From Eunapius fragilis (taxonomy: Eukaryota; Porifera; Demospongiae; Spongillida; Spongillidae), in the NCBI GenBank assembly GCA_963681505.1, contig OY811985.1:5541029-5605028 (forward strand): 64,000 nt of DNA, given 5' to 3'. The notes beneath the pieces were generated by a model. It was not told where the DNA came from. It saw only the letters and a program-made list of their open reading frames with translations, and did no database searches. Positions 1-64,000 of the stretch are shown here, piece after piece (position 1 is the stretch's first letter; each line of letters begins with the position of its first letter). Both the position numbers and the translations under genes were made by a program.

Positions 1-282
1 TCGTTTCAGTTTCAATAAACTATTGCTGAGTTATAGCTTTGAGAACATTATGTAGACATTTCGCAGTACTACCTGTTTTGGGGGAGTTTCTTGGAATGGA
101 CATTGTTTATTTGTATACTTCAGTCCAATTATCATTCTATGCCACAAACCACAATACTTATTTGAATTGAGAGTTAGTAATAAGTGTAAATGTATATCTG
201 TTTTGGTGCCTTCTGCAGATTTTTCAAACTTTTCCTAACTCTTATTAACTGAGACCATTAATAATTGAATTTGTGGTAAACG

Positions 283-1540
283 CCCCACAAAAGCAATTGA
301 GAATATCAAAATAGAGTCTGCGATATTCAAGAGATTTGGTGCTGGGGTGTAAAACTTTCTTTCTTTCCAGGCTGAACTCTCTACCCCCCGATGATCACAC
401 TGGGTACGTGATGTTAGTGCAGTACAACTCATCCCTGTAACAGAAGTGTTCGCAGCCACTTTTTTTGTGTTATAGATTATGGGATTGTTGCAGTGAAAAG
501 GGACCTGATGTGATATTGTAAACATGAAGGAACGTAAAAGCTGATGCATGCAATTAAAATGTAATATAAAAATTCAGGCCACTGTAACTCCATGGTGGAA
601 AGACCAATTTCCAGAAGTTGTAGAGGACATATAGGTATCTCTTGGAGCATAAAATAACTGTTAGGTCTCTTTTGCTGCAACGACCCCAAATGTAAACATT
701 GACTGTGCAGTATTCACTGATTCTTATAGATGATGCACATGTGTGTATGTATACTTATTAGTGTGCAATATTTTTCATCTACAGATACAATAATTTATCT
801 GCTACTGAAAATAATGTTTTCCTCCATAATGCACTGGTTGACGCTATCAAAAAAGGATCACTAGAAAAGGTATGTACCATACCTGTACTTGCAGAAAACA
901 AGTAAACTTTGACCTCTCATTTATCTGTGAACTATACATTCTGAGTAAAGCTCATTAAGTATTTTCCCAGAACAGCAAAATCACAGTGCTTAAAAAGTTG
1001 CTTGTCCCCACTAATTGTGTAGGTTAAGGATCTTCATGCACAAGGAGCTAAGCTTGCTGCTGTGGATGATAAAGGGTGGACACCTCTTCACATCGCTGCA
1101 CGTCATGGCCAAGAGGACATTGTGGAGTTTATTGTCCATAACAGTAATGAGCAACACATAGCATCATATGTTGTACATGACATTATTGAGCAGTGTACCC
1201 CCAAGCTTAGGCTGATGGATTTGTGTCTTGTGGGATATAAATATGATGGAATTAAAGTCACTTACTTCCTACTGTAGTGCATGCACAAAGCAGCAGCACG
1301 GTCATGTTTCATTCTTTCCCTTTCTTTCATTTTATAGTCCCTCAAGATGTCCTAGATATTCAAGAACCTGAAAAGTACGAGTTTTACTCTTGTGTGTATA
1401 CCCACAACTCTTGTCGCATAAGTTTCATCAGATCTGTGTCGAAGATAATTAGCGGATATTATGAAACAGTGCAAAACTGTCTGTGTGTAATTTAACTATA
1501 TGTGCATGTGAGGGGGGTGCTTGATGGCCTTTGTTGTCTC
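283..1540 (+). repeat. Segmental duplicate, left copy (pairs with about 62,776-64,000)
   Basis: From about 283 the sequence runs colinear with the right end of the window, introns included. In the 121-bp exon (1023-1143 versus 63,472-63,592) I count two mismatches by eye; the 85-bp exon differs more, at about ten positions. The preceding 280 bases do not match well. This is a direct repeat at a distance of about 62.4 kb and means the window spans one period of a DGK gene array. Confidence 0.85.
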
Positions 1541-2367
1541 ACCTTGATAGGCTTCAGACTCCATTGCATAAGGCTTCCTGGTATGAGTACTACAATGTTT
1601 GTAAGATTCTAGTGGAGAATGGGGCATCTGTTCTAACCAAGGACTACAAGGCAAGTCACTGCAGTGTGCACTACATGTCATGCCTTGCCATCACAGCAAA
1701 AAATAAATAATGATGTATGGAGTCTCTTTTATTTGTACACATTTCTGAAACACATATGAAGTATCAGATTTCTTGTGAATCAGAAACACTGCACATATAA
1801 CATAGTTACATGTGCAGTGGTGTGAAGGCTGTACGTACTTCAATACATTGAGATAGCTGTCCACTATGGGGCTTATTCGAAAAATTAGTGATTCATCTAA
1901 TTATTCTGTAATAGTCGTTTCACATGTAGTGTTTATTGTGCACGCTTGTTACTTCTCTTTCACTTCTGCACATAATACAATTGTTGTTGACAGGGAGATT
2001 TACCATCCAATAAGACTACCAAGAATAGAGAGCTCCTCGAGTATCTTAAAGGTACAGTCAATGCAGCATATTTGTCCATTACAACGTTTACCAGTGACTC
2101 ACACATGTATTGATTTGATATTGAGTGGTGGTAATCAAATTCATTACATCCGCAGAAATGGATTTGGGGGAGGGGATGGGAGGGGGGGGGAGGGTATGGC
2201 TCATCTGTTTGAGTATGCAAAACCCTGGACAATTGCTTCCTCAACAGAGCAGTGACTAAATATACCAGTGTGGCTTTGTAATTTTGTCATAATGCCCTAT
2301 TATTTATTCCACAGTGCACGAGAAAAAGCAAGCTAATAGTACTACTGATAAGGAAAGAGATGTGTAG
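785..2367 (+). CDS. DGKZ-like: Diacylglycerol kinase zeta/iota type, copy A: C-terminal ankyrin exons (5' part lies before the window)
   Basis: Six exons follow from splice signals and ankyrin similarity: 785-869, 1023-1143, 1338-1374, 1551-1650, 1994-2051 and 2315-2367 (TAG stop). Junction phases 0, 1, 2, 0, 1 all agree. The encoded tail starts in the linker after the lipid-kinase accessory domain and carries ankyrin repeats; clear stretches are [18 protein letters not shown] and TPLHKASWYEYYNVCKILVE. In the family these repeats bind partner proteins and position the enzyme, which phosphorylates diacylglycerol to phosphatidic acid at membranes. Exon lengths 85, 121, 37 and 100 match those of copy B, and 85, 121 and 37 those of copy C. 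The 1551-1650 exon has a GC donor (AAG|GCAAGT). Catalytic exons would lie upstream of the window. Family assignment is firm; zeta versus iota cannot be told apart. Confidence 0.85.
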
Positions 2368-2744
2368 ATAAATTTCTATTGCAGACTTCACAATTTTGGT
2401 TGAGTTTTTTTTTCATTTTTGTTTTGTTTCTTTTTTTTTGCGTATGTCATGTTCTATTTTTATGGTACACAGATATGTTTTCTCATTGTAATTGAAATTC
2501 AGTTTTACATCATGACAAAGCGCAGTGACATTGCATACAAAAAAATATGATCAGGGTGCAAAAGTAGGACTATTTCAACCTTACCACCTTCAAATCTTAT
2601 AGACAGTCCTGAGTAGAAGCATGGTTCCAGATCAGATAATAGTGTACATGATGTCTCCGTATGGGAACATCAATATTACCATCAGGTTGGTTTCTGCAAC
2701 CTGTGACCATATGCTGTGTGGTAAATGCACCTTACCTTAATGTA
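2368..2744. other. 3' flank of DGK copy A, no gene seen
   Basis: AT-rich with T-tracts just after the stop codon. No coding signal or repeat family recognised. Confidence 0.5.
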
Positions 2745-4443
2745 GGGTCAACGGTGCCTAACAACACAGCCTTACCTAGGGTCAACTGTGCCTAACAACA
2801 CAGCCTTACCTAGGGTCAACTGTGCCTAACAACACAGCCTTACCTAGGATCAATCGTGCCTAACGACACAGCCTTACCGAGGGTCAACTGTGCCTAACAA
2901 CACAGCCTTACCTAGGGTCAACTGTGCCTAACAACACAGCCTTACCTAGGGTCAACTGTGCCTAACAACACAGCCTTACCTAGGGTCAACTGTGCCTAAC
3001 AACACAGCCTTACCTAGGGTCAACTGTGCCTAACAACACAGCCTTACCTAGGATCAATCGTGCCTAACGACACAGCCTTACCTAGGGTCAACCGTGCCTA
3101 ACGACACAGCCTTACCTAGGGTCAACTGTGCCTAACAACACAGCCTTACCTAGGGTCAACTGTGCCTAACAACACAGCCTTACCTAGGGTCAACTGTGCC
3201 TAACAACACAGCCTTACCTAGGGTCAACTGTGCCTAACAACACAGCCTTACCTAGGGTCAACTGTGCCTAACAACACAGCCTTACCTTGGGTCAACTGTG
3301 CCTAACAACACAGCCTTACCTAGGGTCAACTGTGCCTAACGACACAGCCTTACCTAGGATCAACTGTGCCTAACCACATAGCCTCCCCTAGGGTCAACTG
3401 TGCCTAACAACACAGCCTTACCGAGGGTCAACTGTGCCTAACGACACAGCCTTACCGAGGGTCAACTGTGCCTAACAACACAGCCTTACCTAGGGTCAAC
3501 TGTGCCTAACAACACAGCCTTACCTAGGATCAACTGTGCCTAACAACACAGCCTTACCTAGGGTCAACTGTGCCTAACAACACAGCCTTACCTAGGGTCA
3601 ACTGTGCCTAACAACACAGCCTTACCTAGGGTCAACTGTGCCTAACAACACAGCCTTACCTAGGGTCAACTGTGCCTAACAACACAGCCTTACCTAGGGT
3701 CAACTGTGCCTAACAACACAGCCTTACCTAGGGTCAACTGTGCCTAACAACACAGCCTTACCTAGGATCAATCGTGCCTAACGACACAGCCTTACCGAGG
3801 GTCAACTGTGCCTAACAACACAGCCTTACCTAGGGTCAACTGTGCCTAACAACACAGCCTTACCTAGGGTCAACTGTGCCTAACAACACAGCCTTACCTA
3901 GGGTCAACTGTGCCTAACAACACAGCCTTACCTAGGGTCAACTGTGCCTAACAACACAGCCTTACCTAGGGTCAACTGTGCCTAACAACACAGCCTTACC
4001 TTGGGTCAACTGTGCCTAACAACACAGCCTTACCTAGGGTCAACTGTGCCTAACGACACAGCCTTACCTAGGATCAACTGTGCCTAACCACATAGCCTCC
4101 CCTAGGGTCAACTGTGCCTAACAACACAGCCTTACCGAGGGTCAACTGTGCCTAACGACACAGCCTTACCGAGGGTCAACTGTGCCTAACAACACAGCCT
4201 TACCTAGGGTCAACTGTGCCTAACAACACAGCCTTACCTAGGATCAACTGTGCCTAACAACACAGCCTTACCTAGGGTCAACTGTGCCTAACAACACAGC
4301 CTTACCTAGGGTCAACTGTGCCTAACAACACAGCCTTACCTAGGGTCAACTGTGCCTAACAACACAGCCTTACCTAGGGTCAACTGTGCCTAACAACACA
4401 GCCTTACCGAGGGTCAACTGTGCCTAACGACACAGCCTTACCT
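2745..4443. repeat. 34-bp minisatellite, about 50 copies, with a 714-bp higher-order period
   Basis: Head-to-tail units containing CCTTACCTAGGGTCAACTGT then GCCTAACAACACAG, 34 bp each (TAGG recurs at 2777 and 2811). Variants (ggatca, cgacac, accgag) recur in the same order: the unique TTGGGTC variant and the following cluster with CCACATAGCCTCCCC appear near 3287 and again near 4001, which is 21 units apart. Read on the minus strand each unit contains CCTAG|GTAAGG, a good 5' splice site. It lies between the 3' ends of DGK-A and USP47. Confidence 0.95.
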
Positions 4444-4445
4444 TT

Positions 4446-5217
4446 AAAAGTGGTGTGTGTGCAAATAATTAGTTTATTTATTCATTTACTGAGCCTTGAC
4501 ACAGACTAGGCTTACTTGCTGAATCAACTGTTCTTGAAAACAAGCTTCCTTTGCATCGAACAGTATTGTAACATTCTTTGACAGAGGTAATTGGACTGGA
4601 TTGGACACTGGAAAGATCTGATATTGGTAGACCAGATGAAAATGACCGAGAAGTGGCACCTTGTTTTTATGCAACCTTATTATTCACATATGGTTTTGTA
4701 ATAAAATAAAAACAATGATATTTTTAGTTACAATTACACCATACCATATGCCTCCTCAGAATGTTACTGTCACTCTTTTGCTTTAGAGTGTTCAGCTGGG
4801 GTGTACATCAGATGAAAATACCACTTGCCCTTGTTTACATGGAAACAGATGCCTCATCCACACTTGTAAAGGATGCTGACACATGCAAAGGGGATATGCC
4901 CTGATTAGAGCTTTCATTAGTTGTGGTCGGAAATGAATGTGGAAGGGATTGGGGGGGGGGGGGGGGGTATCTCCAGCAGTGATTTTTGCTCCTTTGTCTG
5001 AAGCTTTTTTCTATCTCAGTAATTGCAGTATAATTACATAATACATGTATAGATCAAATATCGCATAATCAACACAAACACAACACAACCTTCCCACATT
5101 TTTATAGTTGCACTCACACATTTAGCCATATACAGAAATTACTCCAACACATAAGAAACAGGTTGTGATGTGACATATATAAAGCTATCCCACATATAAA
5201 AGGCTTTTCCCTCTTGA
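4446..5217. other. Intergenic, 3' side of USP47; short dispersed repeat and G-tract
   Basis: A segment near 4583-4635 resembles 57,687-57,735 (both with ttg(g/a)actggattg and ctggaaagat), suggesting an anonymous dispersed repeat. A run of 17 G lies at 4951-4967. No gene is supported. Confidence 0.4.
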
Positions 5218-5876
5218 TCAGGCTTCCACATCATCAGTGTAGAATTTGAGAGCCTTCTCTTTTGCCCTGTATGATGTGGAGGAGGTCCCCTGGACATTGT
5301 ATTTGCTGAGCCTAGTATTAAACAGCACAAAGGCTTTAAAAAAATACTCTGAAAATAGCATCGATCACCTTGTATTCTCATATTTTTGGAGTTCGTTTCG
5401 CTTTTCTACAGTTAACTCAGCTAACTTCTCAGCAGAGTCTCTGGAAAGAGTTTATTTTAATTTTTTAAAAGAAACAAGAAAAAAAAGCATGTACTAGTCA
5501 ATAAATAATCCCAATTGATGCTCACTTGAAGTAGACGATACTTCCATCGTCATAGATACAAAGAGGTATGGAGTTGAGAGTTGAGACATTAGGATTCCAT
5601 TCTAATTCTTCCTCAATATCCAGGGCCGATATTTCACAGGGAAACGTCCCACAACTCTGTACAAACCAGAGGGTACCAGAGAGATTTAATTAATTAATTA
5701 ATTTATGCATGTAGTTGAATCAGCAGTGTAACACACCCTACCCTCACAAGACTTGGGTGGGTTGAGCCCCCATATTTGCTACAGAGTAAGGTGGTACTGT
5801 GAAGAACACATACACACATGTGCGCACATGTGCACACATGTGCACACATACACACACACACACACACACATACACA

Positions 5877-5941
<65 letters not shown>

Positions 5942-6739
5942 AACAAACCAAACCTTTGCAATAGCAATCCTTTCCCATGGAATGCCAGAGACGAGAGATC
6001 TGTGGTAGAAAAGGCACCAGTGAACACACATGGTCCCCCTCCCTCCCCTCCCTACCCCACAGCTTGCACACAAAACAGTACCTTCTTCTTCAGGTGATTT
6101 GGATGGCTCTTTGTGACAATGACCTCATCTGTGGGGCTCACAGTGTAGGTTGAAGGGTGCCAGTGCCGAATGTAGACCTGCATGTTGCTATTATCCTTCA
6201 ACTGTTCTGGGTCTATGGAGGGAAGGTTGGAGCGGGGGGGGGGGGGGGGGGGGGGGGGAGAAAAGGGTAAGAAAGAAAAGGAGTTCAACTGATGAGTGCA
6301 TAATTCTATCGGACAATGGGCACCTACCCCTTCTGCTACACTACAGAAGAAAAAGGGTTAACTGGCCTCAATATGTAAGGTGTTTTAGATAACATCTGTG
6401 TTTTGTAACACTCCTTATATTATGCAAGTAACATTATTCATTGAAAGACTGTGCTATTGACTGCAGATAATTAATTAACCACCTTAATGTTTTGGATGCT
6501 GGCATAAGGTATTATAAATCTACAGATTTCTCGTGCATAGGAATGTATTATGTGTATGTGCGTACATTTATGTACACACATACACACATTTAAGTGTGTA
6601 TGTGTGTACATGTACGTTACCTTTGAGCTGCTCTATGTACAGTTCAAAAGCAGTGTACAGAGGGATGTCCTTCTCAAAGACCTGGTCGTCCAGGTATATG
6701 GTACGTGCACTGCGCCATGTCTTCTTACGTACCCTCATC
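5218..6739 (-). CDS. USP47: USP47-type ubiquitin hydrolase, C-terminal exons only (5' exons absent)
   Basis: Five minus-strand exons join in phase: 6739-6621, 6212-6082, 5656-5526, 5440-5369 and 5311-5218 (TGA stop), about 180 residues. They match the USP47 C-terminal ubiquitin-like region in order: RVRKKTWRSARTIYLDDQ, then IRHWHPSTYTVSPTDEV, then CGTFPCEISALDIEEELEWN with NPNVSTLNSIPLCIYDDG, and finally KEKALKFYTDDVEA. USP47 is a cytosolic deubiquitinase that in vertebrates acts on DNA polymerase beta among other substrates; the catalytic USP domain, which lies far upstream in the family, is not here. An acceptor (TTTACAG) precedes the first exon, so upstream exons are expected, but the next region holds a minisatellite and then GRWD1 on the other strand. 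Splicing and frame are undamaged, so either the gene was cut recently or the assembly is broken there. Confidence 0.8.
5839..5938. repeat. (CA)n microsatellite in a USP47 intron
   Basis: Nearly pure CA dinucleotide run between the 6082 and 5656 exon edges. Long cysteine/valine or histidine/threonine reading frames here are artefacts of the repeat. Confidence 0.95.
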
Positions 6740-6929
6740 CTGTAAAGGAACGACACAATAGCCTATGAACCATGCAATTGTATGAGACACCTACAGCACA
6801 AGATGGGATCCACTACTGAACCATTACCTCCACCCCCACCCCTTCCTATCTCCACCTCCCCTCCCCTCCCTTCCCCTCCAGCAATGCCTCTATTACCTAC
6901 CACACAGTACACCTCACCTCCTCCATACC

Positions 6930-7170
6930 CTGGTTACATCCCACCTCCCCTATACCCTAGTTACACCCCACCTCCTCTATACCCTGGTTACACCACCCCA
7001 CCTCCCGTCACACCCCACCTCCCCTATACCCTGGTTACGCCCCACCTCCTCTATACCCTGGTTACACCCCCCCTCCTCTATACCCTGGTTACACCCCACT
7101 CCTCTATACCCTGGTTACACCCCACCTCCCCTATACCCTGGTTACACCCCACCTCCTCTATACCCTGGTT
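6930..7170. repeat. 27-bp minisatellite (TACCCTGGTTACACCCCACC...)
   Basis: About nine units of roughly 27 bp with TATACCCTGGTTACACCCCA. It sits exactly between the truncated 5' ends of USP47 (minus) and GRWD1 (plus), so it marks or fills the rearrangement point. Confidence 0.9.
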
Positions 7171-8045
7171 ATGTAACATAATGCCACCATCTTGTGGCCA
7201 CATGGTCTGACAGAGGAGTGGTGGGCATCTGGGACTGCTCAAAGCACGTCTTGCTTTTGGATGCCCCTTCTGCTGGGGGTCCCTCCGGAAAGAACCTGAA
7301 AGGCCACAAAGAAGCACCTTTTTGTATGTTCTTTGTACAGTCGCCTGTCAAAAGCCTCCCGGAAACAGTTTCGGACCAATCCAATGCATATCCTTCAACC
7401 TGTTTTAAGCAAGGCAATGAGCATCATGACCCCACCACCACCACCATCACCTGGTGGCCGGTGAAAGTGAACGGCATATGGAACCCCTTGCAGGGAACAT
7501 GGCTGGTGGATCAGAGACCCCTGTGCAGTCACACAAATTCTGTGGAAGACATTCAATGGAGTCCAAATGAACAAAGTGTAAGTTACATGAGGATAAATCT
7601 CATCTGTGCGTGTAGCTCATTAAAGTAAGTGCTTGCAAACATGGGCAAGCTATTGTCTTGTTTTTAAAACGTTGTCTTGTTCATAATTTATTTGTATAAT
7701 TGTGTATCAAAAATGTTTACTGCTTCCGATAAATTACCATGAGCATTTAAAGCAGTTGTCATGGCAGTAAACCTGTTGTCATTTTTTGGTCTATTTATTT
7801 ATCAAAAGGTGCTGGCCTCGTGTTCTGTGGACCAGACTGTCCATATATGGGATTGCCGAGCCAATCCTGCAAAGGCCTGCATGTTGACAACACATGCACA
7901 TGACACAAACGCCAATGTCATCTCCTGGAATGGGTGTGGCAAGAGGCAAAGGAAGTGACATATGCTCATATTATGTGGGGTACTTTTTATAGGAGAGAAC
8001 CATTGCTGGTGTGATGATGGAACATTGAAAATATGGGATCTTAGA

Positions 8046-8762
8046 CAATTCAAGAGGTAAAGGGAGAGGGATGGGGAAGAGATTAAAGAGGTAAAGGGAG
8101 AGGGATGGGAAAGAGATTAAAGAGGTAAAGGGAGAGGGATGGGGAAGAGATTAAAGAGGTAAAGGGAGAGGGATGGGAAAGAGATTAAAGAGGTAAAGGG
8201 AGAGGGATGGGGAAGAGATTAAAGAGGTAAAGGGAGAGGGATTGGGAAGAAATTAAAGAGGTAAAGGGAGAGGGATGGGGAAGAGATTAAAGAGGTAAAG
8301 GGAGAGGGATGGGAAGAGATTAAAGAGGTAAAGGGAGAGGGATGGGGAAGAGATTAAAGAGGTAAAGGGAGAGGGATGGGAAAGAGATTAAAGAGGTAAA
8401 GGGAGAGAGATGGGGATGAGATTAAAGAGGTAAAGGGAGACGGATGGGAAGAGATTAAAGAGGTAAAGGGAGAGGGATGGGAAAGAGATTAAAGAGGTAA
8501 AGGGAGAGAGATGGGGATGAGATTAAAGAGGTAAAGGGAGAGGGATGGGGATGAGATTAAAGAGGTAAAGGGAGAGGGATGGGGAAGAGATTAAAGAGGT
8601 AAAGGGAGAGAGATGGGGATGAGATTAAAGAGGTAAAGGGAGAGGGATGGGGAAGAGATTAAAGAGGTAAAGGGAGAGAGATGGGGATGAGATTAAAGAG
8701 GTAAAGGGAGAGGGATGGGGAAGAGATTAAAGAGGTAAAGAGGGAGAGAGGGATGGGGAAAA
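8046..8762. repeat. 34-bp intronic minisatellite anchored on a GRWD1 splice donor
   Basis: The exon ending at 8056 reads TTCAAGAG|GTAAAG. From that point a 34-bp unit containing AAGAGGTAAAGGGAGAGGGA repeats about 21 times (donor copies at 8057, 8091, 8125 and so on) up to just before the acceptor of the next exon (8768). Every unit repeats the exon tail plus donor. Confidence 0.95.
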
Positions 8763-9454
8763 GATAGTGGCTTTCCTCCAGTTGTACCAACTGTCAAGTC
8801 TGTGGGGTGTGGTCATCCAACCAGTGCAACGTTCAAACACCATATATCATCTGTGGAATGGCATCCTGATGATGGCACTGTGTTTGCATCAGCAGGATCA
8901 GATGACCAGGTCAGTCCTGATTCTCATTTTAAACATACACATACACAAACACCGGGGAAAATTCGAGACAAGGTTATGCCACAAATTGCGAAGGATTGGT
9001 GAGGATTCCATAACTTAATGTTGCCCATGTAATACCCTTGTCTCTCTAGTTCAACTTGAACTTGATGGCTTAACTCAGTCAAGAATATACCCACACATAC
9101 ATTGATACACACAACCACTGTTTAAATAGTCTTAGAAGTTGTGTTCTGGATGGATCCGTCCAATAGTATTGTTTTGCTATTATTACGAAGAGGTCCGGAA
9201 CACGGATCAGTCTTTCAAACCGGCTGTACAGCAGTAGTTGTCCCGCCAAGCACATATATTTATTGACGTCAGCTACAAGTCCCCAGACTAGATTTACGTG
9301 ACATTACACCCATTACACAGGTTGTACAGTGGGACTTGGCTGTGGAGGTTGACACGGACGTGGAGCCTGACCAAGAGCACCTGGACATTCCCCCACAGCT
9401 GCTCTTCATTCACCAGGGACAGAGGGACATCAAGGAGCTCCACTGGCACCCTCA

Positions 9455-9613
9455 AGGCCGGCATACACGGGTCAACTTTTGTTGAGCAACAAGTTGATTG
9501 TGCGATGAATGCAATTATATTTTCAGTAAAACATTAATTTACTGATATTTTACAAGAAATTTACAAAAATTCATTTGTTGCTCAACAAAAGTTGACCCCG
9601 TGTATGCCGGCCT
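9455..9613. mobile_element. PIF/Harbinger-like MITE inside the GRWD1 coding exon
   Basis: A 159-bp foldback with terminal inverted repeats AGGCCGGCATACACGGGTCA / its complement, continuing through TTTTGTTGAGCAAC. It is flanked by 3-bp sequences TCA (9452-9454) and TTA (9614-9616), fitting the TWA-type 3-bp target duplication of PIF/Harbinger with one mismatch. Removing element plus one flank restores CAC CCT CAG GTG CCT, matching the GRWD1 HPQ..PG region. Its A+T core resembles the MITE at 51,089-51,233. Confidence 0.85.
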
Positions 9614-9835
9614 TTAGGTGCCTGGTGTTGTTGTCACCACGGCGCTCAGTGGGTTCAACATTTTTAAGACCATCAGTGTGTGATTTGTAATCGCTGTGTG
9701 AATTGGGTGTGTTTGTCTGATGAGCTGCATGTCTCCAGTTTGCACTATTTCATTTAGGCTTAGATAATTTATTAATGGGTCTATATTGGTAACCGTATGT
9801 CTGCTACAGGCAGTAATAGTATTATGCACTTTGGT

Positions 9836-11101
9836 TAGCCTCGTCCCCAGGCCGTCAATTAAAGTTTAGGAAAAAAGACGGCCTGGTACCTTAGTGCCAC
9901 TATGTTAGTGCGCATGCGCTGGCCATTACCTGAAAAACACGTAATCGTATACCTTTCCGCTCGAAGCAAGTTTGTTTTTGCAAGGTATGCAAATGAACCT
10001 GGACAAACCATCCTCAGAAGCCATTGGGACATCGGCAACCTTGCTGAGCCTGTTTGCAAGATCTGATGCCAAAGATTCCCTTGAAAAGAAGTGCGACATA
10101 ATGTGTACGAGACAAAACACTGTCACAAATCCTACAAGACTTTGACATCGTATACGCGTAGCGTATAGTATACGATGTTAAAGGTTTACAAGCTAAGTAT
10201 AGACCTTATTCGACCGCAAATATGAATATATTCTTGTGTGACATGCATGTGACATATATTGGAAAGGCGTCGCCGTTAATGAGATACACGAATATGTTAA
10301 GCAGCTTGATACGGTGGGAAAGTTACGCTATAAAGAGAAGCTTGGTATGCTAGGGGTAACCACGGACCCATACAGACTTCAAAAGATGTTTGGCCGGCCC
10401 ACGAAGTGTTTTCTTCGAGGCATATCACAAGGGCTGCGTAAATAATGACAGCTCAAACTCCGCAATTGAGGCGCAGAATCTCAACAACCCTACACCGTGT
10501 TAACATGCTTTATATCTCAATACACCCAACAGACACCACTACACGTGGATTCTGCTTGGCATTACCGTTGCGCGTTCTATCTTAACACAAAATGGTTTAG
10601 AGTAGAAGTCATTAAATTGCCTTGTCTTGATTATGTTATAAATGACAAAAAACAGGGTGAAGTCAAATCAGTCCTATTACACCCACGGTATGATAGAGAG
10701 CTTATTTATGTCGCTGATGTTCCTTTTTACCCTTTACACGGAGAGCCAAATGGATTACAAGATTGTTTTCAATACAGGAACGGCAAACTATAACCTCGCA
10801 CCACGCGGATCACCAAATCCATAGAAAAGGACGGAACCAACCTCGTATGAACGTTTTTGGCCTTGAAAAGTGATCACTGATAGTTCCTGAACTCACTCGC
10901 CTTTAGAGAACTTCTTATCGCGTGATGTAATTGAACCAATATTGGGACGAGCGTGTGACATTTATATATTCATATTGCGGTCGAATAAGGTCTATACGAT
11001 TACGTGTTTTTCAGGTAATGGCCAGCGCATGCGCACTAACATAGTGGCAATAGGTACCAGGCCGTCGTTAAACTTTAATTGACGGCCTGGGGACGTGGCT
11101 A
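9836..11101. mobile_element. TIR DNA transposon remnant (TAGCCTCGTCCCCAGGCCGT ends)
   Basis: Ends are inverted copies: TAGCCTCGTCCCCAGGCCGT at 9836 and its near-complement ending at 11,101. A second inner inverted block pairs 9908-9950 (GCGCATGCGCTGGCCATTAC) with about 11,000-11,040. Another pair is the TATAGACCTTATTCGACCGC block at about 10,199 with 10,960-10,996. Minus-strand codons around 9926-10,126 read GLSRFICIPCKNKLASSGK, resembling the C-terminal part of a zinc-binding ZAD-like domain. Plus-strand codons near 10,280-10,440 give a short basic stretch with VTTDPYRLQKMFG. No intact transposase is visible. Confidence 0.7.
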
Positions 11102-11109
11102 GCACAGCT

Positions 11110-11197
11110 TAGCCTCGTCCCCAGGCCGTCAATTAATGTTTAGGAAAAAAGTCGTCTTTTTCCCTAAACTTTAATTGACGGCTTGGGGACGAGGCTA
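11110..11197. mobile_element. Solo foldback with the same ends as the 9836-11,101 element
   Basis: TTAGCCTCGTCCCCAGGCCG... pairs with ...CGGCTTGGGGACGAGGCTA over an 88-bp hairpin with almost no loop. Probably a deletion derivative of the neighbouring transposon, 8 bp away. Confidence 0.8.
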
Positions 11198-11760
11198 GGG
11201 ACAGCTTCGAGGAAGTATATTGCGCAATGTCACGGTCAAATTAAGCGAAATATGGTCCATGCAGTTTATCTGCAATATTGAGATAAAGCTTTTCTCTGAT
11301 TTAATTTTATCACTGTTTAGAGTTTCAAATTTTCAAGTTAAAAAAGCATGGTAAATTACTTAAATTCAATATTTTAGACTCAGTTCGGTATGTGCGTTGA
11401 TTTTTTTTTTCACTGTAATCGGTTTCTATGGTATTGGAGGCATCCATAACAACTTTGGTCCGTGTACTTTTCCACAATTTAATTTCTCGTCTTTCTATTT
11501 ATACATGGAGGACCTTTTGGGCTCGAATGTCAATGTTGCACGTGATGGAATTCAATTTGTGGCCTAAATTCAGCGCATCGCAAAGTATTGGAAAATGAAA
11601 AATGAATTATCGTCGTCTTTATCAATATAATGAACAATGCTCCATCTGCAACGGAATAATGGTCTGGAAACGGTGCCGACCTGTCTCCAATGACCGGAAT
11701 CGATCCTCTGCACGGAACACGTACGCCCTGTAGGCGTGTGTACCTATTTATAAGTTGTTG
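11198..11760. repeat. Dispersed repeat, inverted relative to about 16,190-16,900 and related to 29,370-29,570
   Basis: Shared blocks: CGAGGAAGTATATTGCG (11,208) with 29,382; TAATGGTCTGGAAACGGTGC (11,657) with the complement near 16,245-16,255; and CCAATGACCGGAATCGATCC with the complement near 16,208. An old multi-copy element; no intact coding region seen. Confidence 0.6.
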
Positions 11761-11806
11761 CGTTCTGTATCGTGTGGTGTGTACCCGATGCTACAAACAG
11801 TATAAT

Positions 11807-11871
<65 letters not shown>

Positions 11872-13357
11872 GACGAAGATTAATAGTGTGTGTCTCAAGT
11901 TTTTACGTAGCTATACCTCAATCGCCAGCCAGCGTCCTGTTTAATGGCATACGAAATGTGATCAAATGTGACAGTTTAGCCATAGATTATAAATCACCTT
12001 AATTATGACCTTATGGAACCCTTCCTCCTCACCCTCCCTTCCTGCCTTTCTGTATCTATAAAGTGTGTACAACAACAGCACTGACAATTCTTAGATGGTT
12101 GCACAAGGTCAGAGTACTCTATCAGGTTGCCATGGTAACTAATAAGAACAATATGAGAGAGGTGGAAGGTGTGACACATCACATAGTATCTTTTCATGGG
12201 GTGAGAAAACGAAAACTGCACTTCATTAGTACATGGTGCAAAGGATGATCTGTCTCTGGGCTTCGAATTACTGCTTACTAATGTCATTTCTTGCATGCAA
12301 CATGTACAGCTCTCTAATGTGATGAAATTTTTAGTATGTAAGTATTTTCTGTCAAGGCTCACTAGATATTATGAAGGCACGCAAAATGAGCTTCCACCTA
12401 AATAGGGCTGGTACTCATGATATCGACCGGGGATGGTACATGTAAAATGGTGGGGTTGTGCTTGGTTATTGGCAGGGCCAGCTTTAAGTGGCAGCTGGCA
12501 GCCCAGGTAAAAGCAGCAGCTGGAGGCAGTTGCTCAGTCGAAGCATTTGTGCATGCACAACACTTGTAGGCAGCAGTAATTCTATTTTGTTTGGTTGTTC
12601 ATTAATCAGTGCCAAATGGTAGCACTGTATGTGTCTTATCGCAAGAGCAGATGATCCCTGGGCACAGAGATGGTGGAAGCTGTTGGACTCTTAAGTTGAA
12701 TATGTTCTAAGTTGTATGTGCTAGTTAGAGGTTTTTTTCTCCAACATGTTTGGTGGGTTTTTTTTCCTGCTAGAGGTTTTCCCATAAGGAGATGTGGGCT
12801 CATCTCTATGTTGAGCCCCTTGCCTAGCCTTGTGTGTTGTTTGTGATTGCTGTAGCAGTGTGCAAGTGTAAAGTCTATCATGTACTATTATTAAAAGTTG
12901 GTGTGCCACAGGTGACACAAATCGTCATGGCATGTGATCTGGGAAGTGGGAAGGTATGTACCACTAGTTTACTTGTTGCAGCTTTGCTTGAAATATATAT
13001 AATTGCTCAGTACATAAAAGAATCCACATGCATGTACAAATTATTTCCCCTTGGAGCAGAAAGACAAAAACGTATTCATAGTGTAGAGAAGGTCCAATGC
13101 AACTATACAGTACATAGGGTACTTCACGTGGTTAGTTGGGCATTTATATGCGCGTAGCCGAACAGTTATGGGGATAGCTGTATCGTACAGCTGTGCCATT
13201 GATACCTATAGTCATCGATGTTGTCCTGTTTGAAGCAGGTGCAACTCTCTACTTCAGGGCTGTTATGGCCACTCAGGCCAATTTGTATTTTCTAAACCAC
13301 TCAACGTTAATGTCTAATTGCAAACTAAAAAAAAAAGCGTAACAGCTGCATAAGTAA

Positions 13358-13396
<39 letters not shown>

Positions 13397-13510
13397 CGAC
13401 CATTACATATATACATGGGAAGCATGTGGCTCTATAGAGCATTCAGAACAATCTGTACAACAGTATCATTCGTAAGGTGGACAGTTTACTATTGTGCGTG
13501 TGTGTGTGTG

Positions 13511-13558
<48 letters not shown>

Positions 13559-13737
13559 ACCTGGTTCGAGCAAATGCAACAGTGATCCTCTTAAGGTGTT
13601 TTGCCTTTACATTTGGAGTGTTTGGTGTGTATTGTAGACTAAATAGGTTTTCTTGTATTACAACAATAAAAATTATTTAATATTTTTATTTGCAATATTT
13701 AGCAAAAATGGCACTTACATACAGCTATTACGTGTAT
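11761..13737. other. Gene-poor, with (GT)n/(CA)n microsatellites
   Basis: (GT)n lies at about 11,810-11,870, (CA)n at 13,360-13,399 and (GT)n at 13,497-13,556. A segment at 12,063-12,160 (cactgacaattcttagatgg, gcacaaggtcagagtactct) is repeated inverted near 14,650-14,705 and partly at 15,860-15,885, so it is a dispersed repeat. One isolated stretch at 12,911-12,954 has acceptor and donor signals (CCACAG ... AAG|GTATGT) but no recognisable product. Confidence 0.5.
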
Positions 13738-13810
13738 GTATGGATGTATGCATGTAGGTATGCATGGATGTATGTGGATGTATGTATGTATGTATGTATG
13801 TATGTATGTA

Positions 13811-13865
<55 letters not shown>

Positions 13866-14620
13866 ATGTATGTATGTATGTGTGTATGTGTGTATGTGTG
13901 TATGATGTATGTATGTATGTATGTATGTATGTAGGTATATACGTATGTACATGTGTGTATGTATGTATGTATGTATGTATGTATGTATGTATGTATGTAT
14001 GTATGTATGTACATGTATGTATGTACATGTATGTATGTACATGTATGTATGTACATGTATGTATGTATGTATGTATGTATGTATGTATGTATGTATGTAT
14101 GTATGTATGTATGTATGTATGTATGTGCTTATATGTGTGTATGTGTGTATGTTATGTATGATGTATGTATGTATGTATGTATGTATGTATGTATGTATGC
14201 ATACACACATGCACACATGCACACACGCACACACACATGCACATACGCACGTACACATACACACATACATACATACATACATACATACATACATACATAC
14301 ATACATACATACATACATACATACATACATACATACATACATACATACATACATACGTACATACGTACATACGTACATACGTACATACGTACATACGTAC
14401 ATACGTACATACGTACATACGTACATACGTACATACGTACATACGTCCATACGTACATACGTCCATACGTCCATACGTCCATACGTCCATACGTCCATAC
14501 GTCCATACGTCCATACGTCCATACGTCCATACGTCCATACGTCCATACGTCCATACGTCCATACGTCCATACGTCCATACGTACATCCGTACATCCGTCC
14601 ACCCACCCACCCACTTACCC
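13738..14620. repeat. Inverted tetranucleotide array: (GTAT)n facing (ATAC)n, then (CGTACATA)n and (CGTCCATA)n
   Basis: The tract runs mostly as TATG/GTAT repeats from about 13,775 to 14,195, with GT and ACATG interruptions, and then switches to the complementary ATAC repeats from 14,262. It then changes to ACGTACAT, and finally to ACGTCCAT units up to 14,585. The two halves are self-complementary over hundreds of bases. All long reading frames here (Tyr/Met/Cys/Val or His/Thr/Ile) are repeat artefacts. Confidence 0.95.
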
Positions 14621-14714
14621 ACAGATAAGACCTCTCTCTCATATTCACTACAAAGATACAGTACTCTGACCTTATGCAACCATCTAAAAATTATCAGTGC
14701 TGTTGGTGAACATA

Positions 14715-14905
14715 CTTTATATAGAGAGAATGGCATCGGAGAGAGAGGGAGGGAGGAGTGAGGGTGGGGAGAATGGCATCGGAGAGAGAGGGAGGGAGGA
14801 GTGAGGGTGGGAGGGAGGAGGGAGTGAAAAGGGATGGAGAAAGGGCAGGAGAGAGGGAGACGAGGAGAGAGAGGAAGGGAAGGAGGGAGGGAAGGCGAGG
14901 GGAAG
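14715..14905. repeat. G+A-rich purine tract with a short tandem duplication
   Basis: AGAATGGCATCGGAGAGAGA occurs twice (14,727 and 14,770), followed by GGGAGG-type purine repeats. Low complexity; not coding. Confidence 0.8.
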
Positions 14906-15023
14906 GATTTCGTAAGGTCACAACTATGTACAGTAGTTTGCATCACGTTTTTGTATGCCATTGCTCACGACAGAATATTATCATTTGTTTTAGGTAGAGA
15001 AACACACAGTATTAATTTTCATA

Positions 15024-15054
<31 letters not shown>

Positions 15055-16189
15055 CACATAAATAGTATACCAGCATTGGAAATTAAAAGCACAACTTAAA
15101 TATGTATAGTTTAGGTAGCAAGTAATTGTCCCTGTCTCTTCTCCATACAATAGTTTAGATATGCGTGTGTTCATCTCCTTGTCCTGTGGGTCAGGCACTA
15201 CAGAGGTATGGAAAGTAAGAAACTACTTTAAGCTGGTGGTGGTTGACGTTATTGGATGGCAAGAAACATTTACTTGGAACATTGAACATGAGTTAACTGG
15301 TGGTATTGATACTGCCTTAGTTCATTAAGTCTTGCAACAGTGTGGGTAAGTCCATTAGTGATGTGATGGGGGCCAACAGGTTTCATATGCCTTCATGTAG
15401 TTTGTGTATTAGTGGAGCAGAGACAGGGACTACTACTACTTGCCATCTAAACTGCTAGGTGTGGTTGTATATGAACTCACATCTGCAGGCCATGAGTATT
15501 AAAACTGGCAAACATCACAACAGTTACTCTTTGTGCCAAAGAAGGTTGTTACATATTGTTATCTCTTTAACTAGAAACTATGCCGACTATGATGGCTTGA
15601 GCACTTGTGGCTCATGCCTGGTGATAGACTGCCGAAGGAAGTGTTTTTTAGCCACTGAAGTGAGTCATGGAAAGAGACCACGCACCAACAACATATCTTG
15701 TGCACAATATATCAAACGATTCAGGCCTTCCCGAATGCATTGGAAGCCACATAGCACCACCTACTAGTAAAGTGCGGTGGGCTGTACTTTCGCCAACCCC
15801 ATGAAAAGATAATTGTGTAAGTATACTGTGTCACATGCAGCTTCTCACACTCATGGCAACGAGTACTCTGATCTTGTGCAACCAACCGGTTTAGTACTGG
15901 TGTTTACCATGCTGTCACATTATTTTGTCCATTCATGGTTGTAGCCATGTAGTTTTGCATCTCATATGCACATGTGTATGTATGCCCTTTAGCAGACTGT
16001 TAACAATGTAATATTATTTAGAGGGGAGGAGGGGGGTTATGATAAAAACTGTACTATTAAGTACACATGCGCACATTTACACACGCACAACACACATGTA
16101 CGCACACGCACAAACACACCACAACAAATATACTGTTGGCAGTTTCGAGTACAGTACCATAGTATGAATACACTAAGGACGTACATACA
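14906..16189. other. No gene recognised
   Basis: Contains a (CA)n run at about 15,020-15,058 and an open frame at 15,459-15,767 with no family resemblance and no splice context. A short piece at 15,860-15,885 belongs to the dispersed repeat also seen near 12,080 and 14,660. Confidence 0.4.
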
Positions 16190-16910
16190 CGCGTTCCGTG
16201 AGAGGGGTCGATTCCGGTGATTCGAGACAGGTCGGGACTGCTTCCAGACCATTATTCTGCTTCGGATTGAGCACTGTTCATTACATTGAAAAAGATGACG
16301 ATATTTCATTTTTCATTTTTCAATATGTTGCGACGCGCTAGATTTAGGCGACAAATAGAATTCCATCACGTGAAACATTGTCAATTGAGCCGAAATCGCC
16401 CTCCTTGTATAAGTAGAAATACGAGATATTGAAATGTGGAAAAGTACGCGGACCAACTTTCCACATCTTTTTTCTGTGTTCCGTTCTGAGACTGCACGTT
16501 TCTTAAGTTTCGCAACATGCGATATCAAAAGACAGCAATGAATAATTTGAGTTGCTTAATAACTGCCCCGTTCAAGAGGAAATGACTATTTCCAGTGAGA
16601 ACTCACTTGAAATAGCCATTTTCTAGGAAGTGGGCTGTGTAGGCTAACGAAACATGTGCTACTCCAATTATTTCATATTTCATTGTTGTTTTTGCTACCG
16701 CACGTTCACACAAACCACGTAAAAAGGGCAAAGACTTAAGAAACGTGCAGTTTGAGAATGGAAAGCAGAAAAAAGATGTGGAAAGTTGTTACGGATGCCT
16801 AAAATACCATAAAAACCGATTACAAAATCAATGCGGTACCAAATTGTGTCTAATTTACCTTTTAAAAATTGACCCAACTGTGTGGATAGAGCTAGGCTGC
16901 TCATTTGTAC
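16190..16910. repeat. Dispersed repeat, second copy (inverted relative to 11,198-11,760)
   Basis: GAGACAGGTCGGGACTGCTT and CCAGACCATTATTCTGCTTC are the complement of sequence near 11,650-11,700, and the ACGGATGCCT...ACCATAAAAACCGATTACA blocks pair with 11,410-11,460. Between them sits a small duplicated block with GAGGAAATGACTATTTCCAG. Confidence 0.55.
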
Positions 16911-17402
16911 TGACTACTTTCCAACAATCAGAAGTATTGTGACACTTTACACCTGATTAAAAATCCAGTGACTTAATAACTCCTCGACAGGAGTCAAATG
17001 CAGTTAATTTTGTTACGAACTTAATGGACTTGCAGAGTTTAAAAGGATCAATTACAATTCAATTCTTTTGTTACTGGCAATGGACCAAGTGGCACATCCA
17101 TATTTATCCATTCAATTGCTGGCATCATTCTGCGCAAGTTTGACCTTCAACTGACTCTGCAGTCTGTGTACTGGAGCTAAATAACCCAGTCTCACAGACC
17201 TGGAAAAAAAAACTGATGGATAATTTAATGACAAATGTGGGGGGTCATCAATAGAACATCATGGTTTTAAAAAATACTTCTTGGTTCAAAAATAATAATT
17301 TATGGATTGCCGGCTTGTCTTCATGACAGCTTCATAAACACTAATAAGGAGAGAAAGAGAGATATGATCAAGCTTATAGTGAGAGTGTAAATAAGCATTC
17401 AC

Positions 17403-19532
17403 CCTTCAGATATTCTTGCACTCTTGCACTGCAATGCTCAACTGCTAAATCGTATGGAGTATGTCCCTAGAAAATACCGTGAATACAAAGCAGTTAACAT
17501 TTACTGCACCAAATCCATCCATACTGTGCATATCAGTTAGATTGTTCTATTTTTTTAGGTAGGGGGGGGGGGAAGGGGTGGTGGCATGTTAGAGAAATTT
17601 TGTGCAGCCATCCAGGTCTGCAACACATGTAAACTGGTGGCCAAAATGGACTGATTAAACAGCACTCATCAAACAAGCAAAAAAGCATAGTAGATCTATT
17701 TTATCTACAAGCAAAAACCATTTACCAAATACAATGTTATTTGTAGTTCATAACTGAATCAATATACTAACATTGCAATCCTGTAAGAAAACTGATGCTC
17801 CTTTCTCCACAAGTATCTTGCAAATATCCAGTTGGTCATGGATGACTGCTTTGTGCAGAGGGCTTTGGCAGCTGTATGACCATCACCCACATGAAGCAAA
17901 TCAGAGCAAAGCCAACATTACACAGCTGTTGTTGCAAATTGCAGGAGATACATCTGCTTTTGATCACCTGCCTTTGATCACTACTTTAAGGTCATGCATA
18001 CAAGTGGTTTAAATCTAGTAAGCCCTGCCCACATCTATGTTACATTTACCCTCACATAATTATTTAATAGCAAGTTAATGATCAATATTTATAAACGTTA
18101 ACAACCAATAACACGTATATACTAGAATTCAAGGACTACAGCAGACAAAGAACGGGCCGGCAAAGCCTGAGAATTTTGCCTCATTAATACAATGGATGCA
18201 CTATCCAAGTATCAGTTTATAGTTTTGCTAAGAATATCTATGTAGAAACTCAGGATATTACGTACATACATATACACGTGTCACATTTGACATATACATG
18301 CATGCACGACATGCAGGGCTGTTTCAATCGCTACATTTTCTTAACACATCAACTGCTGTATTATTATGGTACAAAATGATTACTCAGCAGAGTTGTACAG
18401 CAATAGCAGAGTGGATTGGTAAGATTGTTACTTCGTATAACTCAAGTATCACTAAACGCAAAATACTATAAATGTTTAAAATTACTCTACCTTTCTGTGT
18501 CGGCCAGGTTTAATTGTTCAACAGATACTGTAACAAAATCAGCAAGCTAACATAAAGCAGTTTACTTGAGATCTATGTAACGTACTGTTTGTTAAAAGAT
18601 AATGCACAACCTCCTGCTTTCCATTTCTAGCAGCAAAGTGTAGTGGAGAGCGGCCTAGATCATCCACAATAAACAAATTGTTACCCTGTTCACGCTGCTT
18701 TTTCAACTGAAATGTGATAAGGACACGTGATGCATATTAAAGTATGCACATGTTTAGTACAGAAAACTGATTGCTGATTTTACACTTACAGAAGTGAGGT
18801 CTCCTTTCATGGCAGCTTTAAATATAGATTTATGTATCTGCCATTGTGATAATTGGTACTCTACTGTCTTTGATCTAAAAGTATTGTACAACAACAATAC
18901 ATGATTATCATATAATTATAACAAATTATGGCACAACCAAATACAAAATCAGGATAAGTACATGTAAGTCAGTAACTGAGCAACGTCGATAGAATTACAT
19001 TGTACCAAGCTGTTACACGTACATGAACCTACCACTGAAACCATTAATACACAGTGCACATACAGCCATACAGTTGCTCTGTACTGCAAGTATCCATTAC
19101 TTCAACAAGTCACTCACCTCTCTTTGTCAATGTTCTTCACCTGCTGACATACGTCAGCCACACCTACTTTTAAGGCGGGGCTCCTGCAGGGAACCTCCAT
19201 TATGACCAGGCCATCCAATGGCATATCTTCAACACGCAAAGCAATCTCATCCTCCCTCCACACCTGCTGTATTCCACCATCGCCTGCTACAGGGAAGAGA
19301 AAGGTGTACAATGAATACAGACGATGATAACGGGGTAAAAGGGCGTACAATAAATACAGACTACATCTGACCTGGTGCACACGAACATTATGCAATAATA
19401 TCTAGATAACACTCGTTGATCACCATAATTAAACTCATACTCAGCATGCAATTGTGCCCCTAAAAGTATAATATTGTTGTATGAGGAAGACACTTTCATA
19501 AGGTAGCTGTAATTATTATGTGGGAGTGTTTT

Positions 19533-19567
<35 letters not shown>

Positions 19568-20227
19568 AACACAACACACACACATATAAACACACAACAC
19601 ACACACTCACACACACACATACACAAATGCATCTAAACATCTCTATAGATCTAGTTCATGTGCAGTTTTCAGACCATCCCCAGGAGGTACAAGCCATGAA
19701 AAAGGGGGCAAGGTTCTGCCCAGAACTAAACTCCTAGCCAAAACCTTACTATTCAGGAAGCTCCAGCCTTGGTCATAACAATCATCTGTTCCATTGGTGG
19801 TATGTCCAAGAAGTTCATTAATTTGGCGTCTGATGTCATTAAGAGTGCAATCCATGGTAGCCAATATGACTCCTATGTCAGTGGCTAATGCAAGTATGGC
19901 ATAAAATTATTACATGAGCATGGACATGTAAGTACATCACACACCACATCACATCTTCACAGCTGTGCAACAGCACAAACCAGATAGAAATTTACACAAC
20001 TCAGAAAATAGTTCCAATCTCTGCAATACACATAACAAACCCAAGTATGGTAGTACATTATTAACCAGCCCACATGCAGTGGTACATGCACATGGTGTGG
20101 CTAATGTAAGAAACAAATTCACTCATGCTGTTCATCATACTCACCTAATTTCTGTGCGTGTTGGAAGGATGAGCATGTCTCATAACCCTCTATGGAGAGT
20201 TTGTACACAGGTAGCTGGATACGATCC
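17403..20227 (-). CDS. DGKZ-like: Diacylglycerol kinase copy B: accessory-domain end plus ankyrin repeats, catalytic exons missing
   Basis: Minus-strand exons: 20,227-20,145, 19,872-19,750, 19,286-19,118, 18,874-18,790, 18,706-18,586, 18,527-18,491, 17,871-17,772 and 17,466-17,403; all phases agree. Content in order: end of the DGK accessory domain (DRIQLPVYKLSIEGYETCSS), the region with DIRRQINELLG...GWSFLN, EDMPLDGLVIMEVP, and ankyrin repeats (VDDLGRSPLHFAARNGKQE, SPLHKAVIHDQLDICKILVE, GHTPYDLAVEHCSARVQEYL). The last short exon was not fixed; an acceptor near 17,203 would give an immediate stop. C1 and DGK catalytic exons, present in copy C, are absent between here and the kinase at 24 kb. 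The first exon begins in phase 2, the same phase as the end of the kinase exon upstream on the same strand, so a kinase/ankyrin product is possible. Divergence from copies A and C is larger than between A and C. Confidence 0.75.
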
Positions 20228-20360
20228 CTGCAGGGGTTTGAAGATACAAAATGTGGATACAAAGTGCAGGTACAGTACACGTAATTGGAGCCCTGTATGT
20301 GCAAAGGACCACATACAATGTATGCATCACCCAGCAGAGCCTCTCTACACATGCAGCATG

Positions 20361-20653
<293 letters not shown>

Positions 20654-20677
20654 TGTACTATTGCACATTGGCAAGTA

Positions 20678-20816
20678 AAAAGCAAGGGAACAAGGCTTCT
20701 GATTGAAAAGGAAAATGATCCTATATTAGCAGTATGTTGTCATATTTAACTGTGTGTGCTAATATAGGTCTATTTCATTTTTCCTTTTCAATCAGAAACC
20801 TTGTTCCCTTGCTTTC
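20678..20816. repeat. Foldback (hairpin) element
   Basis: AAGCAAGGGAACAAGG plus CTTCTGATTGAAAAGG are mirrored by CCTTTTCAATCAGAAACC plus CTTGTTCCCTTGCTTT around a loop of about 60 bp. Confidence 0.85.
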
Positions 20817-20868
20817 TATACCACCTTCACCTTCTATACCACAACCTTCTTGTATAGAGAATCTTATT

Positions 20869-21540
20869 TCCGAGGGGGGGGGGGGGGGGGGCAAAGAAAT
20901 CTGTATGGACCCCATCGTCCAATACTGTAGAGCTTGAAGAGAGAATTATGAATCTGCTTTTAAAATAAAAATCTGACTTAAGAGAAAAAAGATACGGGGG
21001 ATTTTTTTAAAAAGAGGGCATAGGGGGTACCACCCTACGCCCCTTACATTTTATTATCCTTTTTGTTTTGCTTCAGATTCACATGGGATTCACACCGATC
21101 GATTCCTCGCAGTGAAAGTAGCTAGTTAGGACCCAAGTACAACTTGTAAACCCTCACTAAAACCTTGAGCATGTTTTAACCCGGTAATTAAACCTACCAC
21201 ACGTATCTCTGGAACCGCTGGGTTAAAATGTTAACTACATTGCTCTAGGTTCTAGCGAGGGTCTACAGATTGTACTTGGGTGCTAATGAGTTACTTTCAC
21301 TGCGAGGAATCAATCAGTGTGACTCCCACGTGAATCTGAAGTGAAACAAAAAAGATACGAAAATGTAAGGGGCGTAGGGTGGTACCCCCTACGCCCTAGT
21401 TTTTAAATCCCTCGTATCTTTTTTCTCTTAAGTCAGATTTTTATTTTAAAAGGAGATTTGTAATCCTCTCTTCAAGCTCTGTATTGGACAATGGGGTCCA
21501 TACAGATTTCTTTGCTCCCCCCCCCCCCCCCCCCCCCCTC
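20869..21540. repeat. About 670-bp palindrome capped by G and C homopolymers
   Basis: The left arm starts with a G-run (20,874-20,891) then GCAAAGAAATCTGTATGGAC; the right arm ends with GTCCATACAGATTTCTTTGC then a C-run. The arms stay paired inward through the CTGACTTAAGAGAAAAAAGA, TACCACCCTACGCCCC and TCACTGCGAGGAAT blocks to the centre near 21,210. No coding capacity. A foldback or non-autonomous transposon. Confidence 0.9.
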
Positions 21541-23120
21541 GCTTGTTTCATTAAATTATTCTCATGCTTCAGTATTAAAAAAAAAAAAAACATTTTATTT
21601 TCATACCATGGATGGAATAGTATCAGAAAAGTAATTACTGTGGTTAGAACGTTATCATGGTAGTGTACAGTTTTGATCACACACACTATCTGATCAGAAC
21701 ATATCCAGAAGGTGAATACTTGAATACAACTTTCGTTTTAATAATCGTGCACCGTTGCATGGACCACACTTAAACAGTTTGTTTGCCAACTGCTTTAGTT
21801 TAGTCCTCTGCATGGACTGGCAACTGATGTGTAATGAACTTTTCCTTCTGCAGACTGTAGGTTTACGAGTGGTTAGCTGTTGCCAGGTTCCGTTTCTGTA
21901 GGGGGGGGGGGGGGGGGGGGGGGGGGGACACCTCATTGGAGCCTCTTGCTTCTCATATATCTGCTGTAGGCTGTAAAGCACTGACTTCCCGTAGTATGTA
22001 ATTCCATCAACGGAATTGTCTAGCCTTATATAAGACGTTATAGTAGAAATAGTCAAAACTAATACATGCAATAGTGTCGGATTTTGTCACAAGGCTTCCT
22101 TTAAAGTCATCGTATATCACTGCTCCATTCCATTTTCTCAACCGTTTGGCAATATGGTCAGACATGTACACACGGAGCTCTATGGACCCTGAAATCATCA
22201 AAAGGGCCTCAGATGCTCTTAGATTCAATATTAAGAATTTGGATCACGCCCACGACATGTGATTAATATTATTATTAATACATTAGAAAATAGCTAGCTG
22301 ATGTAATTGGCTATTTTTATACCACATAAGGTACTACTCGCTTTAGTTAATTGCCTGAACAATTAGGTGTCTAACAGACCTGAAGATAACATGCGGACAC
22401 ATCATGAAGCGATTGGTACACTTGGTATTCTTTACAAATGTTCCTGTCGTGAGTTCGTGAGTTCATGAGTTCAAGTTCGTGAGTGAGTGAGTGAGGGAGG
22501 GAAGGAAGGGAGGGAAGGAGGGAGAGAGGGAGGGAGGAAGGAAGGAAGGAAGGGAGGAAGAGGAGGAAAAGAAAAGAAGACAATGACCACAACAATGACG
22601 ACAGAGAAATTTTAGATGGGACGGGGTACGGACAATGGGGACGAGTATTTTTGTTCTCTAAAAGCGCACTGTTTTATGGTACGGAAACAACGCAGAACTG
22701 TTCTCCTTTTTGATATTGCTTGATTGCCACTAAGAGCAAAGTGACCCAACTCTTGGCTGTCCTGTTGGACGTGAGTGATGTTTTTTTAATGACTTCACCA
22801 TACTGATGGATTCCTATATGGAATGTACTCCCGTAGGTTCCGATAATTTTACATTGTTGCCATGAAAATACACCAATTGCTATACATTTGCATACCCAAA
22901 GTTGTAAGGTTATGAGCTGCTGTTGAATGCCTAAAAATTTCAGTGACCTTATTCCATTCGGTTGGGCATAAATTTGGCCCTGCATAGTTTATATTAATAT
23001 CAATTACCACCAAAACATAGTTGTTATGCAGATACACAAAAATTTAAGGTAGAGTTTAGGTACAGTGGTAGTAAACTAAGTTTAATGCTGAGAGTTGCTC
23101 TGTGTCATATAGTGTTGTTA
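21541..23120. other. No recognised gene; minus-strand open stretches and a G28 tract
   Basis: Two minus-strand open stretches look faintly coding: about 22,189-22,080 (preceded by ATTTCAG; YMSDHIAKRLRKWNGAVIYD) and 22,985-22,680 (GPNLCPTEWNKVTEIF). I recognise neither; they could be remnants of the missing B-locus exons or transposon-derived. A pure G-run occupies about 21,901-21,927, and a purine-rich GGAA tract runs from about 22,480 to 22,575. Confidence 0.35.
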
Positions 23121-23149
23121 AGCTGGCTATAGTGATGATGCTAAGGCCA

Positions 23150-23620
23150 AGATGTAAACATGTTTCTACAGATGCATTCAATGAACGATTCTAACCAATC
23201 CTATACTGTGCATTAGTGCCCAATAGCATTGCAAGGGGCCCTTTTCCCCCATAATACCCTTATCCAATCAAATCACCCCAAATTGTTGTCGATATGGTTA
23301 CAGGTTTTGTATTTAAGTGAGGGCTCCATGGGTACAGCACTCCAGTCATAACCTTGACTGCGGCCAGTTGCTCACCCACCCTCCACTCTTCCCCTCTCTC
23401 CATGATGTATTTCAATGTGTACATGTATATGCATTTTGATCAATGGTGGGCGACACCCTCCGGGCTTCTACCCTGGACAGCCACCAAACCATGACCAGCG
23501 TCTTGGTTTGGGACACAGGCCGACCCAATGGTGACCAGCGTCACCCGTTGGTCCCTGTAGGCCCAGTGGTATGAGGCACAGCTGCTACATGCCTGGCTGC
23601 GGCTGTCGCCTGCCCCCATC
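23150..23620. repeat. Dispersed repeat, inverted copy of about 43,590-43,960
   Basis: Shared in opposite orientation: GAGGGCTCCATGGGTACAGC (23,322) with the complement near 43,795; AGTCATAACCTTGACTGCGG with 43,758-43,782; and GACACCCTCCGGGCTTCTA with 43,676-43,690. No coding sequence established. Confidence 0.75.
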
Positions 23621-23934
23621 ATGGGCCAAACACAACTACGATTCTTAGTATGGGGCAGGGGAACATTTACTCAGCCTGTAAGAGCAATTAGATGGCATTA
23701 AACACAGTTAAAGTTCATAATGAGATTTTATGCTGCAAAAAATATTAATATCCCCAAACTTATCCATGCAATTATCTAACTGGGTTAGCTATAACCTCAC
23801 TTCAAAAAGCAGGCAGCCATTCTTTGTCCTCCTGTAGTTTACATAATAATTGGTGTGTCATAACTTCACATACTACAAATAAAACTAACAATTTACACCT
23901 ATTGACTAGTATTGTGACACCAATTACTTGTGTT

Positions 23935-25287
23935 AGCTGTGGCAAAAAGTAATAATGTTCTTTGCCACTGAAGTAAATTATTATTTCTCACATGTTAGAG
24001 TGAATTTAAGAGTTGTTATAACTTACAGTAAAGAACTACATTGCACATCAGCTAAGGATAATATATAAAGACTTACAACTCTATTTCTGCAAACTCTTCA
24101 TAACTGCTTAATAATTTTCTCATGCTGTCAATCTCTTCGTTCTGTTTAGAGATCATTTCGTTCTGCTTGGTGATTACTTCAGACTTTTTGTTAAGCTCAT
24201 CTTCCTTGACTTTCAATTGGCTCTGAAGCCTTTCCAATGTTTTTTCTGCAGCAGACTTCACACTCACATAGCGATCACTCCTCTGCAATTCCAACATGTA
24301 GTGGCACATATCCTGAGCAGTTGGCCGATCCTGTTCCTTGTAGCTCAGACATACAAGGGCATGCTTTAGCAATGGATGGGCAGGGTCAATCTGGCCTATG
24401 TCAGCCTTTCGACGTTCTGTCTCCAGCACTGGTACTTCAATCGGTACTGGATATCTCTGATCAACTATCTTTTTTCGTGGAGATCCTGGAGATGGAAACT
24501 TGCAAGTGAGTATTTGTATGACCAATACTCCAAAAGAAAATATGTCCAATTTGTTTGAGTATTTTGGTGTGTGTTGGAGGGCTTCTGGTGACATATAAAA
24601 AGGACATCCAGGAGCACTTGTGAGAGTGGAGAGGTGCTTATCATCCATTAATTTGAACATGCCAAAGTCAGTGACCTTTGCCCTCTTGTCTCCAGTTAGG
24701 AGAACATTGTTGCTAGAGAGGTCACGGTGAATGATGTCATTAGAATGGAGATAGGCTAAGGCCAGACATATATCATGGCAGAGGTTGACCTGGGTGTGGA
24801 AGGGAAGGGGAGGAGTGGACTTCTCCAAGAAAGTGGTGAGGCTCTGCTCCATCAGCTCCATGAGAAGGATCTGACAGCTTGGTCCATCACTGTGGATGCC
24901 AAGGTATTGTATGATGTTTGGATGTTTCAGGGCACTCATCACCATACACTCCTGGTGGAACTTCTGGTTGTACCGTTCACTGACCAGTACAGGGTGAAGG
25001 AGCTTGGCAGCACACAGCAGTTCATCACACAGGGCCTTGCACACCATTCCATAGGACCCCCTGCCTAGCTCTTGGTCCCTCAATATTTGAACTTTCTTGA
25101 AATGGTAGCCACCCAGAAGTTGAGCCATTCCTATTCAAAAAATTTATACTGAATAACAAGGTTGAAAATAATAAATTTGTTCATACAATTTTGAAGGGAG
25201 TGAAAGACTCAAGTTCATACATGTCCTGGTATGTGTTATAAGTGATAGATGACTGGCTTGATATGCTGTACGTTTAATACAACAATC
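23935..25287 (-). repeat. Left arm of a 1.35-kb inverted duplication carrying the kinase exon
   Basis: This arm is the reverse complement of about 30,740-32,090. Homology begins in the promoter side (GCTGTACGTTTAATAC at 25,265) and runs through the kinase exon into about 140 bases beyond the splice donor. The arms are about 5.46 kb apart. Confidence 0.9.
24073..25128 (-). CDS. TKL/RIPK-like protein kinase with C-terminal coiled coil, copy 1 (first exon of locus B)
   Basis: A 351-residue open frame on one exon. Kinase landmarks: glycine loop LGRGSYGMV (21-29), AAK with the ATP-binding lysine at 42, HRDLSSNN (134-141) for catalysis, DFG (154-156), SPE (180-182) and DRP with the C-lobe arginine at 268. 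All catalytic residues are present, so activity is expected. Residues about 288-345 are heptad-like and charged (SEVITKQNEMISKQNEEIDS), probably a coiled coil for dimerisation. The frame ends GAG TTG TAA, but TT|GTAAGT there is a perfect splice donor (last exon base 24,077, phase 2). Downstream on the same strand lie DGK-B exons that start in phase 2. Up to residue 285 the protein is identical to copy 2; the coiled coil differs. The substrate is unknown. Confidence 0.85.
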   Translation of the reverse strand: MAQLLGGYHFKKVQILRDQELGRGSYGMVCKALCDELLCAAKLLHPVLVSERYNQKFHQECMVMSALKHPNIIQYLGIHSDGPSCQILLMELMEQSLTTFLEKSTPPLPFHTQVNLCHDICLALAYLHSNDIIHRDLSSNNVLLTGDKRAKVTDFGMFKLMDDKHLSTLTSAPGCPFYMSPEALQHTPKYSNKLDIFSFGVLVIQILTCKFPSPGSPRKKIVDQRYPVPIEVPVLETERRKADIGQIDPAHPLLKHALVCLSYKEQDRPTAQDMCHYMLELQRSDRYVSVKSAAEKTLERLQSQLKVKEDELNKKSEVITKQNEMISKQNEEIDSMRKLLSSYEEFAEIEL

Positions 25288-25349
25288 AGTTATTTAGCCG
25301 TTAGGAATTCTTTCCTTGACTTCCTAAACCTATCCGAGACCCTTTGAGT

Positions 25350-26370
25350 ACGAGTGTCTCCTTAGATATTCTACACAGGGATTGGAAACGGATCACGTGG
25401 GCAATACATTGCTATAGTCCAATCCTCGGGCCGTCATCGTTGGAATGGATGACACCTTTAAATAGGTGACGACGGGCATATTTCCTTGTTCCGACTTTAT
25501 TATCCTTGAACGCTGGGTAACAGTGACTGCTTTCTGCTCGAATAAGAGGTACATTGTGAGATACAGTGGTTTGGAGGTGTCTGACATCAATTTTGGGAGA
25601 ATTATAGCGTAACCTACGACTGGCTTAGTTCTGGGCATTTTAAAATCATAGCGTTAAGGATAAAAATCGGTTGGTTATACTGCAGATTAGATACCCCCCT
25701 CACACTTTACAGCTCACAGGACAAATTTTAATTCACACATGCTTTGAACTAATCAACGCTGCATTCCTACAGGTTTCTATAGTTACAAATGCTACTTTAT
25801 CTCTCAGTAATAAACTCTTACAGTAATGAGCGTTTCATTTTTCGCCGGTACTGATCCACGACCCTCTTGCAAATTATCGTTCTAGCTGGGCCTAGTTTAG
25901 GTTCAGTGTAAGGGGGATAAGTACTAGTACATTGGCTTCACTTAGAGTTAGGGTTAGAGGGCGTCTCCAAACTATTTTGGAAAAGTTAACGTCATTTTGA
26001 CGTTGTGGGGGGGGGGGGGGGGGTGTTTAGGCTCGTGACGTTATCCGATGTACTGACCAAAAAAAATGGCGGCCGGCCTCCCACATCAATGACGTTATGA
26101 GGGGGGGGGGGATTATAACGAAACATCAAAATGACGTTAACTCTTCCAAAATAGTTTGAAGACGCCCCCTTAGGAAATAATGGGCATTAGTTGTGTGTGT
26201 CATGCCAGGATAGGGGGGTGAGGTGAAAACAATGTACTTATCCCCCTTATCGGTTCTTTTTAATAAATAGCTCTTCCGGTCCAACGATGATGGAACCTGC
26301 TAATTGGTGCTAACGACATCCGTTTCCAATCCCTGTGTAGAATATCTATGGTGTCTCCTACTCTACATGG
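25350..26370. repeat. About 1-kb nested palindrome between the kinase arms
   Basis: Outer arms: ATTCTACACAGGGATTGGAA (25,369) pairs with TTCCAATCCCTGTGTAGAAT (26,323). Inner arms: GGGCGTCTCCAAACTATTTT / AAAATAGTTTGAAGACGCCC, TTAACGTCATTTTGACGTT / its complement, then G-runs at 25,998 and 26,101. No coding capacity. Confidence 0.85.
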
Positions 26371-26579
26371 GATTTCACCAATTAGCCAGTTAAACCCCGT
26401 TGCATTATTGCACCGACACAGTACCGATTATCGGCCATTTTAAGTGGTGCAATAAGTTTTAGAGACAAATTTTAAGTAGCGGGAATCCCGCTGGTCCATT
26501 CAAATGATCAGTTTAATGGATTTTTTTGTGACCCGACTTGCTCAACGGCGTCTCGCATTCACTGATCGGTCTATACTAG

Positions 26580-26960
26580 TAAGTAAAAAGTATGATTAAG
26601 CATGGAATGAATGTAGTTAGCTAAAAAGCGTGACCCGATATACATCCTAAGTTCCATGCTCAATCATACTTTTTATAGATTAGCGCCACTCACCGTTGCT
26701 CCAAACTTTTCAAAGACTATAACCGCTTATTAGAGAACTGTCAACACAAAATGGTTTATTGTATAATTATCTATTTATTAATGCAGTTAATTTTTTATAA
26801 TTATGCAATAAACCATATAAAGATGGCAGTTCTCTAATATGCGGTGATAGTCCTAGATAAGTTTTGTAGCAACGGTAAGTGCTGCTAATCTATAAAAAGT
26901 ATGATTAAGCATGGGAATGAATTTAGTTTGATCGAGCCAAAAAGTGTGACCCGATATACA
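26580..26960. repeat. Foldback MITE with repeated AAAAAGTATGATTAAGCATG
   Basis: AAAAAGTATGATTAAGCATG occurs at 26,585 and 26,895, and its inverse near 26,656-26,677. Inside, CCACTCACCGTTGCTCCAAA... at 26,686 pairs with TTGTAGCAACGGTAAGTGCT near 26,865. Non-coding. Confidence 0.8.
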
Positions 26961-28059
26961 TCCTTGCATGAGCGTAGTAGGGCGTGGTCCGACTACCGCG
27001 TTTGGTGTACTAAAATTTGTTCTGCTTGCAACGGGGATTGCAGTCCAATCGGATTGCAGCGTTCAAGTGGGTTCATTGTTACCCACTTAACAACTGATGT
27101 GAAATAATTATCTACCTAACACCCAATATTCACCTAGCTATAATGAAAACAATTTCACGTTACATAACACTCCAATTGGCACCCGACTAGCATGAGTGTT
27201 CAGTGAATGCGAGAGCGCCGTTGAGCAAATTTTCAGGGGCGGCGGAAGGGGGGAGGGGGGAAGGGTGGGCTCCCCAAATATGAATATGGTGGGGCTGAAG
27301 CCCCCCAAATATCGGACATCGGAATACAGCGGTTTGCCTACGTAATGTGGTTTTACAAATGACGTATAACATGTATAAGCGTGTCGGCGCTTATTTGAAT
27401 TAATTCATAAACCACACCATCATCGATGTCAACCTAGCAACCGTCCTAAATATATTGATAGCAACCGTGATTGATACATTTTCAACACGATCAAACTAGT
27501 CTCGTACCCAGACCCACATCGCAGCTGCGGATGGAATACATCACCGCCTACGCGAGTAGTGGGTCTGGTGTCCTGTACAAATTTCTGTCCAGCGATTACA
27601 TAATACTTACATTCAACGTCATGTATGAATAATATTATCTTCCGCAAGAATGCAATTAGTGTGTTAATGCTTTAATTAGCAAGCTACAACATTTCTGGAC
27701 CTCTCCCTTCTTCGTACAATATCTTCCCCTATTAAGGAAGCGATTATCAGTGCACTTAGCATTGGTATCACCCGACCTAAACGCCAGCTTTTTGACTCAT
27801 AAGCGAAGTTACTCCGGTCAAGGTAAATGTAAGCTATGCTGCATCACAAGTGCTGGGTCATGCAGGCTGCGGTGGAGAGCACCCCGCCAAGGCCTGCCCC
27901 CTTGCCTGGGACTACGTGAGCTCCAGCAACTGAAAGATCATCCTGACAAGGCCTGCGTCTCCTGACGATGTGTCCATGGACCTCTCTTTCCTTTCACTGC
28001 ACACACCCTACAACAGACCTCACTTTCCTTTCACAGCACGCAACCTAATTTCACTGTCC

Positions 28060-28690
28060 ATTACTCCACAATTGACAATGTGGTGGGGCTCCTTAGCAGA
28101 TTTGAAAAAGGAGCCATGATGACCAAGGTAGACCTAAAATCTGCATTCAGAATGGTTCCAATCCAGGCCTCTGAATGGAGTTCAGAATGGTTCCAATCCA
28201 GGCCTCTGAATGGAGTTCCCATTCAGAGGCCTGGATTGGAACCATTCTGAATGCTGATTTTGAGGAGGCTCCACCACCATATCCATCTTAATTCTGAAGC
28301 CAGAGCTGACATATGATGGTGGAACAGCTTCCTACCATCTTGGAATGGCATATTCATCTCCCCAGATTCAGTGGAAGAATGCAGAGTCCAATCCAGTTGT
28401 ACACGGATGCCTCTGGCACCTGTGGTTATGAGGCCTACTTGGATGGGGCCTGGTTCGGAGGCAACTGCCCACACTAGTGCCTCACAAGAGCTGGCAGAGC
28501 TCTAGAAGGTTGCCTGAGACACCTCCTCCACAGAGCTGTGGCCCCTTCAACGTCCACCACCTACAGGGCAGGGATCAGGAAGTACTACGCCTTCTGTCAC
28601 AAATTTAACCTGACCACTCTGCCAAGGAATCAAGCACTCCATCAACCTTTTTACTGGGTATCTCAGTCAAACGGGGAGTGAGGAAGGATC
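28060..28690 (+). pseudogene. DIRS-type retrotransposon fragments: reverse transcriptase, RNase H, tyrosine recombinase
   Basis: Three short homologies in the expected DIRS order with frame breaks: reverse transcriptase at 28,075-28,175 (FEKGAMMTKVDLKSAFRMVP), RNase H near 28,395-28,475 (QLYTDASGTCGYEAYLDG) and the N-terminal part of a tyrosine recombinase near 28,535-28,670 (APSTSTTYRAGIRKYYAFCH). A 35-bp unit (AGAATGGTTCCAATCCAGGC..) is duplicated and then inverted at 28,149-28,250, destroying the reverse transcriptase. Clearly defective. Confidence 0.75.
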
Positions 28691-28692
28691 GT

Positions 28693-29247
28693 CTATGGGA
28701 GAGGTAAGTTTATCAAAGTGGGCATGCTTACCCCTCTTGACTTCGTGCCTCGAGGGGTAGGGACATGGTAGTGAAGGCAGAAGGGGGCGTTGAGGAAGCT
28801 GCTCTCCCGTGACCTGGAGTGGTGGGTCCTCTCGCGCCGCTTGAACTTCTTCTTGCATGCGTCGGAGTCGCTGGACTCAGACGACGAGCTTGCTTCTCTC
28901 CTAAGATGAGGATCGGCTGTGACATCGTTTCTCGCTCTTTGCCTTTTTGGCGCGATTGTGAGTGGCTTGCTTCGTACCTCTAGAACCGATAGCTCGTCAA
29001 ATAAATACCCATAGCAGATCAGAACGCCGTAACCTGTTGGTAAGCTTACGAACGTGTCCCGACTACGGACCACGTCTTCGATGACTCGGAACTGTTCGTC
29101 CTTAACTTTGGCATACCCCATACGTAAGCTAGTCTTCCCCCATTCAATCATATGCGGGGCTTGTAAAACCATAATTAAGTGCGTGGCACTGCATGGCGAT
29201 CGGCGAGAACCGGTTGTGGTTCTGCATTTATTACATGTACCATACAT
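28693..29247 (-). pseudogene. RecQ-like helicase N-terminal fragment followed by an Arg/Ser-rich tail, transposon-associated
   Basis: Minus-strand codons near 29,150-28,990 read GYAKVKDEQFRVIEDVVRSR then DTFVSLPTGYGVLICYGYLF, which resembles motif I of RecQ-type helicases. The Walker A lysine/serine expected after SLPTGYG is replaced by VL, so ATP binding would be lost. The frame then enters a Ser/Arg-rich region (RREASSSSESSDSDACKKKF) like the Gag-type proteins of DIRS elements. Probably a fused remnant. Confidence 0.6.
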
Positions 29248-29802
29248 TCGTATTATTAAACTTAAAAAGAGAACAGTTTAATGTACAGGCGCTTGGATTT
29301 TCCATGTGTGCGAAACATGGTCAGAACCCAGCTCGAAAAGAAACCATGCGCTGCAGACTAAATTCCGCGACAGCATGCATCGAGGAAGTATGTTGCGATG
29401 TAGCGGTCAAATTAAGCAACAATATCGCCGTTCATGTCCCTTTTTTTATCTGCGATATTGGGAAAGAGGTTTCCCCCTGATTAATTATAAGTTGATTTGG
29501 ATGCTCATATCCCATAGAAACCAATTCCATTGAGGAAAAAAATCAACGCGGTACCAAAAAAAGTGAATTTAAATTTAATAATTTAACATCTCTATTAGTA
29601 CATTGACCGCTACATCACAATACATGTACATGTATACTTTCTCATGCAGTGATATGAAATTCATATGCATGAATATGACATTTTAGCCCCCCCCCCCCCC
29701 CCCCCAAAAAAAAAATGATTACCTTCCGCCGCCCCTGTGATTTGAACGGACCAGTGGTATAGTACTTTAAAATGTATTTGTCTCTGTTATAAGAGGATGC
29801 AG

Positions 29803-29914
29803 TGCCATCCCGGGAAGATTGGCGGCCATGTTTTTTGGTGTCAACCTGTAACAGAACTGGACACCAAAAAACATGGCCGTCGATCTTCCCGGGATGACAC
29901 TGCATCCTCTCTAT
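29803..29914. repeat. Near-perfect hairpin of about 112 bp
   Basis: GAGGATGCAGTGCCATCCCG with GGAAGATTGGCGGCCATGTT is mirrored by AACATGGCCGTCGATCTTCC and CGGGATGACACTGCATCCTC around a loop of about 20 bases. Confidence 0.9.
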
Positions 29915-30054
29915 TGCATGGCCGAAATACTTTTCAAAACTATCCTGTAATTCCTAATAGGTAGTGATCGGCATGCGCGATAGCGTAGCCTGCGTAGGTG
30001 GTGTTCGGCCGGTACCCTATGTGTTATTTTTTATAGGGAATGTAGTTACATTAT

Positions 30055-30478
30055 ACTACAAGACAACCCAGAAGGATGGCTTTTACTTTATTATAACTTC
30101 TTAGAAGGTTTTTTTATTTTGCTGGAAGTGCGACTCCCCACTGCAAAGTTCCACCTCTAGTGCCTGTGCGTGATTTGTCGTATATGTACGGAGCGCACAG
30201 ATTAGAGACGTGTATCCTTTGTAAAATATTATGCTGGGTATGGTTATGTATTTGAAATCAACAACTTCAGTTATTGATTTCAACCATACCCAACATAATA
30301 TTTTACAAAGGATACACGTCTCTAATCTGTGCTGCACTACTAGTCTCGTGCCCGGGCCCTAAAATATGAACATGTCACAGCTGCTAAAGGTGGAACTTTA
30401 CAGTGGGGAGTCGCACTTCCAGCAAAATAAGAAACCAGTTATAAAAAAGTAAAAGCCATCCTTCTGGGTTGTCTTATA
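30055..30478. repeat. About 420-bp palindrome upstream of kinase copy 2
   Basis: Outer arms ACAAGACAACCCAGAAGGAT and ATCCTTCTGGGTTGTCTTAT; middle GGAAGTGCGACTCCCCACTG and its complement; inner ATTAGAGACGTGTATCCTTT with AAAGGATACACGTCTCTAAT around about 30,260. Non-coding foldback. Confidence 0.9.
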
Positions 30479-30739
30479 CACAGCAAACAGGAATGATAAT
30501 TATATAAACATACCTGATTCCAAGAGATCGCCAGCCCTCACTAGCTCTATACTAATACCGCTTCGTTCATTCAAAAACGTGCTCCGTACGAGGGAAAACA
30601 ACTGTTTTATCCAATTAAGCGGATTTCTGGTATAGTCGCCAGTGCGGTTGGTCTTTCGCCACGTATGGTTGCCACCGTACCCCCTGTATTTCGTTGTTAC
30701 GTAGGCGACTATACCTGACGCTACCCTAACTGATTGTCG

Positions 30740-32090
30740 TATTAAACGTACAGCATATCAAGCCAGTCATCTATCACTTATAACACATACCAGGACATGT
30801 ATGAACTTGAGTCTTTCACTCCCTTCAAAATTGTATGAACAAATTTATTATTTTCAAACCTTGTTATATTCAGTATAAATTTTTTGAATAGGAATGGCTC
30901 AACTTCTGGGTGGCTACCATTTCAAGAAAGTTCAAATATTGAGGGACCAAGAGCTAGGCAGGGGGTCCTATGGAATGGTGTGCAAGGCCCTGTGTGATGA
31001 ACTGCTGTGTGCTGCCAAGCTCCTTCACCCTGTACTGGTCAGTGAACGGTACAACCAGAAGTTCCACCAGGAGTGTATGGTGATGAGTGCCCTGAAGCAT
31101 CCAAACATCATACAATACCTTGGCATCCACAGTGATGGACCAAGCTGTCAGATCCTTCTCATGGAGCTGATGGAGCAGAGCCTCACCACTTTCTTGGAGA
31201 AGTCCACTCCTCCCCTTCCCTTCCACACCCAGGTCAACCTCTGCCATGACATATGTCTGGCCTTAGCCTATCTCCATTCTAATGACATCATTCACCGTGA
31301 CCTCTCTAGCAACAATGTTCTCCTAACTGGAGACAAGAGGGCAAAGGTCACTGACTTTGGCATGTTCAAATTGATGGATGATAAGCACCTCTCCACTCTC
31401 ACAAGTGCTCCTGGATGTCCTTTTTATATGTCACCAGAGGCCCTCCAGCACACACCAAAATACTCAAACAAATTGGACATATTTTCTTTTGGAGTATTGG
31501 TCATACAAATACTCACTTGCAAGTTTCCATCTCCAGGATCTCCACGAAAAAAGATAGTTGATCAGAGATATCCAGTACCGATTGAAGTACCAGTGCTGGA
31601 GACAGAACGTCGAAAGGCTGACATAGGCCAGATTGACCCTGCCCATCCATTGCTAAAGCATGCCCTTGTATGTCTGAGCTACAAGGAACAGGATCGGCCA
31701 ACTGCTCAGGATATGTGCCACTACATGTTGGAATTGCAGAGGAGTGATCACTATGTGAGTGTGAAGTCTGCTGCAGAAGAAACATTGGAAAGGCTTCAGA
31801 GCCAACTGACGGACATAGAAAATGAGATTGAAAAAAGGTCTGAAGTAATCACCAAACAGGATGAAAGGATCTCTAAACAGAACGAAGAGATTGACAGCAT
31901 GAGAAAATTATTAAGCAGTTATGAAGAGTTTGCAGAAATAGAGTTGTAAGTCTTTATATATTATCCTTAGCTGATGTGCAATGTAGTTCTTTACTGTAAG
32001 TTATAACAACTCGTAAATTCACTCTAACTAACACGTGAGATTAATAATTTACTTCAGTGGCAAAGAACATAATTTGTTTTTGCCACAGCT
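30740..32090 (+). repeat. Right arm of the inverted kinase duplication
   Basis: Reverse complement of 23,935-25,287, including the same upstream sequence (GTATTAAACGTACAGCATAT) and the same sequence after the donor. Similarity fades just before TGCCACAGCTGACATG near 32,085. Confidence 0.9.
30894..31949 (+). CDS. TKL/RIPK-like protein kinase with coiled coil, copy 2; probable first coding exon of a kinase-DGK fusion
   Basis: A 351-residue open frame with the same catalytic set as copy 1 (LGRGSYGMV, Lys42, HRDLSSNN, DFG, SPE, DRP). The start ATG is preceded by TTTTTTGAATAG, so a non-coding upstream exon is possible. Differences from copy 1 are confined to residues 286-325: for example TDIENEIEKR here replaces KVKEDELNKK, with R286H, K296E, N323D and M325R. 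The reading frame stops at TAA (31,947-31,949), but that stop lies inside a consensus donor TT|GTAAGT; splicing at 31,945 leaves phase 2. The next acceptors at 32,892 or 34,238 start in phase 2 and continue into DGK-C, giving kinase, linker, C1, lipid kinase and ankyrin. Intron retention would give the 351-residue kinase alone. Confidence 0.85.
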   Translation: MAQLLGGYHFKKVQILRDQELGRGSYGMVCKALCDELLCAAKLLHPVLVSERYNQKFHQECMVMSALKHPNIIQYLGIHSDGPSCQILLMELMEQSLTTFLEKSTPPLPFHTQVNLCHDICLALAYLHSNDIIHRDLSSNNVLLTGDKRAKVTDFGMFKLMDDKHLSTLTSAPGCPFYMSPEALQHTPKYSNKLDIFSFGVLVIQILTCKFPSPGSPRKKIVDQRYPVPIEVPVLETERRKADIGQIDPAHPLLKHALVCLSYKEQDRPTAQDMCHYMLELQRSDHYVSVKSAAEETLERLQSQLTDIENEIEKRSEVITKQDERISKQNEEIDSMRKLLSSYEEFAEIEL

Positions 32091-32891
32091 GACATGTTCA
32101 AGATCAAATTTTTGGTTCACAATGTATTCATTTCATTGGCTTGAATAATTTGAAAGGTTTATTAACATAATTTCTAACCGGTGTTATCTATTACTAATGC
32201 TATATATCTACATGTATGTACTTAAATCTTGGTAGTTGAAGAGATTCTAAAAATTTATATTATTTTGATTTGATTTTAATTAATAAATTATTTATTTAAT
32301 ACAAATTAACTACTGATAAAGTTACAAATCATTTGGTTATAACTTGCACAGCAATTTGAGAATGTCCTGGTCACCCATAGTTGTAAACCACTGTGCATAC
32401 CACTCCATTTCTATTTGCAAAAATGTAATTTGGTGTCTTGCACAAGTGGGGTACCGACATTAGGTGGTCCAGTACTTCAATGGGCTCCATGCGGCCACCA
32501 CATCTTCAGGTAGGAACGTTCAAATAGCTTCAAATTCAGTATGTACGTAGAAGGGTCCTACACTATTGATTTCTTCTATTAAATTTTACTTCACCGTTAC
32601 GGAGATGTAGCTGTGCAAAGTGCGTCTACGGTTTCCCACTCGATTCGCGCCAATGAATTAGGCACTTGCCTCCCATACATTGAATGTCTAAGGCGGAGAC
32701 GTGGGCGTGTACATGTGCATGCATCGAACGTGTGTGAGTGTGTGTGGCTGTTAGGATGTTATGAAACATACGGATATTCTTCTGCTTAGGAGGGTGTGTC
32801 TGTATATATATGTTTGTGTGTGTGTATGTGTGTGTGGTTGAATTCCCGTTTTCTTTTATACCTCCTCCCCACCTTTTCTGTTTACTTCCAG

Positions 32892-33092
32892 CACCACTAC
32901 TCCAGCCCACCCCAAGGGCCTTCCCCTCTTCTCCTCCTCCCAGCCACACAAGGCTCCAGTGAAGCTGGTACTACGTGAACCCACCATCCCATTGGCTGCC
33001 CCTCCTGCCATTACCCCAAGGAACCAATGCAACTCCGATTCTGATACGTTGGATGTAACAGAGGCGATAGGAATGTTGGAATCACGGAAGAG
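32892..33092 (+). other. Duplicate linker exon, first copy (201 bp, phase 2-2)
   Basis: This acceptor-to-donor segment and 34,238-34,438 are near-identical 201-bp exons ([20 protein letters not shown] in both). Both begin after TTCCAG, end AAGAG|GCAAGT (GC donor) and start and finish in phase 2, so using either one or both keeps the frame. They differ near the end: [14 protein letters not shown] here, [14 protein letters not shown] in the second. Upstream intron sequence (GATATTCTTCTGCTTAGG) is also duplicated. Confidence 0.8.
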
Positions 33093-33927
33093 GCAAGTGC
33101 TTTAATCTATAGTGATGATGATTTTGACAGGTTGACCTGTCAATTACACATTTAGAGTCACTATAGGGCTTTTACACTTCTCATTCAAAGTTTAAGTTAC
33201 ATTGTTGATGACTGTTTTAACACGGAGCCTACTAAGCTACTTACATTCAACTCCTACCTAATGTTGTGTTTCAACTGACTTCAACACTCCACTTAGAATA
33301 ACTAACCCATGTGGGTATTGTAAAGAACCGTTGATTGGTGGGAAAAAATGGCTCATGTTTAGATAAAAGTATCTCCTTAACCATTAATGCTTTGCGTATC
33401 ATTTTACTACTTAAAAAGAAAGAAATGGTACTCCAACGTGATTTCAATAACAGCTTCGGAAGCAATTAATTTGTACAAGATGCACATGAGCGCATCACTT
33501 TTTATGGGGACTTATACAGAAGCTTAGTATATTATGGAACAAGATACACTAGTGTTCCTTTGCTGCTGGTAAAAGTTAAGTCCCTACCACACCTCGTTAG
33601 GTCATTTTTAACATTCAGTCAAAGTTCGTACATAATCATAAGCAGATATGTATATGTGTATATGTGTATATGAGTATGGGTGTGTGTATATGTAGATGTG
33701 TGCTGTGATTATGTACACAGTGGTTGTCAACAGAACAGAACCTCATACCATGCAGAGAGGATAAAGGCACCATTCAACTCTGTACTTAAGTAGAGGCTCA
33801 CATCTTCAAATTAGCCTTACTTGAGTGGATTAAAGCCTTTTTGAATGATCGCACACAATATATGTACATAAATTGAATACATGTACCTCAAAGATCTACT
33901 GTACCTCAGGGATCTGATTAGGTCTGA

Positions 33928-33993
<66 letters not shown>

Positions 33994-36900
33994 ACCAGAC
34001 CTTTCTACTTGACATATTTGTATGGTGGACATGTATGTGTACACGCAGTCTGTGTGTGTGTGTTATAATACTAGGATGTTATGAATATGTACAGAACATA
34101 CACAGGATATTCTTCTGCTTAGGAGTATGTGCTTGTGTGCGTATTTTCGTGTATGGAACAAGAGAAATGAACGCTGTTACTTCGAATTCCCTAAAAACCA
34201 CTGCCCCTTCCTCCTTCCCACCCCATCTGACTTCCAGCACCACTACTCCAGCCCACCCCAAGGGCCTTCCCCTCTTCTCCTCCTCCCAGCCACACAAGGC
34301 TCCAGTGAAGCTGGTACTACGTGAACCCACCATCCCATTGGCTGCCCCTCCTGCCACTACCCCAAGGAACCAATGCAACTCTGATTCTGAGATGTTGGAT
34401 ATAACAGAGGTGATAGGAATGTTGGAATCACGGAAGAGGCAAGTGCTTTGTGTTGTGTGTGTATGTCTGTATATGTGTGTGCGTGTGTGTGTAAGTGCGT
34501 GTTTGTATGTGTGCATGTGTGTATGTGTGTGCGTGTGTGTGTGTATGTGCGTGTGTGTATGTGTGTGTGTGTGTGCGTGTGTGTGCGTGCGTGTGGTCAC
34601 ATGTTGGCATTGGGCATGGTTAGGGCATGTGTGTTACATACCAGAATTTATATTGGGTGTGTCGAGGGTGTGTGGTGGGGGATGTGTATATGTGTAAGAC
34701 CTGTGTGTGCTGATAACGTACAATGCATGTAGGCGTATGTGTGGGTGTGGTTAGGATGTTTGTATGATGGGTACGTGTGTGGGTGAGCAGTACTTGTGCA
34801 GGTGGGGTGTGAGTGTTTGAGCGTGCTTGTATGGTTGCATGTGTGATGTTTGTGTGGATGTGTAATGTGTACTTAAGTTGTGGGCGTGTGTTGACTTTTG
34901 GCTTCCTTGTCCAAGGGCATGTGCCAAGTGTGTGCATGTCACATGCACTGCGACGCCTTTTGATTACCTGTAGTATACGTACGTGTGAGAGGGGCCCATT
35001 TGGGTGTGGTAGGGTTTTAAACACAACACGTTTGCAGCACTGGAATGAGTGAATCTGTGTGGTATGTGCAGAACGTAATAGTGTACATGTTGCTTAATCA
35101 GTAGTCAGGTGGTGCTGGACTTTTCAGGTGGTGCTGGACTTTTCAGGTGGTGCTGGACTTTTCAATCAGTAGTCAGGTGGTGCTGGACTTTTCAATCAGT
35201 AGTCAGGTGGTGCTGGCCTTTTCAATCAGTAGTCAGGTGGTGCTGGACTTTTCAATCAGTAGTCCAGGTGGTGCTGGACTTTCAATCAGTAATGTATGAT
35301 AACCACATCAATTTTGGCACAAGTGGAGTACTTATATGTAGCTCAGGAACCAATAGACCTCGAAGGCAGCTCTAATTTGTTAGTTTTGGAGGGGGGGGGT
35401 AAAGCGATAAAGGCTAAGCAGCTCTGCGCGCCTATTGTGTTGTATGAGTCCACAAACCCATCACACCGTAGGGTTTAGGGTCAGTAAAACAAAGGATGGG
35501 GCTACAGTGGTGTCATCTGTGCCTTCCCAGTGTACGTAACTTCTCCCCTTGTAAAGTTACAACACTTTATAGTGACCTTCACTCTTGAGGAGTAGCAATA
35601 TTCAGTTATCAGCCATATTCTGTTATCTTCTAGCTTCTTCCCTATCTTCTCCACAGTAATGAGTAACACTGCTTCCTCTAATGCAGTCTCTTCTGACCCT
35701 GAGTCAATGAGTGGACCTATCCCTTGCCCTGCATATTCTTGCAAAGTGGCCAAGGACTTTACATTTAGCACATCTTTTCCCATACGCTGGGCACTGTCTC
35801 GTCTGTAGTGAAATAACCCCTGAACCTTGGGCTTCCACAATGGTAGCACAAGTGTTCAGAAAATCTTTGCTGAAATTTACATCGCTTGGCTCAATCCTAA
35901 AGCAGGCAAGTGAAAAATATCTACCATCATAAAATATATTTGAAGTGAGTTCCACGTACTTCATATTTATTGAGCCGATGGATTTTTTTAACAGAATGTT
36001 ATGCCTACCAAAGCCAGAATGTTAATGATGGTCATCATGGCTTCGAGGCAATTAATCCTCTGGCTTTCACTCATACATGCTGCTGTGATTCTCAATGTGG
36101 CTATGGAATCATTGGAGGAAGAGCTTGCTCCAGTCCTGATGCTAATTCCAGATTTATCTGTGCTATAATTACACCTTTACCATTCTCACTAGTGAAATCA
36201 TCCTTGAGACGGCAATGGGGGAATATGATGCAGCTCGCAATTAAGTGTGCTGCAACATCACTAGCCACATGTAGTCCAGTACTGCATTGGTTGACTATCC
36301 CATCATCATCCCATATATCATTCTTAGGCACCCTCTTGGAGCCTTGATCAATGTATAAAACCCCCAAATGCGGCCCCTAATACGAACTGATCTCTCTTTG
36401 TAAGGCACCTATCTTTGGGGTACTCTTTCATGATCTCCCAATAAGTTTTACAGACATATTGAAGTTTCCCATTACCGTCACCTTCCCTGTCCAGGGAACT
36501 TCTCTTTTAAATTTTAGGGCCTTGTTGTGTAGCAGCACCAGGCTTAATAAATAAGTTAATCCGACCATTAGTTGGATCTACAGTATAAGATTCCATTTCT
36601 TAGCATCTTGTGTGGATTCATACACAGTGCTAAATTGTCCAATCTCTTTTTAAAAAGCTCAAACAGAAGTCAAGCATTTTTTGAGCTCTTTCAACACCAC
36701 CTTTGTCTGAAACGGTGACAACTTGTTTAGAATGCAAAGTGTCTCAGGCTTGTCCAAAGAAGCTCTTACAGAGGGTGCCCCCTAATGAATATCATGGGGC
36801 TCCCCCTTTCTTTTTTCTTCCTGTTTTACTCCTTGTTCAAATATTTCAAACAACTGTTCTGGGATGGTGTTCCCAGCAATGGAAATACCATTCAATGTAA

Positions 36901-39900
36901 AATACAGTAACTCCATATGAGGTATAAATGTTCGGTTTGTAGCCGAAATTAGCTTCAAATGTTTCAGATACTTCGTGAAACTCTTGCAAGGCTTCACCAG
37001 TTGTTACTGTAGGACCCGTTTGTTGTCAGCATGGCTCTTCCAGAGTTATTGTCATCTAATGTGCGATTATAGATCTCCCTGACTTGTTGTAAGTCATAAA
37101 GAGACCTAATTTCTTAAAAGTTTCTACCTTCTCATTGAAAAGGGAGCAAACCACTTTCACCAAATCAGTACTTTAAATGGTACAAGCCTCAGGGGCCATT
37201 CATAAATTACGTCACGCTATTTTAGACCATTATGGACCCCCCCCCCCCCCCCCTCGTCACACATTATCCCATACTGATATATTATTAATGTATACATCGT
37301 CACACTGGCTGATACCCCCCCTCCCCCCCTTCAGCGTGACGTAATTTATGAACGGCCCCTCAGTGGGTTTTATTTTTTCTAGTTGTTTGAATCACACTAT
37401 GGTGTGTGTGAGGTAATGCACGTATATAATGTCAATACTCAGATCTAACTAACTAATCTGAAGTATTACATGCCAAACCGCGCATGTGTATACAAATTAA
37501 ATTGTTCTTGGTGACGACATCCGTCACATATCATTCTCCTTCTGTTGCAACAAACTATCTTGCTGCACGAGACAATGCATCTGCATTCTTGTTGTGATCC
37601 CCAGCTCTGTAAACAACCGTAGTAACGGCACTAATGGAGCAGGTTTGATCTTCCCCTGTGCCGATCTCTGGCATGTTGGACACCCTTGGCAAAACTCGGC
37701 CACGTCCTTAATAACGTCGGCCAATAAAATCGCCTCAATAAACGACGACCTGTCTTCTCCCTTCCCAAATGACTGGCTAAAGGAACGTCATGTGCGAGTT
37801 TCAGTACCGTATCTCGACAGCGCTTAGGTAACACCAACTGTTCCACTTATCAAATGCGTTAACTCAGAAATATCTATTCCCAACAAAACAGACATAGGTA
37901 GTTCCTCTGATAAAGCCGCTTCCACCTGAATATGAGCTCCATCCAGTTCACTAAAGCAAGGGGATGAAGTTTGGTGTCTCCATGTGCACAGGTGATTGTT
38001 GCGACCTTCCAAACAATGACCTTCTCCCTGGCAACCAAATTCCGATGGACCATTGTTCTCAAACATCCCGTGTCAAGAAGAATTCAGTGACCTATTGTCC
38101 CTCCACCTTGCCCGCCTTGTACATTGGTCTGCCACCTGCACGTCTCCTGTCCATCTGCTCCTTGCACACCATACTTTTTTCTGGGCATTCCCACGACATG
38201 TGTCCTTGCTTTTTACAGTGGTAACACTGAGTACCTCTGCTTTGTTGACTTTCTTCTCTTTTCCTCTTATAGCAGTCTTCCGTGGCATGACCCGACTTTC
38301 CACAGTACTGACATTCACAGGAACCTACTCGGTTTGGCTTAGGTGTAGAGCTAGCCAACGTTTCCGTTTCAGGCCGCCTTGCCTGCTCGTAATCGTCCGC
38401 CAACTCGCCTAGTACCCACCACTTAAATCTGTCGGCAGTGTGTTGAGAAACTGCTCTTTACCCACAGCGTTCATGACATCCTCGACAGTGTGACATTCTT
38501 TCAGCCATTTGGCTTGCCACTCCATCAGCTTCACGGCTAGCTCTCTGTTCATTTCCCCATCCTTTCGCCTCGCCGACCGAAATCACCTCCTGTATTCTTC
38601 CTCGTTAATCCCATACCGGATGAGAATTGCCGCTTTAATTTTCTCGTAATTCCCACTGTCTGAAGGAGAAACAGCAGCGAAGTCCAATTGGGCCTTGCCC
38701 GTTAACTGGGGTATCAAAATAGTGCGGCCACCTGTCCTCCGAAATGTTGTGGGCTGCCATTATCCTTTCGAACGTGACTAAATATGCCTCTACATCATCC
38801 TTTTTGTTCAACGGAACTAGCTTTACTGTAATCTCGGGACCTCGACTGCGTTGTTTTGCCGTTCCCTCCACCAGTTTCACTTGGTTGTCCATGTAAGCCT
38901 ACATCTGGTCCAGTCTCTTCTGTCTTTCTCGTTCCCTCGCTTCTCTTTCTTCATTTCTTCTTCGCCTCTCTGCATCAAACTCTTTTTCGCGACGTTCTCT
39001 CTCTTCTGCTATTTCCACTTCCCGCTTCGTCCGGTCCTCTATCAGCATTTGCAGTAACTCCTGCACCTTCAGTTCAGCCATTGTATCCTTTGCGTCCTTT
39101 GTGTCGCCCTCCTTGTAGCAAAGACCTGAGCGTGTTTTTGACATGAAACGTGGCTAGGCCAGGGTACTTGAAACTTCCTGGCGTTCCAATTTCCGGCACC
39201 GCTGCCACGTCATTACTCAGATCTAACTAACTATAACTACCTCAAACTGCGCATGCGTATACAAATTAAATTGTTCTTGGTGACGACATCCGTTTAAAGA
39301 TTTTATCAGTAATTGGTTCAATTAACTGATACAACAATGTATCTGGGCTATACCTTGTGAAAGGCTCCTTGGAGATATAGGCTGTATAACAGAGTTCTAG
39401 TTGAACTATTGGATCTTTTGGGACATATAGGCTGTATTAGTTGAACTATTGGATCTTTTGGGAGATATAGGCTGTATTAGCAGGGGCGGCGGAAGAGGGG
39501 GGGCAAGGGGGGCTTTAGCCCCCCCCCCCCCCCCCCAAATATGCATTTGGAGGGGCTCAGCCCCCCCAAATTTAGCGATCGATCGGACGATGATTGCTGC
39601 CGTATATTAGTACATGTACTCCATTAATACGTCTAATGTACCTGGCGTCCTCCCGGGGGTACATTTGTCTACCGCTGTGTACAGTTATTCACGTTCTGCC
39701 AGTTTAACATCCCTTTTACATTTGACAATGCATTCTAATCGTTCAGAGCTTGAATTCCCAGGCTCTAATTCATTTTCTCTGGCCGCAAGCAGACCGTCAA
39801 AGGGAAGCTATTCGATCGCGGTACGCGTAGTTAGCACAGAAGATTACATAGAAACCACGCATATCGCGATATAATAGTTTCACTTTGAAACCCTGGCATG

Positions 39901-42900
39901 GAACCAACGAAAAGAATTATACCTCGGGCCAAGCTTTAAAGGACCTGTACAACGAGCATGCACTTTCAAACTGGCTGAACGTGGATAAATTTATTTTCTA
40001 AGCACCGCGGTAGGCAAATCTACCCCCGGGAGGAGGTCCCGGTACATTAGACACTAACGCCACTGATGTTGCTGTTGAATTCTCCACTACTAACGACGAA
40101 CGCACCAGATACCACAGGAAAAATCGTAGCCTTGGGTTTTTAGGGTGGTTTTTAACAAAAACCATCCTGGAATTGAGCGCCTAGCATGGGAATATAGCAA
40201 AAACCATCCTGGGATTTGGCCTCCAGAGTGGGAATGGCCTAAAAACTATGCTGGGTTTGTCGAACAAAAACCATGTTGAAGCAATAAATAAATATGCATG
40301 AGCTCAAGATGTTTTTTGTTCGACAAACCCAGCATGGTTTTTATAAGCTATACCCACCCTGGACGCCAAATCCCAGGATGGTTTTTAAGCTATACCCACC
40401 CTGGACGCCAAATCCCAGAATGGTTTTTAAGCTATACCCACCCTGGACGCCAAATCCCAGGATAGCTATACCCACCCTGGACGCCAAATCCCAGGATGGT
40501 TTTTAAGCTATACCCACCCTGGACGCCAAATCCCAGGATGGTTTTTAAGCTATACCCACCCTGGACGCCAAATCCCAGGATGGTTTTTACGATATTCGCT
40601 CAATCTCAGGATGGCCTTTTGTTAAAAACCACCGCAAAAAACCCAAGGCTGGGATTATGAAACATTTTCCTGTGATCTTTGGTACTACTGTAGTTTTACT
40701 GGTGCTTTGTAACGAAATTCATGTGATCATGAATATAATTATCGTTTGTTCAGTATGATAAGCTTCCGCCGCCCCTGATTAGTTGAACTATTGGATCTTT
40801 TGGGAGATATAGGCTGTATTTGTTGAACTATTGGATCTTTTGGGAGATATAAGCTGTATTAGTTGAACTATTGGATCTTTTGGGAGATATAGGCTGTATT
40901 AGTTGAACTATTGGATTTTTTGGGAGATATAGGCTGTATTAGTTGAACTATTGGATCTTTTGGGAGATATAGGCTGTATTAGTTGAACTATTGGATCTTT
41001 TGGGAGATATAGGCTGTATAACAGAGTTCTAGTTGAACTATTGGATCTTTTGGGGCTCCCTCTAGATCCAGTTTTCCCTTTTTCTGTGCATATGTATGCC
41101 AAGTAATTGCTAAAAGGTTTTATACGTAGACAAGATTCCAGTTGACTGGCAAAACCATCTGAGTAAGCATATTTTGCGGGCAATACTTTTAAAAATAATC
41201 CAAATGTTTCCTGGATCCTGGGACCGTCAGAGAGGAACATCAAATATGCAAATGGAAGGAGAAATTCTCCTTTATTCCTTTCTCAAGGCAATGTTGTGCT
41301 AATGCTATTTACTTCCAAGGGTGCACATTTATAAGTGTGGCCTTCGTAGTAGTTTTATGAAAGAAAACGAAATTTTCATTCTACTCCATTTTCAAAAATT
41401 TACTACTAGAGAGAGGGAGAAAACCCCATCTCTAACTTTCATTTTACAGTTCAGCATGTTGTAATCTCTATTCGCAGCTGGTGCCCGCATAGAGGGTGGA
41501 GTTTGCATTTCAGATGTCCTGGGGTTGTGTGGTGTTATTACAACGAACCCAAAAGACTTATTTTCCTATCTTAACGGTTTTACTATGAACCCAGTTTTTG
41601 TTTATCTGTGTTTCAATAGTATGCCCAATTAGATGGTCAAGCATTATTAGATCTGCTACTTTTAGTTTGCAGAATCTTTCCATAAGTTCTTTCATCGCGA
41701 CTATGTTTTTGCATAAACAAAGATAGCTGCTAAGCTTTTCAGCATTGATCAATGCTTCATCAAATTGTTTGGTGAGTATTTCTACCCCCTGAGTTGATCT
41801 GCGGAAAGCAGTTTCATCCAAGATCTGGTTATCTCTTTGGAACAAAGTAAGAGGGATTGTAAGTCACTATGACAGCTTCTCTCTTTTTTCGTGTATCATA
41901 GTGCTTTTTTCTTTTTTTGGATGCAATTTATAGCTCATTCCATATCCCAATATGGCAAATTTGTTTAAGTTTTCAGGTTCTACAATACAGTGTACTTTTC
42001 GCCAGTTCTTTGGATGGTTGGATTTTTGCCCTCACCTTCCTTAACAGCGGCTCTACGCTGTGGATTAAAATCTCCAGATTTAAGTTGGGTCACAGCCCCA
42101 CTCAACCACCCCACGGGCAATTCCTTGCCTAGGAGCTCTGCATACTTGTGGATAACATGGTAATCATGATCGTTCTCTACTACCCATTTGAGGGGAGAGC
42201 CGCAGTGTTTTTGCTTAAATTCTGGCCTGTGTGGGTCTCAACTGAGAGCCCTATGTATTGCCTGTATTTCCCATATATATATGCTCCCATCATTGACAAA
42301 TTTTTCAGGTGGGGCATATGCAAGAGCTGTCGATCTTGGTTGATGCTCTTTTTATATATATATTAGGGACAAAAATTTTAATCCCATTCCCCTCATATTT
42401 GGTAATTCCACCATAGCGACTGGGGGTGTTCCTGGTCTAAGCACTCCAGTGGCATTTTGTGGAAATGCGACATATTTCGATGTCCACTGCATGCATGCCT
42501 AAGGTTGTGGTACTTAGGCCATAATTTTGCAGGAAGGATTCTACCATTGTTTTACACTTTCGGACTATCCAGTCCATTCCTTTTGGTAAGTCAGCAATCC
42601 CTATACCCTCCTCTCTGTACACTTTTAAAATTGTGTAACTGAGGTCAGTTGGGTATGGGTAGATTTCTACATCTAATGATGATTTACTTTACCAGCCCCC
42701 TAATTGGTTGAAGAAGTAAATACAGTAATCGATTCCAATGAAGCTTTTCAAGCCTTCATAATCGACTACAGTTCTATTGAAGTATTTTTCATCATTTATT
42801 TCTATAACAAGATTCAAGTTCGGAGAATAATGTCTTGTGTTATATGGATTGTGGGTAGAGTGCTTGTCAAGCACTTCTTCCTTCAGCCTTTTCAAGGTTA

Positions 42901-45900
42901 ATTCCTTCAAAAACTTCTGTTGCTTCAAGTACAAGAACCCAATGTCGTAAATTGGTGTATTGTCTGAATGAAACTGTCCTTTAAAAATCTGGGTGGTGTG
43001 CTACGGCTGGAAAGCGCGCTTCTACCACTGTTTGGATTGATTTGTTGGTAGCTTGCATCTCTGGTTGGATTGATTTGTTGGTAGCTTGCATCTCTGGTTA
43101 TGCACATCTGGAACATCCTGCTTGACTTTACCATTGCTTGAACCCTGGCTGCCAGTCTCCTATCAATTTTCCATTGTCGGTCTGAGTGTTTTCTTCCTAG
43201 AACTTTCCAGTTTCTTTTTCCTATTGCTGCCACTTCTTCGGAGTTTTCTGTGACCTGCGAAGCCATCTTTTCTACCACTGCCACTCCTGCTGTCTTTCAT
43301 TCAACTACATCTGTTTTCTTGCTCACTGAGTGTTGCAAGTCTACTGCTTTTGCCTCCATCGTCTGGCATATTCATATTGCCTTTGCCAGATCTCGATTCT
43401 CAGTTTCAAAAAGCCGGCGTCTCATCCTTTCATCATCAACACCTTTGATTAATACATGGAGCATTAGATCAGCCTTTTGGTCTCCAAACTGACAATCTCT
43501 CACCTCCTTCCGAATCTCCTCTGCTTGAGTTGAAAAAACTTGTCCCTGATGACATGGTTGCTTTTTCTGCGTACGCTCAAATGGTCCAGCTGGGCATGTG
43601 ACAGCTGTGCTTCATATCAGGGACCAATGGGTGATGCTGGTCACCATTGGATCAACCTGTGTCCCAGGATAGAAGCCTGGAGGGTGTCGTCCATCATTGA
43701 TGAAATAGTACACATTGAAGTACATAATGGGGATGGGGGAAGTAGATTGTGGGTGAGCAACTGGCCGCAGTCAAGGCTATGACTGGAGTGCTGCACCCAT
43801 GGAGCCCTCATTTAAATATAAAACCTGAAAGGTGTTGTAGGGGAAAAAGATGCTATTGGGCACGAATGCCCAGCGTAGGATTGGTTTGGATCGTTCATTG
43901 ATTGCATCTGTAGGAACATGTTTTACATCTTTTTTATTTGGCCTTAGCAACAGCACACTTTCCTTATAGTCAGCTTGGTAACTATATACATGTATGACAG
44001 TGCAATTCTATGCATTAAACTTAGTTTACTACCACTGTACCTACATGGCCACTGCTTGCAGTGCTTATTTGTTTACGCACTGGTTCTCAACACTACAGAA
44101 CCCTTTACCATGCAAACAGGTTAAAGCCACCATTCACACTGCTTTCAACTCTGTAAGTAGAGGCTTACAGCTTCAAATCGCCTTACTTCAGTGGATTAAA
44201 GCCTTTTTGAATGATCACATACAATACATGTACATAATTACATGCACCTCGAGGATCTGGTGCACCTCAGTGACCTAAGGGATCTGATGCACCTCAGGGA
44301 CCTAAGGGATCTGATGCACCTCAGGGACCTAAGGGATCTGATGCACCTCAGGGACCTAAGGGATCTGATGCACCTCAGGGACCTAAGGGATCTGATGCAC
44401 CTCAGGGACCTAAGGGTTCTGTGCACCTCAGTGACCTAATGGATCTGATGCATCTCAGGGACCTAAGGGATCTGATGCACCTCAGGGACCTAAGGGATCT
44501 GATGCACCTCAGGGACCTAAGGGATCTGATGCACCTCAGGGACCTAAGGGATCTGATGCATCTCAGGGACCTAAGGGATCTGATGCACCTCAGGGACTTA
44601 TTTGTACATGTACATGTACCACACCCATTTTTGTACTGGGACACCAATAACTTCATGTGCATGTACATTCACCTGTGTGTTGGAAGGTTTGTTACCCCTG
44701 TGCATTTCATCCAGGCTTGAGTCAGTGGTGCGCAAGCAGCAGCAGGAACAGAGCGTCATCAAAGCCATCCTCAGTCAGTCAACAGTTTCTTGGGAGGTAA
44801 TTTACCTCTCCACACAGGCACTGTATGTAATCTAATCCATACACAGGCCCTTGCACAGTGTATATTGACCACATGGCTACTTAAGTTTTACGTGGTGTGA
44901 ATATGTAGTGCATTTGTAAATATCTTTTTCTTCATGTTCTCCCCCATACATGCATTCAAGGTGTGACAAGTATGGGCATGTTTTGAAAAGGAGTTTACTA
45001 CATGTATCAATAGCTAACTCCTTGGCCTTTTCAATTCCTTCTTTTGATCAGATTCCTGCCCAATCTAAGTACATGTACAAGATATGGAATAGTAGATTTC
45101 CTTCCAATGGCCATGGGTGGCATCTAATGCCCATAGACCTGATGCTTGTTCACAGCAATCAATGGCATGTCATGCATTTGCACGGTACTATGGATGCAAA
45201 CAATATAGATAGGATCATGGATCATGATTGCCTTGTGAGCTCTAAAGGTCAATGTTCTGGGCCTAATAACCATATAAGCAGGGCATTTAATAGTAATAAT
45301 TAGGATTATTCCATAATTTATCAGAAAAGGTAGCATCCTAACCAGGTAAGAGTTAAAGGGCCTGCCTGTATTCTGTGATCAAAAAAGTAATTTTAGGCAG
45401 TATAAATACTCTAACCTGCACTAAATTTTATTTTATTTGGTGTTCCTATCGCAGTTTAGTTGTTACTTTGGTTAGTGAAGTTGTTTTTCTAAAAATGCCT
45501 TCGCGTAATCAAAAGAAGATATCTAAGCAACGAGTGGAAAGCAAGACGAGAACAAAGCTAAAGATATCGCCACCTTTTAGCAGATCAATATTTGCGTTGT
45601 AGTTGTCGCGTACAGAGGCCTTCTTCTTTTCGGGATCGGCCTTGTAGCTGTTGCATACAGAGGCCTTCTTCTTTTCGGGATCGGCCTTGTAGCTGTCGCG
45701 TACAGAGGTCTTCTTCTTTTCGGGATTGGCCTTGTAGAGCGCTCATATGAAGAGGACCTCGACGAGAACCGTGCTGCTATATGAAGAGGACCTTGAGAAG
45801 AACCGTGCTGCTAAAAAGCGGCGATATGAAGAGGACCTCGAGGGAAACCGCGCTGCTAAAAGGCAGAAATACGATGACAATTCAGCTGGTATCTGAAAGG

Positions 45901-48900
45901 AGTCGGTATTGGAATGACCACGCTGTCTGATTGGCTAAACGTGCTGCCGAGAGGACGCGGTACCACAGGGGTCACAGAACTACCACTACCACCCAAAGGT
46001 ATGTTACGGCATGTTAAAAAGCTGTGCATGCAACATTTGTACAGCATAGTCGGGCGGCCCTACTACCTCGTTTGGTCGGGCTTGTCACCCTACTACCTGA
46101 CCAAACGCGGTAGTAGGGCCCGCCCGACTATGTACAGCACAAAACCATTCACTTCACATGTAAAGCATGCATGGTGACTCAACTTAGTATCTATTGTTTT
46201 AAAATCTAAAGGCTTTCTTATCCGAGACAAGGTGCGTATATTCATTGCTGACCTTGACCACGTTTGGTAAAGGTCACCAATTACTATAGTTCCAGCCCTC
46301 CCCAAAAAACGTCCCTTGTCTAACCCTTGGGTGTACATTGCTGACCTTGACCACCTTTGACCAATGACTATAGTTCCAGCCCTATAGTTCCCCCAAAAAT
46401 GTCCCCTTGGGTGTACATGTCCTGTCCACAGATATTACCTCACCTGAGAACATACCCTTATCGATCTACATCTGCCATGTAGTTTACTTCATGAGTTTTC
46501 ACACTATCCATCTATACAACAAACTACACCTCCATGTTTAGATGGGAGCATATAAGAGTATCAAATTTGGCCAATAGAATTTTAGCACAACTGACAGACA
46601 TACACCCCTTCCCTGCCTGTCATTAATACGATGGAATTGGACCAATAGAATTATAGCACAGTCTGCACATGTGTTAAGGGTTTGCAGGTATAAAAGTCAC
46701 TCACCCGCTGAATAGTGCACTTTGCATAAAGAGGTAAAAATTTAATAATACTCTATGTGGATTCACGTGTAAAGGCTTTGCTTGAAAAAAGAAAGAGGTA
46801 AAAATTTAATCATACTCTCTGTCATGTACATTTAGATGGCAGCTGAAGACCTGAGGGGATTTTTACCAACGAGGGGTCGGAAGAGGAAGAGGATGAGGAT
46901 GAAGAGTACATTCATCCTCCAACTCCTCTCCCCTTCACCCCGCTACCTCCAGAAGCACCGCTTCTGCCACATCCAGAAGCCCCACTGCCCCTGCTGACAC
47001 CACCAACGCTGCCCCCACCACCACCAACAGTGCTTCCCCCTGGCCTGCATGACCAGAACCAGCATGGCTAGGAGGTCGGGGAGGAGGACGTCCCCACGCC
47101 CACAGGAGAAGAGGGCGCGGGCAAGGACAAATTATAATACTGTACTAATTCATACAATTATTATTAAAGTTATTAGTTATTGCATTAAGCTATAAGAGAT
47201 AAAGGGGATCATCCAAATTCTATACATTTGATTATTGACTACTATACTGCTATGACAGGGTGAAAAAAAAACTTATGAAACAAGTAAATAAAAACATTCT
47301 CTAATGAAAGAGTTGTTGGTATATAGGATTGACCAATGGTGGTGTAAAAAGCACGGAAACAAGAGTGACAGAAATTTTACTGGAAAATTGAAATAGGCCT
47401 ATATTTAGCACACTCCTGAGTAATGGGCTAAATATAGGCCTATTTCAATTTTACTGGAAATTTCTGTCGTTCTTGTTTCCGTGGTCAATCCTATATACCA
47501 ACAACTCTCTCATTAGAGAGTGTTTTTATTTTCTTGTGAAATTTTTAAATGCTATCAAAGGCTGCTCTGTGTGGTTTTGCTAACTGTAGGTAGGGTACAG
47601 ACATGGCTGTAACAATTTTCCCACAAAACCATTTTGTTGAATTTCCATAGCTATACATATCACCTTCACTTTTTTTGCAGGAAAATGCAACTATAGACTC
47701 TCACCTCTGGTTTGAAGTTGACACAACGGAAGCGTGCATTTTTAATGAGGAAATTGTTTGTTTGGTATGTGGGTTGTTATCCAGCAGTGTGCTTGTATGT
47801 GTGTTTTTGTTCAAGTCTCAACTTCCCTAAGCTTGTTGCTATTCTTATTTTGATGCCCCAGTGTGCTCCTATGATAAACTTTTCGTTTGGTTTTATCACA
47901 GCTTTCTTTCACTGTTCTCTTGTGCAGGACACAAAGGCATCCAAAAGGCTGAAGGTTAAATGTTCAGGTTGGTTTATCTCGGCACCTTTGGTGATACGTA
48001 GGTTTGCATGCATGTGAACTGAATGTTGTGTACAAGTTAGCAGTTAGCATGGTGGAAGAGCCAGTCATTGTAGATGTATGCATGTAGATAGGGGAGAGTC
48101 CAAATGTGTACATGTGTGAGCTTGGCCTACTCCACACAGCGTGCAATCTCGTGATCCATGTGAAATGTTTCAGACACTTGTCTGATTATGGAAATATGCA
48201 CTGTAAAGAAACCTTTAGGGAGATTAAACAAAAAGAAAAAGTGAAAAATGTCGTAAGTCAACCCAATAATGTGCCCTAATATGCGTGGACATAGATCTAC
48301 TGCACCCCTTGATATCTGGCAGATCACAGTCCAGCATCATTTCTTGGCTCGCCACAAGGCTAGTGGCAAATGCAAATTGTGTTGGAAAGGGTACAAAAAC
48401 TGGAACCATGGAAGGGTAAGAGTTTTGCTATATACATGTGCACACTCCCGCCAGTTCTATACTTCGCAATCAGATTCATGTGTAGTTGACCACTGAGGAC
48501 ATATACATGTACATTAGATGAGTAGAGTCAGTGTGATCTTTTAGTGTGCGATATGGTTTCAGTGTGTGAGGTATGTTGTCAGTGTGAAACGTGGTGTCAA
48601 TGTGAGGTATGGTGTCATTGTGAGACGTGGTGTCAATGTGAGGTATGGTGTCGGTGGTGTATGGTGTCAGTGTGAGACGTGGTGCCAATGTGAGGTACGT
48701 TGCCATTGTGAGAGTGGTGTCAATGTGAGGTAAGGTGTCATTGTGAGACATGATGTCAAATGTGAGGTACGTTGTATTACAATATGACGTTAGCCTGACA
48801 TGTTTTACACCATGTTGGATTAGAAGTTTTGTCTATTCCAATGTAAACATTACATCAACATCAATGTAAGTGACATTACATTTATGTTGAAATAGACTAG

Positions 48901-50109
48901 ACTTCTAATCCAACATCAGCTTATAGTATTACCTTGATGTTACGTTGGGCTAACGTAATTTGTAAACCCGCTTTCAGTGCTAGGATGTGGTCTCAATGTG
49001 CAATGGCATCAGTCTATTATGGCATCACACGTTAATTGATTGTAACCACATTTACGCATCTATAAGTAATAGGTGTTTAGAACAAACAACTCTATGGCAG
49101 GAGCTGTTCTGATAAGGTGTCAAATTGAAAGTAACATTGTGCAATAAGTTGACCATCTGTGTATGTACAAATGCATCACAAGACATCAATTGTCATCAAC
49201 ATTTAGAGTAGTATACGATCCTTGATTTGTCCTTGAGTACTAGTACCTGAATCACGCACATACACACATACACACACAACACACACGCACATGTGATACA
49301 CCCATCTTCTATGCACACCTACATGACACGTGCCCACACCCATAAGGAGCTGGTGGCATATAGCTGCTCATGGTGTGGAGACTCATATCACATGGCCTGC
49401 TTCAAGGAGGATTTTCGACAGTTTCCCTGTCACCTTGGACCCCTTCGACGTAGCATCGTTCCACCATCTTGGATTGTCCGAACTCCAGTAGTGGAGAGTA
49501 CACAGGTACGTGACTGGTACAATGCAAAGCTACATGTAGAGTTTATGAAGTTACTGAACATGCATAAAGAGCCCCTGCCTCTCCCTCCCTGATGACAGGG
49601 CAAGTTATTAACACAATCACTTCATAACTGTTAGCTTTAAAGATATCTACATTTCAGTATATACCTTGCAGCAGGGGATGCACCCAAAAACACTGAAATG
49701 TGAATATCACCAATCCTGATACACTGGTGATTCTAGATGCAACTTGCAGTAATTCACATGCCTTTTTATCAACCGCACAACTATGTTGCAGTCTCCAAGT
49801 TGATTGCAGGGACTGTTTCATTTACAAAGGGATTAATGTGTGTGTATACTATCAAGCAGCTACAATTATCAATAATCAGTACCATGAATGAGGTAATCGC
49901 ATAACTTGAGTGATCAAATTAATATAAGGCATCATCATTGATTGCTGGTTGGCAGCAGCTAGCATTGAGATGTATGGTTAAAAAGATAGATAGTCCAATT
50001 ACCAGTGTGTAATAGTCATATTGCAGAGACATATCGGTCTACGAGAATATGTATTTAATCTTGAGCAGAAAATTAGGTCCCTTTCACAATAGCCAATAGC
50101 AATCCTATG

Positions 50110-50180
<71 letters not shown>

Positions 50181-52171
50181 TGTAGACAGGTCCCTTCCTG
50201 AAGCCAAATGAGTTAATTTCCTGTTAAAATGGCAAACCCCCAGGGCTCTGCTAGAGCAAAAGAAGAAGAGGAACTAATATGCATATTTAAGGCCTATGCA
50301 CTTAGTATATGTAACTCAGACAACGCCATGAAGGTATATAGTTCAGACAACGCCATGAAGGTATGTAGCTCATACAACGCCATGAAGGTATGTAGCTCAG
50401 ACAACGCCATGAAGGTATGTAGCTCAGACAACGCCATGAAGGTATGTAGCTCAGACAACGCCATGAAGGTATGTAGCTCAGACAACGCCATGAAGGTATG
50501 TAGCTCAGACAACGCCATGAAGGTATGTAGCTCAGACAACGCCATGAAGGTATGTAGCTCAGACAACGCCATGAAGGTATGTAGCTCAGACAACGCCATG
50601 AAGGTATGTAGCTCAGACAACGCCATGAAGGTATGTAGCTCAGACAACGCCATGAAGGTATGTAGCTCAGACAACGCCATGAAGGTATGTAGCTCAGACA
50701 ACGCCATGAAGGTATGTAGCTCAGACAACGCCATGAAGGTATGTAGCTCAGACAACGCCATGAAGGTATGTAGCTCAGACAACGCCATGAAGGTATGTAG
50801 CTCAGACAACACCATGAAGGTATGTAGCTCAGACAACGCCATGGAGGTGTAGTACATATATCTTCACAGTGCAATTGATTCTATTGATGAGAAGTAGAAA
50901 AATCTGCCGTTGTATAGAAAAGGTTTAGATCAAGGATGATGCAACTTCCTTTTGAAGACACACATTGTAGTTAGCTTCTACATGTAGCTGTTTCACACTA
51001 CACCAAATGTGCTGTTTTGCACTGCTCACACATTACACCATCACACACACCAAGCACACAAGTTATATACACGGCATTTTTGTACTGTAAAGGCGATCAT
51101 AAACTAGGCAACATGTTGCATGCAACACAATGAATTTTCAAGTAAAAATCAGTAAACTTATGTTTTACTGAAAATATAATTGGATTCATTAAGTTGCATG
51201 CAACGTTGTTGCCTAGTGTATGGTCGCCTTAAGATCAGGGTGGTCGCACGTGTGTGCGTGGCGTGCATGTGTGCAAAGGAAGAGAATTAGCATCCCAGGA
51301 AGGAGAATAAAGTGTGTGTCAATCATTACCTTCATTCTCTGTTATTGGGCGTTGCTATTTACTTCTAAAGGCACAAGCCAAAGATCCCGAACCTTCCACC
51401 ACACCAGCCTCTGACAACACAAGCAGCTTTGATATGTCCTCTCCTCTGAAGCCCTCCTCACTGCCCTCTGCTAGGGCCAGGACAGAGGGCTGTATTCACA
51501 AGAGGAAGAAGAGTAGCAGGAGAGCACGTTGCAAGAAGTCCATAAAGGATGACGACAGAGTATCTAAGTCCTTCATTGTGAGTTTGGCCTGAAATTTTGA
51601 ATCATGTAATCAATGTTTGTAAATTAAACCCACTTCTCATTAGCTCTGATAACAACATGTAAATGCTTGTACATGTATTGGGCATAAGAGTGAGTGATGT
51701 GATAATCATTTTTGAGGCTCCAAGATTTGTTTTAATTTATAATGTACTCATGTCTACATTATTACAAGTACACGTAGAACATGTATTGAACTCTTTTGGA
51801 ACTCTACACTGTTGGCCAGCTATACTTATATTTAGTACTGGAACACCTGGATAATCCAAGTAATATAAATTTAGAGCACAGGAGAGCGTACATGTATGAT
51901 CTCACATCTCCCACGTGTCACACTAGCATGCACAAAGTACATGTCTCGCTTTGACACCCCCCCCCCTCCCCCCCCCAGGTGAGACCTGTCATTCAAGATG
52001 ACATACAACCTCTCCTTGTGTTTGTGAACCCAAAGAGCGGGGTTAACCAAGGATTTAGAGTGATGCAGACATTTCAATCACTGCTTAATCCAAGACAGGT
52101 GTTTGATCTGACTAAGGGAGGACCAATGTTTGGGTGAGTAGCATGAATGTGTGTGTGTGCGTGCATGCGTG

Positions 52172-52203
<32 letters not shown>

Positions 52204-55049
52204 ATGCGGGTGTGTGGTGTGTGTGCGAGTGTGTGTGGTGTGTGTGTGTGACGTTACACTATGCATTGTATAATAAATGAAGTACACATATGTGCATGTG
52301 CTTATGTACATACATGCATTGCTCTCTGTCATGGTACATGCATTGCCCTGTGCCATACCTCCATTACAGATTGAAGATGTTCCTCCATGTTCCCAACCTT
52401 CGTATACTGGTGTGTGGAGGAGATGGAACAGTTGGATGGGTCCTCTCAGTACTGGATGAGGTCCTGGACCAGACTACCACACCTCGGGTTGGTAATGCAA
52501 GGGTCAGACCTCCAGTGGCAGTACTACCTCTAGGAACAGGCAATGATCTGGCCAGAGTGCTTGGATGGGGAGGGGTAAGGATGTTTGGATGGGAGGAGGG
52601 GTAAGGATGTTTGGATGGGGAGGAGGGAGGGGTAAGGATGTTTGGATGGGGAGGAGGGAGGGGTAAGGATGTTTGGATGGGGAGGAGGGAGGGGTAAGGA
52701 TGTTTGGATGGGGAGGAGGGAGGGGTAAGGATGTTTGGATGGGGAGGAGGGTAAGGATGTTAGGGTGCAGAGGTACAGTGGCCCAGTCGCGCTCTTGGGG
52801 TATTCCATGCCAAGCTTACGCACGTTTCTGCATGTCTGTCTCAAAACTCGTTTTGTTTTATGGGCAAGGGGGGTCATGAGAGATAGTTAATACAAAAGAT
52901 CACGTCTTTTGGAGGTCAGCCATTGTGGAGATATTGTAGGATATCTTTGTGACCTTTTTCTTGCACACTCTGCGTTTGATGCTGTGTATTTGGTGTATCC
53001 TTCAACTCACATCATTACATGTAAGCTACACCATGATGTTATTACGAATGATGACTTTATTAAGTGTTTATGGTAAATAATTTCGGCCTTTAGTCTTCTG
53101 CATAATTAGATAACAACTGATCTGCCATACCAAATTTAACCAAAAAAAGTATTTTATATAGAGAGTTTTAATGCAAAATTAGGAGTTGGGCTGACATCAG
53201 GTAGATGGTGTAAAAAATGGGAACATACTGACTTTACATATTTCACCTTTCATACATGGGCTTATGTTTTGATTGCCTATCACCTAACATAACCCTGTGC
53301 CTGAGGGTTGGTGTGAAACGGAGTGCAATGAAGACAGGTATAAAACATTTACACAGCTATTTGACATTACTTACAACTTCCTTCCCTTTCCCTCATCTCC
53401 TTTTACACACACAGGTAAATGATCAGGTGAACTGTAACTAACTTGTGATCCTCAAGTGCTTGTGTTGCACTAATCCATTTCATTGTCAGAAAGTGTGTAC
53501 GTTCGACCACTGTAGGTTATAGGCTCACCAAAAGTCTTTGTCACTTATGTGACCTGTTATTATGTCTGCTTTCTGTGGATAGTGCTAGGCCTACATGGAT
53601 GCAGGAATAGTAGTGAGGCTTCCTGCGTTTCAGGATCAATTCCTGTGCATAGGCAACCCATCTATATATAGTTGATGTGATGTGACACCATAACTTGCAC
53701 AGCTTTGGTGCGAAAAACTGTATTCTCGCACTTGCATCAACAGGCACAAAGCCGTGCAACGGTTGCATACTAGCTGTGGTTTTAGCTTTGAATTCATCTT
53801 GAAACAGCTTGGCAGAAAGTGAATTGTCCAAGGGGTGTTGTGATTTTGTTGCTATATACACTCTGTAAACTGCAAACTGGCCCTGGCTGCCATGTCTTTT
53901 AACAACAACAGCTACACCATCACAGGGACCCCTGTCATGACTGGTTGCAAAAAAGGGTATGTGACTGCTGTATAAGACGGAGCATGGTGGTTGCCTATGC
54001 AACAGGAACTGATCCTGTGCAACACAAGCACTTGAGGATCACAAGTTAGTTACAGTGCACCTGATCACTTATCTGTGTGCGTAAAAGGAGATGAGGGAAA
54101 GGGAAGGAAGTTGTAATGATAAATTTATAATCTGAGTTGATGGATGCACCAAATACACTGCATCAAACACAGAGCATGCAAGAAAAAGGTCACAAAGATA
54201 TCCTACAATATCACCACAATGGCTGACCTCCAAGACGTGACCTTTTGTATTCAACTATCTCTCCCCTGCCCATAAAACAAAACAAGTTTGGAAGAAATTT
54301 GAGACAGACGTGCAGAAACTTGCATACACTTGGCATGGAATACCTCTCTTAACCAATGAGCTTCAAGTGCTTATTGCTTGTGCTCAAGACGCTACTTCTG
54401 TTTTGCTCAAAGTAATGATGCAATTAGCATTTTGACTGTAAGATTTTCCCTATGCCTCAACAGCAATTAGCTCTAGAGCTCAAATTTATTATCCTGGGCC
54501 AGTTTTATCTTGAGCCAGACTAAACATTAACTTGAAAAATGTCTTCATGTAAATTCCATGCCTGTATACCAAATACCTGAGAGTAACTAGGAGCTGTTTT
54601 TAAAAAATTAATATCGTCAAGGAAATGGATAAAAATGGAACCACATGTAACAAGAGGAGTGACCCTGACAGAGTATACATTACATGTAGTGTGCATGTAT
54701 TACTGTTGTATCTGTACTTGCTTTTTGCTTATAGAGTTATAGTGATGAACCTCTGGAAAGAATTTTGTATCAAGTAGAGACTGGATCCATTGTAAATTTT
54801 GACAGATGGCAGCTGAACATATTTTGTAATGATGATGCTCCTAGAATGGTATGTTTGGGATTTGGGTGCACAGCACATTATAGTGCGACTGGCTTGTATG
54901 GTACATTGATCAGTAGTAAGTACAGTGTATGGGGAAGATGAGGAAGTTAGGGATGGTCACACCCTGAGTTTAATTTTTTAGGCCTAATGAATTGTCTGAT
55001 ATGTGTATTTGTATGTATTATGTGTGTGGGCATGTGTGTGTGTGTGCGT

Positions 55050-55080
<31 letters not shown>

Positions 55081-57500
55081 CTTGGACGGATGGATCCATG
55101 GATTATGTATGCATGCATACATATGAGTTAATTTATATGGTGGGTTGCTACTGTATATAGCCAGTAGAACAAGGAGCTGTGAACGACATTCCACTTCATG
55201 TGGTCAACAACTACTTCAGCATTGGAGCTGATGCATCAGTGGCCTTGGAGTTCAACCTGGAAAGAGGTACATGCCTACACTGTAGATAACAGACCCCCTT
55301 GGGGTACATGCCTATAACAGACCCTTCCCCCCCCCCCCGGGGTACATGCCTATACTGTGGGTACATGCCTACCACTGTAGATAACAGACCCCCTTGGGGC
55401 ACATGCCTATAACAGACCCCCTTGGGGCACATGCCTATACTATAGATAACACACCTGGGTATAACATGCGTGATTGCCATAACCCAAGATCAGCCTTCCC
55501 TGCATCATAGCAGACTACAGTGATGTATACAAATGTAGAACTGAGCTCCAACATACTTTATACCACTAAACCACGCCACCTTTTTATTTCCACAGAGGCT
55601 AATCCAGAGAGGTTCAATAGCAGGCTTAAGAACAAGCTGTTCTACGCAACGGTATGCTGAACTATGTGTGCCTACTATGTCCTAAGGTTGCCTTGGAGGA
55701 CAGGGTTCTTAATGATGGCTGTGTGTCACATTGATATGTTCTCTTCTTCCCAGCTGGGTGGCAAAAGCATTATGCAGAGGAAGTTTGCTAATTTGACTGA
55801 CCACATATCACTTACGGTAGGTTGTTGGTCTTTGGTACGTGTATATATTTTAATGCAGTATGAGATAGGGGCGGAGAGAGGGTGTTAAGAATATAGTATT
55901 TTACTGGAGAATATTTTTGAAAGCTATGTTAGAAAAGCAGTTGTGGTCCAAGTATGAATACTTACGTGTACTTATCAGTGATATCTGGTCATAACTTCAT
56001 GCCCTTATTATGATACCTGTTAAAACAGTATGATAGAGAATGTTGCCGCCAGTTGTAGTCCATACATTGAATGTACGCATGACCGTGCTGTACCTGTTGT
56101 TGGCTAGCAGTCCAAGCTTTGGACGCACATAGGCTGGAGAATTGGGGGAGAGCTATCAAAGGGGCACCTGCTGGGAAACAAGCAACTCCTTATAGGCCTA
56201 GCCAGCCGCAAGAAGGTTGAATCACAATAAACAACTGATAGACCTGGGCACAGGGCGATGTTGAATCCTTTACGTACTGGAAGGACCAAGGACCAGGGGG
56301 CTGGAAGGACCAAGGACCAAGGACCAGGGGGCTCGAAGGATCAGGGGGCTCGAAGGATCAGGGGGCTGGAAGGTCTGGGGGCTGGAAGGACCAGGGGGGC
56401 TGGAAGGACCAGGGGGGCTGGAAGGACCAGGGGGGCTGGAAGGACCAGGGGGGCTGGAAGGACCAGGGGGGCTGGAAGGACCAGAGGGGCTGGAAGGACC
56501 AGAGGGGCTGGAAGGACCAGGGGGGCTGGAAGGACCAGGGGGGCTGGAAGGACCAGGGGGTTGGAAGGACCAGGGGGCTCGAAGGACCAGGGGGCTCGAA
56601 GGATCAGGGGGCTGGAAGGACCAGGGAGATTGTGCCTTTGGGAAATGATACTCTGGATGTCAAAATCAATAGTTAGGGATGGCAGGGTGAGGTGGTAGGG
56701 TCCTCAATCACTACTGAGGTGGTAGGGTCCTTAGTGGCAGGGAAACAGGAACTGGTCCATCCAGATGCTTAGCTTACAGAAGATTCCAAGTATCAGGAGC
56801 TAAACCTGATAATGTTAATGCCTCACAAGCCTTTGAGGGGGGGGGGGGGGGGGGGGGGGAGGGGGCGAAAGGCCTTCTCTTGCAAACACTATTATTCAGA
56901 AGACATTTAGTTGTTGCCATTAGTAGGGGACTTCAAGTTGCAACTTAGCAGTGATGCGTGGTAAGTTAAGCAAGTGCCATGCTATGTGGACGCTGCATCG
57001 AAAGTAAGCAACATTGAGTAACATAGGCATCCCCATAAAGAGGTGGGGGAGCCGCCCTTCCAATGAGGTAATTCATTACACCTTCAGAGTTGATGGAAAT
57101 GAGCATCAACAGCTCATTTGCACTAAGCCAGTGCTGCCAGTTTTAACCGGACCATTTTTTTCCTGATGTGATCAATTTAATGTGGTTGGCCTTTTGGGAC
57201 CAGCAAATGGTTAGAATGTGTTTACCAGTCAAGCGTATTGAGTTGCGTTTTCCAAATCTTTATGACTTTCCTTCGCTAGCACTTATATACTAGGACACAG
57301 AAGTATATAGCCTGACCGTACTGTGGTTAATTATTTTACCATAATAGATGAGTCTGCTTCCTATACTTAATTACTTAGTAAGATAATAGGTGTTCAAGGC
57401 CAGTTCAAGCCTCTCTGCCTCTCCCCCTATGTTGGGTAACACACACACACACACACACACACACATGCCCACACACACACACACAACACACACACACATG

Positions 57501-57561
<61 letters not shown>

Positions 57562-60500
57562 AGCTTTTAAATACATGGGATAATTGGTCAATGCTGAGTT
57601 TTTGTGAAGCAACCAATTGCAAACAAGAAAAGCTGGGTTGGAACACTAGGCAGGAATATGACATAGCGTGGGCAGATTTCATCCAAGGTAAGCAATTGAA
57701 CTGGATTGACAACTGGAAAGATATTGGTATCTGGATTCTGGCTGAGATCGGAACATCTGCAATACACTTAAACTGTTGGAGATGGCTGTGACTTTGACAC
57801 AAGTTGATTTCAAAAGGTGCTAATAAAAAAAAAACCTATTAAACCAAGTTTGAGTACTTCCAGACACATGAGTGACACTTGGAACAGCCTTCAACCACTG
57901 TCTGAGTGGTATTGAATGTGTGCTTTAAATGTAGTGCCAAGTAAGAATGGCCACTCATAAAATGTTATCCATAATGATTATGAATCCAAAATGAAACTAC
58001 TTATGCATAACAAACATGTTTGCTTGTATAGTGTCGTAACCAAAACAGTTGTCATCCCCTAGGCTGATGGTGAAGACCTAACAGAGAGGATTCGTGAGCT
58101 GAAGTCAGAGACCATCCTCTTCCTCAACATACCATCCTATGGATCTGGCACTGACCCCTGGGGAAGTCCCTCTAGCCGATCTGCCCACGTGAGTGCTACC
58201 CCAGTGTATCTGTTGTGGCTATGTCCTCCTCCTTGTTAACTTGACACTTGCATTGTGTCTGTAATACACTATTATGAGCATATGTTTTTGTGCATCTGTT
58301 GTCCTAGGGTCCTCAAAGATACGATGATGGGAGGATTGAGATCATCGGGATGTCTGCATTAACCCAAGTGAGATGTTATGTCATCCTTCTCTGTGTCTCT
58401 GGGGTATACAGGGTGCCACAATCAACTACAATAGTATCATTATGAATTCATGTATTAACTTGAAAATGGTGGTCATTCGATCTTGATTCCGTTGTTTAAA
58501 TTATATAATAACTTTTATCCCCATTAGAACTATGTGTTTGTACTACCCTACAAGGTGAATTATTAGCAAAGAGTAAACTATGGCAGCTGCTGATCTTTAT
58601 AATGAAGCGTTAATATTTAACCAGCTAGGTTAAATATTGAATTTTTATTGGGTACATTAAGGTCATGTTGTAAAGATGGCATTAATGCAAAAATTCCCAA
58701 ATGGTGTTTAGCCACCCATGTCGTGTCAGATAGCCCTTCCATTTCACTTTTTTTGGGTGGCCTCCCTCTAGATAAGTATTCCTCATCTGTGGGCATGTCA
58801 ACCCCTGCCAAAAATTAAAAGTCATTCTTAAATCAATGATGGATAATATGCCATGTACAGCAATAGCAACTATCTTAAATTCTGTAGTATAAGTAATAAT
58901 TTTAGTCGAATTTCCCTGATTGGCACACTGTGTACAGGTACAGTGTATATGTGCTTGATTACACTTGACACTCAGGTATATTGTGTTACATTTGCACACA
59001 TGTAGCTATCTACATGTGTGCATGTACTGATGTTGCAAAGCCCTGTCCCCGTATGAGGAACTCAATACTAGTGTTTTTACATGCATGCCATACCTTCTGC
59101 AGCCCAGACTGGCCCATGGAGAGAGGATAGCACAGTGTACTCACGTCAAACTGGTAACACAGAAATGTATTCCAGTCCAAGTTGATGGAGGTAAGGTCGG
59201 CCATTGAAAGATGGTTATTTCAGTGTGCTCGAAGCAAAAGCAATATCCACAAGGCTAAATTATCAGAAGATGGTATTGATATATGTACTTACATACTGAA
59301 AGCATCCTGATTCTTGCTGTTTTCAAAACAGCCATTTTGTAATTTTTGCTAGTTAACACAAATGACGACTCAGAAATGCAGTAGTGTAGCTCTTTGCTAT
59401 TACATTGCACACTAAAAACTGTGTTCTTGTTTGGGTCCGTTACTTGTTGCACCTCCTGATCAGACGTGGTTGCTACTAACTGTAGTGCATTACTGCAGTA
59501 CATTTTCCCCTCCAATGAAAGGATCCACTTACTTTCGTTGGCTAAGTGGGTATAACTTTAGCTGTATGCACCCACCCACTACAGAGGCATGGAAACTGAA
59601 TCCATCAATTACCGAACTGATCCCAAAGAACACAGTGTCTATGCTCAAGAAGAACAGTCAGAACATGCAAGATATTCCAGCTCCACTTAAAGGGTGAGCT
59701 GAAGCAACTTAGTGACATTTATATGGCTTTATACATAAGATCCATAACATATTTATAGGGAATGGTACACTGATACATCAATCTTTTGTTTACCTGGTTT
59801 GTATTTCCTCTCAAACTGCACTGATGAAGTTTCCTGATCAGTCAACTTTGAGTGGCATCATTGATCTTGAATCAGTGCTGTTTAAGATACCCTAGTACAG
59901 AAGCACCATAAAATTGGATGCTGAACAGAATTAAGTGCTTCTGTGAAGTACACGTATATGTTCTTGTATTTCACACTAAGGGGAACCTGGCCTTCCATTC
60001 TTGTTACATGTTCATGTAGTAGTGTATCATGCAGTATGCACGTGCAATTCCATGTACATGTACATGTATGTTGAAGTAGACCCCTATTGATGTCTTGCCT
60101 TTGGTTTCGTTAGGATTCCTTCTGACTACACCATCAAGCTGTCTGTCTCTGCAGTTTCTTTGGAGGCATACACCAGACTCGAATGCAACCTCCGAGCAGT
60201 TTCATGGGAAGGCAAGTACACACAGGGACGGTTAGCTATGGGAAGGCAAGTACACACAGGGACAGTTAGCTGTGGGAAGGCAAGTACACACAGGGACAGT
60301 TAGCTGTGGGAAGGCAAGTACACACAGGGACAGTTAGCTATGGGAAGGCAAGTACACACAGGGACAGTTAGCTGTGGGAAGGCAAGTACACACAGGGACA
60401 GTTAGCTATGGGAAGGCAAGTACACACAGGGACAGTTAGCTATGGGAAGGCAAGCACACACAGGGACAGTAGCTATGGGAATGCAAGTACACACAGGGAC

Positions 60501-61618
60501 AGTTAGCTATGGGAAGGCAAGTACACACAGGGACAGTGGCTATGGGAAGGCAAGTACACACAGGGACAGTTAGCTATGGGAAGGCAAGTACACACAGGGA
60601 CAGTTAGCTATGGGAAGGCAAGTACACACAGGGACAGTTAGCTATGGGAAGGCAAGTACACACAGGGACAGTAGCTATGGGAAGGCAAGTACACACAGGG
60701 ACAGTTAGCTGTGGGAAGGCAAGTACACACAGGGACAGTAGGCAAGTACACACAGGGACAGTTAGCTGTGGGAAGGCAAGTACACACAGGGACAGTTAGC
60801 TGTGGGAAGGCAAGTACACACAGGGACAGTAGGCAAGTACACACAGGGACAGTTAGCTGTGGGAAGGCAAATGGGAAGACAAGTACACACAAGGACAGTG
60901 CTAATTATTGTATCTGATTTTTATGGTAATGCACTTGTATGGTCACATTTATCCAATGTACAGTGTGTACATGCTGTGTAGTAGTACAGGTGTACTCTTC
61001 TGAGTACAAGGTGTGCCTATATGTGTGGGGTGCCATTTTGAGCTGTATGTTTACATGATCATGTACATGTGTACATTGAAACCTCTTGTGAGTGTGCAAG
61101 TACATGTGTTGAGCCTCACAAAAAATGTGAAAGCTGTGTTTCACAGTTGAAACTTCACCAGGAGCATCATACCTTTGCTGTTTAGCCCATCTGCAGCTGA
61201 ACCTTGTCACATGATGTGTGCTGTGGGAAAGGTCTCATTACTTCAATACAGGTGTAGGAGGATAGCAGGGTTTGAATGGGCACTAGCAATTCAACATACA
61301 TGTACATGTACACGTGCCGCTACTTCCATTGCAGCAACTGAGTTAGGATTTGTTGAAACAACTCCAAGTGACACCCTGAGCAACCTAAGACCGAAGATCA
61401 ACCAGCTCTTTGCCAACCGAGGGGACAATGGCAGAAAGCCTCCTGAAGACAGCTGGAGGTTTCTGAATGGTAAATATGCACCCTTGGACTGTAGTGGAAG
61501 AGTGCAGGGTAGTTGAGGAGGGAGGACTGGAAGAGTATTGAGGAGTATTGAGGATTCCACTGTTTCTGTCTACTACTACCCAACCCCGGCCTGACCAGGT
61601 CCCATAGCTATGTGTGTG

Positions 61619-61651
<33 letters not shown>

Positions 61652-63828
61652 CTGTGTATGTGTGTGTATGTGTGTGTGCACGTGTGTGGGCATGTGTGTA
61701 GGTGTGTGTGCTGAGGACCAACTCATTCCATCGTCTTGGCAGAACACTAGTTATATGTAACGTGCACATGTTCAACTGTTAAAGTGAATTTCTTCAGTGG
61801 TTTCATTTTATCACAGCAGTTTGAGGAACTGAGTGTGCGGTAGTGTAGTTGTCGTTATTACAATACGTTTTACCCCTCTTTCATTTGATTGGACGTCTGC
61901 AAATGGCTCAAGTGTTTTGGGGCGTTCACCATATTTGTGCTTGATGTTCACTTGTGCAGTATTCCATGGCCTTCAAGTTAACCTTGTTCCTCCAGTGGTG
62001 GTATCGGAAGGGAGAGAAGAGGATAGACTGTACCAGGTTATGTCTGATGACGAAACGATTGTGGGGGATATGCCACTGGATGGAATTGTCATCCTTGAAA
62101 TGCCTGAGTCCAATGCAGCAGCAAATCTAACAAAGCAGGACTCATACACCCAGCTTGCGTCATCCATGCGAGAGAGCAAAACCCTTCCCTCATATAGTAC
62201 AGATAGACATCAAGACCCTTGCAGTCCCCAGTCCATGTCCTCAAAGTAAGCCCCGCCTCCTCTGTACGTCTGCAGAAGAAAAAAAAATTTAAGAATAAGA
62301 GAAGTTCTTGGTGTGCGTTATGCATGTATGTTGCTTCTATTGGTGAGTGGAAAGGTGGCCTTTGTACATGTGTACACATGTGTACATGTATTCACATGTG
62401 TACATGTGTACACATATGTGTACATGTACATGTACATGTATACATGTGCATGTGTACACATGTACATGTACATGTACATGTACATGTGTACACATATACA
62501 TGTACATGTACATATACATGAACATGTGTACACATACGTGTACATGCACATATGTACATGTACATCCCAGGCCACTCTCTCCAACACTCGAAATGCTATG
62601 CAATGGGTAGGGACTTCCATATTGGGAAAACTCTGTAAATAAAGAAATTAGAGCAAAAAAAGCTAGTGGAATCTCCAATTGTGTCCACATGTGTTTTGAC
62701 TTATGTTGGTCAGCAAAGGCAAAGGTATCAATAAAATGGAATATTGACGTAGTGGTTTAAAATTTTAAACACATGACAATTGAGAATATCAAAACAAAGT
62801 TTGCAATATTTAATAAGAGATTTGGAGCTGAGCTGTAAATCTTTCTTTCTTTCCAGGCTGAATACTACAACTCATCCCTGTAACAGAAGTGTTTGCAACC
62901 ATTTTTTGGGGTTATAGATGTATGTGCAGTGAAAAGGGACCTAACTTGGTATTATAAACATGAAGGAGCGTAAAAGTTGACACATGCATTTGAAATGTAC
63001 GCTTAATTAAATATTCAGGCCACTGTAACTCCATGATGAACAGATCAATTTCCAGTGTGTAAGAAAGAAGATGTAGAGGACATAGGTATCTCTTGGAACA
63101 TAAAATATGCATTAGACCCTATCGCTGCAAACGACCCCATATGTAAACTTTGACCATGCAGTATTCACTGTTTCTTATAGATGATGCACATGTGTGTATA
63201 TATATACTTACTAGTGTACAATATTTTTCATCTACAGATCCAGTAGTTTGTCTGCTACTGTAAGTAATGTTTTCCTCCAAAATGCACTGGTCAACGCTAT
63301 CAAAACAGGATCACTAGAAAAGGTATGCACCATTCATGTACTGGCAGAAAACAAGTAAACTTTGACCTCTTATTTATTTGTGCACTATATATTAAAGCTC
63401 ATTAAGTATTTTCCCAGAGCAGCAAAATCACAGTGCTTAAAAAAAGTTGCTTGTCCCCACTAATTGTGTAGGTTAAAGATCTTCATGCACAAGGAGCTAA
63501 GCTTGCTGCTGTGGATGATAAAGGGTGGACACCTCTTCACGTCGCTGCACGTCATGGCCAAGAGGACATTGTGGAGTTTATTGTCCATAACAGTAATGAG
63601 CAACACATAACATCATGTCATATGTTGTACATGACATTATTGAGAAGTGTACCCCCAAGCTTAGGCTAATGGATTTGTGTCTTGTGGGATATAAATATGA
63701 TGGAATTAAAGTCACTTACTTCCTACTGTAGTGCATGCACAAAGCAGCAGCATGGTCATGTTACATTCTTTCCCTTTCTTTCATTTTATAGTCCCTCGAG
63801 ATGTCCTAGATATTCAAGAACCTGAAAA
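32892..63828 (+). CDS. DGKZ-like: Diacylglycerol kinase zeta/iota type, copy C: linker, two C1, catalytic, accessory and ankyrin exons (3' end beyond window)
   Basis: Exons in agreeing phase: 32,892-33,092 and/or 34,238-34,438, 44,715-44,796, 47,681-47,764, 47,928-47,967, 48,140-48,252, 48,323-48,415, 49,347-49,505, 51,371-51,577, 51,979-52,133, 52,370-52,574, 54,735-54,848, 55,161-55,266, 55,596-55,651, 55,754-55,816, 58,063-58,188, 58,308-58,367, 59,103-59,190, 59,585-59,693, 60,114-60,211, 61,335-61,469, 61,960-62,245, 63,238-63,322, 63,472-63,592, 63,792-63,828. Domains: C1a (HLWFEV ... [12 protein letters not shown]), C1b ([16 protein letters not shown] ... [12 protein letters not shown]), basic MARCKS-like stretch ([15 protein letters not shown]), catalytic domain ([40 protein letters not shown]), accessory domain ([43 protein letters not shown]) and ankyrin repeats. 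It should phosphorylate diacylglycerol. No independent DGK start exon is evident; the first exons join kinase copy 2 in phase. The 49,347 acceptor (TAAG) is weak. Confidence 0.85.
33929..33990. repeat. (CA)n microsatellite in the DGK-C linker intron
   Basis: Pure CA run. The region before it (33,718-33,900) resembles 44,085-44,240 (both with GTGGATTAAAGCCTTTTTGAATGATC), an intron-borne duplicate. Confidence 0.9.
34440..34605. repeat. GT-rich microsatellite starting at the donor of the second linker exon
   Basis: TGTGTG with interspersed GC and TA steps directly after AAGAG|GCAAGT. Cys/Val frames here are artefacts. Confidence 0.85.
35108..35291. repeat. 30-bp minisatellite (GGTGGTGCTGGACTTTTCAA)
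   Basis: Six or seven units of TCAATCAGTAGTCAGGTGGT then GCTGGACTTT, the first units lacking the TCAGTAG part. Intronic in DGK-C; the open frame through it is not a gene. Confidence 0.9.
35500..36370 (-). pseudogene. Degenerate retroelement segment with a zinc knuckle, in a DGK-C intron
   Basis: The minus-strand frame 35,964-35,704 contains [20 protein letters not shown] then CR, the kind of cysteine knuckle found upstream of the protease in Gypsy-type elements. Neighbouring frames 36,367-36,101 and 35,849-35,502 look coding-like but are interrupted. No reverse transcriptase is visible. Confidence 0.5.
37192..37359. mobile_element. MITE with GGGGCCATTCATAAATTACG ends
   Basis: 168-bp foldback: GGGGCCATTCATAAATTACG TCACGC and the inverse GCGTGACGTAATTTATGAAC GGCCCC, flanked by TCA on both sides (3-bp target duplication). 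These ends resemble the widespread ISL2EU/PIF-type MITE termini of invertebrates. Confidence 0.85.
37430..39300 (-). pseudogene. Gypsy-like LTR retrotransposon, internally deleted
   Basis: Read on the minus strand from 39,144: Gag N-terminus with a charged coiled coil ([18 protein letters not shown]), Gag middle ([20 protein letters not shown]) with frame breaks, two CCHC knuckles ([28 protein letters not shown]), a protease-end-like [17 protein letters not shown], and directly the integrase zinc domain ([40 protein letters not shown]). Reverse transcriptase and RNase H are missing between protease and integrase. Terminal direct repeats survive at about 37,437-37,525 and 39,213-39,293 (CAAATTAAATTGTTCTTGGT in both). 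Defective. Confidence 0.8.
39481..40777. mobile_element. CAGGGGCGGCGGAAG element inserted in the 40-bp minisatellite
   Basis: Perfect inverted ends CAGGGGCGGCGGAAG / CTTCCGCCGCCCCTG, flanked on both sides by ATTAG (39,476-39,480 and 40,778-40,782). Inside are a second foldback pair (CTCCCGGGGGTACATTTGTC at 39,651 against its near-complement near 40,020-40,042, with ACATTAGAC/GTCTAATGT outer ends) and a long hairpin at 40,127-40,656. Non-autonomous; no transposase. Confidence 0.85.
40127..40656. repeat. Hairpin whose right arm is expanded into a 42-bp minisatellite
   Basis: GCCTTGGGTTTTTAGGGTGG and ACAAAAACCATCCTG motifs on the left pair with CAGGATGGTTTTTAAGCTAT and CCAAGGC on the right. The right arm repeats TTTTTAAGCTATACCCACCC / TGGACGCCAAATCCCAGGAT about six times while the left arm has one to two units. 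Confidence 0.85.
41061..43580 (-). pseudogene. Decayed transposon-like coding region, minus strand
   Basis: Several minus-strand open stretches (43,284-42,925; 42,934-42,689; 42,622-42,437; 41,845-41,558) look like one decayed long coding region but match nothing I recognise. At about 43,500-43,340 the minus strand reads [20 protein letters not shown], then [16 protein letters not shown], a stop and ICQ, which resembles the end of Gypsy-type Gag proteins. Lies in the 34,439-44,714 DGK-C intron. Confidence 0.45.
43590..43960. repeat. Dispersed repeat, copy of 23,150-23,620 in opposite orientation
   Basis: Contains GGACCAATGGGTGATGCTGG, GACTGGAGTGCTGCACCCAT and GGTTTGGATCGTTCATTGAT, each the approximate complement of sequence in the 23-kb copy. 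Confidence 0.75.
44243..44600. repeat. 27-bp minisatellite (GATCTGATGCACCTCAGGGA CCTAAGG)
   Basis: About 13 units just upstream of the DGK-C exon at 44,715. Each unit is open in both directions ([18 protein letters not shown]) only because 27 is a multiple of three. A related single motif (ctgtacctcagggatctgat) occurs near 33,900 in the duplicated flank. Confidence 0.9.
45495..45896 (+). pseudogene. Basic/acidic 12-residue-repeat ORF remnants, transposon-derived by appearance
   Basis: A start [20 protein letters not shown] is followed by a triplicated 47-bp unit (CCTTCTTCTTTTCGGGATCG, 45,618-45,735) and then about three 36-bp units encoding [14 protein letters not shown], ending DDNSAGI and a stop near 45,896. 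Such charged repeats are common in invertebrate Helitron- and endonuclease-type elements. It is broken by stops between the parts and lies in a DGK-C intron. Confidence 0.4.
46048..46131. repeat. 84-bp hairpin
   Basis: ATAGTCGGGCGGCCCTACTA CC... pairs with ...GGTAGTAGGGCCCGCCCGACTAT nearly to the tip. Related motif gtagggcgtggtccgactac lies near 26,977. Confidence 0.9.
46250..46430. repeat. Imperfect tandem duplication of about 90 bp
   Basis: GCTGACCTTGACCACGTTTG ... ACTATAGTTCCAGCCCT ... AACCCTTGGGTGTACAT occurs twice with small gaps. Intronic. Confidence 0.7.
46862..47071 (+). other. Acidic then proline-rich open stretch, origin unknown
   Basis: In one plus-strand frame: [20 protein letters not shown], then [20 protein letters not shown] and a Pro run, stop after GLHDQNQHG. 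Composition looks like a protein tail. There is no start codon, so it would need splicing; its end does not have an obvious donor. It could be a transposon-protein C-terminus in the DGK-C intron. Confidence 0.3.
47283..47535. mobile_element. Foldback MITE of about 250 bp
   Basis: AAATAAAAACATTCTCTAAT GAAAGAGTTGTTGGTATATAGG pairs with CCTATATACCAACAACTC TCTCATTAGAGAGTGTTTTTATTTT. The centre pairs GAAATAGGCCTATATTTAGC with GCTAAATATAGGCCTATTTC. Lies 146 bp before the first C1 exon. Confidence 0.9.
48779..48975. mobile_element. Foldback MITE of about 200 bp
   Basis: ATTACAATATGACGTTAGCC ... ATGTTGGATTAGAAGT pairs with ACTTCTAATCCAACAT ... GGGCTAACGTAATTTG around 48,860. Intron between the C1b exons. 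Just before it, 48,530-48,770 is a degenerate GGTGTCAGTGTGAGGTATG repeat. Confidence 0.85.
50111..50186. repeat. (GT)n microsatellite
   Basis: Pure GT run of about 75 bp in a DGK-C intron, upstream of a possible optional exon at 50,244. Confidence 0.95.
50244..50333 (+). other. Possible optional DGK-C exon (90 bp, phase 0-0)
   Basis: ACCCCCAG acceptor, 30 open codons ([16 protein letters not shown] then [14 protein letters not shown]), and donor ATGAAG|GTATAT at the first unit of a minisatellite. Its phase fits between the flanking exons 49,347-49,505 and 51,371-51,577 (both phase 0). No homology supports it, so it is only a candidate. Confidence 0.35.
50313..50849. repeat. 27-bp minisatellite, every unit with a splice-donor motif
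   Basis: About 20 near-identical units of CTCAGACAACGCCATGAAGG TATGTAG; each has AAG|GTATGT. The open frames through it (NAMKVCSSD or ALSELHTFM) exist because 27 is divisible by three. Confidence 0.95.
51089..51233. mobile_element. PIF/Harbinger-like MITE sharing its core with the GRWD1 MITE
   Basis: Inverted ends AGGCGATCATAAACTAGGCA AC... / ...CCTAGTGTATGGTCGCCT, flanked by TAA on both sides. The core (TTTTACTGAAAATATAATTG) is the complement of the core at 9510-9535 although the outer ends differ. Confidence 0.85.
52561..52765. repeat. 32-bp intronic minisatellite anchored on the catalytic-exon donor
   Basis: The exon ending at 52,574 reads TTGGATGGGGAGGG|GTAAGG. A unit containing GGATGTTTGGATGGGGAGGA then GGGAGGGGTAAGG follows about six times, each repeating exon tail and donor. 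Confidence 0.9.
52795..54350. mobile_element. 1.5-kb foldback element inside the catalytic-domain intron, with an ORF remnant
   Basis: GGAGGTCAGCCATTGTGG, GATATTGTAGGATATCTTTG and GATCAGGTGAACTGTAACTA on the left are mirrored on the right (TACAATATCACCACAATGGC; TAGTTACAGTGCACCTGATC; TTGGCATGGAATACCTC). The minus strand at 54,002-53,541 is open for 153 residues and contains [20 protein letters not shown], a motif I associate with anonymous transposon-derived invertebrate proteins. Probably a non-autonomous element with a captured fragment. Confidence 0.7.
55266..55455. repeat. Irregular minisatellite anchored on an accessory-domain exon donor
   Basis: Directly after GAAAGAG|GTACAT (exon end 55,266) the sequence GGTACATGCCTATAACAGAC CCCCTTGG recurs about seven times in long and short forms; later units read GGCACATGCC, losing the GT. 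Confidence 0.85.
56262..56630. repeat. 18-19-bp minisatellite (GGCTGGAAGGACCAGGGG)
   Basis: About 20 units in the 55,817-58,062 intron. The Arg/Gly/Ala frame (AGRTRG) is an artefact. A G-run follows at about 56,837-56,858. Confidence 0.9.
57438..57560. repeat. (CA)n microsatellite with CATGCC interruptions
   Basis: Three CA runs separated by ATGCC/ACA interruptions, same DGK-C intron. Confidence 0.9.
60206..60895. repeat. 34-bp intronic minisatellite anchored on a GC splice donor
   Basis: The exon ends TCATGGGAAG|GCAAGT at 60,211. The 34-bp unit GGGAAGGCAAGTACACACAG plus GGACAGTTAGCTAT repeats about 20 times (donor copies at 60,212, 60,246 and so on), with a few units deleted to about 22 bp. 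Every unit keeps the GC donor. Confidence 0.95.
61611..61700. repeat. GT-rich microsatellite
   Basis: TGTGTG runs with occasional T and A changes in the intron after exon 61,335-61,469. Confidence 0.85.
62358..62570. repeat. Self-complementary TGTACA/CATGTA tract
   Basis: About 200 bp made of GTACATGTGTACACATGTAC-like words, each its own reverse complement, in the intron after exon 61,960-62,245. Cys/Val/His/Met frames are artefacts. Confidence 0.9.
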
Positions 63829-64000
63829 GTACGAGTTTTACTCTTGTGTGTATATCCACAACTCTTGTCGCATAAGTTTCATCAGATCTGTGTCGAACTT
63901 AATTAGCGGATATTATGAATTTGGTTAAACAGTGCAAAACTGTCTGTGTGTAATTTAACTATATGTGCATGTGAGGGGGGTGCTTGATGGCCTTTGTTGT
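62776..64000 (+). repeat. Segmental duplicate, right copy (pairs with 283-1540)
   Basis: Colinear with the left end of the window, including introns and the exons of 85, 121 and 37 bp. The window ends inside the next intron (tgatggcctttgttgt equals 1521-1536), about 14 bp before the next expected exon. Confidence 0.85.

Follow-up and report, generated by a model that had tools for sequence, protein, structure and literature searches.

Does a protein kinase gene of the sponge Eunapius fragilis splice onward into the diacylglycerol kinase (DGK) gene lying downstream of it, or are these two genes that merely stand next to each other? The question is raised by a stretch of 64,000 nucleotides (C15:5541029-5605028, here called the window), in which a preliminary description proposed one polypeptide of about 1,360 residues combining a TKL protein kinase with a DGK, an architecture that is not known from any described protein. 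If the two are fused, a protein kinase and a terminator of lipid signals would share one chain; if they are separate, a repeated kinase cassette has landed beside a gene with splice-compatible ends, and this would be raw material for new multidomain proteins. We compared the locus with the whole genome (219 Mb in 24 contigs), reading open frames, stops, copy number, arrangement and phases directly from the DNA, and we consider that it probably holds two separate neighbouring genes amplified together in one segmental duplication, which is likelier than a fusion. The features discussed below are collected in Table 1.

Table 1. Features of the window, in window coordinates.
Feature	Position	Strand	Remarks
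3' remnant of a further, truncated DGK copy (C type, a third DGK type)	17158-20677	-	downstream of inverted kinase
Left arm of inverted repeat	23994-25292		98-99% to 30727-32028, two pieces
Second copy of the window kinase, inverted	24073-25128	-	same EIEL-stop and GTAAGT
Right arm of inverted repeat, gapless part	30727-32028		weaker similarity on to about 32090
TKL-type protein kinase gene (by best matches), coiled-coil-like C-terminus	30894-31949	+	complete ORF, 351 residues + TAA
TTGTAAGT, TAA stop that overlaps a perfect donor sequence	31944-31951	+	T/CTGTAAGT in each of the 8 C15 copies
AG of nearer acceptor-like site	32087-32088	+	143 nt after donor; kept in 7/8 C15 kinase copies
Candidate first coding exon of the DGK itself, from an ATG to a phase-2 donor	32684-32733	+	donor score 5.0; in all four + copies
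67-residue DGK N-terminal exon, copy a	32892-33092	+	GC donor
ATG in frame with exon copy b, in its unspliced extension upstream	34167-34169	+	candidate start
67-residue DGK N-terminal exon, copy b	34238-34438	+	GC donor
23 further DGK exons: C1-like, basic region, catalytic, accessory, first ankyrin part	44715-63828	+	

The kinase gene, its end and its copies

The coding frame of the kinase (30894-31946) gives 351 residues, in which the AAK, HRD and DFG motifs can be recognised by eye, and a Pfam profile search found the kinase domain with an E-value of 6.4e-44 (PF00069, 150.8 bits; PF07714, 148.7 bits). Its best relatives among solved structures were one top match labelled EGFR, followed by IRAK4 chains, and by these TK/TKL-type best matches it is classed as a TKL-type protein kinase. 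It resembles TKL/IRAK-like kinases in its complete kinase domain and differs from them in being short and apparently single-exon, in its coiled-coil-like tail and in belonging to a large family within the same genome. The preliminary description had this frame run into TT|GTAAGT and leave it in phase 2, and so it does; the in-frame TAA at 31947-31949 lies inside this very motif, and, given that it falls within the putative intron, it does not forbid splicing. In the whole window, 37 of 6356 stop triplets (0.6%) lie within GTAAGT and 71 of the same triplets (1.1%) within GTRAGT, and 4 of the 40 ORFs of at least 100 residues end in such an overlap, the two kinase copies being expected among them. 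The overlap is unusual, yet kinase copies that have no DGK share it.

The family was surveyed by a genome search that gave 116 scored matches from 329 first-look candidates, so that the count is a lower bound, and kinase ends were read at 18 of 30 fetched loci (L011-L028). Eight copies with 89-100% identity form four divergent pairs at 5.447-5.635 Mb of C15, and one relative with 80% identity lies on C6. All eight C15 copies are open and finish at EIEL-stop, with the stop inside T/CTGTAAGT, although only the four on the plus strand precede a DGK, the other four being on the minus strand; in the window, only the truncated C-type DGK was found downstream of the inverted kinase. The C6 copy is intact and also carries CTGTAAGT, with one base fewer before it and therefore in another phase, its frame continuing for seven codons to a different stop, and a broken copy on C11 has CTGTAAGT with the same shortening. 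GTAAGT is thus not peculiar to the kinases that precede a DGK, since the minus-strand C15 copies and those of C6 and C11 carry it too. The presence of AATAAA within 900 nt after the kinase stop (three of the four plus-strand copies, one of the four minus-strand copies, not in C6) was uninformative.

The two kinases of the window have the same protein sequence in the kinase domain (dN 0, dS 0.027), and their coils differ (dS 0.137, dN 0.080, from 4.5 and 12.5 changes). Each of the other three C15 pairs shows differences between its two kinase domains (dN 0.009-0.031, on small numbers). Three of the four plus-strand C15 copies share one coil type and the four minus-strand copies share another, so that, judging by sequence, the kinases of the two strands may have different tasks. 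For the divergent pair at 24073-31949, gene conversion in the palindrome would account for identical domains beside distinct coils, a pattern that the other three pairs show more weakly or not at all. Further related kinases form large clusters on C18 (0.04-2.2 Mb) and C3 (4.7-8.7 Mb).

The diacylglycerol kinase and its copies outside the window

The 67-residue exon, which to our knowledge is unlike any recognised in known DGKs, is present in two copies of 201 bp differing at 6 sites. The 24 further exons announced in agreeing phase number 23 after 34,438, and their phases do agree: from 44715 to 63828 they join without a stop, all with AG acceptors and with GT or GC donors, and by eye the gene extends past the end of the window and closes with KERDV-stop less than 1 kb further on. 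On this product, Pfam profiles placed DAGK_cat (88.4 bits, cut-off 23.6), DAGK_acc (151.5 bits, cut-off 27) and Ank_2 (36 bits, cut-off 27.3, with ankyrin continuing by eye in the next 1 kb), so that the catalytic, accessory and ankyrin regions claimed earlier stand, and the C1 region, with C1_1 at 21.2 bits under a cut-off of 26.5, is C1-like. A basic MARCKS-like stretch was seen by eye. The earlier assignment to the zeta/iota type is right, and the enzyme is identified as class IV, sharing with DGK zeta and iota DAGK_cat, DAGK_acc and the ankyrin C-terminus, apparently also a C1-like N-terminus and, by eye, the basic stretch, class IV being taken here as defined in PMC5567653. A search of solved structures by sequence with two pieces of the DGK gave no match at E 0.01. 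The usual PDZ ligand has Ser/Thr at -2, and the C-terminus KERDV differs from DGK zeta and iota in lacking it. As a class IV enzyme, the product would make phosphatidic acid from diacylglycerol, an activity predicted from its domains.

The 67-residue exon lies downstream of each of the four plus-strand kinases (C15:5464217, 5507690, 5573921, which is window 32892-33092, and 5635853) and, in phase, also at C15:4130835. In the genome search, the DGK N-terminus gave 23 matches, all on the plus strand and none on the minus strand, and the catalytic exon has six copies in the 4.15-5.65 Mb stretch of C15, four of them in the array and two outside it. The array itself, at about 5.44-5.65 Mb, consists of four units, each with a kinase pair and a DGK, the unit of the window and its left neighbour being about 66-68 kb apart; a WD40-like fragment at 8739-8999 of the window scored 18.7 bits, under the cut-off. 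Outside the array, the DGK copy at 4.13 Mb matches 24 of the 24 DGK exons of the window, and a further DGK begins near 4.17 Mb, inside the same 80 kb; no kinase match better than E 7.6 was found in that 80 kb, about 20 kb of which lie upstream of the 67-residue exon. On C6, no DGK was found among the 13 catalytic and 11 accessory matches in the genome, best candidates only. Hence, in this genome, the association of kinase and DGK is not kept outside the single duplicated array, the C6 kinase being without a DGK and the DGKs at 4.13 and 4.17 Mb without a kinase.

Between the window DGK and the 4.13 Mb copy, 34, 39 and 50 differences fall at the three codon positions, of about 925 sites each, and since the excess at third positions is modest, constraint on the two is weakly shown by this comparison; the 67-residue exon has a single gap of 9 nt, which keeps the frame. 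We do not count the 4.13 Mb copy as a control of proven integrity: its counterpart of exon 61960-62245 aligns with gaps of 1, 2, 1, 3 and 9 nt, and the protein match there begins only 7 residues in.

The junction and the search for a DGK start

From the kinase stop to the first DGK exon there is only about 0.94 kb, and the acceptors at 32892 and 34238 are both in phase 2, as the preliminary description had them. Joining the kinase to the DGK exons gives 1,358 residues without a stop as far as 63828, so that the long open frame proposed earlier is really there; the step from it to one polypeptide is not supported, given the kinase's own stop in eight of eight copies, the existence of kinase and DGK apart from each other, and a nearer acceptor. 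Agreement of phase is in any case a chance event of one in three. The stretch from kinase stop to first exon can be aligned in all four plus-strand copies, with donor, acceptor and phase kept in 4/4, and this conservation adds little, because the non-coding DNA between looks about equally conserved.

These ends are nevertheless what a real TKL-DGK fusion would use, with transcription starting at the kinase and GTAAGT spliced to 32,892 and/or 34,238. The product would be a bifunctional protein-kinase/DGK polypeptide, now in four gene copies in the array. It would have arisen when one arm of the kinase palindrome was brought, by segmental duplication, in front of a DGK whose native first exon had been lost. 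We regard this as unlikely, even though the compatible donor, acceptor and phase in every plus-strand copy speak for it, as does the overlap of stop and GTAAGT, which a true phase-2 donor would be expected to give and which so few stop triplets of the window show. The four array copies look like one duplicated event, however, and so are not independent evidence for it, and kinase copies that have no DGK also carry the GTAAGT, the one on C6 with a different phase.

Acceptors were scored with a position table trained on the 23 acceptors of the window DGK gene (leave-one-out scores from -1.8 to 11.9), and the nearer acceptor at 32089 obtained 7.0, against 7.1 for 32892 and 3.8 for 34238. Joined to 32089, the donor yields one residue and then a stop (Phe-stop), and the inverted kinase copy has the equivalent acceptor at 140 nt, with a score of 7.4; the one C15 copy without it, L015, has lost this flank in the alignment. 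The kinase donor therefore has a possible partner that does not involve the DGK, and such nearer acceptors, closing the frame, weigh against a fusion. No single acceptor is strong evidence, because 26 sites between 31990 and 34240 reach the threshold of 2.5, some of them scoring above 32089, 32892 and 34238, and acceptor-like AGs occur at 10.45 per kb on the plus strand.

If the DGK is a gene of its own, it must begin somewhere, and the earlier view that it has no separate start has been weakened by two candidates (Table 1), neither of them proven, without being overturned. The ATG at 34167 recurs in array copy 2 and is frame-shifted in the 4.13 Mb copy, and exons running from an ATG to a phase-2 donor number dozens between 2,700 and 32,891, the kinase exon being by far the longest. 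A homology search for a first exon, comparing 44 kb upstream of 33,960 with 20 kb upstream of the 4.13 Mb copy, found only shared repeats, and because of this the array may have lost its native DGK first exon. A motif scan for the conserved stretch preceding C1 in vertebrate DGK zeta and iota gave one match, on the minus strand and broken by stops, and no proven first exon was found in the array or at 4.13 Mb. In that comparison, the match at 32608-32683 has, by eye, the look of a hairpin repeat. No methionine is encoded by the first three DGK exons matched in array copy 4, beginning with the 67-residue exon, so that this copy either is non-functional or depends on a coding exon further upstream. 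Both the lack of a recognisable first exon, with upstream sequences sharing only repeats, and the missing methionine of copy 4 count in favour of a fusion.

Two neighbouring genes, read-through and fusion

We favour two genes on four grounds: the kinase has its own TAA in eight of eight C15 copies, four of which lie on the minus strand, where the DGK N-terminus has no matches; the C6 kinase is intact, with GTAAGT in the other phase and no DGK match on its contig; the 4.13 Mb DGK has its 67-residue exon in phase and no detectable kinase in the roughly 20 kb upstream; and the nearer acceptor at 32,089, which the inverted copy has too, closes the frame. The first of these, the stop kept in all eight copies, also speaks against a fusion. 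Two adjacent genes within a segmental duplication would thus, in our judgement, most likely account for the facts without a new protein. The kinase would be a self-contained TKL-type gene of 351 residues, arranged in divergent pairs within inverted repeats, four pairs on C15, and the DGK would have a 5' end of its own. The GTAAGT would be left unused or be spliced to an acceptor close by, within the 3' end of the kinase gene itself. In the first case the kinase product would finish at EIEL and in the second at the same position, a single residue being altered; these transcript structures are predicted from the arrangement of the sites. The locus also serves as a warning that a stop inside GTAAGT, even when a matching phase follows downstream, is not enough to show a fusion.

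Between two functional genes so close together, with less than a kilobase from the kinase stop to the DGK exon, occasional read-through could also give a chimeric RNA with little or no role as protein. In PMC6764479, human read-through fusions are linked with segmental duplications and reported as enriched in them, although the authors call their own sample small and the human result may not carry over to a sponge; we take this explanation to be more doubtful still than a fusion. Those transcription-derived human fusions likewise involve two adjacent same-strand genes in a segmental duplication, and by this analogy the configuration of the window locus would be a plausible cradle for a fusion. 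Literature searches on sponge DGKs with tyrosine kinase-like proteins, and on a DGK fused with a protein kinase in one chain, found no papers, and in the titles and abstract beginnings of the papers listed by wider searches no such fusion appeared.

Further observations on the kinase family bear on whether these kinases can acquire other domains. A fusion is favoured by the divergence of the coils of the window pair at identical kinase domains, and also by relatives that run in one open frame into other domains: L022 (C1:18563475-18564485, minus strand) continues into a PARP catalytic domain (30.9 bits, cut-off 26.7) and L027 (C9:507368-508399, minus strand) into Kelch repeats (Kelch_1, 41.4 bits, cut-off 20.1). 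Relatives on C13, in addition, appear by eye to splice on from phase-2 donors, which also speaks for a fusion. At one C13 locus, L028 (C13:7102359-7103265, minus strand), the kinase exon ends at AA|GTGAGT in phase 2, and downstream of it there are ATG16-like pieces (20.5 bits, under the cut-off of 33.7) and a WD40 repeat (45.1 bits, cut-off 27), so that this locus is perhaps a kinase-ATG16-like gene.
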